From: Agarophyton chilense
Taxonomy: Eukaryota; Rhodophyta; Florideophyceae; Gracilariales; Gracilariaceae
NCBI GenBank assembly: GCA_030374765.1
Contig: JARGXX010000071.1
Location: 1,736,001-1,800,000 of the forward strand
DNA length: 64,000 nucleotides
Direction: 5' to 3'
A program made the translations under genes and the position numbers. Position 1 is the first letter of the stretch. Every line of letters begins with the position of its first letter. The notes under the pieces were generated by a model. It saw nothing but the letters and a program-made list of their open reading frames with translations, was not told the origin of the DNA and made no database searches. Positions 1 through 64,000 of this stretch are shown in pieces.

Positions 1-826
1 AATGAACCCGTTAAGATAAGGACGTATTTTCGGGCGGTTTCGGTTAACAAATTGGTTAGAAGACGGAAGTTCGCTAAAGCAAATGTGTTTCTCACGTATC
101 AGCCGGCCCGCTTTTGGGCCGTTCTACGAACAGCAGTCGAACGTCTAGGAATCCCTTTTGCAATAACTCTACAAATGCTAAGGTACAGCAGGACGACTAT
201 TGAAAATCTTTATGCTCGCCTTCCCGAACTGGAAATAAAATGACGAGGACGTCGGCAAAGCGATAAAAATTTGGAGAGATACTATTTATGTGGTTGAATG
301 TAGTACATTCAACCACAAACACTCTATCAAGCACTCAACGAATTATCTTTGGCACCAAGTCACAAGTTTGAAGCGCTTAAAACCAGTTCATTCACATCTT
401 TCAACGTGCTGCTGCCAGACTGGGCTGGGGGTCTGGGTCATGAGGTGGAAACTTAAGCCAAAAATCGGTTTAGTAAGTTCGTCAGAAATCTGCACTCGGT
501 TTGCAGAATTCTGACAGTCGGAATTTGTTTTCTGAATCAAATTCCGTAACGAAGAACTGCCTCCTGGAATATCCAATTAGAGCTGGGAACCGTTATCAGA
601 AAATAGAGTTTAGTTTGGAATAGAGTAGTGGACCTGGTTGTTGGAATTTGAATGGGTTCTTGGTCTAGGATTGGGTTTTCGGGAGTGAGAATGAGGTGGA
701 TTTGACTTCACTATTGTTTGGTTTTGTCGCTCGGATGCCATTGCGTGGTAGTTTAGAACATCATAACGTCGTATTAAAAATTGAGTTGTTGTCAAGAATT
801 ATTTTTCACCTTCCCAATATTACTTA
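1..826. other. Unassigned AT-rich flank
   Basis: No gene or transposon is recognisable here. Short open frames (for example 52-243 plus) have no family features. The only structured item is a near-perfect palindrome at 290-316, listed separately. The stretch ends at the TA dinucleotide that flanks the first Tc1/mariner relic. Confidence 0.5.
290..316. repeat. 27-bp palindrome with one-base centre
   Basis: The two 13-base arms are exact reverse complements around a single central G, starting GTGGTTGAATGTA. Such a tight inverted repeat can form a cruciform or RNA hairpin. Its role is unknown. It could be a terminal or insertion scar of a foldback element. Confidence 0.75.
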
Positions 827-2275
827 CAGTTGGTTTCAAATATATATCCCATGACAACAACTGCGCCAAACAGGCGTTTCATGTACTGTAAAGCACATTT
901 AACACCAAATCAAAACCACCAAGTCCAAAAGACCGTTACAAAAGTGTATCCTTTTGCGCAATCATTATCTCAACTATAGCTCGTGGCCCGTCTCTGACAC
1001 GCTCTGAACAACTGGCAATCATGAAATTAGTAGGTAAGGGTATGATTTCAGCAGATATAGCCCCAGAACTCAGACGCAGCTAAAAAAAATCAGCAACTCC
1101 ATCATAAACCCTACAACATACGGAACAAAGCGTTCAACCGGCCGTCCTATGTCACTATTTCCATCCGATAAGCGTGGAATTAAGCGAGAGGTGTACCGTA
1201 ACACTTCATATTGCATCACAATTGTCGAAAATCTGAATTTGTTCCTATCAAGATCTACTATATGGCATGAAGTTAACCCTCAAATTTGGTTAACTACACA
1301 TAAATGAGAAAAAGCTTTTGTTTAAAAAACCATCACAATAGCAACCGTGTGGAATGGTGTTCTAAAAAAGCCTACTGGAAAACTGTATTGAATACTGGTA
1401 TCTTTTCTGACGAAAAAATGGTCAGTCTTGATGGTCCAGATTCCTATAGATTTTACTGGCATGATCTCCGAAAAGAGAAGAAGCAATTTTTGACAAGGAA
1501 GTCAGAAGGGGAATTGGATAGGGCTTGGGCTGGAATCTCTACACAAAGAGCAACTGATATTGCTTTCGTTGAAAGTACTATGCGGTCTGAGAAGTATGCT
1601 GACGTTCTAGAAAACTATTTTTTACCGTTTTTATACTGTATGTACAGAGAAGAATTTATTTTGCGGCAGGATAATGCCCCTGTGCGTAAGTCTAATTCTA
1701 TGAAAAAGTGGTTTGTGCAACGCAATGACGGGTTAAGTCAGCGTACGGGTCTCGACCTGTGGTAGCGTGATAGAGCGGGTGCTAAGGTTCGAATCCTTGA
1801 CGGCGGCACTCCCAGAGTACTTGGTGCAATGGGCTGGCGTTTACTCCGTAATCCTACAGGATGGAGCTACGGAAACGTTGGCTTGAAGACCAAATGGTGG
1901 AAGTAATATACCAAAGGGGGTTATTTAGTATCCTAACGGTGCCTACCGTACTCTAAGGGAGAAGCGTCACTCGAGCCAAGTAAATAGTACTGGCGAGGCG
2001 CTGAGACCTCCCTGGAACTGTAGTGTTAATCTATTACGCTTATTAAAGTAAAATAATAATCTACATGAGTCCACCTGAGGTCGACCCGTGCACGTGTCGC
2101 CTGCAAGATCCTTCAGGGCCCGGTGGTTTACCGGGTTCAACCGGTATTATCGCTCCTTCACAGTTTGATGCTTTCAATATGTCCGATATGGAATGGCCTA
2201 CGCGCTCTCCTAACCTCAACCCTATTGAAAATGTTTCGGGAATGTTGGCCCGAATGGTTTGTAGTCAAGAGTGCC
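827..2275 (+). mobile_element. Tc1/mariner-type transposon relic, copy A, split by a SINE-like insertion
   Basis: It begins after a TA dinucleotide with CAGTTGGTTTCAAATATATA, matching the 5' terminal repeat of the intact copies at 14226 and 43226. The helix-turn-helix and catalytic regions of a Tc1 transposase can be followed with many frameshifts and stops: an FSDEK-type first Asp region near 1410, QDNAPV near 1670, and a Pro-rich segment with the IEN motif near 2195-2235. It is interrupted at 1719-2163 by a 445-bp SINE-like element. Homology ends near 2275, so the 3' end is lost. It cannot be active. Confidence 0.85.
1719..2163 (+). mobile_element. SINE-like short dispersed element, copy 1
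   Basis: This 445-bp unit is shared with 24368-24811 over its whole length. It splits Tc1 copy A and is flanked by an imperfect 7-8 bp target duplication (TTTGTGC at 1712-1718, TTTGATGC at 2164-2171). Near its 5' end is a tRNA-type internal promoter B box, GGTTCGAATCC at 1786-1796, inside a five-pair T-arm-like stem. An A-box-like stretch lies 30-50 bases upstream. It has no coding capacity. A tRNA-derived SINE fits best. A small non-autonomous LTR derivative is less likely because the ends are not TG...CA. Confidence 0.75.
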
Positions 2276-2339
2276 GCAAAATGCGAACGGTGCAGCAAAA
2301 GCGTTTGACACGGGTCGACTTCGGCGGAGCGGAAACATT

Positions 2340-2475
2340 TGGAACGCCGGGCTCGGCGTAGGAAGAGCGGAATTATGCGGAATGGCGGGTTCAGCGTACA
2401 CGGAGCGGAATTATGCGGTGCGGTGGGTCCGGCGTACACGGAGAGGATTTGTGCGGAGCGGTGGGGTAGAATATG
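2340..2475. repeat. GC-rich imperfect tandem repeat, period about 38 bp
   Basis: About three and a half units of a GC-rich sequence that begins near GAGCGGAATTATGCGG and ends GCGTACACG follow the truncated end of Tc1 copy A. Units differ by substitutions and small deletions. No gene is associated. Confidence 0.65.
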
Positions 2476-2836
2476 AAGTTGGAGAAGTTGGAGAATTTTT
2501 ATTATGACGGTAATGATGATGGAAAAGAAAGATGATGAAGTGTCTCATCTTAATATTGAATGCTCTTCTGTAGCATTCCAGGATTGTGAAAAAAACTAGC
2601 TCTTTACAATTATATCGTAGGTATCTACAGTTAGAGTCTCATAATTTCAAATAACACTATCGTGAACAGTGATGTAGATAGTTTAACATCAGACTACCCA
2701 CGCCGTAGGGATACTCGCGTTCAACTTATAACGAGAGCTTCTCTCTCGTTAAAGATTGTGTACTTTTCTATGTTCACTACACTCGCACTTTTTTGTTTTT
2801 TGAAAAATCTAACTTCCAAGATCCTTCTCGAATGAT
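2476..2836. other. Unassigned, possible 3' LTR remnant of the copia relic
   Basis: No coding sequence is seen. Lying immediately 3' (on the minus strand) of a copia RNase H, this stretch could hold its 3' untranslated region and LTR. A TGTTAAAC-type LTR start on the minus strand lies near 2690. No second LTR is available to prove it. Confidence 0.3.
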
Positions 2837-3168
2837 CTACTGTTCAATTTTGTGATAACATCGATTGAATTGATAGAAATGATCGAAAACCTCGTTTGGT
2901 GTTTGTTTTGTAATAATATCAGCTGGATTGTTTTCATATTTAGCTAATCCTACGCTTGAAATTTCATTGCTTTCATTAGCTTTTCGTGCAGCCGAAATAT
3001 TAATTTGTAGAGGTTTTTTTGCGGTAGACAAAGCTTTCGTGACTAAATTGAAAACACTTCTCGAATCATTTTACATTACTATTGATATAGTTCTTTCAAG
3101 AACAGATTCAAAATCGAATTTTGGAGTGTAGGAGAAATTGAAGGCGTCTGCAAAAGAATAAACGTCAC
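2837..3168 (-). pseudogene. Ty1/copia RNase H C-terminal remnant
   Basis: The minus frame reads from position 3168 to a stop at 2837, with one internal stop near 3075. It matches the end of copia polyproteins: an ADAF-type motif, a degenerate DSR(S)-F-LVTKA block corresponding to the DSK/R-LFD-VTK region, a KKPLQINI strand, and NNPADIITK corresponding to the usual NPADxxTK. The open frame runs right up to the LTR of chromovirus G1 at 3169. The upstream part of the copia polyprotein is therefore cut off by that junction and is not present beyond the other LTR. Confidence 0.8.
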
Positions 3169-3832
3169 TGTAGTATCCGCTCTAACGGAGAGAGCAGACA
3201 CCTGCGACAGCGTTCGGACTGTCGATGGGTCGCTTGCGGCGAAGAAAAAAAGGTGATAGAGCTACAACACAAGCGAGCTGGAAGTGGGGTGTAAGGCCAC
3301 TACTCGCCAGCGAGGGTGAACAGTGCAACTGTAGAACGTTGATGGGACGTAGGTACGAGACGGCTCGTGAAGTGGTTGGGGGCTGACTATCTATTATAGC
3401 TCGTCTGTATCTCCGGTTAAGGAATCCTAAGCGAGGAACAGAATAGTCATGATGCCCATGTTGTCCCCTTTACTTGGAGTCGGCGCATACGTCTGGTGCA
3501 CTTTATACTGTGTGCCAGGGTGAGTGCCCAAAAAAAATAAATAATACCCAGTGGTCAGACACTTAGCCAAACCACTGTATGTGTATGGTCCCTAATGGAC
3601 GTCTAGCTACAAAGGGTAGTAGAACCAGCCACGTGGATCGCCACTACATGCGCCGTTGCAAGCCAGTCCACTCGTGATACCACGTGTTCCACTAATGTAC
3701 CCTGCCTCGTGGCATCCTACGTGGTGTGCCGTTTCATATCAAAAGTTTGATAACATCTCTCACTTATGAGTTCCAACCGCGACTTCGCGAAAAATCATCC
3801 TATCGGATTCCCCGACATAGTAGAATACTACA
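3169..3832 (-). repeat. 3' LTR of G1
   Basis: On the plus strand it runs from TGTAGTATCC to GAATACTACA and aligns throughout with 12702-13368 and with the solo LTR at 30758-31424. An AT-rich TATA-like run occurs in all copies near the middle. A transcript starting in this LTR toward the element interior would read the antisense ORF that begins 168 bp away. Confidence 0.95.
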
Positions 3833-4000
3833 TACCTACCTCGTTAAGCGCGAAACATGGGGGACGCAAGAAGCGTTTGTACGCAGTCGGACAGGTTTTC
3901 CGGGTACTCATCGTCATCACGAAATCCTCGCCACCCGACCAAATTTTAGAGTTCTCAACAGCATTCTGTTCCTCACCGCTCTTCAGCTCGATCTCTCGCG

Positions 4001-5155
4001 ATGGATCCGAACGCCGGGTAAAACTCGTTTCAGCCCCCCTCTGAGGATCTGCCTTCTGGGGCTCCGTCCAACACTGCTGGTTCTGCATCGCAGCCTATTT
4101 CTTAACTCGGTTCATACCGTTCGTTCCCCACACCGTACACCGGATTCCGGTCTGTACCGTTACCTCAGCCACCCGTGGCTCCGATGCCGAACGCGGCTTA
4201 CGTCGCCTCTGTGGGTGTGCTTCGAGCTCCTTCTCGTCGTGCTCAGCGGAGCTACCCGCACCTGGCATATTTGGTGCCGTATAAAATGATCGAGATTGAC
4301 CGTATCCGGCGGAACGCGCGCTTCGAGCGCTATATCGGTATTCCGGAGCATTGGGCAGCGATTGAGAGTCCTCGTGGTTTCCCTGTGGAGCTCCCACCGG
4401 CGATCTCCTACATCGGGTCCGAGTTGGTCAACGACCCGTTCTTGGGATATTGGACGGTGGTCTATACCGAGTTTGTCGCCAAGATGGCCGTCTTCCTCCT
4501 GTAGGATGCTTATGATACCTTTAGAGTTTGGTACATGTCGCCCACAGCACGAAAGTATGCGAGAGAACTCGATCTTTCTCTTGTCCTGGGATCCCGTGCG
4601 AACCATGCCAACTTCCTCCATCTTGTGGATGTAATCGACAGTGTCGACTGGTCTGGACTGCCAGCTGATCAATCCGCTCGCGGAACCCGTGCAAAACACT
4701 ACGACCATTCTCCTGGACAAACAGCAAGTGCTGGAGATTTCGTTTGGTACGACTCCTGGACGCGCCAGTTGATCACCTCCGAACAGACTCGCTTTCTTCG
4801 GGAGAACCCGCGTGACATGCCAACAAACCAGCTTACTGGATACATGTACGATGCTACTCCATCCGAGAACGGAGAGGAACCGTATGAGAAAGCGCCGGGA
4901 GCTGAGGCTGAACTCGGTTACGAGGACGAGCCAGAGCTGGCAGGCGTAGCGACTTCCGTCGATCAATCCGCCGCGGCGGGAGTTGCTCAAGAGTACCTTC
5001 ATGGGTTTACCCAACAGCCGAGTGCAGTACCGGTCGAAGATCCAGGCTTGGATCCACTGAGGCAGTTCCTCTTAGATGCGGGCTTTCCCGTGGACCAAGT
5101 TGAGCGTGATTGCGCACAGCTTCTTGCCAACCTGCGTGCTCGCACGTCTCTTTGA
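4001..5155 (+). pseudogene. Antisense ORF of chromovirus G1 (env position, unknown function)
   Basis: From ATG 4001 one plus-strand frame runs 385 codons to TGA 5155, with only three internal stops (4019, a second near 4100, and TAG at 4502). About 18 stops would be expected by chance. It lies outside gag-pol, between the chromodomain (ends 5515) and the 3' LTR, and faces the opposite way. The N-terminus is Pro/Ser rich. A core around 4320-4500 contains YIGIPEHW and PPAISYIGSEL, which align without gaps to YVLRPDWW and PPVLAYFGSQI in the antisense frame of G2. The C-terminus is acidic. I do not recognise the family. A 284-codon open frame on the other strand (5014-4160) competes, but it lacks this pattern of conservative matches. 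Confidence 0.65.
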
Positions 5156-5224
5156 TGATCCTAGGAAAGACTCCTAGTCAACACCCTTGCGGTGGTATCT
5201 TGATACCAATAAAACCCCGGTGAC

Positions 5225-5412
5225 TTCGTGTCTTCACGTTCCCTTCTTATCTTCCAGTCTTCATCTCTTCTCGCTTCTCGAGTTCTTAACTTCTTCTTCT
5301 CGCTTCCCTAGTTTCATACTTCCCTTCTCGCTTCTCAAGTTCTTCAATCATCTCTTCTCGATTCTTGAGTTCTTCAATCCTTCTTCTCGCTTCTCGAGTT
5401 TTTTATAGGTGA
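5225..5412. repeat. Pyrimidine-rich tandem repeat in G1
   Basis: Repeated units of CTTCTCGCTTCTCGAGTTCTT-like sequence, of variable 35-45 bp spacing, lie just downstream of the antisense ORF stop. They sit between the two convergent coding units of the element, so they form the 3' untranslated region on both strands (purine-rich on the gag-pol strand). Confidence 0.75.
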
Positions 5413-5514
5413 TAATCAGTAAATTTCCTTTGCTTGCGTGTCTTCAAGTTTCCTCTTCATGATTTCTTGTTTTCTTCTCGCCTTTCGAGTTTTTACTACC
5501 TTTGTAGCCCATAC

Positions 5515-8500
5515 TTAGAAATGGGACGTGCCCATGAGCCCGACCATCGAGGAGTCGATCTCCCTGGGAAGTGGTAATCGCATGCGTCGATGATATCGCA
5601 CGAGTTGCGAACGGGGGATATCAGCTAAAGGTTCCCACGTATCCGCTTCCGGAGGAAAACCGTACCAACGGACTCGATACAGTAATTCTCTAGTATCTTC
5701 ATGCTCGCCATGTTCACATATGCGATCCATAACATATTCCTGGGCGTTCCCCAATGCTTTCGCTGTTGGCGCGAGACTCCTGTCAACAGGTTTGAAATGC
5801 CTTAGGGCTCACCCAAGCGTCTCTGTGTTAGCAGTCTCAGCGTCGCTAAGCGTTCGCTCGTCGACTCACTGTCGTTCTGCCTGCAGGAGCAGTGTACTCA
5901 TTCCTTGGGAACCTTTCCCAGATAAAGAGCTATCCTGTTTTCCAGGTTCCATAGAAGCGTACTTCTTCCTACTTCTCAATTCCATTCATGGATGAACTTC
6001 CTTTGGTTTATCCGATTCTGACCGCTGTTGGGTGGACGATGGTGCTTGCACCACGACAGGAGGCGATACCTCTTCTTCTTGCTGCCCACGAGGGATGGGA
6101 GCCGATATCAACGGAACAGCGAGTGGCGCATCACCTGACGGTTCAGTCTGAAGCGGCAACGGCGCGTGTTCGCGTGCACTCCTTTCCAAGTCCTTGGGGC
6201 CAAATTCCAAAACATATTTCCTGCTTTCAGGTTCCATTTCTGTACTTACAGGTGTGCGCGTGCCACGGGGCATATCCCGATACTTTGCAAGTTGTCCGTG
6301 ATTGGCGTACGCAACCGCCGGCGTTGGGAGATCAGGAGCTTTCTCCTCCGCTCGAGCCATTGGTGGCAGTTCGCTCTCCCCAGAGTCACTGGGACTTTTG
6401 CATTAACGTTCCGTCGCACTTGCCTCTTTAGTTCTACCAGATACCTGGACTTTCACTTGCGGGCCAGGCGCGACTTCAACGCGATCGCCCGATACACGTT
6501 CAACGTCCTCGCCTGTCTTGATGACCACTGTGTCTTCATCAAGGTCCACCACTTTGAAGGGTCCAGCCGCTATCGGCAACAACTTATGACGAGATTCTTC
6601 CTGTTTGTCCGGTCTTTCGATTCGTACGAAGACATGACCTCTTACTCGGATTGCTGGATTTCCTCTTCGCCTTCTGGCGTCATAGTTTCGCTTATAGCGA
6701 GCTTGCGTCTTTGTTAACTTTTCAGCGGCTTCTTCCGCTCTGGCCTTCAGGTCATTCCTCCATTTCAGATGGTACTTAGCCGGGGTCGGTGCGTCCAATT
6801 CTGTCTTGTCGTCGAGCGCAACCGGTAAACCCGGAGGTTTACGTGAGAGCACGAGGTCGAACGGTGCCGTCTTTTTATAGGTATGCACTTGCGTATTTTA
6901 CGCGTAGCACAGAGTATCTGTAAACATGTCCCATTCTTTCGGGTGGTCCGCGATGTAGTGTCGTTAGGCCGCTATCAGCGTGCGGTTGAAACGCTCCACC
7001 TGACGTTGCATTGCGGATGATAGGTCGTGGTAAAAACGTTTCGAATGGCCATAATGCGGCAAACATTCTGAAAGAACTTCGCAACGAATTGCTTCCCATT
7101 ATATGATAACAGAACTTCTGGTGGTCCGTATATAAATACCCAGTGTTTGATAAACGCCTGTGCGATTACGGTTGCGGTTATTCGCTTCAGCGGCACAGTC
7201 CGCATTAGCCTCGAGAAGCGGTCGGTGATTACCAATAGGTAGCGATAACCTCGCCTTGAGCGAATCAATTCCCCTGGGATGTCGATACTGACGTATTGTA
7301 AAGGCGCTTTCGCCTGGAATAACGTCATCGGTTTCCGCTTCCTGTAAAGCTTCATGCGATTCTTCGCACAGGTTGTACACAACCTCACTGTAGCATGGCA
7401 GTCCATTGCCAAAGTAGGCCAGTAAAAATCTCTTCTTAGATTCATGAACAACTTCGTTCCTCCTGGATGACCAGACAGCCTGCTGTAGTGTGCCAGATGG
7501 AGTACTCGACTCTTCAAGACGTGTGGAATCACGATTTGATCATGCTTTTCGACATGTCTTAACAGTATTCCTCGTGAATCGAGTGAAAAGGGGAGCTTCT
7601 CCCCCCCGTTAAGACGAGAGCGTATCGACGCACAAAACATATCGGCGTGATGATCATTGAGGAGCTCAGTACCCGAGATTCGCTTGAGTTGAACTGAAGG
7701 GTCAGTGTCTGCTAATGCAAGGAACGGGTCAGCATCCGAATTATCATCAAGGGTCTTTTTTTCCTTTTCTTCAAAAGATGGTAAATGGGTCTCCATGTAG
7801 AAGCAAGGTATCTCTTCATCGATTTCGCCTTGGGTTTCGCTCAGTGTTTTGAGTCACGATAGCGCGTCAGCTTGGACATTGGCCAATCCCTTCTTATACT
7901 TCACTTCGAAATCGAATTCAGAAAGGCGTAAGCGCCATCGTGTGAGACGATCAGACGGGTCTGTAATGGACAGTAACCATCGTAGAGACGAATGATCCGT
8001 GTTGACGGTAAAACGTTCTCCTTGGAGATACGGTCGCAATGTGGTTAGAGCCCAAACGACTGCGAGGCATTCCTTTTCTGAAACTGAATACTTCTTCTCA
8101 GCTGCGTTCAGCGATCTTGACCAGTAACCAATAAGTTTGCGTTCACCATCAGGGTGTGTTTGAAAAAGGGCACACCCTACTTGGTACTCGCTAGAGTCGG
8201 TATCCACTGAGTATGGCAGGTTGGGGATGGGCAGCGCCAAGACTGGGGCTGTAATAATCTTTGTCTTCAGCGTGTCTAACGCTTCCGCTTCAGCTTTTCT
8301 GAATTGTTCCAGCTGTACTGGTCGTCCTTTACGCAGCTTTGCGTTGAGCGGTGCCGCTATATGCGAGTATTGCGGCACGAATCGTCGGTAGACGTTGCAA
8401 AAGCCGAGGAAAGAACGCAATTGCTTCTGTGACGACGGAGGTTGTACTTCGCAGAGAGCCGCTGTTTGTGCCTCTTGAATGGCAAGCTGTCCCGGCTTGA

Positions 8501-10037
8501 CCACGTGTCCTAAGTACCGGACTGTGCCAGCGAATCATTCGCATTTCTTGAACTTCAAGGTGATACCTGCGCTCTGTAGTGCTTTGAGGATCTCCTCCAC
8601 ATGCCATAAATGGCTTTCCACATCCTGGGAAAAGATGATCACATCGTCCAAATAGACTAAACAAGTGTTCCACTTGTATCTTGAGAGCAAGATGTCCAGA
8701 GTACGCTGGAAAGTAGCCGGTGCATTCGTTAAGCCAAAGGGCATCCTTTTGAAACGGTAGAGACCAGCGTGACACGCAAATTCGGTTTTGTCTTGGTCTT
8801 CTTCCGCTACAGGCACCTGCCAATAGCCAGAGTTGGCGTCCAACGTGGTGAACACGTTCGCTTCTCCTAAGCTGTCAATACATTCGTCCATTCGAGGCAA
8901 CGGGTATGTATCCCGAACTGTAACTGCGTTCAGTTTTCGATATTCGATACAGAATCGTAAAGAACCATCAGGTTTCGGAACCAGCACCACTGGTGAGGCC
9001 CAAGCAGACTGAGCTGCTTCGATTACTTCTTCTTCCAGCATTTTGCTGACATTCTCCTTCTCGATTTGGCGAGTTCGTGGTCCCTCTCTGTAGGGTGGTT
9101 GGAAGATGGGTCGTGGCCCTGGGACCAAATCAATGTGGTGTTCCGTAGCGGAGATCTCTCCTAGTTTTCCACTCCACATGGATGTGTAATTCTTCAGCAT
9201 AGACCTGATATTCGTTCTGTAGGGTTCCGGCACATGTGCTAAGTCTAGCTCATCGACCAGGCTCTCTGGATCCTTTGCCGATTGCAATTGATCTCCAGAC
9301 GGAGTTTGCAGTTCTTCGTCCGTGTCACCGACATGGGTTAATCCCAATACTTCTGCAGTAGAAATATGAGTAGGGACCACCACTGTTGGATGAGGCAAAG
9401 CTGTTGCAACAACCTGATTCTTCGGTATCTGATAATCGTTATCGGTGAAGTTACTCACTAGTATCCGAAAGGGGCTACCAGGATCAACCTGAACAATGCC
9501 GTTAGCGACTAGCAATCCACGGGATTCGTACATCCGAGTATTTGGTTGAATTACCACGAGTCCGTGTCGTTCTGTTCTTACTTGAACCCAAGTTTGGGTT
9601 TGCGCCTTCAGCATGGCACTCTTCGCTACTCGAATCCTTTGCGAGACACCTCCTCGGGATTTCCCGTACTTCATAGATGGTGGAAGTGGAGGTGCTTCGG
9701 GACAACGACGCATTGGCTTGCGAACAATTGGTACCATTGATCCATCATCTAGTTCCACTATTCTTTTTCGCGGGCGAATGGCTTCGACAAACTTGTCGCA
9801 ATAATCACATCCCAGTACCACTGGTGCAGCTAACGTCTTACACACGATGAAGTAGACTAGGACTACAAAGCGTCCCAAACGCACCACGAGTCGAACTGTT
9901 CCCAGTGTCTTCAAAGCATTTTTGTTGGCATCCCGGATGTCCGGTAAAGGACCGTATCGAATACCTTCTAAGTCAGCAGGAGCGAGCTCCGATTCCCGTA
10001 TAAAGTTCGGACCAGCACCTGTGTCCAGGATAGTCAA
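5515..10037 (-). pseudogene. G1 pol: protease, reverse transcriptase, RNase H, integrase, chromodomain
   Basis: Protease active site LDTGAGPN is near 10025. Reverse transcriptase has SPVVLVPKPDGSLRFC and the YLDDV catalytic motif near 8650. After one TGA at 8535 the frame continues through the RT thumb and RNase H (TDSSEYQVG, EKECLAVVWA, TDHSSLRWL, ADALS then stop at 7854). Integrase follows with an HHCC zinc domain and VSIDIPG. The second catalytic Asp is Tyr (LSYNGKQF), and a one-base deletion near 6990 shifts the frame just before QVERFNRTL. The GPF module (AAGPFKVVDL) and a chromodomain (5754-5515, with YRVRWYGFPPEADTWEP) follow. The order RT-RNaseH-IN-chromodomain defines a Ty3/gypsy chromovirus. 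The copy is inactive. Confidence 0.95.
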
Positions 10038-10503
10038 TCAACGAGATAACAGAATCCTGTCAGAGCCGATGTCGGCGTAGACCTTATAGTTTCTTTTAGA
10101 CACTACCATGAGGTAACTTTCCCGTTTTGACAGACAAGTATGACGTTCCAAGGGCGATGTAACTCACAGTCAAACTGTACTCGCTTTCCGTCCGGCGGAT
10201 TGATTCCGTACGGCGGAAATTTCTGAGGTCTCAAGAGAATCTTGGGATTCCAAGCGCGGGAGCAGGGAGGCGAGCTCTCCCTGGTCAGCACTACGGGATC
10301 GAATAGTGCCGACCCCCTAGGGGCTCCCTCACTTAGTTTTCCGGTTGCACCGGCTTATTCGCCTCAAAGGCGCCTCTTCCTACTGGGGTTCCGGGTTGTA
10401 ACACTTCAGCATTCTGAGCAACCGGCTTGTCCGTCCGGCGCATTGGTGTCTGAGAAAATCAACTTTTGGCTTTCCAATACATGCCCGCCGGTACGCGGCT
10501 CCT

Positions 10504-12486
10504 TTACTCTTCTGAGAGTGCTTCATAATTCGTCATGATACGACTCAGGTCCTTTTCAGGAAGCGTGCATTCTGCACTCAAATGGTGTTTTCCATAAAAT
10601 GAATAACATATCAAACCGTCACGACGGTTGTTCAACGTAGAATGTGAACGGTATGCCGTGCGAGTATCCACCCATATGGGTTTCCCGTACTTAAAACCTC
10701 CTTGTGGAGGCACCGTTTAGGGAGGTTACATAGGGCGACGGCCCTCCATAGCCATTAGGGCTTCCTCGTCCTGAGACTTCGAGTGTGGGAGATCCACTGT
10801 AGGTACAGAAGAGTCCGTATATTCCATTAAATGGACCGCCTCCTGATGCAAATCACTCCCTTCGGGTGCCAACGACGAATCTCGTGAGTGCACTGGAGAT
10901 TCCAGATGTAGCAGTTTGCTGCGCTGATTAACTCTGGCGGAGATCTTCTCCTTACCCATTGAGGTTCCAAAAGTGACGGAACGACGGGGGCTACCACGCG
11001 CTCTGGCCGCGTCTCCTTCAGCTTTCGCAAACTGAACTAACTCCAAAAAAGAGACTCTTCCATGCTTCTCTCGATATCGAGCTACCAACGACTTGAAGCT
11101 CGAGTCTAGCCCGTGGATGTACAACGTAATCTTGTCCTCCGTCGAGTGGAAGTTTCCACAGCGGACTGAAGCTTTGTTAAGCCTTGAGCTGTACTCAGCT
11201 TCGCCCTCCTCAGGCTTTTGGGTCACATCCCTTAGGTCCAGAATCGCCTGACGTATCGCGTTTGATGTCGCGTAACTGCGCAGCAAATACTGCACCTTCT
11301 CTGGCCATGAGGTAACGCCGCCTTCATCGGCTGTCAATGATCCGCATACGGAACGATATTCCTCCAAAGCAAAACCCTTCAGGAAGTGTGGTAAATTCAC
11401 AAATGCCTGTGGTTCACTCATCTGTAGAGTGCCTGCTTCGGCAACGAATCGAGTGAGAAAATCGATAACGAGAATGGGGGTTATCCCATCAAGTGTTAAA
11501 TAACTAAGGCCGATCTTCAATCGTTTGATGTGATCCTTCACCTTCGCCGTTTCGCATCCCGAGTGCTTCTTGCTCTTCACCTTCAGACGGTAGTACCTGT
11601 AATTCAGGACCTTCCGATAAAGCGGATTAGTGCACGGGAGCACCTTCAATCCTCTGTAAGGTGAGCCTTTTTTTCTCATTAACCACGAAGACGTGTTCTT
11701 CTTCCGAGATCGGGACCTTCGATGACCATCATCACTGTCGTCGTCATCTGACGTATCTGAATCATCAGAATCATCAGTACTGGAACTGAAGCCCTCCGTA
11801 CTTGACGATTCATCACTCGAATTACGTGCGGACTTCTGCATCTAACGTCGTGACTTCAACTTCTTCGAACGAGCTTCCTTCAATGGAGCTCCTTCCTCTT
11901 CCAGCACGACTGGTTTAGCAGCAGTCTGCGCATGAACTGCCGCCTCCAGGCGTTCTAAACGAGCGTTAACTCGAGTGAGGACTTCCTCTACATCCACGGT
12001 TAAGCCTGGTAGCGCACCAGGCGTGTTCCCGTACCTCTCCAGTAGATGGTTCAAATCTTCACGTAGTGTTTTCACTGATGCAGAGACCTGCTTCCCATCG
12101 TCTTGACAAACGAGTGCTTGATGTGCACTGCGTAATTGTTTGACCTCAGCGATAAGAGCAGCGATCTGCGATTCCAACGCAACCATGCGCACACGCGAAG
12201 CGCTTGACTCAGACTTGAGACGACGCACTTCCCTGCGCAAATCATCCTCTTCTTGAGGTTCGACGACCTCAGGGTCAACTACGGCTTCTGTGGTGGGCTT
12301 GACTGCCGCTGCCACAGGGGCCGGTACATCCGAAAGATCTCGTTCGTCATTCACAGAGCGTGAGCGCCACATCGCTTGACGATACAGCCGCTCTCCGGCT
12401 TCAACAGATGAGGCGAGCCTCGGTTTCGGGGGTGGTCCCGCAGGACCGAGGCGACCATTACTCGACTGGCTTCGGGTCTTCGGCAT
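10504..12486 (-). pseudogene. G1 gag
   Basis: One minus frame begins at ATG 12486 (MPKTRSQSS). It gives an Arg/Pro-rich head, a coiled-coil segment and then an in-frame TAG at 11844-11842 immediately followed by ATG. The next segment (11841-10726) has a Ser/Asp-rich acidic tract and a capsid-like domain. After two stops near 10720 the same frame reaches a nucleocapsid zinc knuckle, CYSFYGKHHLSAEC near 10600. Its second Cys has become Phe (consensus CX2CX4HX4C). Parts resemble gag of G2, for example the YRYYRL/YRTYRL segment. Capsid-forming structural protein by family. This copy is broken. Confidence 0.85.
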
Positions 12487-12681
12487 CCTAGACCAAACCT
12501 GAGTCCAGTTGCGAACCAAATGGTGTCTTCAAGTTCTCGACCACGTGTTCAACCACGATGAATTCCGCAATTGCCGGAGGTGGTTCAATAAAAAATAACT
12601 GTAGTGATTCCACTTCTTCCAAGTATCGATATCGATTCCACGTTCCAGGAACGAATTGTTCAGTGCTGCTGACCGCAGTGG

Positions 12682-12699
12682 TTCTAAGTCGGGAGACCA
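12682..12699 (-). other. Primer-binding-site-like sequence of G1
   Basis: Two bases inside the 5' LTR, the minus strand reads TGGTCTCCCGACTTAGAA, starting with the TGG expected to pair with a tRNA CCA end. The same sequence with two changes lies at the corresponding place in G2 (27137-27154), which supports its function. I could not assign the tRNA. Confidence 0.65.
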
Positions 12700-12701
12700 C
12701 T

Positions 12702-13368
12702 TGAAGTATCCGCTCTAACGGAGAGAGCAGACACCTGCGACAGCGTTCGGACTGCCGATGGGTCGCTTGCGGCGAAGAAAAAGGGGTGGTACAGCTACAA
12801 CACCAGCCAGCCGGAAGTGGGGTGTAAGGCCACTACTCGCCAGCGAGGGTGAACAGTGCAACTGTAAAACGTTGATGGGACGTAAATACGAGACGGCTCG
12901 TGAAGTGGTTGGGGGCTGACTATCTATTATAGCTCGTCCGGAGCTCCGGTTAAGGAATCCTAAGCGAGGAACAGAATAGTCATGATGCCCATGTTGTCTC
13001 CTTTACTTGGAGTCGGCGCTCACCTCTGGTACACTATATACTGTGTGCCAGGGTGAGTGCCCAAATAAATATATAAATAATGCCCAGTGGTCAGCCACTT
13101 AGACAAACCACTGTATGGGTATGGTCCCTAATGGACGTCTAGCTACAAAGGGTACTAAAACCAGCCACATGGATCGCCACTACATGCGCCGTTGCAAGCC
13201 ATTCCACTCTTGATTCCACGTGTTCCACTAATGTACCCTGCCTCCTGGCATCCTACGCGGTGTGCCGTTTCATATCAAAAGTTTGATGACGTCACCCACT
13301 TATGAGTTCCACCAGCGACTTCGCGAAAAATCATCCAAACAGATTCCCCGACATAGTAGAATACTACA
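12702..13368 (-). repeat. 5' LTR of G1
   Basis: A 667-bp direct repeat of 3169-3832, with one mismatch in the terminal inverted repeat (TGAAGTAT instead of TGTAGTAT). Its AT-rich run AAATAAATATATAAATAATG near 13065 is the best TATA-like candidate for the gag-pol promoter. Confidence 0.95.
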
Positions 13369-14008
13369 AAATCCAATCTTCTTTTTGTCGCCAAGTTCAT
13401 TGCGCAAATCTCTCAGGCTCTCTATCCTCGCGCTTTTCCTCGAGTTCCATTCTACGTTTCTTGATCGCGCATCACTCATCGCCCTGAGCCAGCATGATGG
13501 CAGCAAATTCGTCGTCTGAGTGCGACTTTTCGCGCGGTCAGTGCTTCTTCTTTTTAGCGAAACTTCAAGTAGATTCTTCATCTCTTTCCTAGTCCGGGCG
13601 ACTTGAAGCCATTCTTTTTAACGCCAAAATGCGTATTCCGTCTTCAGCTTCCACCGAACGCTGCCCGAGTTGAGTGCTATCATCTTTTACTGCCCCAAAA
13701 GTCTCCTCTTCTTTCTAAGTTGCCACTGTAGGTGAGATCGTGTTTAGGATAGTAGTTGCCATCAGGGCTGGATAAGAGGTGTTACGGTGATGGAGAGGGT
13801 GGTAGTGTGTCACTTTAGGTTCGTGATGCTCCACAGCATCAAAAGTGGCACGGCAAAGCATACGAATTTTACTTCGTATAGAGCGCCTAGTGTACTAAGT
13901 TTCATGAGTAATTTTCGTACGTTTTTCGTCCACGGTTTTCAAACTGTGCAACGTGTCCAATTTGTAATAGGATATAACGAAAATCGTACGAGAATCGATA
14001 CGGCGTAA
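13369..14008. other. Unassigned decayed sequence right of G1
   Basis: The minus strand holds short Lys/Arg/Glu-rich frames (13581-13369), e.g. KKRRMELEEKREDRE, of the charged coiled-coil kind seen in many transposon accessory ORFs. They are cut by the LTR boundary. Further right, AATTTTCGTACG and CGTACGATTTT-like inverted copies occur near 13910 and 13985. Nothing further is supportable. Confidence 0.35.
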
Positions 14009-14150
14009 ACCCTCCTATAAAGGTTATGTTTTTGAAAGTCTTTTTACTTCAAATTTTTGTCACACTGATTTCCTTAGCTTTACAGTAGCCAAAACGTCAC
14101 TTTTCGGAGATTCTGGGCGTGAGATATGATTTTGAAACAGATTACTTAGA
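14009..14150 (+). mobile_element. 3' end fragment of a Tc1/mariner element
   Basis: The sequence from ATAAAGGTTATG to GATATGATTTTGAAACAGA repeats the last 140 bp of Tc1 copy B (15400-15527). No transposase precedes it. It is a truncated relic lying about 75 bp upstream of the full-length copy. Confidence 0.8.
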
Positions 14151-14225
14151 ATGCGAAGCGTTGTAGTTCGAGAGTAGGAGCAGTCCCTGTAGTCAATGAG
14201 AGGAAATGCCATACCTACCGAAATA

Positions 14226-15525
14226 CAGTGCGTTTCAAAAACATATCCCTTTACAAAAACTGTGCCAAAAAAGCATTTCACGTACTGTAGAGCACATTTC
14301 ATAACAAATAAAAACCACTAAGTCAATAACACTGTTTCAAAAGTATATCCTTTATACAATCATTCGCTTAATTATGGCTTGTGGCGCACCTCTGACACGC
14401 TCTGAACAGCTGGAAACCATGGAATTAGTAGGTCAGGGTATGATTCCAGCAGATATAGCCCGAAAACTCAAGCCCAGCCCAAAACAAATCAGCAACTTCA
14501 TCAAAAACCCCGCTACATACGGAACAAAGCGTTCAACCGGCCGTTCTACGGCACTATCTCCGGCCGATAAGCGTGGAATTAAGCGAGAACTATGCCGCAA
14601 CACTTCATCTTGCGGGAAAATTGTCAAAAATCTAAATCTGCCTCTATCAAGATCTACAATATGGCGTGAAGTCAACCGTCAAAATTTGTTCAAGTACACA
14701 AAAATGAGGAAAACTTTTTTTTAAAAAGATAATCACAAGAAAAGTCAAGTTGAATGGTGTGCTCAAAAGGATTATTGGAAAACGGAATGGAATAATGCTA
14801 TCTTTTCCGACGAAAAAAAGTTTAACCTTGATGGTCCAGATTGCTTTAAATTTTATTGGCATGATCTACGAAAATAAAATAAGGCATTTGTGATTAGGCA
14901 TTCAGGAGGCGCATCAGTAATGGTTTGGGCTGGAATCTCCACGAAAGGAACAACTGATATGGATTTTGTTGAAACTACAATGAACTCTGATAAGTATGCT
15001 GAGGTTCTAGAAAACTATCTTTTACCTTTATCATACTGTATGCACCGAGAAAAATTCATTTTTCAGCAAGATAATGTACCTGTGCACAAGTCTAATTCTA
15101 TGAAACAGTGGTTCAATAGTCTAAATATGTTGGTAATGGAATGGCCTGCGCGCTCTCCTGACCTCAACTCTATCGAAAACATTTGGGGAATGTTGGCCCG
15201 AATGATTTATGGGCAAGGAAGGCAATTTGATACAGTTTTTGATCTGAAAATTTGTATCAAAGATTGCTGGGAAAAGATTGACTGTAATGCTATCAATCCT
15301 TTTATAGAATCAATGCCAAAGCGTTGTATAAGTGTTATACAGGCTAGAGGAGCAAAAATAAACTACTGAACTCGCGTTAGAATAAAAAGGATGCAATAAA
15401 GGTTATGGTTTTGAAACAGTTTTTTTACTTGAAAATTTTTTCACACTGATTTTGTTACTTTTACTGTAGCCAAAACGTCGATTTTTGGAAGATTTGCGCG
15501 AGGGATATGATTTTGAAACAGACTT
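14226..15525 (+). mobile_element. Tc1/mariner-type transposon, copy B (1300 bp)
   Basis: It is flanked by TA on both sides (14224-14225 and 15526-15527). Terminal inverted repeats pair CAGTGCGTTTCAAAAACATA with the reverse complement of TATGATTTTGAAACAGACTT. It carries a single transposase gene broken by a few stops. It is the best preserved of the copies in this window (others at 827, 14009 and 41930). Confidence 0.95.
14374..15369 (+). pseudogene. Tc1 DD34E transposase, copy B
   Basis: Starts at ATG 14374 (MACGAPLTRSEQLE) with a paired-type helix-turn-helix segment. It shifts and stops around 14720-14890, then is open to TGA at 15369. Catalytic residues are visible: first Asp in FSDEK near 14812, second Asp in QQDNVPVHKS near 15070, and Glu in SIENIWGML near 15175. 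There are 34 residues between the second Asp and the Glu, as in the Tc1 DD34E class. The normal length is about 330-340 residues, and this copy nearly covers that. The interruption by a frameshift and stop makes it inactive as read. Confidence 0.9.
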
Positions 15526-15910
15526 TACTTTTCGAAATACTTACCGAACTGTACTTGCCAAAACCACTATTCTCTTCCAGAGACCAACCTTCTACCGAGA
15601 GCGAAGAGACGCTCTCCCCAAAGCTTTGCTTCATTCCACCGCACGCCTTTCGTAACTTGATTGTACACATCACGCGTGCGGCAAGCACAAACCTCTTCGA
15701 CGCCTTGAATTGCCTATGTCGCGGGCGGCGGCTGCCGCAATTGTCACTCGTCACAACGATGAACGTCACTCTAAAATGACGTCACTATGCAGCGATTTTA
15801 CTCTGTAGCTAGCATTCTATGCTCGAAAATCAACACACTTTACCAAACTCGTTGACGTGCTAGCTGTTCCATTCACACACCCCACCGCCTATTATGTCAA
15901 AGATCTCTTT
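15526..15910. other. Intergenic, nothing assigned
   Basis: 385 bp between Tc1 copy B and the 3' end of the amine oxidase gene. No convincing coding sequence or repeat is seen. Confidence 0.5.
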
Positions 15911-18900
15911 TCAATCTGACTTTCTAATCTTCTTTCGCTTCCGTGGGGTTCGAGAGTTAGTTCCTTTCTGTGAAACTCGTCCATTACTGTTTCCAGCCAC
16001 AGGTTTGCTTGGTGTAGAAATAATCTTTTCCCCGTCTAGATTGTTATTTTTGAAAGAAGCGAGGGGGTTTTGTAGCAAAAATAGCTCTTGAGCGTATTGC
16101 CTCCGCATTGATTCTTCCAAACTGCTTCGTGCTATTATGCGAGCCGCTTCCCGAACGCCGCTCATGTAGGCTCCATGGGCTGTTGCAGGGTGATCGCGAT
16201 GAGTCGCTTCCCCAGCAAAATAAAGATCCCCAATTGGTCTTGATATTTCTATGTAGTCCTGCGGGGTTGTACCTACTTTTGCGTAAGAGTAAGACCCACG
16301 AGAAAATCTATCTGCCTTCCACCTTGTTACAACATGCGACACAAGTCTGGATTGGTGGCTTGATGGAAACATTCTCCAAAGGGCTTGCACGGCCATGTTG
16401 ACCACTTCAGAGTCAGAGCATCCTTCAACGAATTCTGCGAATCTTCCGGCAACCACGGCAACGAGAATCGGTGCACCGACGCATCGCCACAGCGAAAGGA
16501 AGAATGAAAATACTCCTTGGTCCACAGCGACGCGGCCAAGCTGGTCCGGCCCTTCGTGACATAGGTGATCTCTTTCCACAGTATTTGTTTGATCATCACT
16601 CCTTGGATCTTCGCTGGAGTTTGGCAAATTATTCTGTTCTGATAAGTTGCTGTCGTCTGAAGTACTCCAGAAGGGTGTTTCAAATTGTAAAACAACTTTG
16701 TTGATTAAACCAAAACCAACATTCTTGATTGCGTCACGCTTCTTCTGGGGTAGGGGTGGAAAGAAAGCTATGTCTTCCGACTTCAATACGCCCAGGGGTG
16801 TTGTAACTATACAAGATTCCGCGAGATGCTCATATCCATCTTCAGTAATAACACGCACTCCTGTAGCCTGTCGTGTTGGTTCGCTCTCATCCAAAGACGC
16901 CATCCCAGCGTGAGCGTTTGAAAGAATTTGTTCGTTTCGCCTCTTGCCAGTTTCCTTTGTTAGAGGTCGACCACCACCTGCTCCTTGCTTTATAGAAACA
17001 TCTCGCTGAATTGATACCACTCGAGAACCACAACGAATATCTAATTCACGAGCAAGGGTGTATACGATTGATGAAAACCCGTCGCGAACAAGTTTGTGGG
17101 AGCCTGAAAAACCAGCGCGGTCATCCATGTCATAGTGTTTCGCACTCAATTGGTTAAGTTCAGATGCACATGCCATTTCCAGATTCGAAGCGTGCCATCC
17201 AAGTAATCTATCCAGCTCCTCGCTACATCCCCCTTTCACGTTGATCTTCAGCCTGTTGAGCAACTTTCCCAACGATATGTCAATATCGTTTTGATTCATA
17301 ATCTCCATCTTGGCAACTATCCCCGCCCGTCGCAATAAGGCCTTCCACACGTTTTCAGCCAGGTCGTCTAGCTCCCTACTGACTTTCATTCCGTCGGAGT
17401 AGAGCAAAGTATCCACATCTTTCGGTGCAAAAGTGGGAAGTTCAGCTGCTCGTGCTACTTCGGATAGTGGGTTTCCGTACGATCCATGAATGTAGGCCGC
17501 ACCGAGATCGACTGGAAATCCGCTTGACCAATCTGTTGCAATCCTTCCACCAATTCTACCACGTCCTTCCAAAATCGTGACCTTGAAACCCCGGTCAGAA
17601 AGTGTTCTTGCCGCAGCAATACCTGCTATGCCAGCACCAACAACAATAACGCTTCTTTGCGACACATTACTCGCCGATGCTGGTTTGGGGCGTCCGTTTA
17701 CGCTCAAGAATAGATCTCGTTTCACTTCGCAAGTTGTTTGGGATTCAATCACAGTATTCATGTCCATATTGATGAGCTTCCCAGAATTTCTTAAGGGTGT
17801 CTGAACATCTACATCCATAATATCTCCATTGACCAACTTCTTCTTATTCTTATCCGTACTTTGAGTATTTAACATTGACGTCTTCAAATTATCCGAGGCC
17901 AGTACCCACCCAGTGAATTTCCTTCCTCCGATACTAGCCATAACTTTGTGACTGAACAAGGTTGAAAGCTCAGAATACCCAGAAAAGGAGGCACCTTTGA
18001 AAGAATGCGATGGGTTTGATTCTTGGGCACTTGGCCTTACTTGACGTGTAGCAGGGGAAGATGATGTCGTTCTTTCTCGTTTCTTTGCTTTTCGAGGAGG
18101 AGTCGTTCGCGTTTCGTTGGACCTTTGTCTTTTATTCGGGGGTTCTTTTCCATTCTTGTTTGCGGCAGGAACAGTGAATCCATTTGCAAGGGGCTCTATG
18201 AATCTCTTTTTTGTATTATTGGTATTCATTGCCGAATAAGAATTAGGTTTCACTTGATGAGGAGCGTATGGTGACTCATTCGTTCCGGCTGTTATATTCC
18301 CTCCCTTCCTTCCGGCACTTTCTCTTTCTTTCCCTGCAGGGCGTCTGGGTGCCTTTTCATTTATGCCTGATATTCCCTCCCCAAGTCCATCGAACACTGT
18401 ATTCGATTTATCTTTGCGAACAACATCGAAGCGTGCAGCTTTAGATGAACTGGATTTACATTTTTCGTTGTTCGGCCCGACAAGTGAGAACAGTTTCTCT
18501 TTTGCAACGTCTTTTGGGCTCTTATCAATATCAATGTCACTCATCTTCACCTGTGTTATTTCCATAGCGTCATCATTCTTCAGCTCTATTTCCCTGGCTT
18601 CTCCTGAATCTCTTCTGCTTTGAACCGGAGAAGCGTCTATTCTCTTGGGATCGGCATTGACTGCTTTCTCCACTGCGATGTCCTCATCGCCACACGAAGG
18701 TATTAATGCTTTCGACGTGGCTTTCTGGTTTGTGATTTCATGAGCCTCTTTCCGTGAGATGGTACTATCGACTCTGAAGCAGCCACCCAAGCGGTTTTGA
18801 GTATTTTTATTAGTTATTCTGTCTGCGTCTCGAAGCGCAGGCAAACGGCCTTGTTTCGCTTGCATCGAAATATGTATCTTACTTTCACCTGTGTCAAATG

Positions 18901-20011
18901 ATGCCTGCTTATGGGTAGCTTCGATTCCTTTTTCGTCTTCAACCCCAACTGCGTGATCTGATTCGCTTCCATTTGTTGAATTTGTCTCGCTTTTCAGCTT
19001 CGCTCGGTCATTTATGTATCCTCCGCTTAGGCCGGATGATAGCATCCTCTCATCTATGACCGTTGAGGTTCTGTCCAAGTTTTGGTGCCGTGGGTTTTTA
19101 TGCGAGGGTGAGGAAACTGGGGGTACTTCAGCAATTGCGGGCTTTGCGGTTATTGAATCAGATGCATCACCTTGTTGAAACTGATCAATGGAGGGTTCTC
19201 CTGTAAATACGGGTTCTTCATTTTCTGGCTCGAATGGACTTTGAGCCCCGGAATCTTTGCATGTCTCCTCTAACGAAGATTTGCTTGTCAACTCAGAGGA
19301 AGCCTTTGGACAATAAGCCTTGCAAGGGCTACCTGCTGCAGAAGAACCAGCATGGCCTCCAGGAATAGCTGAAGTCATCTCATTTGGACTGGACTGTGGA
19401 GGGTTTGCGCCGAGATTGTTTCGTTTCGGGGAAGTCACTAGGATTTGATTTCCGGCTGGGTTCTTTGAGGCGTCACAAGAGTCATTTATGTCAGTCTCTA
19501 CTTCTTCCAGTACTTCTCTCCCCGCACTGCAATGAGTCTTCTCCAAAGAGCAACTGTTTTGATCGGCAGCAGATTTGAGTTCCGATGTTTGAATCACATT
19601 ATTCTCCTTGTTGGAGGCGTTGGCCTCTTCCGAGTCGGATACGAGGTCTACAACGTCAACGGCAACCTTGGCAAGGCCAGGTTTCTCTCCGAACCCTTCA
19701 GTTTGTTTTAAACTGGCTGTGTTGGGCTTCTCATTCTTCACTTCGGCACCAGACTCGCCTGTGGGCGGCGGTAAGCAGTCGAAAGGCGCCGGTGGATTTA
19801 CATGATCAATAGTAAAGACATTCTCGATCAGTTTGTTTACGATACTCTGCACAGGAGAGCAGGCAGCAGTTTGGGGTAAATTTAGACGGGAAGCGCACGC
19901 AGGCAGATCATCGTCTTTGGTTGGGTTTCCCATAAGAGTACCGTTCCTGGTCCGAAAAGTCCGGCTCAGGACTGCGCGACGGAGAAAGGACAGACACACT
20001 GAACTGCCCAA
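15911..20011 (-). CDS. LSD1/polyamine-oxidase-like flavin amine oxidase with long disordered N-terminus
   Basis: One uninterrupted frame of 1366 codons. An internal ATG at 19933 (MGNPTKDDD) is an alternative start. Residues 1 to about 770 are low-complexity, Ser/Lys/Glu rich, with KKRKK-type basic clusters that suggest nuclear targeting. From about 780 a flavin amine oxidase begins with the dinucleotide fold [14 protein letters not shown] and the RIGGRI motif. [12 protein letters not shown] near 1105 holds the Lys equivalent to LSD1 Lys661. [10 protein letters not shown] and [20 protein letters not shown] (near 1265) complete the FAD site. No SWIRM domain or long Tower insert is visible, so it may be a histone-demethylase-like protein or a nuclear polyamine oxidase. 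The family oxidises methyl-lysine or polyamines using FAD and O2. It diverges from the Sel1 gene over a 550-bp gap. Confidence 0.9.
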
Positions 20012-20560
20012 GCAAAAGAAGAATAGAAACAGTCCACAGTCGCAACTACAACACGTTTTCTTTTGAGGTATGTTGCCAAGCCGCCAATTTGAGAGAGCTG
20101 CAAAGGATTTATGTCGGTTTTGTCATACTCCCGTACTTGCCTTCGGAGAGATGGAAACCATTTTTAAAGGTGGGGTACACCTACCAACGTCGCGCTAAAA
20201 TAAACAATCAATGGGAGGGTAAGAGGACGAAATCCTAAAAAAGGACGAAATACCTTCAAATTTGTTTTTTTTTTCTGTTTGCATAGAAATCCGTAATTGG
20301 TATTCTTGGTACTCTGTATGGTTAACAATTTCTAACCCTTATCCTGTTCGCACACAGTACAACTCGCATTGCGAAGCAAAGACGTTGCGCAACGGTTGAC
20401 GGTCGATCGAAAGGTTATTCCCGTTTTGGCACAGGTCTGGCAGTAGCAGAATTGAAAGTCGAAGTCGACGCAGAACGAACAAAGCGTAAGCTTCCTCTTC
20501 CGGGAGCGACGTTTATTTTCTCTTCTTTCAGTGTGCTACAGCGTATTTCCCAAGCGGACA
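20012..20560. promoter_or_regulatory. Shared divergent intergenic region
   Basis: About 550 bp separates the start of the amine oxidase (-) from that of the Sel1-repeat gene (+), so both promoters must lie here or nearby. No TATA box could be singled out. A T-rich run lies at 20262-20276. Confidence 0.4.
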
Positions 20561-22171
20561 ATGGCTCAGCGCCTCCCATTGCTTCGATGGAGCCGTGCTC
20601 TAAGCCAGACGAAATGTGTGACTCTCTATAGAAATTTTTTATGTTCTTATTCAACCAAGTCTTCCGAGTCGTGTGAAAATACTAACATCTTTGATGCCCG
20701 CAACTCCTTGACTGAGGAGGCCGAAAGGTTGCTTAAGGAAGATACAATGACCATCTCTGAAAATGCTCAAAGAGTTCTAGAAATTCTAAAGACGGCAGTT
20801 TCCCAAAACAGTCCGCGTGCAAAAACTCTTTTGGGATCTTTGTTCCGAGAAGGGATAATTGTGGAAAAAAACAGAGATGAAGCTCTTCGTCTGTTCAATG
20901 AAGCTGCAGAACAGGGAGACCCTACAGCTCAATGCAGCCTAGGAGCTTTCAAATTACAGGTTGTAAAGGAAAAAATGGTGGAGGGAATGCATGATACAGT
21001 GAAACATACTGATTTCACTGTCGATATTAACGAGCGTGGTGAGGCTCGCGGAATGCTGCATGTAGAGTCAAAAGGAGGGGGACCTGTCGATGCTGCTACG
21101 CCGGCCGAGCTTGTGCGAAGAGTTAGAAAGGCGAGGCGGAAGGCTGGGTTCACAGACGAACAGGCTCGTGAATTTGAAGAGTTCAAGATACGGAAAGAAG
21201 AAGAAGCAATGGCAGCAGAACGTCAGGACGCAATTTCTTGGCTAGAGCGGGCAGTCCAGCAAGACAACGTCGAAGCATTTGTTATCCTTGGAAACGAGAT
21301 CTTGCAAGAAGATCCGAAGCGTGCAATTGATTTGTATGAAGCCGCTGTTCAGAGGGGACGTAATGTGGACGCTTACTACAACCTCGGTCAAATATACACA
21401 AGAGGTTTGGGAAGTGTAGCGCCTAACGCAAAAGCCGCGCTCAAAAACTTCGCGATGGCCGCGCAGCTCGGCGACTCTAGTGCCCAGTTTTACCTCGGCC
21501 ATCTTTACAAAGTCGGTTCAGAGGAAATCAAGCTTGATCTTGCCTCCGCTCGCCAGTATATCGAAATGGCGGCGGCTCAAGACCATCCAGGAGCGCTTTA
21601 TAACCTCGCTCTCATGCATAAAGACGGCGAAGGAGGGTTGGAAATCAGCCATGGTGCTTTTCTTCGATATGTTAATCAAGCTGCAAATCTTGATCATGGT
21701 CCTGCTCATGTGTGCCTAGCAGAATTGTACTACACCGGATCGAACGGTATAGATGTCGATTACAAAAAGGCACTGTATCATTTTCTAGCTGCCGGTCGTC
21801 TGGGTGAAGCAGAAGCGTATTGTTCTGCTGCCGCGATGCATTTCCATGGGTTTGGCACTGATGAGGATCAACATCAGGCCTTCCTGCTGTACCAAAAGGC
21901 AGCAGAATTTGGAAGCACTAAGGCTTTTCGAAATATCGGATCCATGTATTTCCATGGACATGGGATTCCTTCAAACAAAAATGTTGCAGAACACTTCTTT
22001 AGAGTAGCAGATGAAAGGGAATCTGCAAGTCGCAAGTCTGATGAGGTTCATTTGCAGAAACCAGTTGCAAGCACAGAAGCACCGAAGCATCCCATGGCCG
22101 ATGTGCCACGACCAAATAAGGAGTCTAGAGACTCGGAGCTAGTGACTCCTGACCCTTCAGTACCAATCTAA
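20561..22171 (+). CDS. Sel1-like repeat protein, probably mitochondrial
   Basis: 536 residues from ATG 20561; there is no ATG further upstream in the open frame. The N-terminus (MAQRLPLLRWSRALSQT, then SYSTKSS) is Arg/Ser/Leu rich without acids, typical of a mitochondrial transit peptide. One Sel1 repeat is near residues 85-130, then a charged insertion of about 90 residues. At least six more repeats follow from about 230 to 490, with the ALYNLALMHKDGEG and A-YYNLGQIYTRG-type pattern. Sel1 repeats build alpha-solenoids that scaffold protein complexes, as in the ER-associated degradation factor SEL1 and mitochondrial relatives. The C-terminal 45 residues are disordered. The precise partner is unknown. 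It converges on VPS25, 260 bp away. Confidence 0.85.
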   Translation: MAQRLPLLRWSRALSQTKCVTLYRNFLCSYSTKSSESCENTNIFDARNSLTEEAERLLKEDTMTISENAQRVLEILKTAVSQNSPRAKTLLGSLFREGIIVEKNRDEALRLFNEAAEQGDPTAQCSLGAFKLQVVKEKMVEGMHDTVKHTDFTVDINERGEARGMLHVESKGGGPVDAATPAELVRRVRKARRKAGFTDEQAREFEEFKIRKEEEAMAAERQDAISWLERAVQQDNVEAFVILGNEILQEDPKRAIDLYEAAVQRGRNVDAYYNLGQIYTRGLGSVAPNAKAALKNFAMAAQLGDSSAQFYLGHLYKVGSEEIKLDLASARQYIEMAAAQDHPGALYNLALMHKDGEGGLEISHGAFLRYVNQAANLDHGPAHVCLAELYYTGSNGIDVDYKKALYHFLAAGRLGEAEAYCSAAAMHFHGFGTDEDQHQAFLLYQKAAEFGSTKAFRNIGSMYFHGHGIPSNKNVAEHFFRVADERESASRKSDEVHLQKPVASTEAPKHPMADVPRPNKESRDSELVTPDPSVPI

Positions 22172-22431
22172 TTCATCTGCTTAGTTCATCATTATGCATT
22201 CATGTGACATAGCATGAGCTTGGCAGATGAGCTACTCGAACAGGTTTCTCTGTGAAGCTGTTGGAAGCCTCGTTGGTCCAGCCTAAGAAATATTAATTAC
22301 CGAATGAGCCTCGGAACAGGGAGTCATTTGACTGACTGCTACATGTTTCGCATCAGAACTAACAGCGTAGCATATAACTGGCGTCAGATATGGTGTACAG
22401 AAACCGTTCAGTCAGCCGAACGAATAAATTT

Positions 22432-23141
22432 CTAATTGACGAACTTGACGCCCTGAAAAGTTCTCGATAAATACACACAATAGTCCAGTTAGCCGTCTCC
22501 TTGATAAAATAACTGCTAACCAAGCTAAACTTACAAGACCATCATCACCATCACCCCTGATAATGATACATTTTCCAATAGCTTCCAAGGCTTGCAGGGC
22601 TTTCATAGTTGTATCTAGCTCCAAGTCATGAAACTCTTCGATATGAACGCGATTATAGACAGGGGAACCGTCACAAGTTAGTGTTCTGAACCAATAAAAT
22701 GATTAAAAGAGTCTATGCTGTTCTCTTACCGTAACCGATTGAGGCGCTTCCCTTTCGAATTTCGTGGACAGTGAGAAGATTCCCATTTCTTCCGGTATTC
22801 TCCACCCACTGATATATGAGCTCACCCCAATCGCTTGGTCGTCTCCAGAAAACTAAGCACCGCTTTCGATCTGGATCCCACACTGCATCTCCTTTCCTTA
22901 CGAGTTGCCCAAGGAAATAATGGATGTCTTCATCAGAGAGTCTGCGATCGATTGCTGGATTGTGAAATAAGCTGGATTCTCTGGCCTGGCTAACATCTAG
23001 CCAGAAAATCCTTTTCACGCGACAATAGTCGCGAATCAAATCACACCAAAGCTCTGTTTGTTTCGCCCTTGTTTCTTCAATAGGTTGGCGGGTGAAGGAC
23101 GGTGGAAACGAATGAAATGGCGGGAAACCGTACTCACTCAT
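22432..23141 (-). CDS. VPS25: ESCRT-II subunit VPS25, three exons
   Basis: Exons are 23141-22730, 22635-22535 and 22452-22432; introns are 94 and 82 bp with GT-AG ends (donors GTAAGAG and GTAAGTT). The 177-residue product matches the usual length. Start ATG 23141 gives MSEYGFPPFHSFPPSFT, the conserved N-terminal FPPF-T-QP motif (first winged helix). It is followed by RAKQTELWCDLI, SPLF-like ESSLFHNPAIDRRL, and the WRRPSDWGELIYQW signature. Exon 2 carries MKALQALEAIGKC and the last exon ends GVKFVN, as in VPS25. VPS25 contacts VPS20/CHMP6 and links ESCRT-II to ESCRT-III in endosomal sorting. Confidence 0.93.
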
Positions 23142-23501
23142 AGGAAATCGGAGAAAAAAAACTTTCTTAGATGACTTTGGTCGTTTAAGGACCAATTATC
23201 AAACAAAACTTCGCAGTAGTCTATTTCCTGCAAACTTTTGAGTGAGCCTCCGATTCGTAGCTGAGAGTAACTTTCAATGCTGGGCTAAGATGGCGACTTA
23301 GCACGAATAAAAGTAGGACTCGCAACTGTGCCACTCCATGGGATTATGTCAGACCATGTCCTGAAACGAGCTGTTTGTTTTAAGCAGAGTTTTCATCAAT
23401 AAAGGATTTACGCAAGAGAATTTGTGGTGGACAATTTTGTATCCACGACTGACACGCACTACACCCGAATTCCCACAACAAACCAGGAGAACTGCACCTT
23501 A
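23142..23501. other. Upstream region of VPS25 up to the Harbinger element
   Basis: No coding sequence is assigned. It should contain the VPS25 promoter. The right end is the TTA target duplication of the PIF/Harbinger transposon. Confidence 0.5.
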
Positions 23502-23729
23502 GAGCAAGCCTACCAGTGCTCTAAAATATAGCCACCGGACTTGAAAATATCACACAATATAGCACCCCGACAGGTGAGCAAGACTACCAGAGACTGGCAG
23601 AGAGTTGCTATTTGTCTCACTCCGAGTACGAGCCTCGTCTAGCTCGGTTCATGTCAGCCAACCATTTTCACAACGTCATGCAAGAACCAGAAATATACGA
23701 AATGCTGTATCATTGCCACACATGGCACC

Positions 23730-25352
23730 ATGGAACAACTCACGACGTCAATTGATCCTTTCTTTGTACCGCTTCCCACATTCATTGTGGAAAGTATCAT
23801 GATGGCAAGGCGTAAAAGAGCAATCTGCTCATTTATGCGCAAGCGTACTGCAGCTGTTGCCGTAGTACTTTCAGTGCCTATGATGATAAACAAGAACACA
23901 AAACCAAGATTCAAAGGTCGCTGTTTAAACACAAGGCACATTGAAAAAGGAAAAAGCACATGAATGTCCCATTATCTTGGTGCAACTAAAAACAGTTCAC
24001 AATGCATCTGGAAGGCTTTATAATATTTCTTCTAAGATAAAAATGGCGTGTTTACCAATTTTAGGTATGATACGGTTTTTGAATGACTTTACTGCTGACT
24101 TTTGCATGAGAGCCGAAACAATTCGACAGTATTTCCAGTCTTTTTCATCTGCATCAAACAGCTCTATAGGGAAAGTGTTTTGAAGAGGCTACAAACCATA
24201 AACGAGCTTGTACAGATCTCTGATAGATACAGCGGAGATGTCTTCAAGTGATATATTGGCTGTATTGATGGGTGTAAGATTAAGTGTGTAAACTGTCTTA
24301 AATCTTTGAAAAGACACTCTCATTATACAAAGAAAGGAAAGTCGGCCTCGATTTTTACGGAAGCTGTAATGAAATGACGAGTTAGGTCAGCGTACGGTTC
24401 TGGATAGGTGGTAGCGTTGTAGAGCGGGTCCTAAGGTTCGAATCTTTGACGGCGGCACTCTCAGAGTACTTTGTGCAATTGGCTGGCGTTCACTGCGTAG
24501 TCCTACATGTTGGAGCTACGGAAACGATTGATTGAAAATCAAAGGGTGGAACTTATATACCAAAGGGGGTTATTTGGTATCCTAACGGTGCCTACCGTAC
24601 TCTTAGGGAAAAGCGTCACTCGAGCCAAGTTAATAGTGCTGGCGAGGCGCTGAGATCTCCCTGGAACTGTAGTGTTAATCTTCTAAACTAATTAAATTAA
24701 AATAATAATCTACATGAGTCTACCTGAGGTCGACCCGTACACGTGTCGCATGCAAGATCTTTCGGGGCCCGGCAGCTACCGGGCTCAACCGTTATTATCG
24801 CTCCTACACAGAAGCATGGGGAGATATAGATCTCTTTACATGGCATTGGTTTCTTGGACGTTGCGGTACGAATAATGACAAGACATTGCTTGAAAAATCA
24901 CTGTATTCATCTCTATATTGAACAGTAAGTACGACATCAATTTATCTTCTGACTATACGTTACATCGTCATGCCCAAAACAGGCGGCTGGGCTACTTTCT
25001 TGTTGACGGTATTCATCCAGGATGGACAATTTTTGCTCGACCGAATCATTCTCTTGTAAATATTGCCAAAAGCATGTATACTACGGCACCGGAAGCTCTT
25101 CGAAAGGACATAGAAAGGGCATTCGTGGTTTTACACTCTAAGTTCCAGGTGTTAAGGAAAGAATCGTTTCTATGGTTCAAGAAGAATGTTATTGAAGTTA
25201 GTGAAACGTGTGTGATTCTCCACAACATGGTGGTTCGGATGAATCAGGAGGGATTGTTTCAAAAGGACACTGAGGCTGACGGGGAGGCGATAAATCTGGT
25301 TAAAGAATTATATCACGAAGAGGTCCTTCTGCTACAAAAAAAGGCGCGATGA
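23730..25352 (+). pseudogene. Harbinger DDE transposase, interrupted
   Basis: The first part gives KPRFKGRCLNTRHIEKG and a decayed helical domain. GCIDGCKIKC near 24255 holds the first catalytic Asp. DLFTWHWFLGRCGTNND near 24835-24885 holds the second. The 3' open frame (24918-25352) includes YFLVDGIHPGW and RKDIERAFVVLHSKFQVL with the catalytic Glu, then CVILHNMVV. These are signatures of PIF/Harbinger (plant transposon protein) transposases. The SINE-like insertion at 24368-24811 separates the first Asp from the second. Removing it plus one target copy restores continuity of reading, so the insertion came after the gene. Other stops and shifts show independent decay. Confidence 0.9.
24368..24811 (+). 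mobile_element. SINE-like short dispersed element, copy 2
   Basis: 444 bp, colinear with 1719-2163. It is flanked by an imperfect 7-bp duplication (AAGCTGT at 24361-24367, AAGCATG at 24812-24818). The B-box-like GGTTCGAATC lies at 24435-24444. It is inserted in the Harbinger transposase. The two copies differ at scattered positions, so neither is very recent. Confidence 0.8.
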
Positions 25353-25781
25353 GCAGATGGAACAAAAGCAAGGAACAGAAAACGCAATAATGGTCGACGG
25401 AGAGTTGGATTTGCTGGCAATGTCCAATAAAGAGAGCCTTCTGACATCTTCTTTTGAATTTAGTGCTCTACGACAAGATCTTATAGACGGTCTCCGAGAA
25501 AGAACTCGAAGATGAAGGTAGTAGCAATAAAGAGGGATCCTTTGAAGTAGTGTTACTAAAGGGATATCTTTCATCACTTCGCTTAGCTTCTGGCGAAGTA
25601 GTTTTTTTTCGACCGAGAGTTATGGGACATTGGGTCCCAAGACGTCCGAGACGCCTTGGCTTGTTTCTTTCCCACAGTCCTTGGCGCGAATTTGTGCTTA
25701 CCGTGGATGCAGAAGCTGAAGTTGCTGAGCAGATTGTACATGTCGAAGAGAAATAAGCTACAGTCCTATACTCTGCAGTAC
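25353..25781. other. Space between convergent Harbinger genes
   Basis: Contains degenerate continuation of the transposase 3' region and no convincing separate gene. Confidence 0.4.
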
Positions 25782-26525
25782 CTAGTTTCTGTTCCTCTCA
25801 TTGGCAGTACTATATTCCTTCTCGTCCTTCTTTTTCTTTGGAATGTCTGTATTGTACTTCTTCACTCGCATCCTTCTCCTTCGCATTAGATACGCCATGA
25901 TCTCCTTAAATTCAGTACTCTTTGGATCCAAATGCTTAAGTAATGCAACGTCTCCTGTCCTCTGCCGTTCCACCGCCGATCGTTCACTTTCTTCCCTTAA
26001 GATCTTATTGCCTTCCACCAGACTTGCTTGAATCCTTCGAAGTGTAGTACTCAGTTTCTCTTTTTGTACTGCTCTCTTTTCCTCGGCCTTCCACCTCTTG
26101 ATACCTTTAAGAAGCTTGTCATCGTCGCTAGATATCACAACCTCTCCTTTTACTGTTCCTTCCGATTGAAAAGACAATCAGCTTTTTTCTTGAATCCCGT
26201 TATTTGTACTAAATGGAACCGTAGCTTTGTTTCCCCTCTGAGCTTTGATGTCGACACCTTTCGCACAACTTTTCTTCGTTAACTGCAACTCTGGCTTCGT
26301 TATACATCCAAAATCAAAGAACCTGTCCTGCAGTGACAAATATCTGCTGTACAAATCCATTTATAGTGGGCAGCATACAGGACAGTTCCATTTTCGGCCC
26401 TTTTACCCACTTTATTCCGATACAGTTCTTGCTTTATTTCTTCCAGAAGTTCATCGTTTGCTCCAGAGATCTTCATAGATCTGACAAGTATTCTCCCAGC
26501 AATAAAATGAATTGTCTCACGGGCT
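25782..26525 (-). pseudogene. Harbinger Myb/SANT-like ORF1, C-terminal part
   Basis: Continuation of the gene whose N-terminal half is at 38921-38419. From 26525 the minus strand reads RETIHFIAGRILVRSMK, then SGANDELLEEIKQELYRN, the SG-x-D...A-x3-Y segment that follows the SANT domain in PIF ORF1 proteins. A frameshift near 26330 and a stop at 26178 follow. A highly charged helical tail (25782-26177, MRRRRMRVKKY near its end) completes it. Accessory DNA-binding protein by family. The chromovirus G2 insertion splits it and the reading frame matches across the empty site. Confidence 0.75.
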
Positions 26526-27133
26526 TGTCGTATAATGGCAGAAGGTTTGACATTTGAGGTTGTCGATATACTACACTGACCTTGTAGGTGATGTATGCAA
26601 GGGATCATCGGCCACGCAGCTCCGGGCGAGCTACCATCTAAATGTTGTCAGCCACGTGTAGTGTTGACATGTACCTTCTGGTTGAATGATTGTTAGTAAT
26701 TGTAATTGTAATTATATTTATTTTAGTACAGTAGTGGAGTGGCCACCTGGAACTGTAGCCAGTGCTGGCCAGGTCTCTGACACTAGGTCAGAGACCGTGC
26801 CTTGCTGGCAGCTCCCGGATGATCTGGAGAGTGCAGTCCACTGCATACAGGGAACTGCACCTCCTCCACCCTAGTCTGATAAATGAGGCACCACTTGGGT
26901 CACAACTATACCTTTTGGTTCATTGTTTCTCAACTACCACATAGGTTTTACCGCGTGTCGACGCCTACCATCGTTCACCTACATGGTATAGGCTGGTTGC
27001 TCCGCCGTTTGCCCCTGCGGGTTTTCACGGTGCCCTGTTACCATCGAGGTTTATTACGTCTACCTTCTAAGGTTGAGCGTCACCACGCTCCCGAGACAAG
27101 ACAGTAGCAGACCCCAGAGGTGATTGAACGACA
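26526..27133 (+). repeat. 5' LTR of G2
   Basis: Starts TGTCGTATAATGG and ends ...ACGACA. It matches 37786-38418 at a constant offset of 11260 bp over more than 500 bp with very few changes. It contains a TATATTTA-type sequence near 26707 and a perfect 10-bp inverted repeat at 26772-26796. Confidence 0.93.
26772..26796. repeat. Perfect hairpin in the G2 LTR
   Basis: GGTCTCTGAC and GTCAGAGACC form a 10-bp perfect stem with a 5-base loop. The same sequence occurs at 38032-38056 in the other LTR. It lies shortly downstream of the TATA-like sequence, so it could be in the transcript leader. Confidence 0.7.
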
Positions 27134-27136
27134 TTT

Positions 27137-27154
27137 TGGTCTCGGGACTTAGAA
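27137..27154 (+). other. Primer-binding-site-like sequence of G2
   Basis: TGGTCTCGGGACTTAGAA begins 3 bases after the LTR. It equals the G1 site except for two central bases. Confidence 0.65.
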
Positions 27155-27280
27155 AGTTTTTTTGGGTTTCGTCGTACCTTCACGGTTCGCACGAGATTCC
27201 GAGAAGTATTGGACGCTCGTACACCTATTTGGTTTCAGGAACTCCCGCAAAGCAATACAGGATACCACTATTGGTCACAA

Positions 27281-29489
27281 ATGGAACGACCTAAAAGGAA
27301 TACGCGTGGTGCAAGCGCCCCGCCAAGCCATAAAGGTTTTAAAGGAGCCCCATCGGCTCAACCGATTCTGGAGAACCCCGAGGAGCTGCTCCGGCACCCT
27401 CAGGACAAAACCGTAAAGGTACATGGTCCGCCGCCTATGGCAAAAGAACCTCAAAGGAAAGTACCAATTGAGGTTGCAGCGGAGGAGCTATGGCCTCAGA
27501 TCGAAGAGCGAGCGAAAGCGCTCGTCACCCTCGCGGTCGAGGATGCATTAACCTTAAAGGGAAAGTCGGATACCCGGATGGTTCCGCCCTCAATGGACGT
27601 CGGTGCATTTTCCCGTATTGTGGTTGACCGAGCAGCTCAAGAACTATCAAACTGGATACCTGAAATTGTGAAACAGCATCTTTTTACAGATGCTAGGGAG
27701 CATGTTTACGGCGCTTTGCAGGACCTTTGGCTTTCCGAGGGATTCGCAGAATCCCGACCTGCACAGGTGATCATCGCAAAGCGGATACCACAAGGGTTCC
27801 AAATGGGTCATTCCACCCATGCGAAACACTTACCGACTGATAGTGAGTACCTACAAGGTTCAAAGCAGAGTCAAGAGGTCCCTGGGAAGGTAGATCCTCA
27901 AGACATTTATCTGCCACTAATTACTGGTTTCGTTCAAAAGGATACCCATGGAGGTGGTCCCAAGGACGATTCGTTCGACTCGTTGGATGAGCGACGAAGA
28001 AACCGAAAAGGTAAGAAGCGGAGGACGAAGAGCGGAAAGAATCGGGTAAATGATTCAGACCCAGACTCGTCAGACTCCAGTTCCGATACGAGTTCATCGT
28101 CGGATGATGACCGTAAAGGTAAGAAAAAGAAGAAACCGAACAGGTCGACGAAGAAGTCGTCGAAAAAGAACCGAAAAGGTAAGAAGCGATACAATGAGCC
28201 GTCCGACTCTGAGTCGGACACCGAAATGGACCTGGAGGTGCACCAAGCGTTGAACGATATGTTCACCAAAGCGGTTGATTACAGGACCTATCGGTTGATC
28301 AACAAGTCGTCTGAATACACCCAAGAGGTTGCTCAGAAGATTACTAAGCACCACAAGAAGCTCAGCTTCCAAATGGGTGACACAACCTTCACAGGTACGG
28401 ATCCTATTGCGGTGATTGAGTTTCTACAGAAGTTCAAGCTTGCATGTGACCAAAATGGGTTTTCCGAGGGCACTGCTATGTGGCAATTTCAGTTTACCTT
28501 AAAGGACAAGCATACTTCTTGCTGCAGGGTAGGCTCCGCGGCAATACCTTAGCGGTGGATGAGGATGGCACAGAGATGTTGGAGTCATACCCAGAAGTGG
28601 TCAATTTCCTTTTGAAAACATACGCCACCGATGAGGTAATCCAAGAGGCTTATTCGGAAGTCCTCGCTTACCGTCAAAGGTCTGGGCAAACCAAATCGGA
28701 GTTTTCGCTCGCGCTGTGGAATATGGGAACCCGTTGAGGTAATGTGTTCACTACCTCTAGGTTAGAGTCGCTATTTGCCGACAATGTCGACAAAGCGATC
28801 CGTTCCCAGGTACACAATTACCTGGCCACTAACCGAAAGATAGACTACAATGGGCTGGCTCGATACGCCCAGGGCCTTGGAGATACCCTACGGCTGGAAA
28901 AGAGACCAGCCGTGCTTCCAACCTCGAAGGATAAATCGAAAAGGTCTGTCTTGGAAATTGAAGACACCAAAACCTCAGAGGGCAGCTCGCACATCTAAGT
29001 ACCTACAGGGACCGCTATCCACTTGGTAGCAACCCAGGGGCGGTTCTCGAAACCTTCGAAGGTAGAAAATTGGTCATCAACGAGTACAACACACTCGGTA
29101 CAATCGCCTCCAAGGGGGATGAGCTCGCAGAGGATGCCTGGAGCGAGCTCCCATAACTCGCCGCCCACATCCTACGCCACTGCTCCTACCAACCAGGTTT
29201 CGAAGCCCTCCTAAACGGTAACGCGAGACCCCCAAACTGGAGGCCTCGTTTGCTGGTTTTGTCTCGCGACAGACCATTTGGCAAACAGTTGCGCTCACTT
29301 ACCTCCAGGAATGAGAGACCAGTTGATTCAGGGTCGCATGCAGAGTCACCAACGCCTCTATGGGTCTTCAACGCAAGCACCAAATAGGTTTCAACCCCGT
29401 ACACCGGTACAGGTCAATACCGTCGAGGAAACACCAAACTTGGACTCAACCCCTCCCGTACAGGAGGAAAACACCGAACGGTTGGCGTA
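27281..29489 (+). pseudogene. G2 gag
   Basis: ATG 27281 (MERPKRNTR) opens a frame to 28552. It has a Pro-rich head, helical capsid-like segments, and a long Lys/Arg and Ser/Asp-rich tract (27970-28240). A +/-1 shift near 28500 continues the capsid domain (LLQGRLRGNTLAVDEDG) to a stop at 28737 and then to 28998. After a further break, the nucleocapsid zinc knuckle CWFCLATDHLANSC (CX2CX4HX4C, intact) lies at 29251-29292, in frame with a tail to 29490. It resembles G1 gag in layout. Here the coiled-coil/head and capsid are in one frame, without the in-frame TAG seen in G1. Confidence 0.85.
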
Positions 29490-32400
29490 ATGGCCGAACC
29501 CAACCTTCAATTGGAAGGCCAATCGATACCCAGAACCTTGAACGTGGAAGAGAACACGTCACACCCAGTTCCGGTTTGTCTTATGAAGGACAGCAACTAT
29601 AAAGTACGTGCTTCCATGTGTTTCTCCGATTGCCTTGCGGTTCCGGTCACCTTGGTGTTGAATACGGGGGCCGGCCCAAACGTTCTGAACTCCCGCATCA
29701 TACCTGAGGCGGTACTTCGGAACTTGAGCCGACCTCCCGACAACAACCCGCTGGTGGATGCAAATGAGCGCTCATTAAACCTTCGAGGTATGCTCACCAT
29801 TGTGGTGCAGCTCGAACACCTCAAAGTAAGACTGAAATTCGTTGTTGTCGACCGTTTACCGGCAGACTGCCTACTAGGTACGAACTTCATTGACAGACAT
29901 GCCCAAGCAATCCTTCCTGGTTCGCGTACTGTCGCCCTACGTCACGGGGGACGAATTGCCATTTTAGATAACACGGAAACCAAACGGGGACGGTTCGTCA
30001 AACCGAAAAAGACGATATCCACCGAAACGGTCTCCAACAAAGTGCGCATTACCAAACAGGTTGTTATCCCGCCAATGCACCAAATATTGGTACCGGTGTC
30101 GTGTGCGACCCCCGGGCTGGTCTTACTACAAAACCATCCGAGGTTAGCACATCGACACCTCATCTTGATGGCCAATGGGATTGTCGACAACATCCCAAAT
30201 CAACCCTTTAAGGTGTGTCTCAGTAACTTCAGCACTCACGACGTGAAGTTGCCGAAAAATACCAACGTTGGCATCGCACTACCGGCACCACAAGGCGTCG
30301 TCACCGTAGCTCACACTGATCTCGGCGAGGTCGCCTTCGATAAGGAAGGGGGGTGCGCAAATGCGTCCACAACCACAAAGGTATCGATAAAGACCAACCT
30401 GGAATTAAAGCTAACCGATAACGAATCGGTAGACAGAGAAGAAGAACCTGAATCTGAGAGACAATGGCAAGATACAGTCCAGATCGGTGACGAAAACGAC
30501 GAACTGCGGGGCCGTATTCTCGACCTTCTGGAGGAGTTCGAAACCATGTGGTCAAGCCATCTGGGCCAAATTAAGGCCACACAGCATCACATCGAGCTCC
30601 TCTCTGACTCGAAGCCGATTTATCAGCAACCATACCGTACAGGTCCGAAGGCGAGAGAAGTAGAACTCAAAGAAGTGAAGCGAATGCTCCAAGAAGGTGT
30701 AATTGAACCAGCCAACTCAGATTGGGCTAGTCCTGTGGTTCTGGTTCAGAAGAAAGGTGTAGTATTCTACTATGTCGGGGAATCCGATGGGTTGGTTTTT
30801 CGCGAAGTCGCGGTTGGAACTCATAATTGAGTGATATCATCAGCATTGTGCTATGAGACGGCACACCGCGTAGTATGCCAGGAGGCAGAGTACAGTGTTG
30901 GGACATGTGATATCACGAGTGGAGTGGCTTGCAACGGTGCATGTAGTGGCGATCCACGTGGCCGGTTTTTCTACCCTTTGTATCTAGACGTCCATTAGGG
31001 ACCATACCCCTACAGTGGTTTGGATAAGTGGCTGACCACTGGGCATTATTTATATATTTATTTGGGCACTCACCCTTGCACACAGTATATAGTGTACCAG
31101 AGGTGAGCGCCGACTCCAAGTAAAGGAGACAACATGGGCATCATGACTATTCTGTTCCTCGCTTAGGATTCCTTAACCGGAGATACCGACGAGCTATAAT
31201 AGATAGTCAGCCCCCAACCACTTCACGAGCCGTCTCGTACCTACGTCCCATCAACGATTTACAGTTGCACTGTTCACCCTCGCTGGCGAGTAGTGGCCTT
31301 ACACCCCACTTCCAGCTCGCTGGTGTTGTAGCTCTACCACCCCTTTTCCTTCGCCGCAAGCGACCCATCGGCAGTCCGAACGCTGTCGCAGGTGTCTGCT
31401 CTCTCCGTTAGAGCGGATACTACAAAAAGGGATAACCGTATGAGGTTCTGTGGGGATTACAGAAGGCTCAATAGCGTGACCGTCAGGGATTCGTACCCGA
31501 TACCTAGAATGGATGAGTGCATCGACTCTTTGGGAGATGCGCAGATATATACCACGTTGGATGCCAATTGTGGTTATTGGCACGTACCTGTAGGTGAGTG
31601 AGATCGAGACAAAACGACCTTCACGTTCCATGCAGGTTTGTTTCGCTTCACGCGGATGCCATTCGGGTTGCGCAATACTCCAGCCACCTTTCAAAGGGCG
31701 CTGGACATCATCCTTTCGAAGGCTAAATGGACAACCGCTTTGGTATACATCGATGATGTAATCATCTACGCCAGATCGGTAGAAGAGAATTTTGCACACG
31801 TACGCACCGTACTAACCCTCCTAGCTGAGGCGAGGATAACGCTGAAGCTACGCAAATGCGTCTTCTTTACCAGAACGTTTGAATACCTAGGCCACATCAT
31901 AGGCCCTAGTGCTCTAGAAGTTGCGCCGAGCAACATTAGAGCCGTTCAGGAGGTCAAGTTGCCACGATCCCAGACAGACGTACGATCCTTTATAGGTTTA
32001 TGCAACGTGTATCGTCGCTTCGTGAAGGGATTCGCAAAAATAGCGGCTCCTCTCAACAAGAAGCTCCAGAAAGGTGAACCTGAACGATTTGAGAATCTAT
32101 CGAACGACGAAATGGATACCTTTGACGAATTGAAACGAGGGCTGTTGTCGCCGCCTATCTTAGCGTTACCGAAAACAGGTCTACCGTACACGCTGGATAC
32201 GAATGCATCCCATGCCCAAATTGATTGTTGTCTCATGCAGGAGCAGCACAACTGAGACAAATTACCTATCGGGTACTGGAGCCGCGCTATGAATGAGGCG
32301 GAGCAGAACTACACGGTAACCGTGGAGGAATGTCTAGCAGTAGTGTGGAGCATGTTGATGCTCCGTCCATACCTATATGGTGAGCGATTTACGTTGCGCA

Positions 32401-34451
32401 CGGACCGCGACGCCTTAAGATGGATACTCGGACTTGCAGATGCCTCTGGTAGACCTGACCGTTGGAGGTTGAGACTTTCGGACTTTGAATACGACGTGCA
32501 GTACCTTCCAGGTATCAAGCACATCATAGCTGATGCTATATCACGCTTAAACACCTCAGGGTTAGAGACAGAACCTGTGTACGATGATATCCCTAGCTTT
32601 GTGGTCTCATCAGACCAAAATGGTACCGGCGAACACCCAGAAGGATGTCGGGACTTCCCTGCAGAAGGTGCCTTGCGGAACACCGACATGGCCACGCAGA
32701 TACTGACCCTAGAGTAAACGAGCGTCATGCCCGTAACCCGAGAGGAATTTCTACGAAAACAGGCCCAGGATGCGTACTGCAGAACCCTGGCTGACCAAAT
32801 TGGTTTCAAAGGATCACCGTTCGACGTGGACCACAGTGGGTACATCGTGAGAAAGTCAACCTAGGATGGTAGCCTTCAAAAGGTGGTTCCGAAGGCACTG
32901 CGCCCGAGAGTCTTGTATCTCGCGCACTACCCGCGACTATCGGGACACCCCGGTGCCACCAGGATGTATTACACCTTGAGGCAACAGTTCTATTGGCCTC
33001 ATATGGCCCATGATGTCTATACCTTTGTAGGTCAATTCGAATCTTGTGTTCGTACCCGCAGTGGTATTAGAAAGCATCGAAAGTACCTCAAGCTGTTTCC
33101 AGCAGTGGGTCCACTGGAGTTTGTTGCGATAGACCTTCTAGGACGACTTCCCAAAACCAAGAATGGGTATCAACATATTCTACTGATCACCGACAGGGTT
33201 TCGAAGATCACGAGAGCGATACCTTTAAAGGAGACGAAGTCAACCACGCTGGCGATCGCGTTCCTCAACAATTGGGTCTACCCGTATGATGCACCACTGT
33301 ACCTACTTACCAATAATGGTTCAAACTTTGCATCTAAGTTCTTCGAAGCAGTCTGTAACCTATTGGGTATTAAGCACTATTTCACTACGGCCTACCACCC
33401 GCAGACGAACGGACAGGTCGAGCGCTTTAACCACACATTGGTATCAAGGCTACGACACTATACGGAAGAGCACCAAACTGGGTGGGATGAGCTGGTGCAA
33501 CCACTCACCTACTCCTATAACCTTCAGGTACACCGGTCAACACAGACCACTCCCTTTGATTTGGTTCTTTCGCGACACCCCCCAAGTATTGTAGTGCAGG
33601 GAAATCATACCACCAGCACTGCAGCTGGCGCACTGACCCCTGCCCAGCTCAAGCGGAATACCCTTGTGAGGTTGAGGAGGGCTCTCAAACATGCAGAGAG
33701 CCGCCTCACTGCAGCCCAGAAGCGGTACAAGGCCGACTACGACCGTAGGGTAACCAAAGTGGTCTCTGTATCTTCGGGACAATATGTCTACATAGACAAC
33801 CCACCTTCAGGTAGAAAACCACGACCTCGTGATGAAGCAGACGATGAAGCTATTGACAGAGATATCAATTCGAAGCTTCTACCCAAATCAGTGGGACCTT
33901 ATAAGAAATTGAACGCATAAGACCACACCGTTACAGTTGAACAAGATGGAATACCGAATACGATATCAATTGACCGTATTACGGTAGCACCTGAAACGGT
34001 TCAACATCGCATTGAGGCAGGCACCTCAACCCGAGAGCGCAGAGCTGTAGCTCTGTGCAGTAGACCCTCGGAGGACCCCACCCCCATTGAGGTTAACGAT
34101 GACCTTCAACGTGATGATCTGGATTACAACCCTCTAACAGGGACGGAAATTGAACCTCAAACGGTAAAAGTGGGAGCTCCCGACCTGGCTCCCGCAACCG
34201 AAGCTCTCAACTCGGAACATATGAACCCTCGAGTTAGCGCTTCCCCGTAAGATCAGTACCAAACCTCAGAGAAATTTCTCGTTGACCGTCTTGTGGGCCA
34301 CACGCGAACGTACAATGATCTGAAATACACAGTCAGGTGGTACGGCTGGGGCCCAGAAGGGGACACCCTCGAACCCCCAGCCGCAATATCCCCACACTTC
34401 CGTATTAGGTATTGGCGCCGTCGCAAGGAGCCGATGCCTGCAGACGGCTAA
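29490..34451 (+). pseudogene. G2 pol: protease, reverse transcriptase, RNase H, integrase, chromodomain
   Basis: The protease active-site Asp is replaced (LNTGAGPN near 29660). Reverse transcriptase starts near 30540 and has SDWASPVVLVQKK. It is then cut at 30758-31424 by a solo LTR. It resumes at RMRFCGDYRRLN, with YIDDVIIY near 31746. TGA stops occur at 31599 and 32253. RNase H shows DTNASHAQI, EECLAVVW, TDRDALRW and ADAISR. Integrase (32883-33920) keeps VAIDLLG and QVERFNHTL, but its second catalytic Asp is Asn (LTNNGSNF) and one zinc Cys is lost (FESCVRTR). After GPY (SVGPYKKLN) and more stops, a chromodomain lies at 34262-34440 (KYTVRWYGWGPEGDTLEP). Chromovirus order; inactive copy. Confidence 0.93.
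30758..31424 (+). mobile_element. Solo LTR of the G1 family inside G2 reverse transcriptase
   Basis: 667 bp from TGTAGTATTC to GGATACTACA, the reverse complement of the G1 LTRs as they lie on the plus strand. It is flanked by A/G-rich AAAGG-type pentamers consistent with a 5-bp duplication. It is closer in its AT-rich run to the LTR at 12702 than to that at 3169. Solo LTRs arise by recombination between the two LTRs of an inserted element, so a full G1-family element once sat here. Confidence 0.93.
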
Positions 34452-34773
34452 CCTTAGACCCTCGTGGTACTCAGGCCTAAGGAAGGGGGAGAAAAGACGT
34501 CGTTTTCGGCACGAGGTGGACGCATATGTGTGTCAGATTACCTACATGGGAGGACACGAAAGAACAACCAAATGTAACAGTAGAGGAGACAAGAAGAGAC
34601 AACAATTGGCTTTAAGAAGGACCTGTCGGCTAAGGAGCTTTGGGATCGGGAGGACCCGTTTTATTGACTACCCACAAAGTAAAACTGGCAGGAATGCTAG
34701 GAGCCATTGACATAGGAGGTAGCGAAGGAGCGGTAGCCCCGCCATTGGGGAGAGGAGTCCAAACCAACATAGG

Positions 34774-36771
34774 TTAAACGGGAGGAACCGCCGGAGCGGG
34801 TTGCAAAACCGCAGGGTTTGAGTTAGCACCTAGAAGGGGATCCGTCAAAGGATCTGATGGCGCAGCAGCAGAGACGATCGCCAGATTGGCCACCTGACGG
34901 GTGGCCAGTTGGTACATGTCCAACTGGAACTGATTCCGGAACTCACCAAGTTGGTTCAGCGCCTTCATGTGTTGCGCATGGCGTGGCAGCAAACCTTCAA
35001 GGAGCGTTAATGCAGCAACCATGGAGGTAGGCCCAGTCCTCGGAAAGTTGGGGACTCAAGACTGGCGAATTCGAGCCAGCAAACCGACCACGGCCGGAGA
35101 ATCCATCATAGGTTGAGGCGGAGGACGAGCAATACCCGCCAACAGAGGTTGAACCGGACCAGAAACCCGCGAGGAGCTCGGTTGACTAGGAGTCACACCC
35201 GTAGGGGTAGGCGGCTTATGACCTTGAGGTAACGCCTCGGACGGGAAGGGACCAGCATAACGACCAACAGGTGTCTCCACACTACCTTGATAAGGTTCGG
35301 GGCTCGCGGGAGCTCTATGAACAGGAGGCTCCCCGGGATAATATTGGGCGTGGCGAGGCAATATCTCCCAAGTTGCCGGATCAAAAGCCTCCCAACCTTA
35401 ATGGGAATCCCAATGGTAATTCTCGCTCTGCTCGAGATACGAGTCCAAATCCTTCACGGTATAATCGGTCCCCTGAACGATGTTCTTGTAACCAAATCGG
35501 AGAATATCCTGGGCAACCCTCGGAGGTATGAAGAAGATGCGACCTACAGGTTGAACATCATCTCGGTATATGTCAGAGTCGGGATTACGACAATCCCAAT
35601 CGATACCGTAACGGGCGGCCTCCAGAGCCAGGATGGCAACCAACACGGTCCACTCCGAAAAGGTAATCGACCAAATAAGGTAATACCGTTCCAGGTTCCG
35701 AGAGATCTGACTCCCGAAGTACGCCAAAACCGGCGGAGTGGGCACGCTCAGCGACCACAGAACCTCATAGGACTCCCACCAATCTGGTCGAAGCACGTAC
35801 CAATCTCGTCTGTCCTTCGTAGGTTGTGAAAAGTACTCGACATTATGAAACATATGCATGACGCGAGTGTAAGAGTTGCGAGTGCGAACGCGACTCTCCG
35901 TTGCTGCATCCTCGCCCCACCTACTACGGTCAGTCCAATTGATAGTGGTGAAAGGCCGATTCAGGGAAAACAAGTCAGGTGAAACCGGAAGGTAAGTTTC
36001 CGGAATATACGGGTACTGGCACACTCGCACCACCAATCGATGGTAATAATCCAGCTCCGGTTCGATGCGCACATACAGCATGTCGCTCGGATACATCGGC
36101 GGGATGGAATACCTCAAAGTTGTATGACACTGCCGACTCTGGTAACATTGCATTCGACCCTGACGAGGTTGAGACTCTTGGTCCCTTCTCTCCAAAAGCA
36201 ATGGGACGGAGAGAAGGCGTTCGCAGTCCCAACGGGACAAACCCAAGTAGGTATCCAATTTTGGTCTGGTAAGAGCTGCCGGCAATGACCAATTCCCCAC
36301 CGCCACAGGCCAATTGTGCTTCAACAGGTCACTGTGAGTCACCTGGTCGAAGGCAACACCAAAAGGTCCATACTGATTCGTCTTCCGGTTCGCCGTACTA
36401 AACACGGGATTATGAGCCCAATTGGTTTGTGTTTTCGAAGGAAGTCCATCGCTGTGTTGGGATGGGTCAGCCAAAGTCCCAGGGGAGAACTGTGTCGCAG
36501 GGACAGGCACGCTGCGAAAACCAATGTTGGTAGGCGTTCGAGAAGCCGAGCGAGTCACCCTCTTGGTAATACCCCCGCGTCTACGGCCACAAGATGGACC
36601 GCTACCGGGCATGGTTGGGAAGGCCGTAACTCGACCCGACGAACGAGGTGATGACTCGACCTCCACCGCCGCGGTGAACACCAGCGGGTATTCATCCTTC
36701 TGAAGTGGAGCTTCCTCGGTCCGTTCTGAGAAGACGGCCAACGTATCCTACATTTCCGGTACTCCCGACAT
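34774..36771 (-). pseudogene. Antisense ORF of chromovirus G2 (env position, unknown function)
   Basis: From ATG 36771 (MSGVPEM) a single minus frame runs 666 codons to TAA at 34774. There are only three internal stops (36748, 35398, 35056), and 447 codons are uninterrupted (36741-35398). It lies between the chromodomain and the 3' LTR and does not overlap pol. The N-terminal part is basic and Ser/Pro rich. The middle is rich in Trp, Tyr and Pro, with a core near 35690-35800 (YVLRPDWWESYE, then PPVLAYFGSQI). This aligns gap-free with the antisense frame of G1: 10 of 33 positions are identical and most others similar. The C-terminal 200 codons are Pro-rich and then helical. No known domain is recognised. 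A retroviral envelope is unlikely because no signal peptide or membrane anchor is evident. Confidence 0.7.
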
Positions 36772-37785
36772 CGACCTTATACGTGCAACAGTTTCCAGCG
36801 TACGGTCGAGAGCGGTTCCAGACCTTTGAGGTATCGTGGAGCGGGACCAATCTGACCTTAAAGGCATAACTGCAGGTTTATCAATCCCATCGGATCGCCG
36901 ACTTCTTCAACCCCAATGGTAACCGGCATCTCACGTCTCTCGAGCGCTGGTGCTGCTTGTGGGGACGACCCACCCCTTCGAGGTATCGGTGACGAATTCA
37001 CGATGCGGCGCGAGGTGCATCGACGTGGCACCGAATGGGTTCGAACGCGTGCGTGGAGGCAGCGCGATCCTGTCATCGCCTTAAGGGTAAACCGGAATGC
37101 AAAACCGGAAAAAGGTCACGCAGTTACCGACGGGGCCGCTCAACACCAATAAGGTCTCACAACCGGAAACTTCCACCACGGACCCATGTCAATATCTCAA
37201 TGGTTGTATCGACGCAGGCTCAGGTCCCACCGGCGCCAGGGGTCAATCCTTACAAGGTAGACAAAACCTGAAAGTTCGAGAAGCCAGGAAACCTTCAGGG
37301 AAACTCGGAACGCACGATTACGGTCGCGACGCCGCCAAATAAGGGCAGCAATACCTGAATAGTTTTCGAGCCGTGGAAACGACCAGGCGGGACGGCGCGC
37401 GCAGGGACCTAGGAGGGAAATGAAGTTTGAGTAACCGAGAAGGGTGCGATGCCAACTTTGTTAGAAAGTGGGTTTTGCGGAAGCAGAATCGCAAGCAAGC
37501 AGGGCCACTACCGAAAAGGTGTCCGCGAGCGCGCTAGTTACACTGCATCGCCTTCATGACAGTTCTTACATGAATGGTTGTCGCTCAATTCGTGCGCCGA
37601 CGTCGTCGCGCGCCCTCCCCAACCGATACTGGCGCCGAGTTCTGAACCTCAAGGGATCGCGCGTCGCGCACCATGAGCAACCGACGGCGGAAACCACTCC
37701 AATGCACGCGCCGGTGTCACTCGCTATACCTTTATGGTTTGATGGAAGGAGACACGGGGCGTGTCTCACGGTTAGGAAGGGGGTC
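36772..37785. other. Untranslated region between antisense ORF and G2 3' LTR
   Basis: About 1 kb with no frame that I can support. The purine run at 37774-37783 next to the LTR is the probable polypurine tract for plus-strand priming. Confidence 0.5.
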
Positions 37786-38418
37786 TGTCGTATAGTGGCA
37801 GAAAGCTTGACCCTTGAGGTTGTCGATATACTACACTGACCTTGTAGGTGATGTATGCAAGGGATCATCGGCCACGCAGCTCCGGGCGAGCTACCATCTA
37901 AATGTTGTCAGCCACGTGTAGTGTTGACATGTACCTTCTGGTTGAATGATTGTTAGTAATTGTAATTGTAATTATATTTATTTTAGTACAGTAGTGGAGT
38001 GGCCACCTGGAACTGTAGCCAGTGCTGGCCAGGTCTCTGACACTAGGTCAGAGACCGTGCCTTGCTGGCAGCTCCCGGATGATCTGGAGAGTGCAGTCCA
38101 CTGCATACAGGGAACTGCACCTCCTCCACCCTAGTCTGATAAATGAGGCACCACTTGGGTCACAACTATACCTTTTGGTTCATTGTTTCTCAACTACCAC
38201 ATAGGTTTTACCGCGTGTCGACGCCTACCATCGTTCACCTACATGGTATAGGCTGGTTGCTCCGCCGTTTGCGCCTGCGGGTTTTCACGGTGCCCTATTA
38301 CCATCGAGGTTTATTACGTCTACCTTCTAAAGTTGAGCGTCAACACGCTCCCTAATGTTGAACGTCACCACGCTCTCGAGTCAAGACAGTAGCACACCCC
38401 AGAAGTGATTTTACGACA
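37786..38418 (+). repeat. 3' LTR of G2
   Basis: Direct repeat of 26526-27133. It is longer by about 25 bp because the segment GTTGAACGTCACCACGCTC near 38358 is a duplicate of the adjacent sequence. Otherwise it is nearly identical. Confidence 0.93.
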
Positions 38419-38921
38419 GGTCTGCGAGATGCCAAGAACTCTTAAGCGATCCGGACGTTCTGTCCATTATGTACTTCTTGCGACAAATTTGTTCTATACC
38501 AGCCCAAATTGTTCTGTTTCATTGGTTGCAGCCTTTGTTGGACTGCTCAATCCATGCCTTGGCCAAATACAATGTTTCAGTTTCCGTAAATGCCTTTCCC
38601 CTTCCACTTCTTTAGCATGTTTTTGATTCATAATCTTCCTGTCGTTCGCTGTCTTGCTCAAATATTTGATGATTGTTTGATATGGAAGACTCGCTTATAG
38701 CACTTCCTTGAATCTTACCGTGCATCTTTGGAAGCATATGGGGAGAGAATAACCGTAATCAACGGCGATTTGTTTCCATCCAACTTTGCTACTTTAGTTT
38801 TCGTGTTCGTGAGAGGTGGGGTTATTTTATGCGGTGTTTCTGGCGCAATGGTTTTATTTGTTGGATGCAGGTCATTTGGTCCTGGATATTGGAAAGTGTC
38901 CCCATCAATGTTGGGATGCAT
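38419..38921 (-). pseudogene. Harbinger Myb/SANT-like ORF1, N-terminal part
   Basis: ATG 38921 opens a Pro/Thr/Lys-rich head to a stop at 38715. The next frame from about 38610 gives GKAFTETETLYLAKAWIEQS and, after one TGA, RTSGSLKSSWHLAD, the F-x-E-E-D...L-x-AW...SLQ-S-RW pattern of the Myb/SANT-like domain in PIF/Harbinger ORF1. Reading passes into the C-terminal part at 26525 once G2 and one target copy are ignored. Confidence 0.75.
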
Positions 38922-39329
38922 TCGTTTTGGGCGGAGTTGTATGGCTTATGTTACAGACAAAGTGGGAATAAAAGCGTTTCTAGTTCCCGACGAACTTGGG
39001 AGCGTAGCTGTTAAGATCTACTGAAGGCATACTGTGCCGTAAGAGCCTTTTATCACCACCTTGGCTTAACTGGCGGCGCTGATGTTCAGGAGAGTATAGC
39101 ACAAGTGTTGTGATTGGTCGCTCGAAAGGTCATTGCTGATTAAATTTTGGTCGAACCGTTTCTTTTCCCATTTATATATTTGCAGGGAATGGAAATGAAA
39201 ATAGAAATGCAGGGGGCAAAAAAGAAACCCAAAATGGCAATCGAAACGCTCGTAGGGATGTCTGCCCCACAGCAGTTTCTAATATTTAGAAATATTGGAC
39301 GAAATAGCTCTCTGGTAGGCTTGCTCTTA

Positions 39330-41026
39330 GAACATCCCCACCAATGGTGGGTTAAAATCAGCAGAACAGCAAATTAGGAGTCTCCCGGTTCGTCTCCCAT
39401 TGGAAGGCGTATAAATGCTGATTTGCTGATTTGCTTAAATCAGCAATTTTCGCACCGGTACCATCTTCATCAACGCTAACCCTCGCTGTTGCACGCACGA
39501 CATAGATGAAATATGGTTTCCAGAGCAAGGCAAATGATCCACGTCTTTGCGATGGCAGCGTCTTTTAGCAGTGTTAAGTTTGCGCTATTTGAAGCTATCT
39601 TTCGTTCGTTTGCCTTAGTCGCTAGTGTTTCTGCGGTTTGCGCTGGCGACCGTGAAAACAGTAATGTCCAACGTAACATGGGCTCTATTATGATGATAAA
39701 AAAGTGACGCAACGGCAAAAAGGTTGTTTTAAAGAATTATCGGTTATAGGAGATTTGCACGTATGTATCGCAGAGAGCATCGAGTTTGCCTGCTTCAAGT
39801 GTTTTGCCGCAAATTGTACCTGATCTTAACCAATGGGCAATTTCCAAATGTTTGCTTCAATCGCACCAGTTCAAAAACCATAGAAGCAAATTAGCTCGAT
39901 ATACACGCTACAATTCTGCTAGTGCTGCTTTTTTGACAATTTTGGAGACAGGTGCGGTCGACTAGGTAGATGAGTTGAAGAAAATTGAATCATTTGGTAT
40001 TTTATTCATGCCCGATGTAGATGTTCTAATACATACGCAAATATAGCACCACTTTTGTGTGAAAGTATCCACCATCTTTCACGCAAGTGCTTTTACATAT
40101 TCAAATACAAAAAAAATGTAGAGGATTTTTTCCTAGAAGCTACGAAGAATGCTGTTGCAGAACAAGGAGTGACAAAAACTGTCACATGGTAACAGAAGAA
40201 GTTCACACGTAAAGAAAAAAAGAATACACTGCATTCGTAGCAAATCTGTATAAATCAGGGCTTGACGGCGACGATCCAGTACTGTTTGACACAACTGGAT
40301 TCTTCCCATATATGCAGAAAATCTAAAAAGAAAATGCACGCCATGACCCACCAGCTTTCATTTTGACGTAATTTTCTACGCTATTGAGTCAGACTTCAAT
40401 GTCTATTTCTCGCAAACAAATGAAGCGCATACATTGAGATATGATGGAAAAATATACTATGACTTTAAAACAGCAGCATGCGGTAGTAATAGACCACCTT
40501 CAGAAACCTTACTCGGAAAAGAAAAAAGGCTTGATGTGCTTGAACTTTTTACTGAAAAAGTCAAGATTTGACGCGTTTTTTCTGCTATTTGATTCATATC
40601 GTTCTGTAGTCGTAGTCTATTCTCAATCATTCGAAACGCGCATTAGATATATTTCTGTGTCTTGTTTGTGATGCTTTACAACGGATTAAGCACAGGATTA
40701 CATTTATACTCTCGTTTATTTGTAGTCTACGTCAAATTCTATTCCAAAGTGAATGCGCAATCGCGAATGAAATACAGTCACACTTTCACATCTAAAGTGA
40801 CAAGATCTGAAATATTAGATTTAAATTAAACACCAATTTTAATGTTGCTCTTTAATGAAGACCTATCATAAATTTATGAGTGTTAGAGAACATCCGGTCG
40901 TCCAATTTTGGAGTAAACGAACCTAATATCGGCTATTGCAATTGCAAAGATTACCACACTGGGATATCTGTAGAGCAACGCGTGCGCGTATAACCGCTCG
41001 GGGCACAACTCATATGGCGTCCGATA
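39330..41026. other. Unassigned AT-rich sequence, possibly decayed mobile element
   Basis: No recognisable gene. A plus frame at about 40360-40570 is open for some 70 codons (contains RYDGKIYYDFKTAA) and looks protein-like but matches nothing I know. Multiple stops surround it. Short GCTGATTT repeats lie near 39418-39450. Confidence 0.4.
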
Positions 41027-41756
41027 TGTCGGGGACCACGTTGGTGATTTTATGAGTAATATTAGTTTTAAGTATTTTAGACACCCTAAAAGGTATGTTA
41101 GTTAAGTCTTTACAGTAGCACCGTAGTGGACGGATGGATGTGCAAGGCTGGAGTTGCACGCATGATACGTGTATGGAACGGAATTGGTTTGCACCACTAA
41201 AGTCTACACATGTACCTCACTGTCTAGAATTAACTTAAGTGATGGCTTCACCGCTATCGCTACCACCAAGTAAATGTTAACAGAGTTCTTGGCTTTAGAT
41301 TATGTCGCCTACGCGAGTTTCTATCTCTTAACGGGAGAAACCGCGACCGGTTTGGCTAATCTATCCCCTCGAGAAGCTCAGGCGTCACTGTACCATTTTT
41401 ATTGGCGTGTGTCTTTCTTTTGATGGTTTTCCTGTGTTTAGGTCAGTACACCTCTCCTGTGTAGGGTTGTCTTTACCCGTCTTTATTTCGTTTTATCTAG
41501 TGTGGATACCCCTTTCATAGGTCTGTACGCTTGGTCGTGCGTCTTATTTCGCCCTACATTTTCGACCCACACTTTGCCGTTGTCCGCGGAATATTTTTCT
41601 CTTTGGATCCCCTTTTGATTTTCCTCCTTTTCCTGGGTTCATCACCTTTGTAGGTATTGCCTGAACCACCGTGGTCTTACACCCACGCATCGATGGCACG
41701 AAGGCTCGTTCGCCAAGTTACCCTTCTTCAGGAGAGAGGGATTGGAACCCCCGAGA
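41027..41756. mobile_element. Possible solo LTR
   Basis: Starts TGTCGGGGACCAC and ends near GGAACCCCCGA, an inverted-repeat pair typical of Ty3/gypsy LTR ends. The interior is non-coding, with several CTTTGTAGG/CCACCC-type segments. The final CA is missing and no second copy is present, so this is tentative. Confidence 0.3.
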
Positions 41757-41929
41757 GGTATTTTCTTATCTGCGATTGCTCTAAAATATCTTTTGTAACA
41801 TGTATAGATAGATAGATAGATATATATCTCTATATATTAGCAGTACTGGTCGCATAGACATCTCAATCATTTTACGTGTGTTAAATATCAATAGCTCTCG
41901 CGCAATACGGTAAACATTTTCTGGAGATA

Positions 41930-43226
41930 AAGTCTGTTTCAAAATCATATCCCTCGCGCGAATTTTGCAAAAATCGACGATTTGGCTATAGTAAAACTAA
42001 CAAAATCATTGTGAAAAAATTTTCAAGTAAATAACCTGTTTCAAAAACATAACCTTTATTGAATCCTTTTTATTCTAACGCGAGTTCAGTAGTTTATTTT
42101 TGCTCCTTTAGCCTTTATAACACTTATACAACGCTTTGGCATTGATTCTATGAAAAGATTGATAGAATTACAGTCAATCTTTTCCCAGCAATCTTTGATA
42201 CAGTTTTTAGATCAAAAACTGTATCAAATTGCCATCCTTGCTCATAAACCATTCGGGCCAACATTCCCCAAATGTTTTCGATAGAGTTGAGGTCAGGAGA
42301 GCGCGCAGGCCATTCCATAACCGACATATTTAGACTACTGAACCACTGTTTCATAGAATTAGACTTATGCACAGGTGCATTATCTTGCTGAAAAATGAAT
42401 TCTTCTTCGTGCATACAGTATGAAAAAGGTAAAAGATAGTTTTCTAGAACCTCAGCATACTTCTCAGAGTTCATTTTAGTTTCAACAAAAGCCATTTCAG
42501 TTGCTCCTTTCGTAGAGATTCCAGCCCAAACCATTACTGATGCGCGTCCTGAATGTCTGGTCACAAATTATTTGTTTTCTTTTCGTAGATCATGCCAATA
42601 AAATTTATAGCAATCTAGACCATCAAGGTTAAACTTTTCTTCGTCGAAAAAGATAAAATTATTCCATTCCGTTTTTTATAAGCCTTTTGAGCACACCATT
42701 CAACTCGATTCTTCTTTTGAATATCTTTTAAAAGAAAAGTTTTCCTCATTTTTGTGTACTTGAACAAATTTTGACGGTTGACTTCACGCTATATTGTAGA
42801 ACTTGATAGAGGCCAATTAAGAATTTTGACGATTTTTCTGCAAGTTGAAGTGTTATGGCATAGTTTTCGCTTAATTTTACGCTTATCTGACAGGGATAGT
42901 GACGTAGGACGGCCGGTTGAACGCTTTTTTACGTATGTAGCGGGGTTTTGATGAAGTTGCTGATTGTTTTTGGGCTGCTCTTGAGTTTTCGGGCTATATC
43001 TGCTGGAACAATACCCTGACCTACTAATTCCATGATTTCCAGCTGTTCAGAGCGTGTCAGAGGTGCGCCACGAGCCATAATTGAGCAAATGATTGTATAA
43101 AGGATATACTTTTGAAACAGTGTTATTGACTTAATGGTTTTTATTTGTTGTGAAATGTGCTCTACAGTACGGGAAATGCCTTTTTGGCGCAGTTTTTGTA
43201 AAGGGATTTGTTTTTGAAACGCACTG
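41930..43226 (-). mobile_element. Tc1/mariner-type transposon, copy C (1297 bp)
   Basis: It is flanked by TA at 41928-41929 and 43227-43228. On the minus strand it begins CAGTGCGTTTCAAAAACAAA and ends with the complement of AAGTCTGTTTCAAAATCATA, the same inverted repeats as copy B. It is full length but with a broken transposase. Confidence 0.95.
42148..43078 (-). pseudogene. Tc1 DD34E transposase, copy C
   Basis: ATG 43078 (MARGAPLTRSEQLEIM) starts the helix-turn-helix domain, which breaks near 42930. The catalytic half is open from 42564: VMVWAGISTKG, QQDNAPVHKS with the second Asp, SIENIWGML with the Glu 34 residues further on, then a shifted tail. It is the same family as copies A and B. 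Confidence 0.9.
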
Positions 43227-43805
43227 TAAGTGCGTCCATAACATTTGCCTTTTTTTTCGTCAGCAGTGAAAAACAACTTTTCGCCAAACATTTACAAGAT
43301 TTCTTTCGAGTCTTCTAAACAGCTGAGAACACAGAACCCGCTCCGATACGCAGTTGAAATGCGAGTTTTTGGCAAGTTGTATCTACGCTGTACATGAAGA
43401 AATAAGCAAGGTTTAGGTCAGATGAAAGTGGTGCGCGATAGTTTCTTGTAGAATTCTTCAGGGTGCATAGTGGAAATAAAAAGCACAGATATGGTAGCAA
43501 AAATTTGAAACAAAAATTTCCACGTCGCTGCGCTTTTTAAAGGCCCGTCTAGTTCATACTTTGTGAACTACGACTATATGTTTTGTGCTACTGCAATTTG
43601 TTTTGTTGGTTGGTTTGCGTTTGTCTTTTTTGGTAAGAAAAAAGATGTCAGTTAAGTCTCACAATGTGGCAAAGGAGGAGCGCAGAGATTTATCTTCATC
43701 TTCGGTAGCTGCAAAAAAGGCAGCAAGAGCTACAAGCAAAGGACGTCTTGAGAAAATGGGAGGAGGTGAAATTGTGTTGCATCGAGAGTGCGCTTTGTCT
43801 TCTGT

Positions 43806-43832
43806 TTGGGGTCGCTCCCCCCGCGACCCCAA
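43806..43832. repeat. Perfect 10-bp hairpin stem
   Basis: TTGGGGTCGC pairs with GCGACCCCAA around a 7-base C-rich loop. Confidence 0.7.
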
Positions 43833-43874
43833 TCTTGTGTCTGCGGGTTGGCAAACATGGACAATACAGTCTGC

Positions 43875-43909
43875 ACCCATAAAAATGGGAAATCTCCCAT
43901 TTTATGGGT
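43875..43909. repeat. Inverted repeat, about 15-bp arms
   Basis: ACCCATAAAAATGGGA pairs with TCCCATTTTATGGGT with one bulged A around a short loop. It lies 45 bp from the preceding hairpin. Confidence 0.75.
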
Positions 43910-44265
43910 TCTTTGGACAGGAAATGAGTTGTCCTGTGTCGGCGTAGAAAGGCCTCAGGTGTCAGGCGAACAGGCTCTCAAAATGCCTTTTATTTATGAC
44001 ACAGTTTTTATAAAAAACAAACCCCTTCTGATTGCTATCCATGTCGAACAATCAGGCGCGTTAAGACTCGAATCCTGGATGCATCCACCTCCGCGAAACT
44101 CAGACAAGACACAGTAGTAAAGCATTAAAATCACGCTTAGGAATACTATGTTCCTTTCAACTTCATTGTCTGGGTGACCTACTATTAGTGTGGGATAATC
44201 TCTGCTCGTTTGCATCAAGTTTTACAGTCACTAAGTTCGCATTATCCAAGATCGAAACTGAGGAC

Positions 44266-46350
44266 ATGTCAGACCAGCCACTACGAAGAATTCTCTTCTT
44301 TAGCCCGTCGGCATCAAAACGACGACAAACCATGAAAACCTTCATGAAGCCGAAAGAGGAAGTGCGTGCCGTACATCCAGTAGCAACCCCACCTACATCT
44401 GGAACGAAGAAGCGAAAGCGACTAAGTTCATTCACATCTCCTTCATTGAAAGACATCTACGATTCTTCCGCCATCCCGCTTCCGGTTGCTGCTGCAGCTG
44501 CGGCAGCTGCTGCGGTCAAAAGCGTCAGAGGTGCAGATGAACAAAAGGCCGTGGAAGAAATGGTGAAAGCGGCAGGACAAGTTCTGCATACTCGCTCGTC
44601 GGAAGGAAATGAAGAACGAAAGGAAAATTCAACTCCGGTACTTCGAAAATGTGTAACGTTTGCTGAACCGCTTCAAATCAGTGAAGCCCATCGCCCATTG
44701 ATGAACGAGGATTTGACTGAGCCGCTTTGTACAATACTTGCGAGAGATCAAGAAGAAGCCGTATCGAAAGCATTTCAGAATACGCCAGATCAGGAGGTGG
44801 ATGTGAAAGATGGAACGAATATTCATCAAAATCACCCAAGCTCGAGTCGCAAAGTAATGCATAACTCGACTCCTCCCGATAACAGAAAACGTAGCGAAGG
44901 CAGAAAAGCGGGGTTCCAGCATGTTTTCAGCACTTCATCTAGTTTGGGTGATTGTGAAATAGAGCTGGAACGTATGTCGCCCGGGGACAATGAGAAAACA
45001 TGTATAAAGCGTCAACTTTTCGCATGTAAAGAAGAAATAAATCCTCAACCCAACGTACGTTCCATTAAGATGAACGAAAGAGCAGAACTTGGTACGTTTG
45101 CGAACGACGGAGACTGTCGCAGAAGTGAAGGTTTCAACTCGCACCCATCAGAAGAAAAGCTTAGTAGTCAAATCCGGGGCTCAGATAGCGCAACGCTTCC
45201 CAAGCGAAGACGAACCCAGCCAAGCCTTGAACTCACGCTTTCCAACGCATTTGGAACAAACTCCAGCCTAAAGGAAGCAGCTCAATTTACACTGAAGGAA
45301 GATAGTATTAAGAGCTCTGGAACAACCGAGTCAGACACGAGTGATTTAGGCAACGTGAAACGCAGTTCGAGACGTTCGCATAGAAAACCGCAACTTTCAG
45401 AGGTCCTCAAGCTTCAAAAATCATTAGAGACAGCGTACTGGACGGACTCCAGATTGATTCAACGACAAACAGAAGTCATAGTCATTTCCGACAGTGAGAT
45501 GGAAGTGCCCCGCAGTGCGAATAATTCACCATCTCCGGAAAGGAACGTTATATCTACAGTATGCAAGGAACGTGATAAGGCATGTGTGAAAAAGGAACCA
45601 AACACACGGGTTTCGACTTCCGTGAAGAAGTATAACAAGAAACAAGGTTTGGTCAAACCTCTTCAGAGTCTCTCCGTCCAACGGAAAAGAAAATTTGACT
45701 CCCAATGCGTTGCTCTTCGAACTAGGTCAAGCACCGCGAAAAAGACGAGGGCGAGGTTCCAGAATGATAATGAAGGGAGCTTAAGCGTTTCTCAAGGTCG
45801 TTCGAAGCCAAAACAGAAATCGGTTGGTAAATCTGACAAGTCGAACACCATTGCGGAAGTTCGAGGAACGACAGAAAATCAGAAAAGAAATCAGGAAGAA
45901 TCGAGGGCTGTGAAAATGCCGAAGAGCTCTAAGCGCAAAGCAAGCGTACCTAAGCAGCTTCGTGCCCAAGACTTTTTACAAGAGACGGAACTCTTGGCGT
46001 CTGATGGAACGACCGATGTGGAAAATGCGTCAGGGAGCGCTAAATCCACGTTCACTCATCCGAAAGGAGTACCAAAGTTAGAGAGCGATGTAGACAACAT
46101 TGACTTGGAGTCGGACGCAGAAAATGTATCCCCAAGCAGCACGTGCGATCCGCTCCAAGACTTGGTTAAAGTGAAGTTGAACAAGAAATCTTGGGAGAGC
46201 TTCCGTGAGGGTTGGGCAGTGCATAACGATATAATGGACCGCGCCAACCCTGGTATTGAGTCCTCATCAGCGGGTGAGTACATTTTAAGCCCCTTCGGAT
46301 GTGAAGATTTGATATCTGCGTTCGGTTCGGACTTTGGTCTTGGAAGTTAG
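44266..46350 (+). CDS. Hypothetical disordered nuclear-type protein with a SUMO-interaction-like motif
   Basis: An uninterrupted 694-codon frame from ATG 44266 (MSDQPLRRILFFSPSASKRR). An upstream in-frame ATG at 44188 would add 26 residues. The product is Ser/Lys/Glu rich and predicted disordered. It has many basic clusters (TKKRKR near residue 45, KRRRT in the middle), a poly-Ala run (near residue 75) and EVIVISDSEME near residue 405, a hydrophobic VIVI core followed by acids as in SUMO-interaction motifs. The last 60 residues (KSWESFREGWAVHNDIMDR onward) look more ordered. No catalytic domain is seen. Base composition and the absence of stops argue for a real gene. The family is not recognised. 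Confidence 0.75.
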   Translation: MSDQPLRRILFFSPSASKRRQTMKTFMKPKEEVRAVHPVATPPTSGTKKRKRLSSFTSPSLKDIYDSSAIPLPVAAAAAAAAAVKSVRGADEQKAVEEMVKAAGQVLHTRSSEGNEERKENSTPVLRKCVTFAEPLQISEAHRPLMNEDLTEPLCTILARDQEEAVSKAFQNTPDQEVDVKDGTNIHQNHPSSSRKVMHNSTPPDNRKRSEGRKAGFQHVFSTSSSLGDCEIELERMSPGDNEKTCIKRQLFACKEEINPQPNVRSIKMNERAELGTFANDGDCRRSEGFNSHPSEEKLSSQIRGSDSATLPKRRRTQPSLELTLSNAFGTNSSLKEAAQFTLKEDSIKSSGTTESDTSDLGNVKRSSRRSHRKPQLSEVLKLQKSLETAYWTDSRLIQRQTEVIVISDSEMEVPRSANNSPSPERNVISTVCKERDKACVKKEPNTRVSTSVKKYNKKQGLVKPLQSLSVQRKRKFDSQCVALRTRSSTAKKTRARFQNDNEGSLSVSQGRSKPKQKSVGKSDKSNTIAEVRGTTENQKRNQEESRAVKMPKSSKRKASVPKQLRAQDFLQETELLASDGTTDVENASGSAKSTFTHPKGVPKLESDVDNIDLESDAENVSPSSTCDPLQDLVKVKLNKKSWESFREGWAVHNDIMDRANPGIESSSAGEYILSPFGCEDLISAFGSDFGLGS

Positions 46351-46538
46351 AGAATTCCTAAGCGTTTCGCGAGTGCAATGAGGGAGGCGGAAGATCTGAG
46401 AAACGTTCATTAATTCAAGTAAACATATCTGGCATCGCTAAGCATACAGGCTTAGTTGCGCACACTAATGCTCGTCTACAAATGAAAGAGCATTAACATA
46501 ACCCATTGTCGTCGGTACGAGGTGAGAAAGATTGGGCT

Positions 46539-46742
46539 TCATTCCTTCGGCTTTGCTGCTGAATTCTTCATGACATCGGCAAGCTTCTGTTGAGCGGAGG
46601 CAGCTTCTTGAGCCCTTTCCTCTGTTTCCTTGGTGTTGACTGGATTCTGTTTGACGAGGCCCATCGGTTTCTTCGGAGGACCAGCCGCCATCTTGGCCGC
46701 CAGGTCATTGAGGAATTCGGAATTGTTGGGACTTTGTTTCAA
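46539..46742 (-). CDS. Small hypothetical protein or terminal exon
   Basis: The minus frame gives about 65 residues (SEFLNDLAAKMAAGPPKKP..., ending SAAKPKE). Short, charged and Ala-rich, it somewhat resembles actin-binding WH2-type segments but is not diagnostic. No ATG begins the frame. A plausible upstream exon joins through an intron with donor GTAAAATA near 46775 and acceptor CTTCTAG near 46748. Function unknown. Confidence 0.4.
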   Translation of the reverse strand: MKQSPNNSEFLNDLAAKMAAGPPKKPMGLVKQNPVNTKETEERAQEAASAQQKLADVMKNSAAKPKE

Positions 46743-47807
46743 GAGATGGACTAGAAGTCAGTACATTTTATTTTACCTGGATCATGTTGACACAATCAAA
46801 TACGCTGGGAAGGACTATCGAACGTACTTCATTTCCAAGTTTGGTTGCTTTGGAAACTCGATAGTGAACTGGACGTTCTTGCAAACCAAATGGGTATTGC
46901 TATCGCGAGGTAAATATCAGTGATAAGATGCTCAAAACAAAGTGCCAAGCACGAAGCACCAGAACTCGTTTGGATGCTGTGTTGTGAAGCCAAAAGCGTT
47001 TGTGTCGAACAACAGGAAAAAACTGTGGAGAAGGCGGCTTGTATAAACTGGCCCAGGACAACGGGAGCAAAAATAGAGAACGAGTGCCAATGATGTTCAA
47101 AACAATTGCGTATCTACAGTACTACAGTATCTACAGCTGACAGGTACACCGCAAACCAAAGGTACTGTTATCGATTTATTTGGCGCTTGTGACATCCTGT
47201 CAACTCTACAAGAAGAGAAGATTAGGGCTAAAAAAGAAATGGATCGGAAAGTGGACGCAATCGAGGTAGAGGGACGATGTAATGGCGGAAAAGCAGTAGG
47301 TCGGCACAGCCGGAGAGTCTTCGTTCTCCCTTGGTTCCCACTTTCCTTTTTTCCCGGTCCGTCTCTTTAGTCCCGGTTCTCTCTACTCCTCTTTTCCTCT
47401 TGTTTCTCCATCGATGTCTTCCAATATCTCTTTCTACTAATTGGGCTAATGTTTTCATAACCGTTCCCAAAACGTCTCTTACATTCCTTCAATAAAACCC
47501 TCTGCGCGGTTCTTTGTACTACTTTGGCGTTGCCCGTTCAGTCGCTCTTGTACGAAATCGACTTACATTCATACGATACCACGTCGCCAGTTCTCTCTTT
47601 CTAGATGTTCTTTAGTCCAGCCGTTCACAACTGTACCGAACGGTATCAAGTTTTTAGTTGCGGTTTTGAACAACAAATTTACACCATAGGTAGTTGAGTT
47701 ATAAATTGTATGGACCCTTCGAAGTGCTCTTCAAGTCGACATTTTGGATTAACAGTACAGGCTGTAAAGGGATAAGCACTGGTAAAAGGCCAAAACAGAG
47801 TATAATT
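46743..47807. other. Unassigned intergenic
   Basis: No supportable gene. A pyrimidine-rich block (47330-47410, TTTTCCTCTTGTTTCTCC-type) is present. Two short TACAGTA repeats lie near 47115-47135. Confidence 0.4.
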
Positions 47808-48158
47808 TTACGCTTCTTCAGACAGCTTCTGCTCGATCTTAATGTTGGTCAGGTGTAAAGGGTAGACATCACCTGGCCCTTCGCGCAGCACCAGAACTGG
47901 CTTGCACTCAGCCCTCATGAAGACAAGCTGCCCCAGAAACAAATGGGGGCGTTCATGAGGGCAGAGGTGGGTGGGAACCAAAACTGAGAGACCAAGGGAC
48001 GCAAGCAGATTGCCGGCAAAGCCAGGATTTTTGATTTTGGTGGAGGCGACGAAAGTGCGAGGCCGAAGGTAGCGGGTCTCAACTATCCTGCGCCCGGTGC
48101 CTCGCCAGCGATCCCATGAACCAGCTTCTGCTTTCCTTAAAATACCATGGAAATTGTT
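47808..48158 (-). CDS. Likely 3' terminal exon of an unrecognised gene
   Basis: A 117-codon minus frame lacks an early ATG, ends in TAA at 47808-47810 and reads as a folded-protein-like sequence. It includes SWDRWRGTGRRIVETRY, NPGFAGNLLASLGLSVLVP, RPHLFLGQLVFMRAECKP and a C-terminal IEQKLSEEA. The likely start is after an AG acceptor between 48158 and about 48120 (TTTTAAG or AAAGCAG). The upstream exon would lie toward the SelO promoter, where I could not identify it. I do not know the family. Confidence 0.45.
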   Translation of the reverse strand, partial: NNFHGILRKAEAGSWDRWRGTGRRIVETRYLRPRTFVASTKIKNPGFAGNLLASLGLSVLVPTHLCPHERPHLFLGQLVFMRAECKPVLVLREGPGDVYPLHLTNIKIEQKLSEEA

Positions 48159-48515
48159 TTAGCCCTTGCATATCCCAAGAGCACTAGAGGGATACTGCAG
48201 AGCTCAAAATTTCGACCGCACATTGCTGTCTTTGTGTCCGTACGGCAGAACAACTTCAGACTTAGTAATGTGCCGCAGCTGCGCTTGATGACTGTTGAAC
48301 GAGGGCTCACGTGTACAATTTCCGTCTGTGGTTGAAACAGGTGCCACTGGCTGGGATTGCAGTTGGTTGATACTCGGGAACGTTCCGTGGGGCATCTCAG
48401 GAGAAGCACATCTTCGGAAACAAGTAGAGCAGGGTCATCTTTATGTCAGCCAGACTACGCGGCACAGCAGACAGAAAGCGCTAAAACCGACGATTGCTCA
48501 GCGCACGAGGTCAGA

Positions 48516-50330
48516 ATGGTAAAAGTGCTCAGAGCTCAGCTCCTTAAACATACCGCCTTTGCTCTACCTGTACCTCTCACGCAGAGAAAAACTGTTTACC
48601 GAAGAAAACTAGCCATGTCCGTGAGTCCCTTACAAACCGCTACGATTGGAATCAATCGTCTTAAGTTCGAATCAACTTTCACAGAACGCCTCCAAGGGGA
48701 CGTCCGGAACGATAATGAGACAAGACAAGTCTTGAATGCTGCCTTCTCTTTTGTACGACCAACAGATCCAAGAAAGGACGATCTTTCTAGTGCGTGGAGG
48801 CAAGCTGTACAGGAAAGAGGCGTCAGAGTGAAAGAAGGGGGAGATCCAATTTTGAAGAAAGCTCTCATAGCATGGAGTCCTTCATGTGCTAGACTCTTTG
48901 ACTTGAATGGCGCATACCCGAACGAAGAAGAAACGGAGTCGGTAATTGAAGTACTTGGAGGGTTTGGACCCGTTTGGCCCGGGATGAAGCCTTACGCCAT
49001 GTGTTATGGCGGCCACCAGTTCGGGAACTGGGCTGGACAGCTTGGCGATGGTAGAGCGATATCAATAGGAGAGTTCGTTAACAAACTCGGACAGCGGTGG
49101 GAGATTCAACTGAAAGGAGCTGGAAAAACCCCTTACTCTCGATTTGCTGACGGTCGAGCTGTCTTGCGTTCATCGATCCGAGAGTTCTTGTGTTCTGAAT
49201 CAATGTATCATCTTGGTGTTCCTACGACTCGGGCTCTGTCTTTAATCGGAACGGGTGCTGGTGTTGTCAGAGATATGTTTTACCAAGGTGATCCCCAGTT
49301 AGAGCCAGGGGCAGTTGTGGCCAGAGTAGCCCCATCCTTTTTAAGATTGGGAAACTTCCAGCTCGCTGCTTTCAGAGGTGATGAAGATCTTCTTCAAGAA
49401 ATCACAGATTACGCAATTGCCACCCATTTTCCCGAACTTATGAGCCTTCCCAAGGATTTGGAAAATGGTGCACCTGGACGATACTGCGCGTTTGTTCGAG
49501 AAGTTGCGAAGCGAAATGCGCAAATGGTAGCCAAATGGCAGGCCGTCGGGTTCGTCCACGGAGTAATGAACACTGATAATCTTTCCATTCTTGGACTCAC
49601 TATCGACTATGGTCCGTATGGGTTCCTCGATGCGTACGATCCAGAGTATACCCCTAATACGACCGACATTCCCGGCCGGCGATACAAGTACGCTGCGCAA
49701 CCTAGTGTCGCCCATTGGAATATATTACAGTTTGCGAAATCGATGATTAAACTCTGTGCTGAAGAAGACATGCAACGAGCAGTGCGAGATTTTGAAGACG
49801 TGTACCAATCCGCCTACAACAAAGAAATGGCAAAGAAGCTGGGTGTATGTACGCTGTCTTCTAAAGAAGACCAAACCCTTTTGGCGGACTTTTTGGAAAA
49901 CATGAAGCTGTCTAAGGCGGACTTCACCAATACATGGCGGGCGCTATCAAAACTTTCCATTGATTCAACTCCAAAGGACTGTGAAACATGGTGTGAGGAT
50001 TTATCCTTGAATTATGATGAGGCGACGTCGAATGCATGGAACTCCTGGACTTCAAAGTATATCGCGAGGTTGCTAGAAGATAGTGAAAAGCATTCCGCTG
50101 AGCAACGTGTTCAGACGATGAACAGTTCAAACCCGGTCTACATCCTACGAAATTACATGGCCCAAAATGCAATAGAAAAGGCCGAGAAGGGTGATTTCTC
50201 TGAAGTCTTAGTGCTTTACAACTTACTAACAACCCCGTATGACGAACAAGCAGGCAATGAAAAGTATAGAAATAAGCCTCCCGCTTGGGCTTCCAGACCA
50301 GGGGTATGCGTCAATAGCTGCAGTAGTTAA
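48516..50330 (+). CDS. SELENOO: SelO-family pseudokinase AMPylase, mitochondrial, Cys form
   Basis: 604 residues from ATG 48516, giving MVKVLRAQLLKHTAFALP, a basic amphipathic mitochondrial-type presequence. The frame is open further upstream but without targeting character; ATG 48615 is another option. Signatures of SelO/YdiU follow: YGGHQFGNWAGQLGDGRA, LKGAGKTPYSRFADGRAV, GVPTTRAL, FVHGVMNTDNLSILGLTIDYGPYGF (the metal/ATP site). The C-terminus is CVNSCSS, where animal SelO has selenocysteine; here it is Cys. SelO transfers AMP from ATP to protein hydroxyls and is linked to redox stress. Intronless. Confidence 0.95.
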   Translation: MVKVLRAQLLKHTAFALPVPLTQRKTVYRRKLAMSVSPLQTATIGINRLKFESTFTERLQGDVRNDNETRQVLNAAFSFVRPTDPRKDDLSSAWRQAVQERGVRVKEGGDPILKKALIAWSPSCARLFDLNGAYPNEEETESVIEVLGGFGPVWPGMKPYAMCYGGHQFGNWAGQLGDGRAISIGEFVNKLGQRWEIQLKGAGKTPYSRFADGRAVLRSSIREFLCSESMYHLGVPTTRALSLIGTGAGVVRDMFYQGDPQLEPGAVVARVAPSFLRLGNFQLAAFRGDEDLLQEITDYAIATHFPELMSLPKDLENGAPGRYCAFVREVAKRNAQMVAKWQAVGFVHGVMNTDNLSILGLTIDYGPYGFLDAYDPEYTPNTTDIPGRRYKYAAQPSVAHWNILQFAKSMIKLCAEEDMQRAVRDFEDVYQSAYNKEMAKKLGVCTLSSKEDQTLLADFLENMKLSKADFTNTWRALSKLSIDSTPKDCETWCEDLSLNYDEATSNAWNSWTSKYIARLLEDSEKHSAEQRVQTMNSSNPVYILRNYMAQNAIEKAEKGDFSEVLVLYNLLTTPYDEQAGNEKYRNKPPAWASRPGVCVNSCSS

Positions 50331-50651
50331 GAGGGTTAACGAAGGTTGTGAGGGCTATCCATACTGCTTTAGCCTTACGCGTGCAAAACGAAGATATTGA
50401 AAAAGCCGATCTTTTGCGAAAAGCTCCTTTGAAAAGTAACTGCAAGCTAGACACTAGCCAAGTGATATGTTCCTCCGTGTACCAATGTTAGAGCATTACT
50501 CATGCCCTCAGTTCCAACATTACCCGGTTAGGTACGCGTCTTTCGTTCGGTAAAGTTGTTTTGCTCGGAAAGGAACCCCTTTCTCAAAGTCCGCAGAACC
50601 GCGTTACATAGGTTGTAGTTCTGAATTTTTAGTGAACGCCATTCTGGGTCA

Positions 50652-51248
50652 ATGGAAGAATCAAAAGAGAAAACAGAACAAAGAGATGCTGATGACAACG
50701 ACGTTTTTTTTGGGAGCCAGGGTGAAGATGTCGATTTGGAAAAGGAGAGACAAGAACGAGAAATTGCAGCAGTGTGCCGTAGTCACTACACAACTGGATT
50801 GCGTGAAGGCGCCAGTTCGGCTCGCGAGGCTTTTCTCCAACGTGGATTCGACGATGGATTCTCTGCTGCGACGAAATCTGCCAGCAAACCAGCATTTCTG
50901 TAAGTCGAACTAGTACTCTGTTTGCGGTATGAATGGGGTTGTTAACGTACATGTATCTATCGTTATTTCTCAATTCTGTCACGTATTAGTCTAGGAGTTT
51001 GCAATGTTCTTGAAGCATTTTATTCGAAGAACGGTTGTTCAGGATCTTTGGCTTCATCGCGGATTACGCTTGATGATTCTGAAGTTCTGACAAGAGATCT
51101 CCGCGAGTTGAATAGAATCAGCTCAGAACTAAAGGAAAAACTCCAAGACATGCCTTTGGATACCACTATCTGCGTTGAAAACGCTTTAAACGCATGCGGA
51201 AAAGTTGCGATCATTGATCTTCCGTCGTACATGCACAATTTCCCGTGA
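50652..51248 (+). CDS. YAE1/LTO1-like deca-GX3 protein, two exons
   Basis: Exons 50652-50899 and 50990-51248 (168 residues); the 90-bp intron has donor GTAAGTC and acceptor GTATTAG. The first exon has an acidic head, then YTTGLREGASSAREAFLQRG and FDDGFS, the spaced Gly pattern of the Yae1/Lto1 N-terminal domain. The second exon continues the pattern (GVCNVLEAFYS) and ends in a helical region. In yeast and humans the Yae1-Lto1 complex recruits the ABC protein Rli1/ABCE1 to the cytosolic Fe-S targeting machinery. I cannot tell Yae1 from Lto1 here. Convergent with VIPP1, 146 bp away. Confidence 0.75.
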
Positions 51249-51394
51249 TATGCGAGTACTGTCCAGATGGTGTTTAACAGGCCCAGGTACTCAGGTGCAC
51301 CGTTGAAAATAGTAGATTAAGAACACTGATTGTCTATTGAAACCATACAAGAGTAAAGTTGGTTGCGTACTAGCATGAATTTATAGTACGACCT

Positions 51395-52294
51395 TCACAT
51401 ATTTTTCTTCATTTTCTCAAGCTCACCCTCGACCTCGGGATCATAACTACCCTTTAGCTGAAATGGTGATGTCCCAGAAAGCTTATTCTTCATTTTCTGC
51501 AACTCGTCATCAATGGAATCGCTTTCAAGGGCTTTAAACTTGCCTTCAAGACTGGCATCGACGGACCCCCCTAATGACAGTTCCCGAGAAACGTCTGCTT
51601 TCACCTCCAATTCCTCAACCTTTGCTTTCATTCGTTCGAATGCTTCAAGACCACCACTAGTTGCCACATTACTGAGCATGTCATTCACCTTTTGACTAGT
51701 TTTAGCCGTTCTTGCTCTCGCAACATATTGGTCCTTCTTGGACTTGGCTTCGCTGATTTTGGACTCGAGTTGTTGCATCGATGTGTAAAGCTTGTCTACG
51801 TTAGCTTTCATACCTCCTATCTGTTTAGATAGACTGACCTCCTGTTCATCCGCTGTTTTTTTTCGCGTCAGTGCCTCTCTTGCAAGATCCTCTTCGCCCT
51901 TCTGCAAAGCCAATTGGGCCCTCTTTTTCCACTCGACGCTAGTTGTAGATGCTTGATCACGCTGGCGTTCGATTCTCTTCAACGATGCACTGACCTCTGC
52001 ATAAGCCTGGCGGACTTTAACGAGATCATTTTGCATATCCGTGACGGTTTGCTTCAGAACCTTCTCGGGGTCTTCCATACCCGAGACAACCTGATTCAGA
52101 TTGGCACGAACTACTCGAAAGAACCTGTCGATCAAATTCATTTGAATAGTTGTGAGAGGCGAGTGTTGCGGCCGTACACGGCGTACCGGAGGATTTGTGT
52201 ACATCGTTTTCACTTTACGACCGGTGAAGGACGACGAGGTCAAAGGACGAAACGGATACGCTGCCCGAATAGGAAGAACATAAGCCGAACTCAT
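51395..52294 (-). CDS. VIPP1: VIPP1/IM30, PspA-family plastid membrane-remodelling protein
   Basis: 299 residues from ATG 52294. Residues 1-50 (MSSAYVLPIRAAYPFRPLTS...) are Ser/Arg/Pro rich with few acids, as in plastid transit peptides. From about 52 the PspA/IM30 fold begins: MNLIDRFFRVVRANLNQVV (amphipathic helix), MEDPEKVLKQTVTDMQNDL, then a long coiled coil, with a Lys-rich C-terminus. VIPP1 forms ESCRT-III-like rings and rods that maintain thylakoid and inner-envelope membranes. Its presence shows a plastid-bearing host. It is nuclear-encoded here; red algal and cyanobacterial relatives are of similar length. Intronless. Confidence 0.93.
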   Translation of the reverse strand: MSSAYVLPIRAAYPFRPLTSSSFTGRKVKTMYTNPPVRRVRPQHSPLTTIQMNLIDRFFRVVRANLNQVVSGMEDPEKVLKQTVTDMQNDLVKVRQAYAEVSASLKRIERQRDQASTTSVEWKKRAQLALQKGEEDLAREALTRKKTADEQEVSLSKQIGGMKANVDKLYTSMQQLESKISEAKSKKDQYVARARTAKTSQKVNDMLSNVATSGGLEAFERMKAKVEELEVKADVSRELSLGGSVDASLEGKFKALESDSIDDELQKMKNKLSGTSPFQLKGSYDPEVEGELEKMKKNM

Positions 52295-52558
52295 CGTTCA
52301 ATGGCAGTCTGTATCTAATGCCCGTTCCAACTCCGAAAGGAAAAGATATCTTAAAAAGAGACCTTGTTCCCGCCGATACGAAAGAGAAGGTCTTGGGCCT
52401 TAATTTTCGAAAGAACTTCTGAATTAAGCTCGGGAGAACGATGTCTAGGCTCAGTCAGAAGTCGGTGACGGAATAGCCTTTGTACCCCGGACTTCGGCCT
52501 CCCGCAGCAATATGACACTATGCTCACTTCCTAATCCAGATTCGCATTCCAGAACCTA

Positions 52559-52915
52559 GTGACACAACTCACACGGCAATGGTCTGATGGAGCATGTCTG
52601 AGGTTCAAGTGGGGTAAAGGCCGCAGAAAACACAAGCAAGCGGGGAAACAGATTTCGGCTGCGCGACGCAAAGCCACAACCACAAATGGGCGGAAGGATG
52701 AGGAATTGGTCCACCTGGATGTTTTTGATTTGGCAAAGGTATATGAACTTGGTTTTCTGCTTTATGTAAAATTTCCCATAATATTTTGTGAAAACTTTTC
52801 ATGATAGGTGTGTCCGACGCGCTCTGTAGTTCAGCTGACAAAATGCTTTCTGTGTTCACAGACAATTGCGCAAATCGCACTGGCGATGTTCGCAGGGTGA
52901 TCGTAGCGTGACGAA
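52559..52915 (+). CDS. Doubtful small two-exon gene
   Basis: A Lys/Arg-rich plus frame (FKWGKGRRKHKQAGKQ, then EELVHLDVFDLAK) ends at a GTATATG donor near 52739. A TTTTCATGATAG acceptor near 52807 continues it in frame for 35 codons to a TGA. The family is not recognised. A minus frame over the same region (52973-52605) also starts with a mitochondrial-like N-terminus. One of the two may be real. Confidence 0.2.
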
Positions 52916-53092
52916 GATTGCTCCGGAGTAGAAGCAATGATCTGCTGGCTTTCCCCATCGACAACACCCCCATCGCTTCCAGACCCTTTTCCAGCTGAGA
53001 GCTGTATGGTTCAAATCTGGTGAGGCATGTAAATACTTCCGCAACAGGTTTAGAACACCGTGTAAGCTACTTCCGAACAACAGTGAACACCA

Positions 53093-53851
53093 ATGTCTTT
53101 CACAAGACTCGTTTTAAGTGTTCTGATCCTATTCATCTTTCTTCAATCCCTTAACGCTTTCCAGTTCATCCTTCCTGAAAAAACGAGAAAATGCTTTCAA
53201 GAGGATGTTCCCCTCAGCACCAAGATCCTGTTTACTTACACTGTGGCTCAAGGCACTGGAGAGATGCCAGTATCTCTGCGCATAATGGACATGACGGGAA
53301 AAGCGATCGTCGTTCGCCAAGCTATTGACCATGGGTTGTTTGCGTTTAGGTCTCCCGACAGAATCCCCAACGTACCTCAGAGGAACGACTGGTCTTTGCG
53401 TGATGATGATACGGACGACGACGCATATTTTCGAGCAATACCCGACGGTGCTGGGGACAATCGTGTTCGATACACTTTCTGTTTTGAGCACGCATCATCC
53501 CTGCACTTCCCTCATTTACGCGTTCATGGACACGCTCAGGAAAGACAGATCATTTTTTCCATTAAGTCAGGAACAGATGCTAAGACGCTAGAGTATTATG
53601 ACAAGCTCGCTAAAGAGTGGCAATTGACAACCACTGAGAAAGCTTTCCATATCGTGGAAGACAGCGTGTCAGAAATTGTCCGATTGGTTGACGAGATGAG
53701 GGAGAGAGAACTACGAGTGGATCACATTAACAAACGTACGCAAAGAATGGTCACTATGTACGCAATACTAACATGCACATTAATCGCCGCAGGTGCGGTG
53801 TATTCTTCGTATGCGACTTTTACACATCTTTCTCAAGAAAAGCGCGTTTGA
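53093..53851 (+). CDS. p24 (emp24/gp25L/TMED) cargo receptor, paralogue 1
   Basis: 252 residues. Signal peptide MSFTRLVLSVLILFIFLQSLNA, then a GOLD domain starting FQFILPEKTRKCFQEDVP with conserved Cys residues (KCF and TFCFEH). A coiled-coil region (residues 165-215) and one membrane segment near 222-242 follow. The short cytosolic tail (SQEKRV) lacks the dilysine COPI signal seen in the next gene. p24 proteins shuttle between ER and Golgi in COPII and COPI vesicles and sort cargo such as GPI-anchored proteins. Likely a tandem duplicate of the gene at 54774, same strand, 920 bp apart. Confidence 0.92.
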   Translation: MSFTRLVLSVLILFIFLQSLNAFQFILPEKTRKCFQEDVPLSTKILFTYTVAQGTGEMPVSLRIMDMTGKAIVVRQAIDHGLFAFRSPDRIPNVPQRNDWSLRDDDTDDDAYFRAIPDGAGDNRVRYTFCFEHASSLHFPHLRVHGHAQERQIIFSIKSGTDAKTLEYYDKLAKEWQLTTTEKAFHIVEDSVSEIVRLVDEMRERELRVDHINKRTQRMVTMYAILTCTLIAAGAVYSSYATFTHLSQEKRV

Positions 53852-54773
53852 CCAACACCATAGTAGAATTCCTTTCTTTTGATCAGAGATCGGTCGCTTT
53901 TGATGATAGTCAAACTAACTCTGGAGCGTCTGCTTACCTTGTCTACCTTCGGAATACATGATACGAAGGGTACCTGAGAAATACAGTCCTCTTCGATTAC
54001 CCATAGATTCTAGCGACCTCTTTTGCATTGTGAGGAGGCTTTGCTGAGCCATCTATCGTTCGTACAAAGAAAGTAGCAATTGCTACCCCTGAACCCTACG
54101 GTGATATTGTTAGATTTCCTGACCCAAAAGGCCTCTACGCTTAATTTTATGTCAGTTGATTGATAGATTGAGATGCCCTTGTACACCAATTTGTGAGCTC
54201 TTAAGGTTTCCGTGGGGAGGTTCCAGCCCACGTGGTCGGATTTGGAGAAAAGAGCGCAGAAAAAAGAAGAGATAACCTTACGCATCATGAAGTCTAGGTA
54301 AACATTTCGCTTATACTTACACAAATGTCAGAGATCGCTTTGTGTACTGTAAGAGACGGAAAGCCCGTTGCATTTTAGCATCTGCTCTGTTCTGCTGAAA
54401 AGCCTGCTTTTGAGTGCTTTCTGCGGAAAGCTCATCGTCATGAAATCATTCGCGCTCTTCAGTTCTGAACTTGTCAAACAGTGCCGCCTCATTTCCGTCC
54501 TTAGCGGAAACTGGTAAGCTTTCCTAGTTCTTCTTCCGTTATCGAATTTCCTCTGATTCAGTCGTACTTTAGAAGTTCCCGTCATCCGAACGTTTCTTTC
54601 AAACCACAACAGAGCTTTTCTCTCGATTAAGATTCTCTGTTCTTTATTCTTTGGGCTGAATTTCATTTTCGTCAATTATTCTTCCGATCAGCTGGGGAAG
54701 GGCTTGTTCGCCGAGCTTCGTTCCTGATATGCAGTGAATTTTGTGGCAACTGGTCAACATTTCCCAAAATAAT
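53852..54773. other. Space between the two p24 genes
   Basis: Contains the 3' end of p24-1 and the presumed promoter of p24-2. Short minus-strand frames here lack family features. Confidence 0.5.
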
Positions 54774-55799
54774 ATGTCTCGAAAACCCTTTATAACGATG
54801 GTCGTAATGACTATTGCTATTTCTATTCTCTTGGGCGGTTCCACGTCAGCGTTTCAGTTCTACATTCATGCCGGTGAGAAAAGATGTTTCTCGGAGTCGG
54901 TACCTCCTAACACAAAAGTTCTTGGCGAATATACTGTGTCAACGGGTAAGGGTCACATGCCTGTTGATATAAAGGTTTCTATTAATGACGGCTCCAAAAC
55001 ACTGTACGAGAAACAGGATGCCAATCACGGAAAATTTGCTTTTGTCGTACCTTTTCCTGAAGGAGCACAAGGTGATATTAAGGTTTCAACAGCTGAAGCT
55101 ACTCGGAAACTAAAAGAAGCTGAAAATCATGTTCATGAATCGCTGAAAAAGGATAAAGAAGAACGTGATGAAAATCTACACGAAAGACTAGCAGATCATC
55201 ACCGAAGACGGGTTTTATCAGCTGGCGATTCGTCAAAGAAAGGTGAAAGGTTTGACCACAATGGTAATTTTGGATATAATTACGACTATGAAGACAGTTT
55301 GAACGATTTCGACATGGATAAATACAATGGAATCCGCGATGAGCAGTTTGATGATGAAATCGCAAAGAATGAACGTGAGCACGAGAGAAAATATGGTACC
55401 ATTGATACAGCATCGGTTCACGACAAGGAGGAACAACTTTTCCAAGTACAGAAGTTCGAGGTTTGTATTTCAAGCAATGTGGAGAAACAAGAAATCAAAA
55501 GGCGAATTCGATTATTGATTAACAAAGGAGAAACAGCACACGACTTCAATCGACTTGCAAAAAAAGAGCACCTTACTCACTTAGAAGTGTCCCTGCGTCA
55601 TGTATCTGCTGAGTTAAATGAACTTCTTCATGTGCTTGAGGAAGTCAGACAAATGGAGGACGTGCTACGAAAATTGAACGAGAACACGAACAAGCGCGTT
55701 GTAGTACTTTCGGTTATTGCACTGGTGAGCTTGTTTGGGGTAGCGGGGTATCAGGCTCTCTACACGAAAAACTTTTTCAAAAGAAAGAAGATCCTATGA
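54774..55799 (+). CDS. p24 (emp24/gp25L/TMED) cargo receptor, paralogue 2, with large charged insert
   Basis: 341 residues from ATG 54774; frames upstream use no ATG. Signal peptide followed by FQFYIHAGEKRCFSESVPP (GOLD domain start, parallel to p24-1). After the strand region ending VSTAEATRK comes an insert of roughly 100 residues rich in Glu, Lys, Asp, His and Tyr (e.g. DHHRRR, NYDYEDSLNDFDMD). The domain then resumes with FEVCISSNVEKQEIK. Coiled coil at 265-305, membrane segment 310-328, and a cytosolic tail ending FFKRKKIL, which has both the diphenylalanine COPII signal and a C-terminal KKxx COPI retrieval signal. Typical p24 proteins are 200-230 residues, so the insert is unusual. Confidence 0.92.
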   Translation: MSRKPFITMVVMTIAISILLGGSTSAFQFYIHAGEKRCFSESVPPNTKVLGEYTVSTGKGHMPVDIKVSINDGSKTLYEKQDANHGKFAFVVPFPEGAQGDIKVSTAEATRKLKEAENHVHESLKKDKEERDENLHERLADHHRRRVLSAGDSSKKGERFDHNGNFGYNYDYEDSLNDFDMDKYNGIRDEQFDDEIAKNEREHERKYGTIDTASVHDKEEQLFQVQKFEVCISSNVEKQEIKRRIRLLINKGETAHDFNRLAKKEHLTHLEVSLRHVSAELNELLHVLEEVRQMEDVLRKLNENTNKRVVVLSVIALVSLFGVAGYQALYTKNFFKRKKIL

Positions 55800-56159
55800 G
55801 CCTTCATGGTGCATATTTGTAAGCAAAAGACATATCGTATATCTCGAAGAGAATCCAACAACTGGAGAAATTCTAAAAAAGCAAGCACATAAAGAGTGAA
55901 GAAAAGTAGAACTAATCTCAAAATCTGTCTACAGCTCTGAACAGTTCGAGGCAACCAATCGGCGTCAGAGAACACGTCGACACTGATATGATCGCCATTT
56001 TTACGTGAATCATCCGAGTTTCTTCTAATCTTTTAGACCTCTTGCTGTGTAAATGCTAAGCACAACTCAAACGATTTTCCAGCGAGCCATGGTCTGTCCT
56101 GCCCCCTGTTGTGTAGTTTTGCCTGACGGTGACCAAGCCTCAACACGCCTAAGGATAAA
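55800..56159. other. Intergenic between p24-2 and 14-3-3 (convergent)
   Basis: No gene is supported. Holds the 3' untranslated regions of both neighbours. Confidence 0.5.
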
Positions 56160-57286
56160 TTATTTTTCTAATTCATCAGACGGCTGCGATTGGTCATTGC
56201 GTTCCTCCGGAAGGTCGCTGAAGTTGGAAAAAACGAGGACACAAACAGCAATTGGTTAGTCGAAACAAAGATTTGCCAAACGAATGAAAAAAGAGGATGA
56301 CGCACCTTGTCCAAAGGGTGAGGTTGTCCCGTAACAGTTGCATGATGAGTGTGGAGTCCTTATACGAATCCTCATTGAGGGTATCCAGCTCGGCTATGGC
56401 ATCATCAAAAGCTTGCTTGGCAAGACTGCAGGCGGCATCTGGCGCATCAAGAATCTCATAATAGAACACAGAGAAGTTAAGAGCCAGTCCCAGACGGATC
56501 GGATGCGTGGGTGGAAGATCAGTCATGGCGGTGTCCGTGGCGGCCTTGTACGCATCAAGAGAACTCTGGGCAGACTTGTGACGAGCATCACCTCCCGAGA
56601 ACTCTGCCACATAACGGTGATAGTCACCCTTCATCTTGTAATAAAATACTTTCGATTCGCCAGACTGTGCAGACGGAATGAGATTCTTGTCGAGCAAATT
56701 TAGGATATCATCACAAATTTGATTGAGCTCCTTTTCAATAGACACTCTGTATTCCTGATTCACAGAGGCATTCTTTTCATGGCCCATTGATTCTTCCTTT
56801 TGCTCGATAGAAGATATGATTCTCCAGGAGGCACGTCGTGAGCCAATGACATTCTTGTACGCGACAGACAACAAATTTCTCTCTTCCACGCTAAGCTCTG
56901 GGGTCTCGCTATCGGTTTGCAGCGCAACTTTACTCATCTCCGCCACCATCTCTGCCCAAATCCAATAAGGTAACCATGATGGGAAACGAAGAGAGATGTG
57001 GATCAATCGCAGTAAAAACAAGGACAAAAGTCAGAATCAGAAACACCACGAGGTAAAATGCCACGGTTTGAATGCGAAGTGAGCGTCAAAGACGGTGCGT
57101 TGCATTTTACGCAGCGAGCGCCAAGCAGTTTTTGAAGTAAGCCTGAACGCTCGATTGGATTCGGGGCAGACACGTAGATCAAGTCGAGAAAGAGATGTGC
57201 GGGGCAGACCACATACCGTCATAACGTTCAGCCTGCTCTGCAAGCTTTGCGATGTAGACATGCTTCTCACGCGTTGCGGGGTCCAT
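56160..57286 (-). CDS. 14-3-3 protein, three exons
   Basis: Exons 57286-57217, 56951-56306 and 56217-56160 encode 257 residues; introns are 265 bp (donor GTATGTG) and 88 bp (donor GTGCGTC). The N-terminus is [20 protein letters not shown], then RYDEMVAEM across the first splice. [20 protein letters not shown] carries Lys/Arg of the phosphopeptide groove. [17 protein letters not shown] and [14 protein letters not shown] follow, ending [16 protein letters not shown] with an acidic tail. 14-3-3 dimers bind phosphoserine/threonine motifs on many partners. ATG 57286 is the first in-frame ATG that gives the family N-terminus. Confidence 0.97.
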
Positions 57287-58182
57287 CGCAGAAGGGGCGA
57301 TCTGGATTGATAAAATGTGTTTAGGCGGAAGGACGGCTTCTTGCTGGAGCGGGCGGACACACGTTCTCAGCAAGAGTGGGGCCGACAGCTATATGAAGAG
57401 TTGGGATTCCTTGGCAGATCTAACAGGAAAGCGGCACTGTGAAAAAGCGCAGCGACGAAGCGCGATGCGGGGGAGGGGGGGGTAATCCTGGATTAGGTCG
57501 GCTGTTAGAGAGGATGGGGGGGGGTGCGAGGAGAGGGTGAGTAAGTGCCGGGTAGGCCATTGAACACAAGTGGAAGTCAGAATGAGTTTGCAGCGCCAAA
57601 AGTGGCGAGCGCAAGTGCGCTGAGCGAAATGCGAAAAAAGGCCGGCGTCGCGCTGATGGTGCAGTGTAGATTTCATGATTTGGTGGCTGTCAGCCGCTTC
57701 TTACACGCGTGTAATTGGACAAATCGCCGCGTAGCGTGTCTCGTGCGCATCATCAACGGAGAGCGCGGTGGCTTCCTTGCACTCAATGCCTGTCTACCGT
57801 TGTAGCTTCGTTGCTGGTATCCACCTTTGGTAAGAGGCCGTTTCTACGTGCGGCGTGTCTGCGAGCGTCTTGCGTCCCGCCGCGGGAGTTAGTTGCGCCC
57901 TTCCACCTGCGATTATCTCGATTCCTCCTTTCCTCTGCTAAGTCTCGAGTGCGTACAGCTGCTGCCCATCCGTCCCGCCAATGGTCCCAGTCCATACGCT
58001 GCCGGCCGCCAAGTCTTTCGCACTCAACGAAACTCACCAAACGTCTCTATGGCTGCTCTGATAACATTTCATCTCAGCTGGCTAATCACCTGAGAGCAGA
58101 AGCCGGTCACCGATCAAAGGCAAACGCGTCGTATATCTGAAAATGCCAACCTACCATTCGACCACGCCACTCTAGCATCTCA
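57287..58182. other. Intergenic with G-rich run
   Basis: No supported gene. It includes the 14-3-3 promoter. A run of G with few interruptions on the plus strand (57469-57482, then 57517-57527) could form a quadruplex. Nearby short frames have biased, non-protein-like translations. Confidence 0.45.
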
Positions 58183-58938
58183 ATGATTCCAGCATTTGCT
58201 CGCTTTTACATGGCGAGACCATGGAGTTCTCATATCTCAACAACTCACACATGCTCACGAAGAGTAGTTTTGTCAGCTTTCGTCAGTGTTCCAGCGGTGT
58301 TCCTATCAAACTATATACAACTGCCGTTTGTGTCCGCTGTTTCTGAAACCATGGACCAGCACCAAACAGAACAAGTCATAAGGGCGTACTGCTCACCGTT
58401 CATAAACTCATTGTCTCTACCAGATCCCCAGTCAGATCCCCGGTTCTTGGATCTTCTGCTCTGGAGAGGCTCAGCTTCTACACCTGTGCCGCAGTTCAGA
58501 CGATGCGCCCCAGTTCCTGATCTCCTAGATGAACGCACTTACGGGGAACAGGGTGTTGTCTTCTTTCAGCACTTGGAACAGTACATGAAGAGCTCTATGC
58601 TTCCTCATCATCAAGTTCTGCCCAGCAGATCACACATTGCAACAGGGAGTCGTTCAGTTGCTTCCAAATGGGGTACTCCTGTTACAGTATGGCCTATTGG
58701 CGAGTTCAAGTATACCTTCTGGGAAGCAATCCCTCTAATTTACACAGCAAGGGAAAGCGTAAGCCAAACCTTCTCGAAGGGGAAGCAGCTAATCATTGGA
58801 AAATGTCTTCGAGAAGCAATCATGGCAGGAAAGGAAGTCATGTTCGACGCTCCTGCGTTTTTTGAGCTTCGAGAAGATATCGGTAGACAAGTAATCTCGA
58901 GTCTCTTACCATGCAATAGTGCCATCGAATGTGCATAA
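58183..58938 (+). CDS. Hypothetical protein with organellar-type N-terminus
   Basis: 251 codons. Residues 1-55 (MIPAFARFYMARPWSSHIST..., then VVLSAFVSVPAVFLSNYI) combine a Ser/Arg-rich head and a hydrophobic stretch. This would fit a plastid bipartite transit signal or a membrane anchor. The remainder (residues 56-251) contains LLLWRGSASTPVPQF, WGTPVTVWPIGEFKYTFW and a charged helical end. I do not recognise the family. The stop lies only 36 bp from the stop of the convergent photolyase-hydrolase gene. Confidence 0.6.
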   Translation: MIPAFARFYMARPWSSHISTTHTCSRRVVLSAFVSVPAVFLSNYIQLPFVSAVSETMDQHQTEQVIRAYCSPFINSLSLPDPQSDPRFLDLLLWRGSASTPVPQFRRCAPVPDLLDERTYGEQGVVFFQHLEQYMKSSMLPHHQVLPSRSHIATGSRSVASKWGTPVTVWPIGEFKYTFWEAIPLIYTARESVSQTFSKGKQLIIGKCLREAIMAGKEVMFDAPAFFELREDIGRQVISSLLPCNSAIECA

Positions 58939-58974
58939 TCATTACTTCGATAGTTTTATCGATCGCACCCTCTC

Positions 58975-61133
58975 CTACGAGCTCGCTAAAGTGGAATCGT
59001 GGTTTCTGCTTTGGACTTTTGTGCACTCCGCATCCATCCACTGGATGATTTCGTCAACGAAAATGTCCGAGACTTCCTCATGCGGACAATGCCTGTCGTT
59101 GGAGTGGTCGATTTGGAAGTGCGTGAGAAAAAAAGAAGACAAGGTTAGATTGGATTCAAGTGGCTGTTCAACAGTGAAAATCGTCCTCATCAACTCACCC
59201 TGCTTGCACTCGAACAACTCGTGCATCGGGATACTGTTGTTGTATGGTGTCCGCTCGTCCTTTGGCATTGTTCAATGGATCGAGTTCACCCTGAAACACC
59301 ATCAGCGGTCCTTCAAACTTATTGAGAAGCTGGCTAAGAGAGCGCGGGGGTGGCAATATAAGCCCACTAGCGAGGACACTTGCGGCGCTGAAATCCAACG
59401 AGTTCCTTCTTATTTCATCGAATAGTGGTTTATCGGCTGCATCAGGATTGGTTGGATACACGAGCTTCAGTGTTTTGTCAATTCGGCCCCTCAAATTGTT
59501 CAGGAGAAAAGTCGCCGCAAACATTCGCGCAAAGCTCGAATTCTTCACGACTGATTGAATCAAAGACTCCTTCGGAGCACTTTCCACTTTCTGTGAGTTC
59601 AAGTCTTCTAGCTTCCCGGCTGCGTTGATCAGACAAACCCCTCTGCAGTAAGATTGAAATGCATCTGCTCCAAAAGCGCATGCGAAATAACCACCTGTTT
59701 GCCAATATACGCAAGGAAGTATATTAGTTAGAATATGCCTATACATTGAAGTATAGATATTTTCACTTACCAATGCTGTTCCCTGCAACGAAAACGGGTT
59801 GCTGAACAACTTTTTCAACAAAGTCCCATATCACGCACTCCCAGAATGCTTGTGTGTACTGAGTTGGTGGCTTCTCTGATCTCCCAAACCCAACTAAATC
59901 CAACGCATAAACATGATAGTGGTTCTTCAATTCTCGAATACTTCTCTTGTAGTGTTGAGAGCTTGCCCCAAATCCATGAATTAAAAGCAGCGGCGGTTTA
60001 CCTCGTAAACTGTGTTCTTTCCCTTCATCGATATAACGCACCAAATAACCTCGCCACTTCCAAAATTTAGCTTCATGTTCGCCATCGACCGTATAGCCAA
60101 GAGAAACATCCCTCCTGGCCAACATTGTGGCAAACTCCTTAGCTTCCAAGAGACGAAGGACTTGCTTTGCCCCCTCACGATAGATAGGTCTCCATAACCG
60201 CCCGTTCCGTCTTTCATGCTCATGGACAATCTCGCATATCCTGTTATGGGGTAGTGCACCTTGATGGAGGACCTCGGCAATAGATCGACCGGGGTCAGAA
60301 ACCTCGTAGGCGTCCGAAGTTTCCAGAAATCTTCTGACCACACCCTCTCCGTATCCATCGCTGTCCGGTTCCGATTTAATCGCCTTCACATGGAGCTGGT
60401 CTTTCTCAAATCTAGAGTCAAAATTCTTACGTTCCTCATTTATATCCCGGGTTTCTACTACCTTCTTGGTTACCGCATGCAGAAGACATTCTTTTTGCTC
60501 AGGGCCGAGCAAGCGGTGAAGATTCTGTGCCTTTGGAAGGCCATCGCTCTTGGAAGTGTTTGGCCTCTTCTTCCATTTCAGAAACTTTGGGTATTCATCC
60601 GGCATGTCTTTCAGTAAATCAGCCGTGAGTTCACCCCACTCTAACAAGCTAGAATTCCACGTTCGAATCTCTGCCAACTCATTGGTTTCATTGGCCACTT
60701 CACGCACGACAGCCCTTGCTTCGTGTTCCACATCCATGTGCACGTACACGTTATCCGCTTGATACTGCTTAACGAATTCAATGACTCCTTTAGCCTCGTC
60801 GTCCGCGAACCGCACTACAAGGTGGGAACCTATCTCATTCAGTTCTCTCTGCATCCTCTTGGCAGCCTGGAGCGTTCGAAGACTGGTCTTTGGTGTGCAA
60901 ACAAGCAGAGGAGCCAATGCTTCAGGAGTCTGTGAAATAGCAGCTTGTAAACCAGGGTGGTGCTCAACTCTCAAGTCACCCTCCCGAAACCATACGACGG
61001 AACGACGGGGTTTGGGGTTGGGAGCTTGCTTGAGGCTGGAAGACATACAAATAACCTTTGAGTCATTTTTGGTAACATTGATGTCAAACACTGTTCCCAG
61101 GAAACTAGAGACGAACACGGGTTGGCTTTTCAT
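58975..61133 (-). CDS. Photolyase-homology/alpha-beta hydrolase fusion protein, three exons
   Basis: Exons 61133-59771, 59694-59199 and 59092-58975 give 658 residues; introns are 76 and 106 bp (donors GTAAGTG, GTGAGTT). Residues about 45-175 match the N-terminal alpha/beta domain of DNA photolyases (SVVWFREGDLRVEHHPGL, LLVCTPK), but the FAD-binding helical domain is absent. From about 345 an alpha/beta hydrolase follows: LLLIHGFGASSQHYKRS (oxyanion loop), LDLVGFGRSEKP, nucleophile elbow GNSIGG formed across the first intron, acid in GELDPL, and His in AGHCPH across the second intron. The whole Ser-Asp-His triad is present. The same architecture exists in plants (Arabidopsis At4g25290 type). 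Substrate unknown; plastid location is possible. Start could also be ATG 61046. Confidence 0.9.
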
Positions 61134-64000
61134 TCTATGACACTAGGTGGGAAAGGCGAATAGTTGTGCTTGGATTTCGGCTCACGCCGTGCTCAAACGA
61201 AAAGAGCTACAATGTAATAAACTTCACGATCGATTCAGTTCCGCCCCCAGTTTGGGCTTGTGTTGCGCACGAAAGTCCAAGTCCAACAGTAACTGTCATC
61301 TTGCAGCGCATGCTCCGCTAAAAACGATATATCGGTTTGCGTTAGCGGTGGTGAACTATATGGACAGAGTCCAAAAATGTGTGAATGGTAACCAAGAATC
61401 ATAGACATCCGCAAGTGTTGCTATTTGTGGTCTGTATTTTTCGCCAAGCGCATTTGCAGCTGCATATTCGCCTTTGCAAGAATGCATGTTGTATGTACAT
61501 GTTTTCTGGAGATTGCTACCCTTGGGTGCAATATCGCGTCAAATAGTATTTGACATAATACTGACACTATTTCAGTTGATGCAGAAATGAGTCTTCCATT
61601 ACATAACCGAATCGCTACGTTCTTTGCTTGGTAGCCGCCGCACGAGCCCGCCCGCCCGCCGCGGCGCATGCATTTGTCAATGGTAATCTAATATCGTTGC
61701 GAGAGGCAGGAGGCTGGAAGGGTGAGTTTGAGTGACAAACGATAGCAGTGCTATCTCGCGAGGGCATATAAAAGCTTGTACGCGGACGCCTTAGCCCAGC
61801 AAATCCTCTTGACGCGAAACTGGGTAGGTATCGCAGCGTATCTTGTACAGCTCGAGATTGAGATTCCCTTGTATCATCTAGGATCATACTCGCTTTTCAA
61901 TGTTGTTTCATCATTTGGCAGAGAAGCTCTAAAAAAATGCGCGCCATCTTGGCAACGTCTTCCGATACTCACAGTATGAGTCTAGGAAGAAAACCAACCG
62001 GCCAAGACAAGGTGTTTCTCTTGGAGGCTTGAGTTCCGAAGCCATAAATCTCTCTGGCTCCCGTTTTTGCTTGCAAAGACTAACGGGCGAGGCGATTTGT
62101 TCCAGCGCAACCAATCGGGAAGGCTCCGAAACTCGTGTTTTCGGCTGGTTGATTTGTGGGATCTTTAGCATCATTTTGTAGAGGATCTTAGCTTCGTGTC
62201 TATTGTTCATCATTTTTCGATGCAACGAGGATTTAACGAATGCTCTCCATTCAGAAAATGCCTTTCGGGAATCGCAGGATTCTGAATGCATTGGTACATA
62301 GCCAAAGCTTATTCAGTTGAGGCTCGTGTAGCTCAGAGCCACACACCTCCGGGAGCCTCTGGCGTGTGCGGCTCGGATTCATGTCAATAATCATATTGTG
62401 ATGAATAAAGTAGCTTCAAACGACAGTCCCTTCCTCGACAGTCACAGGTTGTGCTGGAGAACGACGTAAGACTTTGACAGAGGAAACCCCCAAAAGGAAT
62501 GTTTTAGCGACGCAGGGGATGCAACCAAACCATTTAGGAACTCATCAGGGTCGGAGCAAGGCTCTTTTATAAACATTCTGACAATTGAAGATGGGCGTAG
62601 GAAGAACACAGCCAATCTGTCAGTATTCTAATTCAATTGCTATTCCATACGAACAACTACGGAGTAATTGACTTCCATATAATAACTCAGAGAGGATCAC
62701 GCGTGATCATCAGAATCATTTTAGTGGCTCGAAGCGGTGACTGAATGTCAGCAATTTCACAAATTTCATTTTGGTTTCATTTGTATACGTTGCCTATGAT
62801 ACGGCGCGGGTCATCGTAGATGAACATTACATGACATCTTCTAGAGCAGTGCACGAATAAAGTTGGTTCGGAATTCATTTTCCGCCGTTTAAAGCTGAGT
62901 GTGATCAAGAGTCAATCGCCTTCTTTGGCCACACATGTTGGAAGACACAAACCTACTTGAGAGCCGTTGTCGAACTAAACGAATGCATTATGGACCCCTT
63001 CATTTTCAGTTCGTCACCGCCCATTCAAAACAGCATAATTCAATTTCATTTGTGTGAAGCACTGTTCCTTCTCAATTACCTTTTCTTTGGTATAGTAATG
63101 GAGTTGTCGAGTTGCTCTATTCAGGAAGGCCGTAATTTTTTGCGGCCATCATCTGGTCGTTTTCCTCATAATAAAGAATACCGCGATCTGCTTGACGTTA
63201 AGGTTCTTCGCGGCGAGATTAAGTAGGGTCCTCCAACCAAATTGTTCGACGTCTGAAAGATATGAGATTCTTTCCATGATCACCACGAGTGTTGAGAAAT
63301 TCTAGTTCATTGATTTCTTTGATGATACCATTATGATCATGGTGCGAAGGTAGTTTCAACGAAAACAGAACATGGGAATTGGACTTGCATCGATGCGCTC
63401 ATCTTTTTGCTTTATTCCTTTACCTCGATATATGGAAGACTTTCGAGTTATGGAAGATTCGGCAACAACGAAACACATGTCATCTGAAGTTCTTTTCATC
63501 ATCCTTTGATATCGTCTCGGTATATATTGCGTCAATTGTGCGAAATATTGCTCCGAAAATGATTCAAAACTTGTACTGTTTTAAAGCGTTTGATAGATTG
63601 TACTATCTCTCGAAGTACTTTATATTTTTAATTCTGTAAAGCCATTTCAGCTCTTTTTTCGCTTTCTGTTTAACTTGCGTTGAGGCATGACATGGGTGGA
63701 ACTGGGTCTAAAAGGGGTGTTTCAATGTTCTGTTTCGTTCCATGGGTTTCCATGAACTCAGAGTTGGCGCCAAACTCACAAACGAGGTTGCGTTTCTATA
63801 TTTATTTCTGATTCGCTAAGGCGTTTTATCTTGTTAAGAACGCTTACGAGCTTTGTCCTAAATTTCGCATTGTTGATTAGGTTTTTAAAGAGCTCGCTAG
63901 GTATGGTTGTAATTCTTACAAGGGGCCCGGGGTCTTTTATTTCTTGGGGAGAATCGTAGACCTGCGCCCTTCAGAACATAAATCCAACTTTTCTTCTCAA
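61134..64000. other. Gene-poor AT-rich end of window
   Basis: No gene I can support. A GC-rich patch (61630-61670, CCCGCCCGCCCGCCGCGGCG) and a TATA-like CATATAAAAG at 61765 could mark a promoter, but no convincing coding sequence follows. Frames at 62957-63226 and 63379-63639 (plus) are short and featureless. Confidence 0.45.
62321..62384 (+). other. tRNA-like hairpin sequence
   Basis: GGCTCGTGTAGCTCAGAG resembles a tRNA 5' end with an A box. GAGCCACACAC pairs with GTGTGCGGCTC (ten of eleven pairs), and CGGATTCATG vaguely recalls a T-arm. The acceptor 3' strand is missing, so it is not a functional tRNA. It may be a tRNA-derived repeat relic. Confidence 0.3.

Follow-up and report, generated by a model that had tools for sequence, protein, structure and literature searches.

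Introduction

Descriptions of antisense genes in LTR elements come chiefly from the Tat elements of flowering plants and from a few retroviruses. The available parts of two accounts deal with those of plant Tat elements (PMC11963269) and of retroviruses (PMC10186651). In the Retand/Tat elements of the Ty3/gypsy group, antisense ORFs lie between pol and the 3′ LTR and are conserved across families, their function being given as unproven in that part of the source (PMC11963269). HBZ of HTLV-1, which is expressed antisense from the 3′ LTR, is located in the nucleus and reduces the activity of the LTR (PMC10186651, available part). LTR elements of bdelloid rotifers carry ORF3 genes (env, GDSL and DEDDy) that are located downstream of pol, kept by families and expressed through spliced messages, according to the accessible portion of the source (PMC5408684).

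The present study concerns a stretch of 64,000 nucleotides from the red alga Agarophyton chilense (hereafter, the window), in which an earlier note, made from the letters alone, had described two divergent chromoviruses, G1 and G2. The elements resemble chromoviruses in gag, in the order reverse transcriptase–RNase H–integrase–chromodomain and in their LTRs; to our knowledge, the standard chromovirus layout does not include an antisense gene.

Results

Two chromoviruses with decayed antisense genes

The G1 element (3169–13368), identified by its LTR pair with Pfam domains inside, carries gag-pol on the minus strand. Its 5′ LTR (12702–13368) and 3′ LTR (3169–3832), both on the minus strand, are 93.1% identical and enclose, on the same strand, gag (10726–11841; Retrotrans_gag, E 3.4e-7), reverse transcriptase (8535–10037; RVT_1, E 7e-31), RNase H (7854–8504; RT_RNaseH, E 2.8e-35), integrase (6975–7796; Integrase_H2C2 and rve) and a chromodomain (5560–5733; PF00385, E 5.7e-9, above the cut-off). 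The G2 element (26526–38418), with gag-pol on the plus strand, is bounded by plus-strand 5′ and 3′ LTRs of 93.8% identity (26526–27133 and 37786–38418). Its plus-strand features comprise a protease region (29490–30830; gag-asp_proteas, under the curated cut-off), the 3′ part of reverse transcriptase with the start of RNase H (31638–32255), integrase (32883–33920; Integrase_H2C2 and rve) and a chromodomain (34275–34442). A G1-type LTR (30758–31425, no strand assigned), a 93% inverted match to 12701–13368, lies within G2 between protease and reverse transcriptase. PF00385 was above the cut-off in the window's G1 and in copies of two further families, G3 (L075) and G4 (L079), and below it in G2 copy L012, where the stretch corresponding to the window's chromodomain matched at E 0.014. 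Both window elements have, between their LTRs, the reverse transcriptase–RNase H–integrase order of chromoviruses and a chromodomain C-terminal to the integrase.

Each element also carries, as the earlier note had claimed, a long frame on the opposite strand between the chromodomain and the 3′ LTR, and the chromodomain positions place both frames outside pol. The gene of G1 (4001–5155, plus strand) starts just inside the edge of the 3′ LTR, with its ATG at 4001, 168 nt inside that edge. The window holds a decayed copy with internal stops at 4019, 4103 and 4502, a terminal stop at 5153 and an in-frame deletion of 528 nt (176 codons) near 4268–4272, at whose junction two BLAST matches share 5 nt. 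In other G1 copies, about 560 codons are open counting from this ATG, which is codon 52 of a whole frame of 611 codons. The G2 copy, likewise decayed (34774–36771, minus strand), is interrupted by stops at 36750, 35400 and 35058 and ends with a stop at 34776. It is frameshifted beyond 36771–34774, so that straight reading from 37139 meets 19 stops in 841 codons; some other G2 copies are open across 839–842 codons, corresponding to approximately 34615–37139 in the window.

Stops in both frames are far below chance, in line with what had been noted earlier: three internal stops each, versus 15.5 expected in G1 (binomial p 1.2e-4) and 26.7 in G2 (p 5.7e-9) from the window's own stop rate over all frames. 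The same deficit was observed across copies. G1 copies had on average 1.35 stops in 611 codons (12 of 40 being stop-free), versus 9.8–30.2 in the other five frames, and G2 copies 2.05 stops in 839 codons (4/22 stop-free), versus 19–35.5; in G4, 54 of the 77 scored matches were stop-free. Furthermore, in one open copy per family, the longest open frames of 611, 839 and 640 codons compared with maxima of 309, 297 and 350 codons, respectively, in 300 shuffles each.

Purifying selection on the antisense frame

The earlier note had proposed that purifying selection be compared between the antisense and sense frames, and this comparison favoured the antisense frame. Between G1 and G3, the net dN/dS of the gene frame was 0.135 (0.093–0.184), versus 1.48, 0.28 and 2.12 for frames read in the sense direction; the remaining two antisense frames gave 1.65 and 1.80. 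By block, dN/dS was 3.29 over codons 1–50, 0.02–0.32 over codons 51–600 and 1.11 over the last 11 codons, showing that constraint in G1 sets in at about the ATG (codon 52) and that codons 1–50 are relaxed.

Within G2, the ratio of nonsynonymous to synonymous variants (N/S) in the gene frame was 2.54 in singletons vs 1.60 in shared variants (p 8e-5). N/S dropped in the wobble-facing sense frame too (p 0.018), which we read as a shadow of the antisense gene. The G1 family alone gave no selection signal in the gene frame in the same comparison of shared with singleton variants (p 0.30). A p value of 0.043 for antisense frame 1 in G1 polymorphism, one of six frames, was treated as noise.

A frame of this kind could itself be a coding shadow of selection on the sense strand, or open by chance under no selection, and several G1 copies do have a 271-codon open sense frame opposite the core of the antisense protein, while the sense dN/dS of 0.28 is low. 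However, the 271-codon frame, whose codon borders are those of the antisense frame, is the one with a net dN/dS of 1.48, and the frame with 0.28 is wobble-facing and contains about 30 stops per copy. Relatives of the protein at 29–90% identity are, moreover, present as predicted proteins. The numbers of stops compared with the remaining five frames, the shuffles and dN/dS rule this reading out with near certainty. There is good support for a genuine gene here, one whose encoded protein is maintained in sequence by selection.

Four families and relatives in other Gracilariaceae

Together with G3 and G4 of the same genome, the gene is located between the chromodomain and the 3′ LTR, on the opposite strand, in four families. 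Among 60 loci searched, two lacked a chromodomain match, and in all 58 loci having one the gene was on the strand opposite the chromodomain. The orientation of G4 was judged by the chromodomain, the integrase-zinc-finger coordinates having missed the integrase of the G4 copies compared. The window LTRs were matched at 40/40 G1, 9/10 G2, 3/6 G3 and 0/4 G4 loci, the G4 LTR being a different sequence.

The earlier note had aligned the G1 and G2 cores without gaps, and this shared core proved real, with 10 identities in the 30 residues compared. BLASTP linked G1 to G2 weakly (E 0.046), and comparison of profile with profile gave a probability of 93.3% (score 65.2), rising to 95.6% (score 75.8) when G4 was added, against a best score of 24.1 among 40 column-shuffled control profiles and a score of 20.4 with the reversed one. 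The G2 type is remote, and its N-terminal part is different.

Relatives were found in Agarophyton chilense, Gracilariopsis chorda and further contigs; viral and prokaryote collections, searched with one pattern each, yielded none. The description of the gene as conserved and red algal is accordingly supported by the four families and by the relatives in other Gracilariaceae. In the gene tree, sequences of two or more genera are interleaved, as would be expected of an old element gene. This interleaving and the identical position and orientation across the four families speak against a captured fragment of a host gene, carried as a passenger or serving the host, a reading that we regard as very improbable even though two Gracilariopsis chorda relatives are annotated hypothetical proteins on long contigs.

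A protein with a helical core of no recognised family

No Pfam family matched the antisense protein above its cut-off, and comparisons with PDB sequences and predicted folds gave no match of weight. In 13 family proteins searched with hmmscan (eight at E up to 1, five at E up to 0.1), neither TRP28 (PF04195) nor bZIP was matched. Four weak hits were dismissed. Proline dipeptidase (E 0.025) covered residues 52–196 of P0001, N-terminal to the core, and the others were DNA gyrase B (E 0.54), E3_binding (E 0.24) and Ish1 (E 0.09). Of ten C-terminal pieces, in which a motif of two helices is predicted, two gave weak matches to Ish1, a motif of the HeH/SAP type, with E values of 0.0034 and 0.029 and scores (15.2 and 18.1 bits) under the curated cut-off of 26.6, and two others weakly matched effector-associated domains. 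As the searches linked its product to neither a known family nor a solved structure, this looks like an undescribed accessory gene, a possibility raised in the earlier note, and no description was found in the literature searched.

The model of the core (pLDDT 79.4, pTM 0.80) is largely helical and matched no nucleic-acid-binding fold, and no viral fold in BFVD (best E 5.5). Among 36 nearly invariant columns, six are Arg and three Glu, and none is His, Cys, Asp, Lys or Ser. Acidic residues exceed basic ones in 22 of 25 proteins, one is even and two, of G2 type, are basic. Basic clusters (5 of 8 residues) occur in 3/13 sequences, and a clear nuclear signal is absent.

One core helix is hydrophobic, with a 19-residue mean above the usual membrane limit of 1.6 in eight of nine G2-type sequences (1.75–2.47); an initial reading from 13 sequences that transmembrane segments are absent was withdrawn after this wider set. 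The helix may contact a membrane, chiefly in G2. A membrane-associated antisense protein would have a precedent in HIV-1 ASP, an antisense product that occurs at the surface (PMC10186651, available part), and the gene occupies the position of env. However, the helix is above the limit in only 3/23 G1-type sequences and below it in the other 20 and in G4 (0.93), and the models show it as a long, confident helix of the core, as might be expected if it were buried. Furthermore, env is sense-coded, whereas this gene lies on the opposite strand, and no env family or fold was matched. We regard a protein similar to ASP or to Env as improbable.

Discussion

The best reading of these comparisons is that the antisense gene is like those of Retand or HBZ in layout and unrelated to them by sequence. 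With the Retand/Tat gene it shares great length, an orientation antisense to gag-pol and a place between pol and the 3′ LTR; those elements, however, are non-chromoviruses of flowering plants, whereas the red algal elements have chromodomains. With HBZ/APH of HTLV-type deltaretroviruses it shares antisense reading, but size and core are unlike, the host here is a retrotransposon and the 3′ LTR promoter is inferred. The rotifer ORF3 genes are likewise extra genes downstream of pol retained by families; they differ in their env or enzymatic domains, none of which was matched in the red algal protein, and in expression through spliced messages.

We propose, at roughly even odds, that the chromovirus lineage of Gracilariaceae inherited an antisense accessory gene that makes its elements ambisense and whose protein regulates the element. 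A separate mRNA would be driven by an antisense promoter located within or adjacent to the 3′ LTR; antisense output would need the 3′ LTR alone and could thus be produced apart from the gag-pol transcript. The protein would have a disordered N-terminus rich in Ser and Pro, followed by one core of some 370 residues, for the most part helical, and by a short motif of two helices at the C-terminus. It may be an intracellular, probably nuclear, binding protein, as suggested by Arg and Glu being the only nearly invariant charged residues. The function of the product is an inference; by analogy with HBZ of HTLV-1, or with what has been proposed for the Retand antisense proteins, it may tune expression or silencing of the element. 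Several observations weigh against this proposal: the missing nuclear signal, the predominance of acidic residues, a core that matched no nucleic-acid-binding fold, the hydrophobic helix, the G1 family's lack of a selection signal when taken alone and the remoteness of the G2 type.

Two other functions have to be weighed. Proteins coded by elements and acting against silencing are known from plants. By this precedent, the protein may block or remove small-RNA or chromatin silencing by the host instead of tuning LTR activity itself; retention of the gene in several multi-copy families and invariant residues that are not enzyme-like, and so fit a binding role, are consistent with this. We nevertheless consider it unlikely, as no silencing suppressor was matched by sequence or fold and a transcript running antisense to gag-pol would in itself favour the formation of double-stranded RNA. 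Alternatively, the largely helical core and the presence of the gene in all four families examined, as for a replication gene, could indicate a structural or replication helper of Gag, integrase or the particle that is antisense by historical accident. Antisense coding would, however, split such a gene from the packaged gag-pol messenger, and the BFVD comparison matched no viral fold, making a helper quite doubtful.

Returning to a regulator of the element, we tentatively extend the proposal, at slightly less than even odds, to red algal chromoviruses as ambisense elements with a third, antisense-transcribed gene of unrecognised fold, which would predate the split between Gracilariopsis and Gracilaria/Agarophyton, act in trans on the expression or silencing of its family and be an independent counterpart of HBZ and the Retand antisense proteins. 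Red algal chromoviruses would add to plant Tat elements and retroviruses a third case of antisense genes, one in which purifying selection is strong and the searches made recognised neither a domain nor a fold. A third case suggests that retroelements have repeatedly arrived at ambisense coding as a solution, and the role of antisense genes becomes testable in a lineage with many naturally open copies.

Results

Two LTR elements, both Ty3/gypsy chromoviruses, lie in the window: G1 (3169-13368, minus strand) and G2 (26526-38418, plus strand). G1 encodes gag, RT, RNase H and integrase, followed by a chromodomain (5733-5560); G2 has a protease region, RT and integrase, and its chromodomain ends at 34442. 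The long opposite-strand frame that the earlier note had placed between chromodomain and 3' LTR in both elements (4001-5155 in G1; 36771-34774 in G2) was recovered at those positions with three internal stops in each, and the window's G1 copy of the gene lacks 528 nt, lost in frame. Both insertions look old, because identity within the LTR pairs is only 93.1% (G1) and 93.8% (G2). A G1-type LTR within G2, between protease and RT (30758-31425; 93% to 12701-13368), suggests that a G1-type element inserted later than G2. No target-site duplication was obvious by eye in the outer flanks of G1 (3140-3169 and 13368-13400), and its two LTRs may thus derive from different insertions. Another repeat family, present as pieces with 76-94% similarity (959-2269, 14037-15530, 24365-24664 and 41928-43228), flanks G1 and reappears inverted beyond G2. 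Two minus-strand frames were also observed: 1366 codons at 15911-20011, of which the last ~580 residues are an amine oxidase and the first ~780 had no Pfam match at E 0.001, and a single open frame at 59763-61133 that encodes both a DNA photolyase N-terminal domain and an alpha/beta hydrolase domain, representing either two genes joined by read-through or a fusion of an unusual kind.

Searches of the same genome (79.8 Mb) scored at least 40 G1 matches among 402 first-look candidates and at least 94 G2 matches among 1470; alignments were built from 40 copies of G1 and 22 of G2, in each case counting the one in the window. The G1 antisense frame (611 codons) averaged 1.35 stops, with 12 of 40 copies stop-free, against means of 9.8 to 30.2 in the other five frames; the G2 frame (839 codons) averaged 2.05, with 4 of 22 stop-free, against 19.0 to 35.5. 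Naturally open copies supplied the reference (L021 for G1, L012 for G2), which biases the comparison somewhat toward the antisense frame, but the contrast is too large to be explained by this. On contigs C5, C49 and C78 (G000), matches to the integrase zinc finger are repeated at constant intervals (9,734 bases on C5 and C78, 6,523 on C49), as in head-to-tail retroelement arrays or assembly repeats.

Two further families carry the gene. G3, older than G1 and found via a stray match adjoining one G1 copy, encodes a protein that shares 59-67% identity with that of G1 where matches are longest, falling to ~50% for the copies that are most broken up. G4, uncovered with a Gracilariopsis chorda relative as query, gave at least 77 scored matches among 1823 first-look candidates, 54 of the 77 being stop-free by manual count, with frames of 640-650 codons at the four loci read. 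Wherever detected, the chromodomain lay on the strand opposite the gene (G1 40/40, G2 10/10 omitting 12 loci trimmed to the gene, G3 4/4, G4 4/4); no chromodomain was matched at two of the six G3 loci. Two matches on contig C99 (639750-640925 and 657762-658937), with identical scores and 38% to the protein query P0015, above the other matches listed, perhaps represent a fifth family.

G1 copies are too alike to be testable by themselves: N/S of shared and singleton variants differed insignificantly (p 0.30), nor was the codon phase of variants significant (p 0.15). The conservation proposed earlier was borne out when dN/dS was computed by frame between families, using 12 of 39 G1 copies drawn at random and 6 G3 copies, with within-family differences subtracted. 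Net dN was 0.209 and dS 1.544 in the antisense frame (ratio 0.135; bootstrap 0.093-0.184), against ratios of 1.48, 0.28 and 2.12 in the sense frames; values from all 39 G1 copies agreed, the other two antisense frames then giving 1.65 and 1.80. Selection on the sense frame at 0.28 was rejected, this frame being a shadow, because its third positions lie opposite those of the antisense gene and G1 copies have ~30 stops each in it. Along the gene, the G1-G3 ratio was 3.29 in codons 1-50, 0.32 in codons 51-100, between 0.02 and 0.20 from there to codon 600, and 1.11 in the last 11 codons; codon 52 is the ATG at 4001, the start given in the earlier note. In G2, N/S was 1.60 for shared variants and 2.54 for singletons (p 8e-5), and variants in at least five copies numbered 15, 17 and 46 at codon positions 1, 2 and 3 (p 9e-6), polymorphism p-values being optimistic as the copies are related to one another.

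Relatives were searched with at most ~8,000 candidates scored in each search. The G2-type protein (P0001) found at least one, in Agarophyton chilense; the G1-type protein (P0002) at least 12, comprising six from A. chilense, one from G. chorda and five on other contigs; and a nine-member profile at least 16, ten of them new. Identity to G1 ranged from 29 to 90%. Because the G1 and G4 types each had a separate G. chorda relative in a 22-sequence tree, the gene appears, barring horizontal transfer, to have formed two or more lineages before these genera split. G1 and G2 proteins matched weakly by BLASTP (E 0.046); profile comparison gave a probability of 93.3% (score 65.2), and 95.6% (75.8) with G4 added, against control scores of at most 24.1 in 40 column-shuffled profiles and 20.4 in a reversed one. 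Searches of IMG/VR and prokaryote genomes with one pattern each yielded no relative. These results suggest that the host alga most likely belongs to the Gracilariaceae.

Discussion

We show that the gene is protein-coding, antisense and conserved. Chromoviruses occur in red algae (PMC3605345), and the accessible text on Gracilaria names transposable elements, LTR elements not among them (PMC12502185). The term 'antisense' is absent from PMC2864245 and PMC6431247, and we found no published account of the gene, most subscription papers, preprints and Repbase lying beyond the reach of the search. Retand elements carry antisense genes with TRP28, whose function is called unknown, a parallel in that both are antisense genes in LTR elements (PMC11963269); antisense genes are likewise described for retroviruses, HTLV resembling the algal elements in having a gene that is read antisense (PMC10186651).

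The G1 ATG lies 168 nt from the LTR edge (3832), which would place the start of the antisense mRNA within the 3' LTR or immediately inward of this repeat. That no catalytic residues are conserved suggests a binding protein and, together with the parallels with Retand and HTLV, makes our favoured reading a protein regulating how its own element is expressed or silenced; we give this about an even chance. A counter-silencing factor is unlikely, and a helper of the particle slightly more so. A hydrophobic helix makes the regulator, and slightly also the ambisense proposal below, less likely and a membrane protein more likely, the latter nevertheless being quite improbable. Somewhat short of an even prospect, we propose that these are ambisense red algal chromoviruses, whose antisense protein may act in trans on element expression or silencing.
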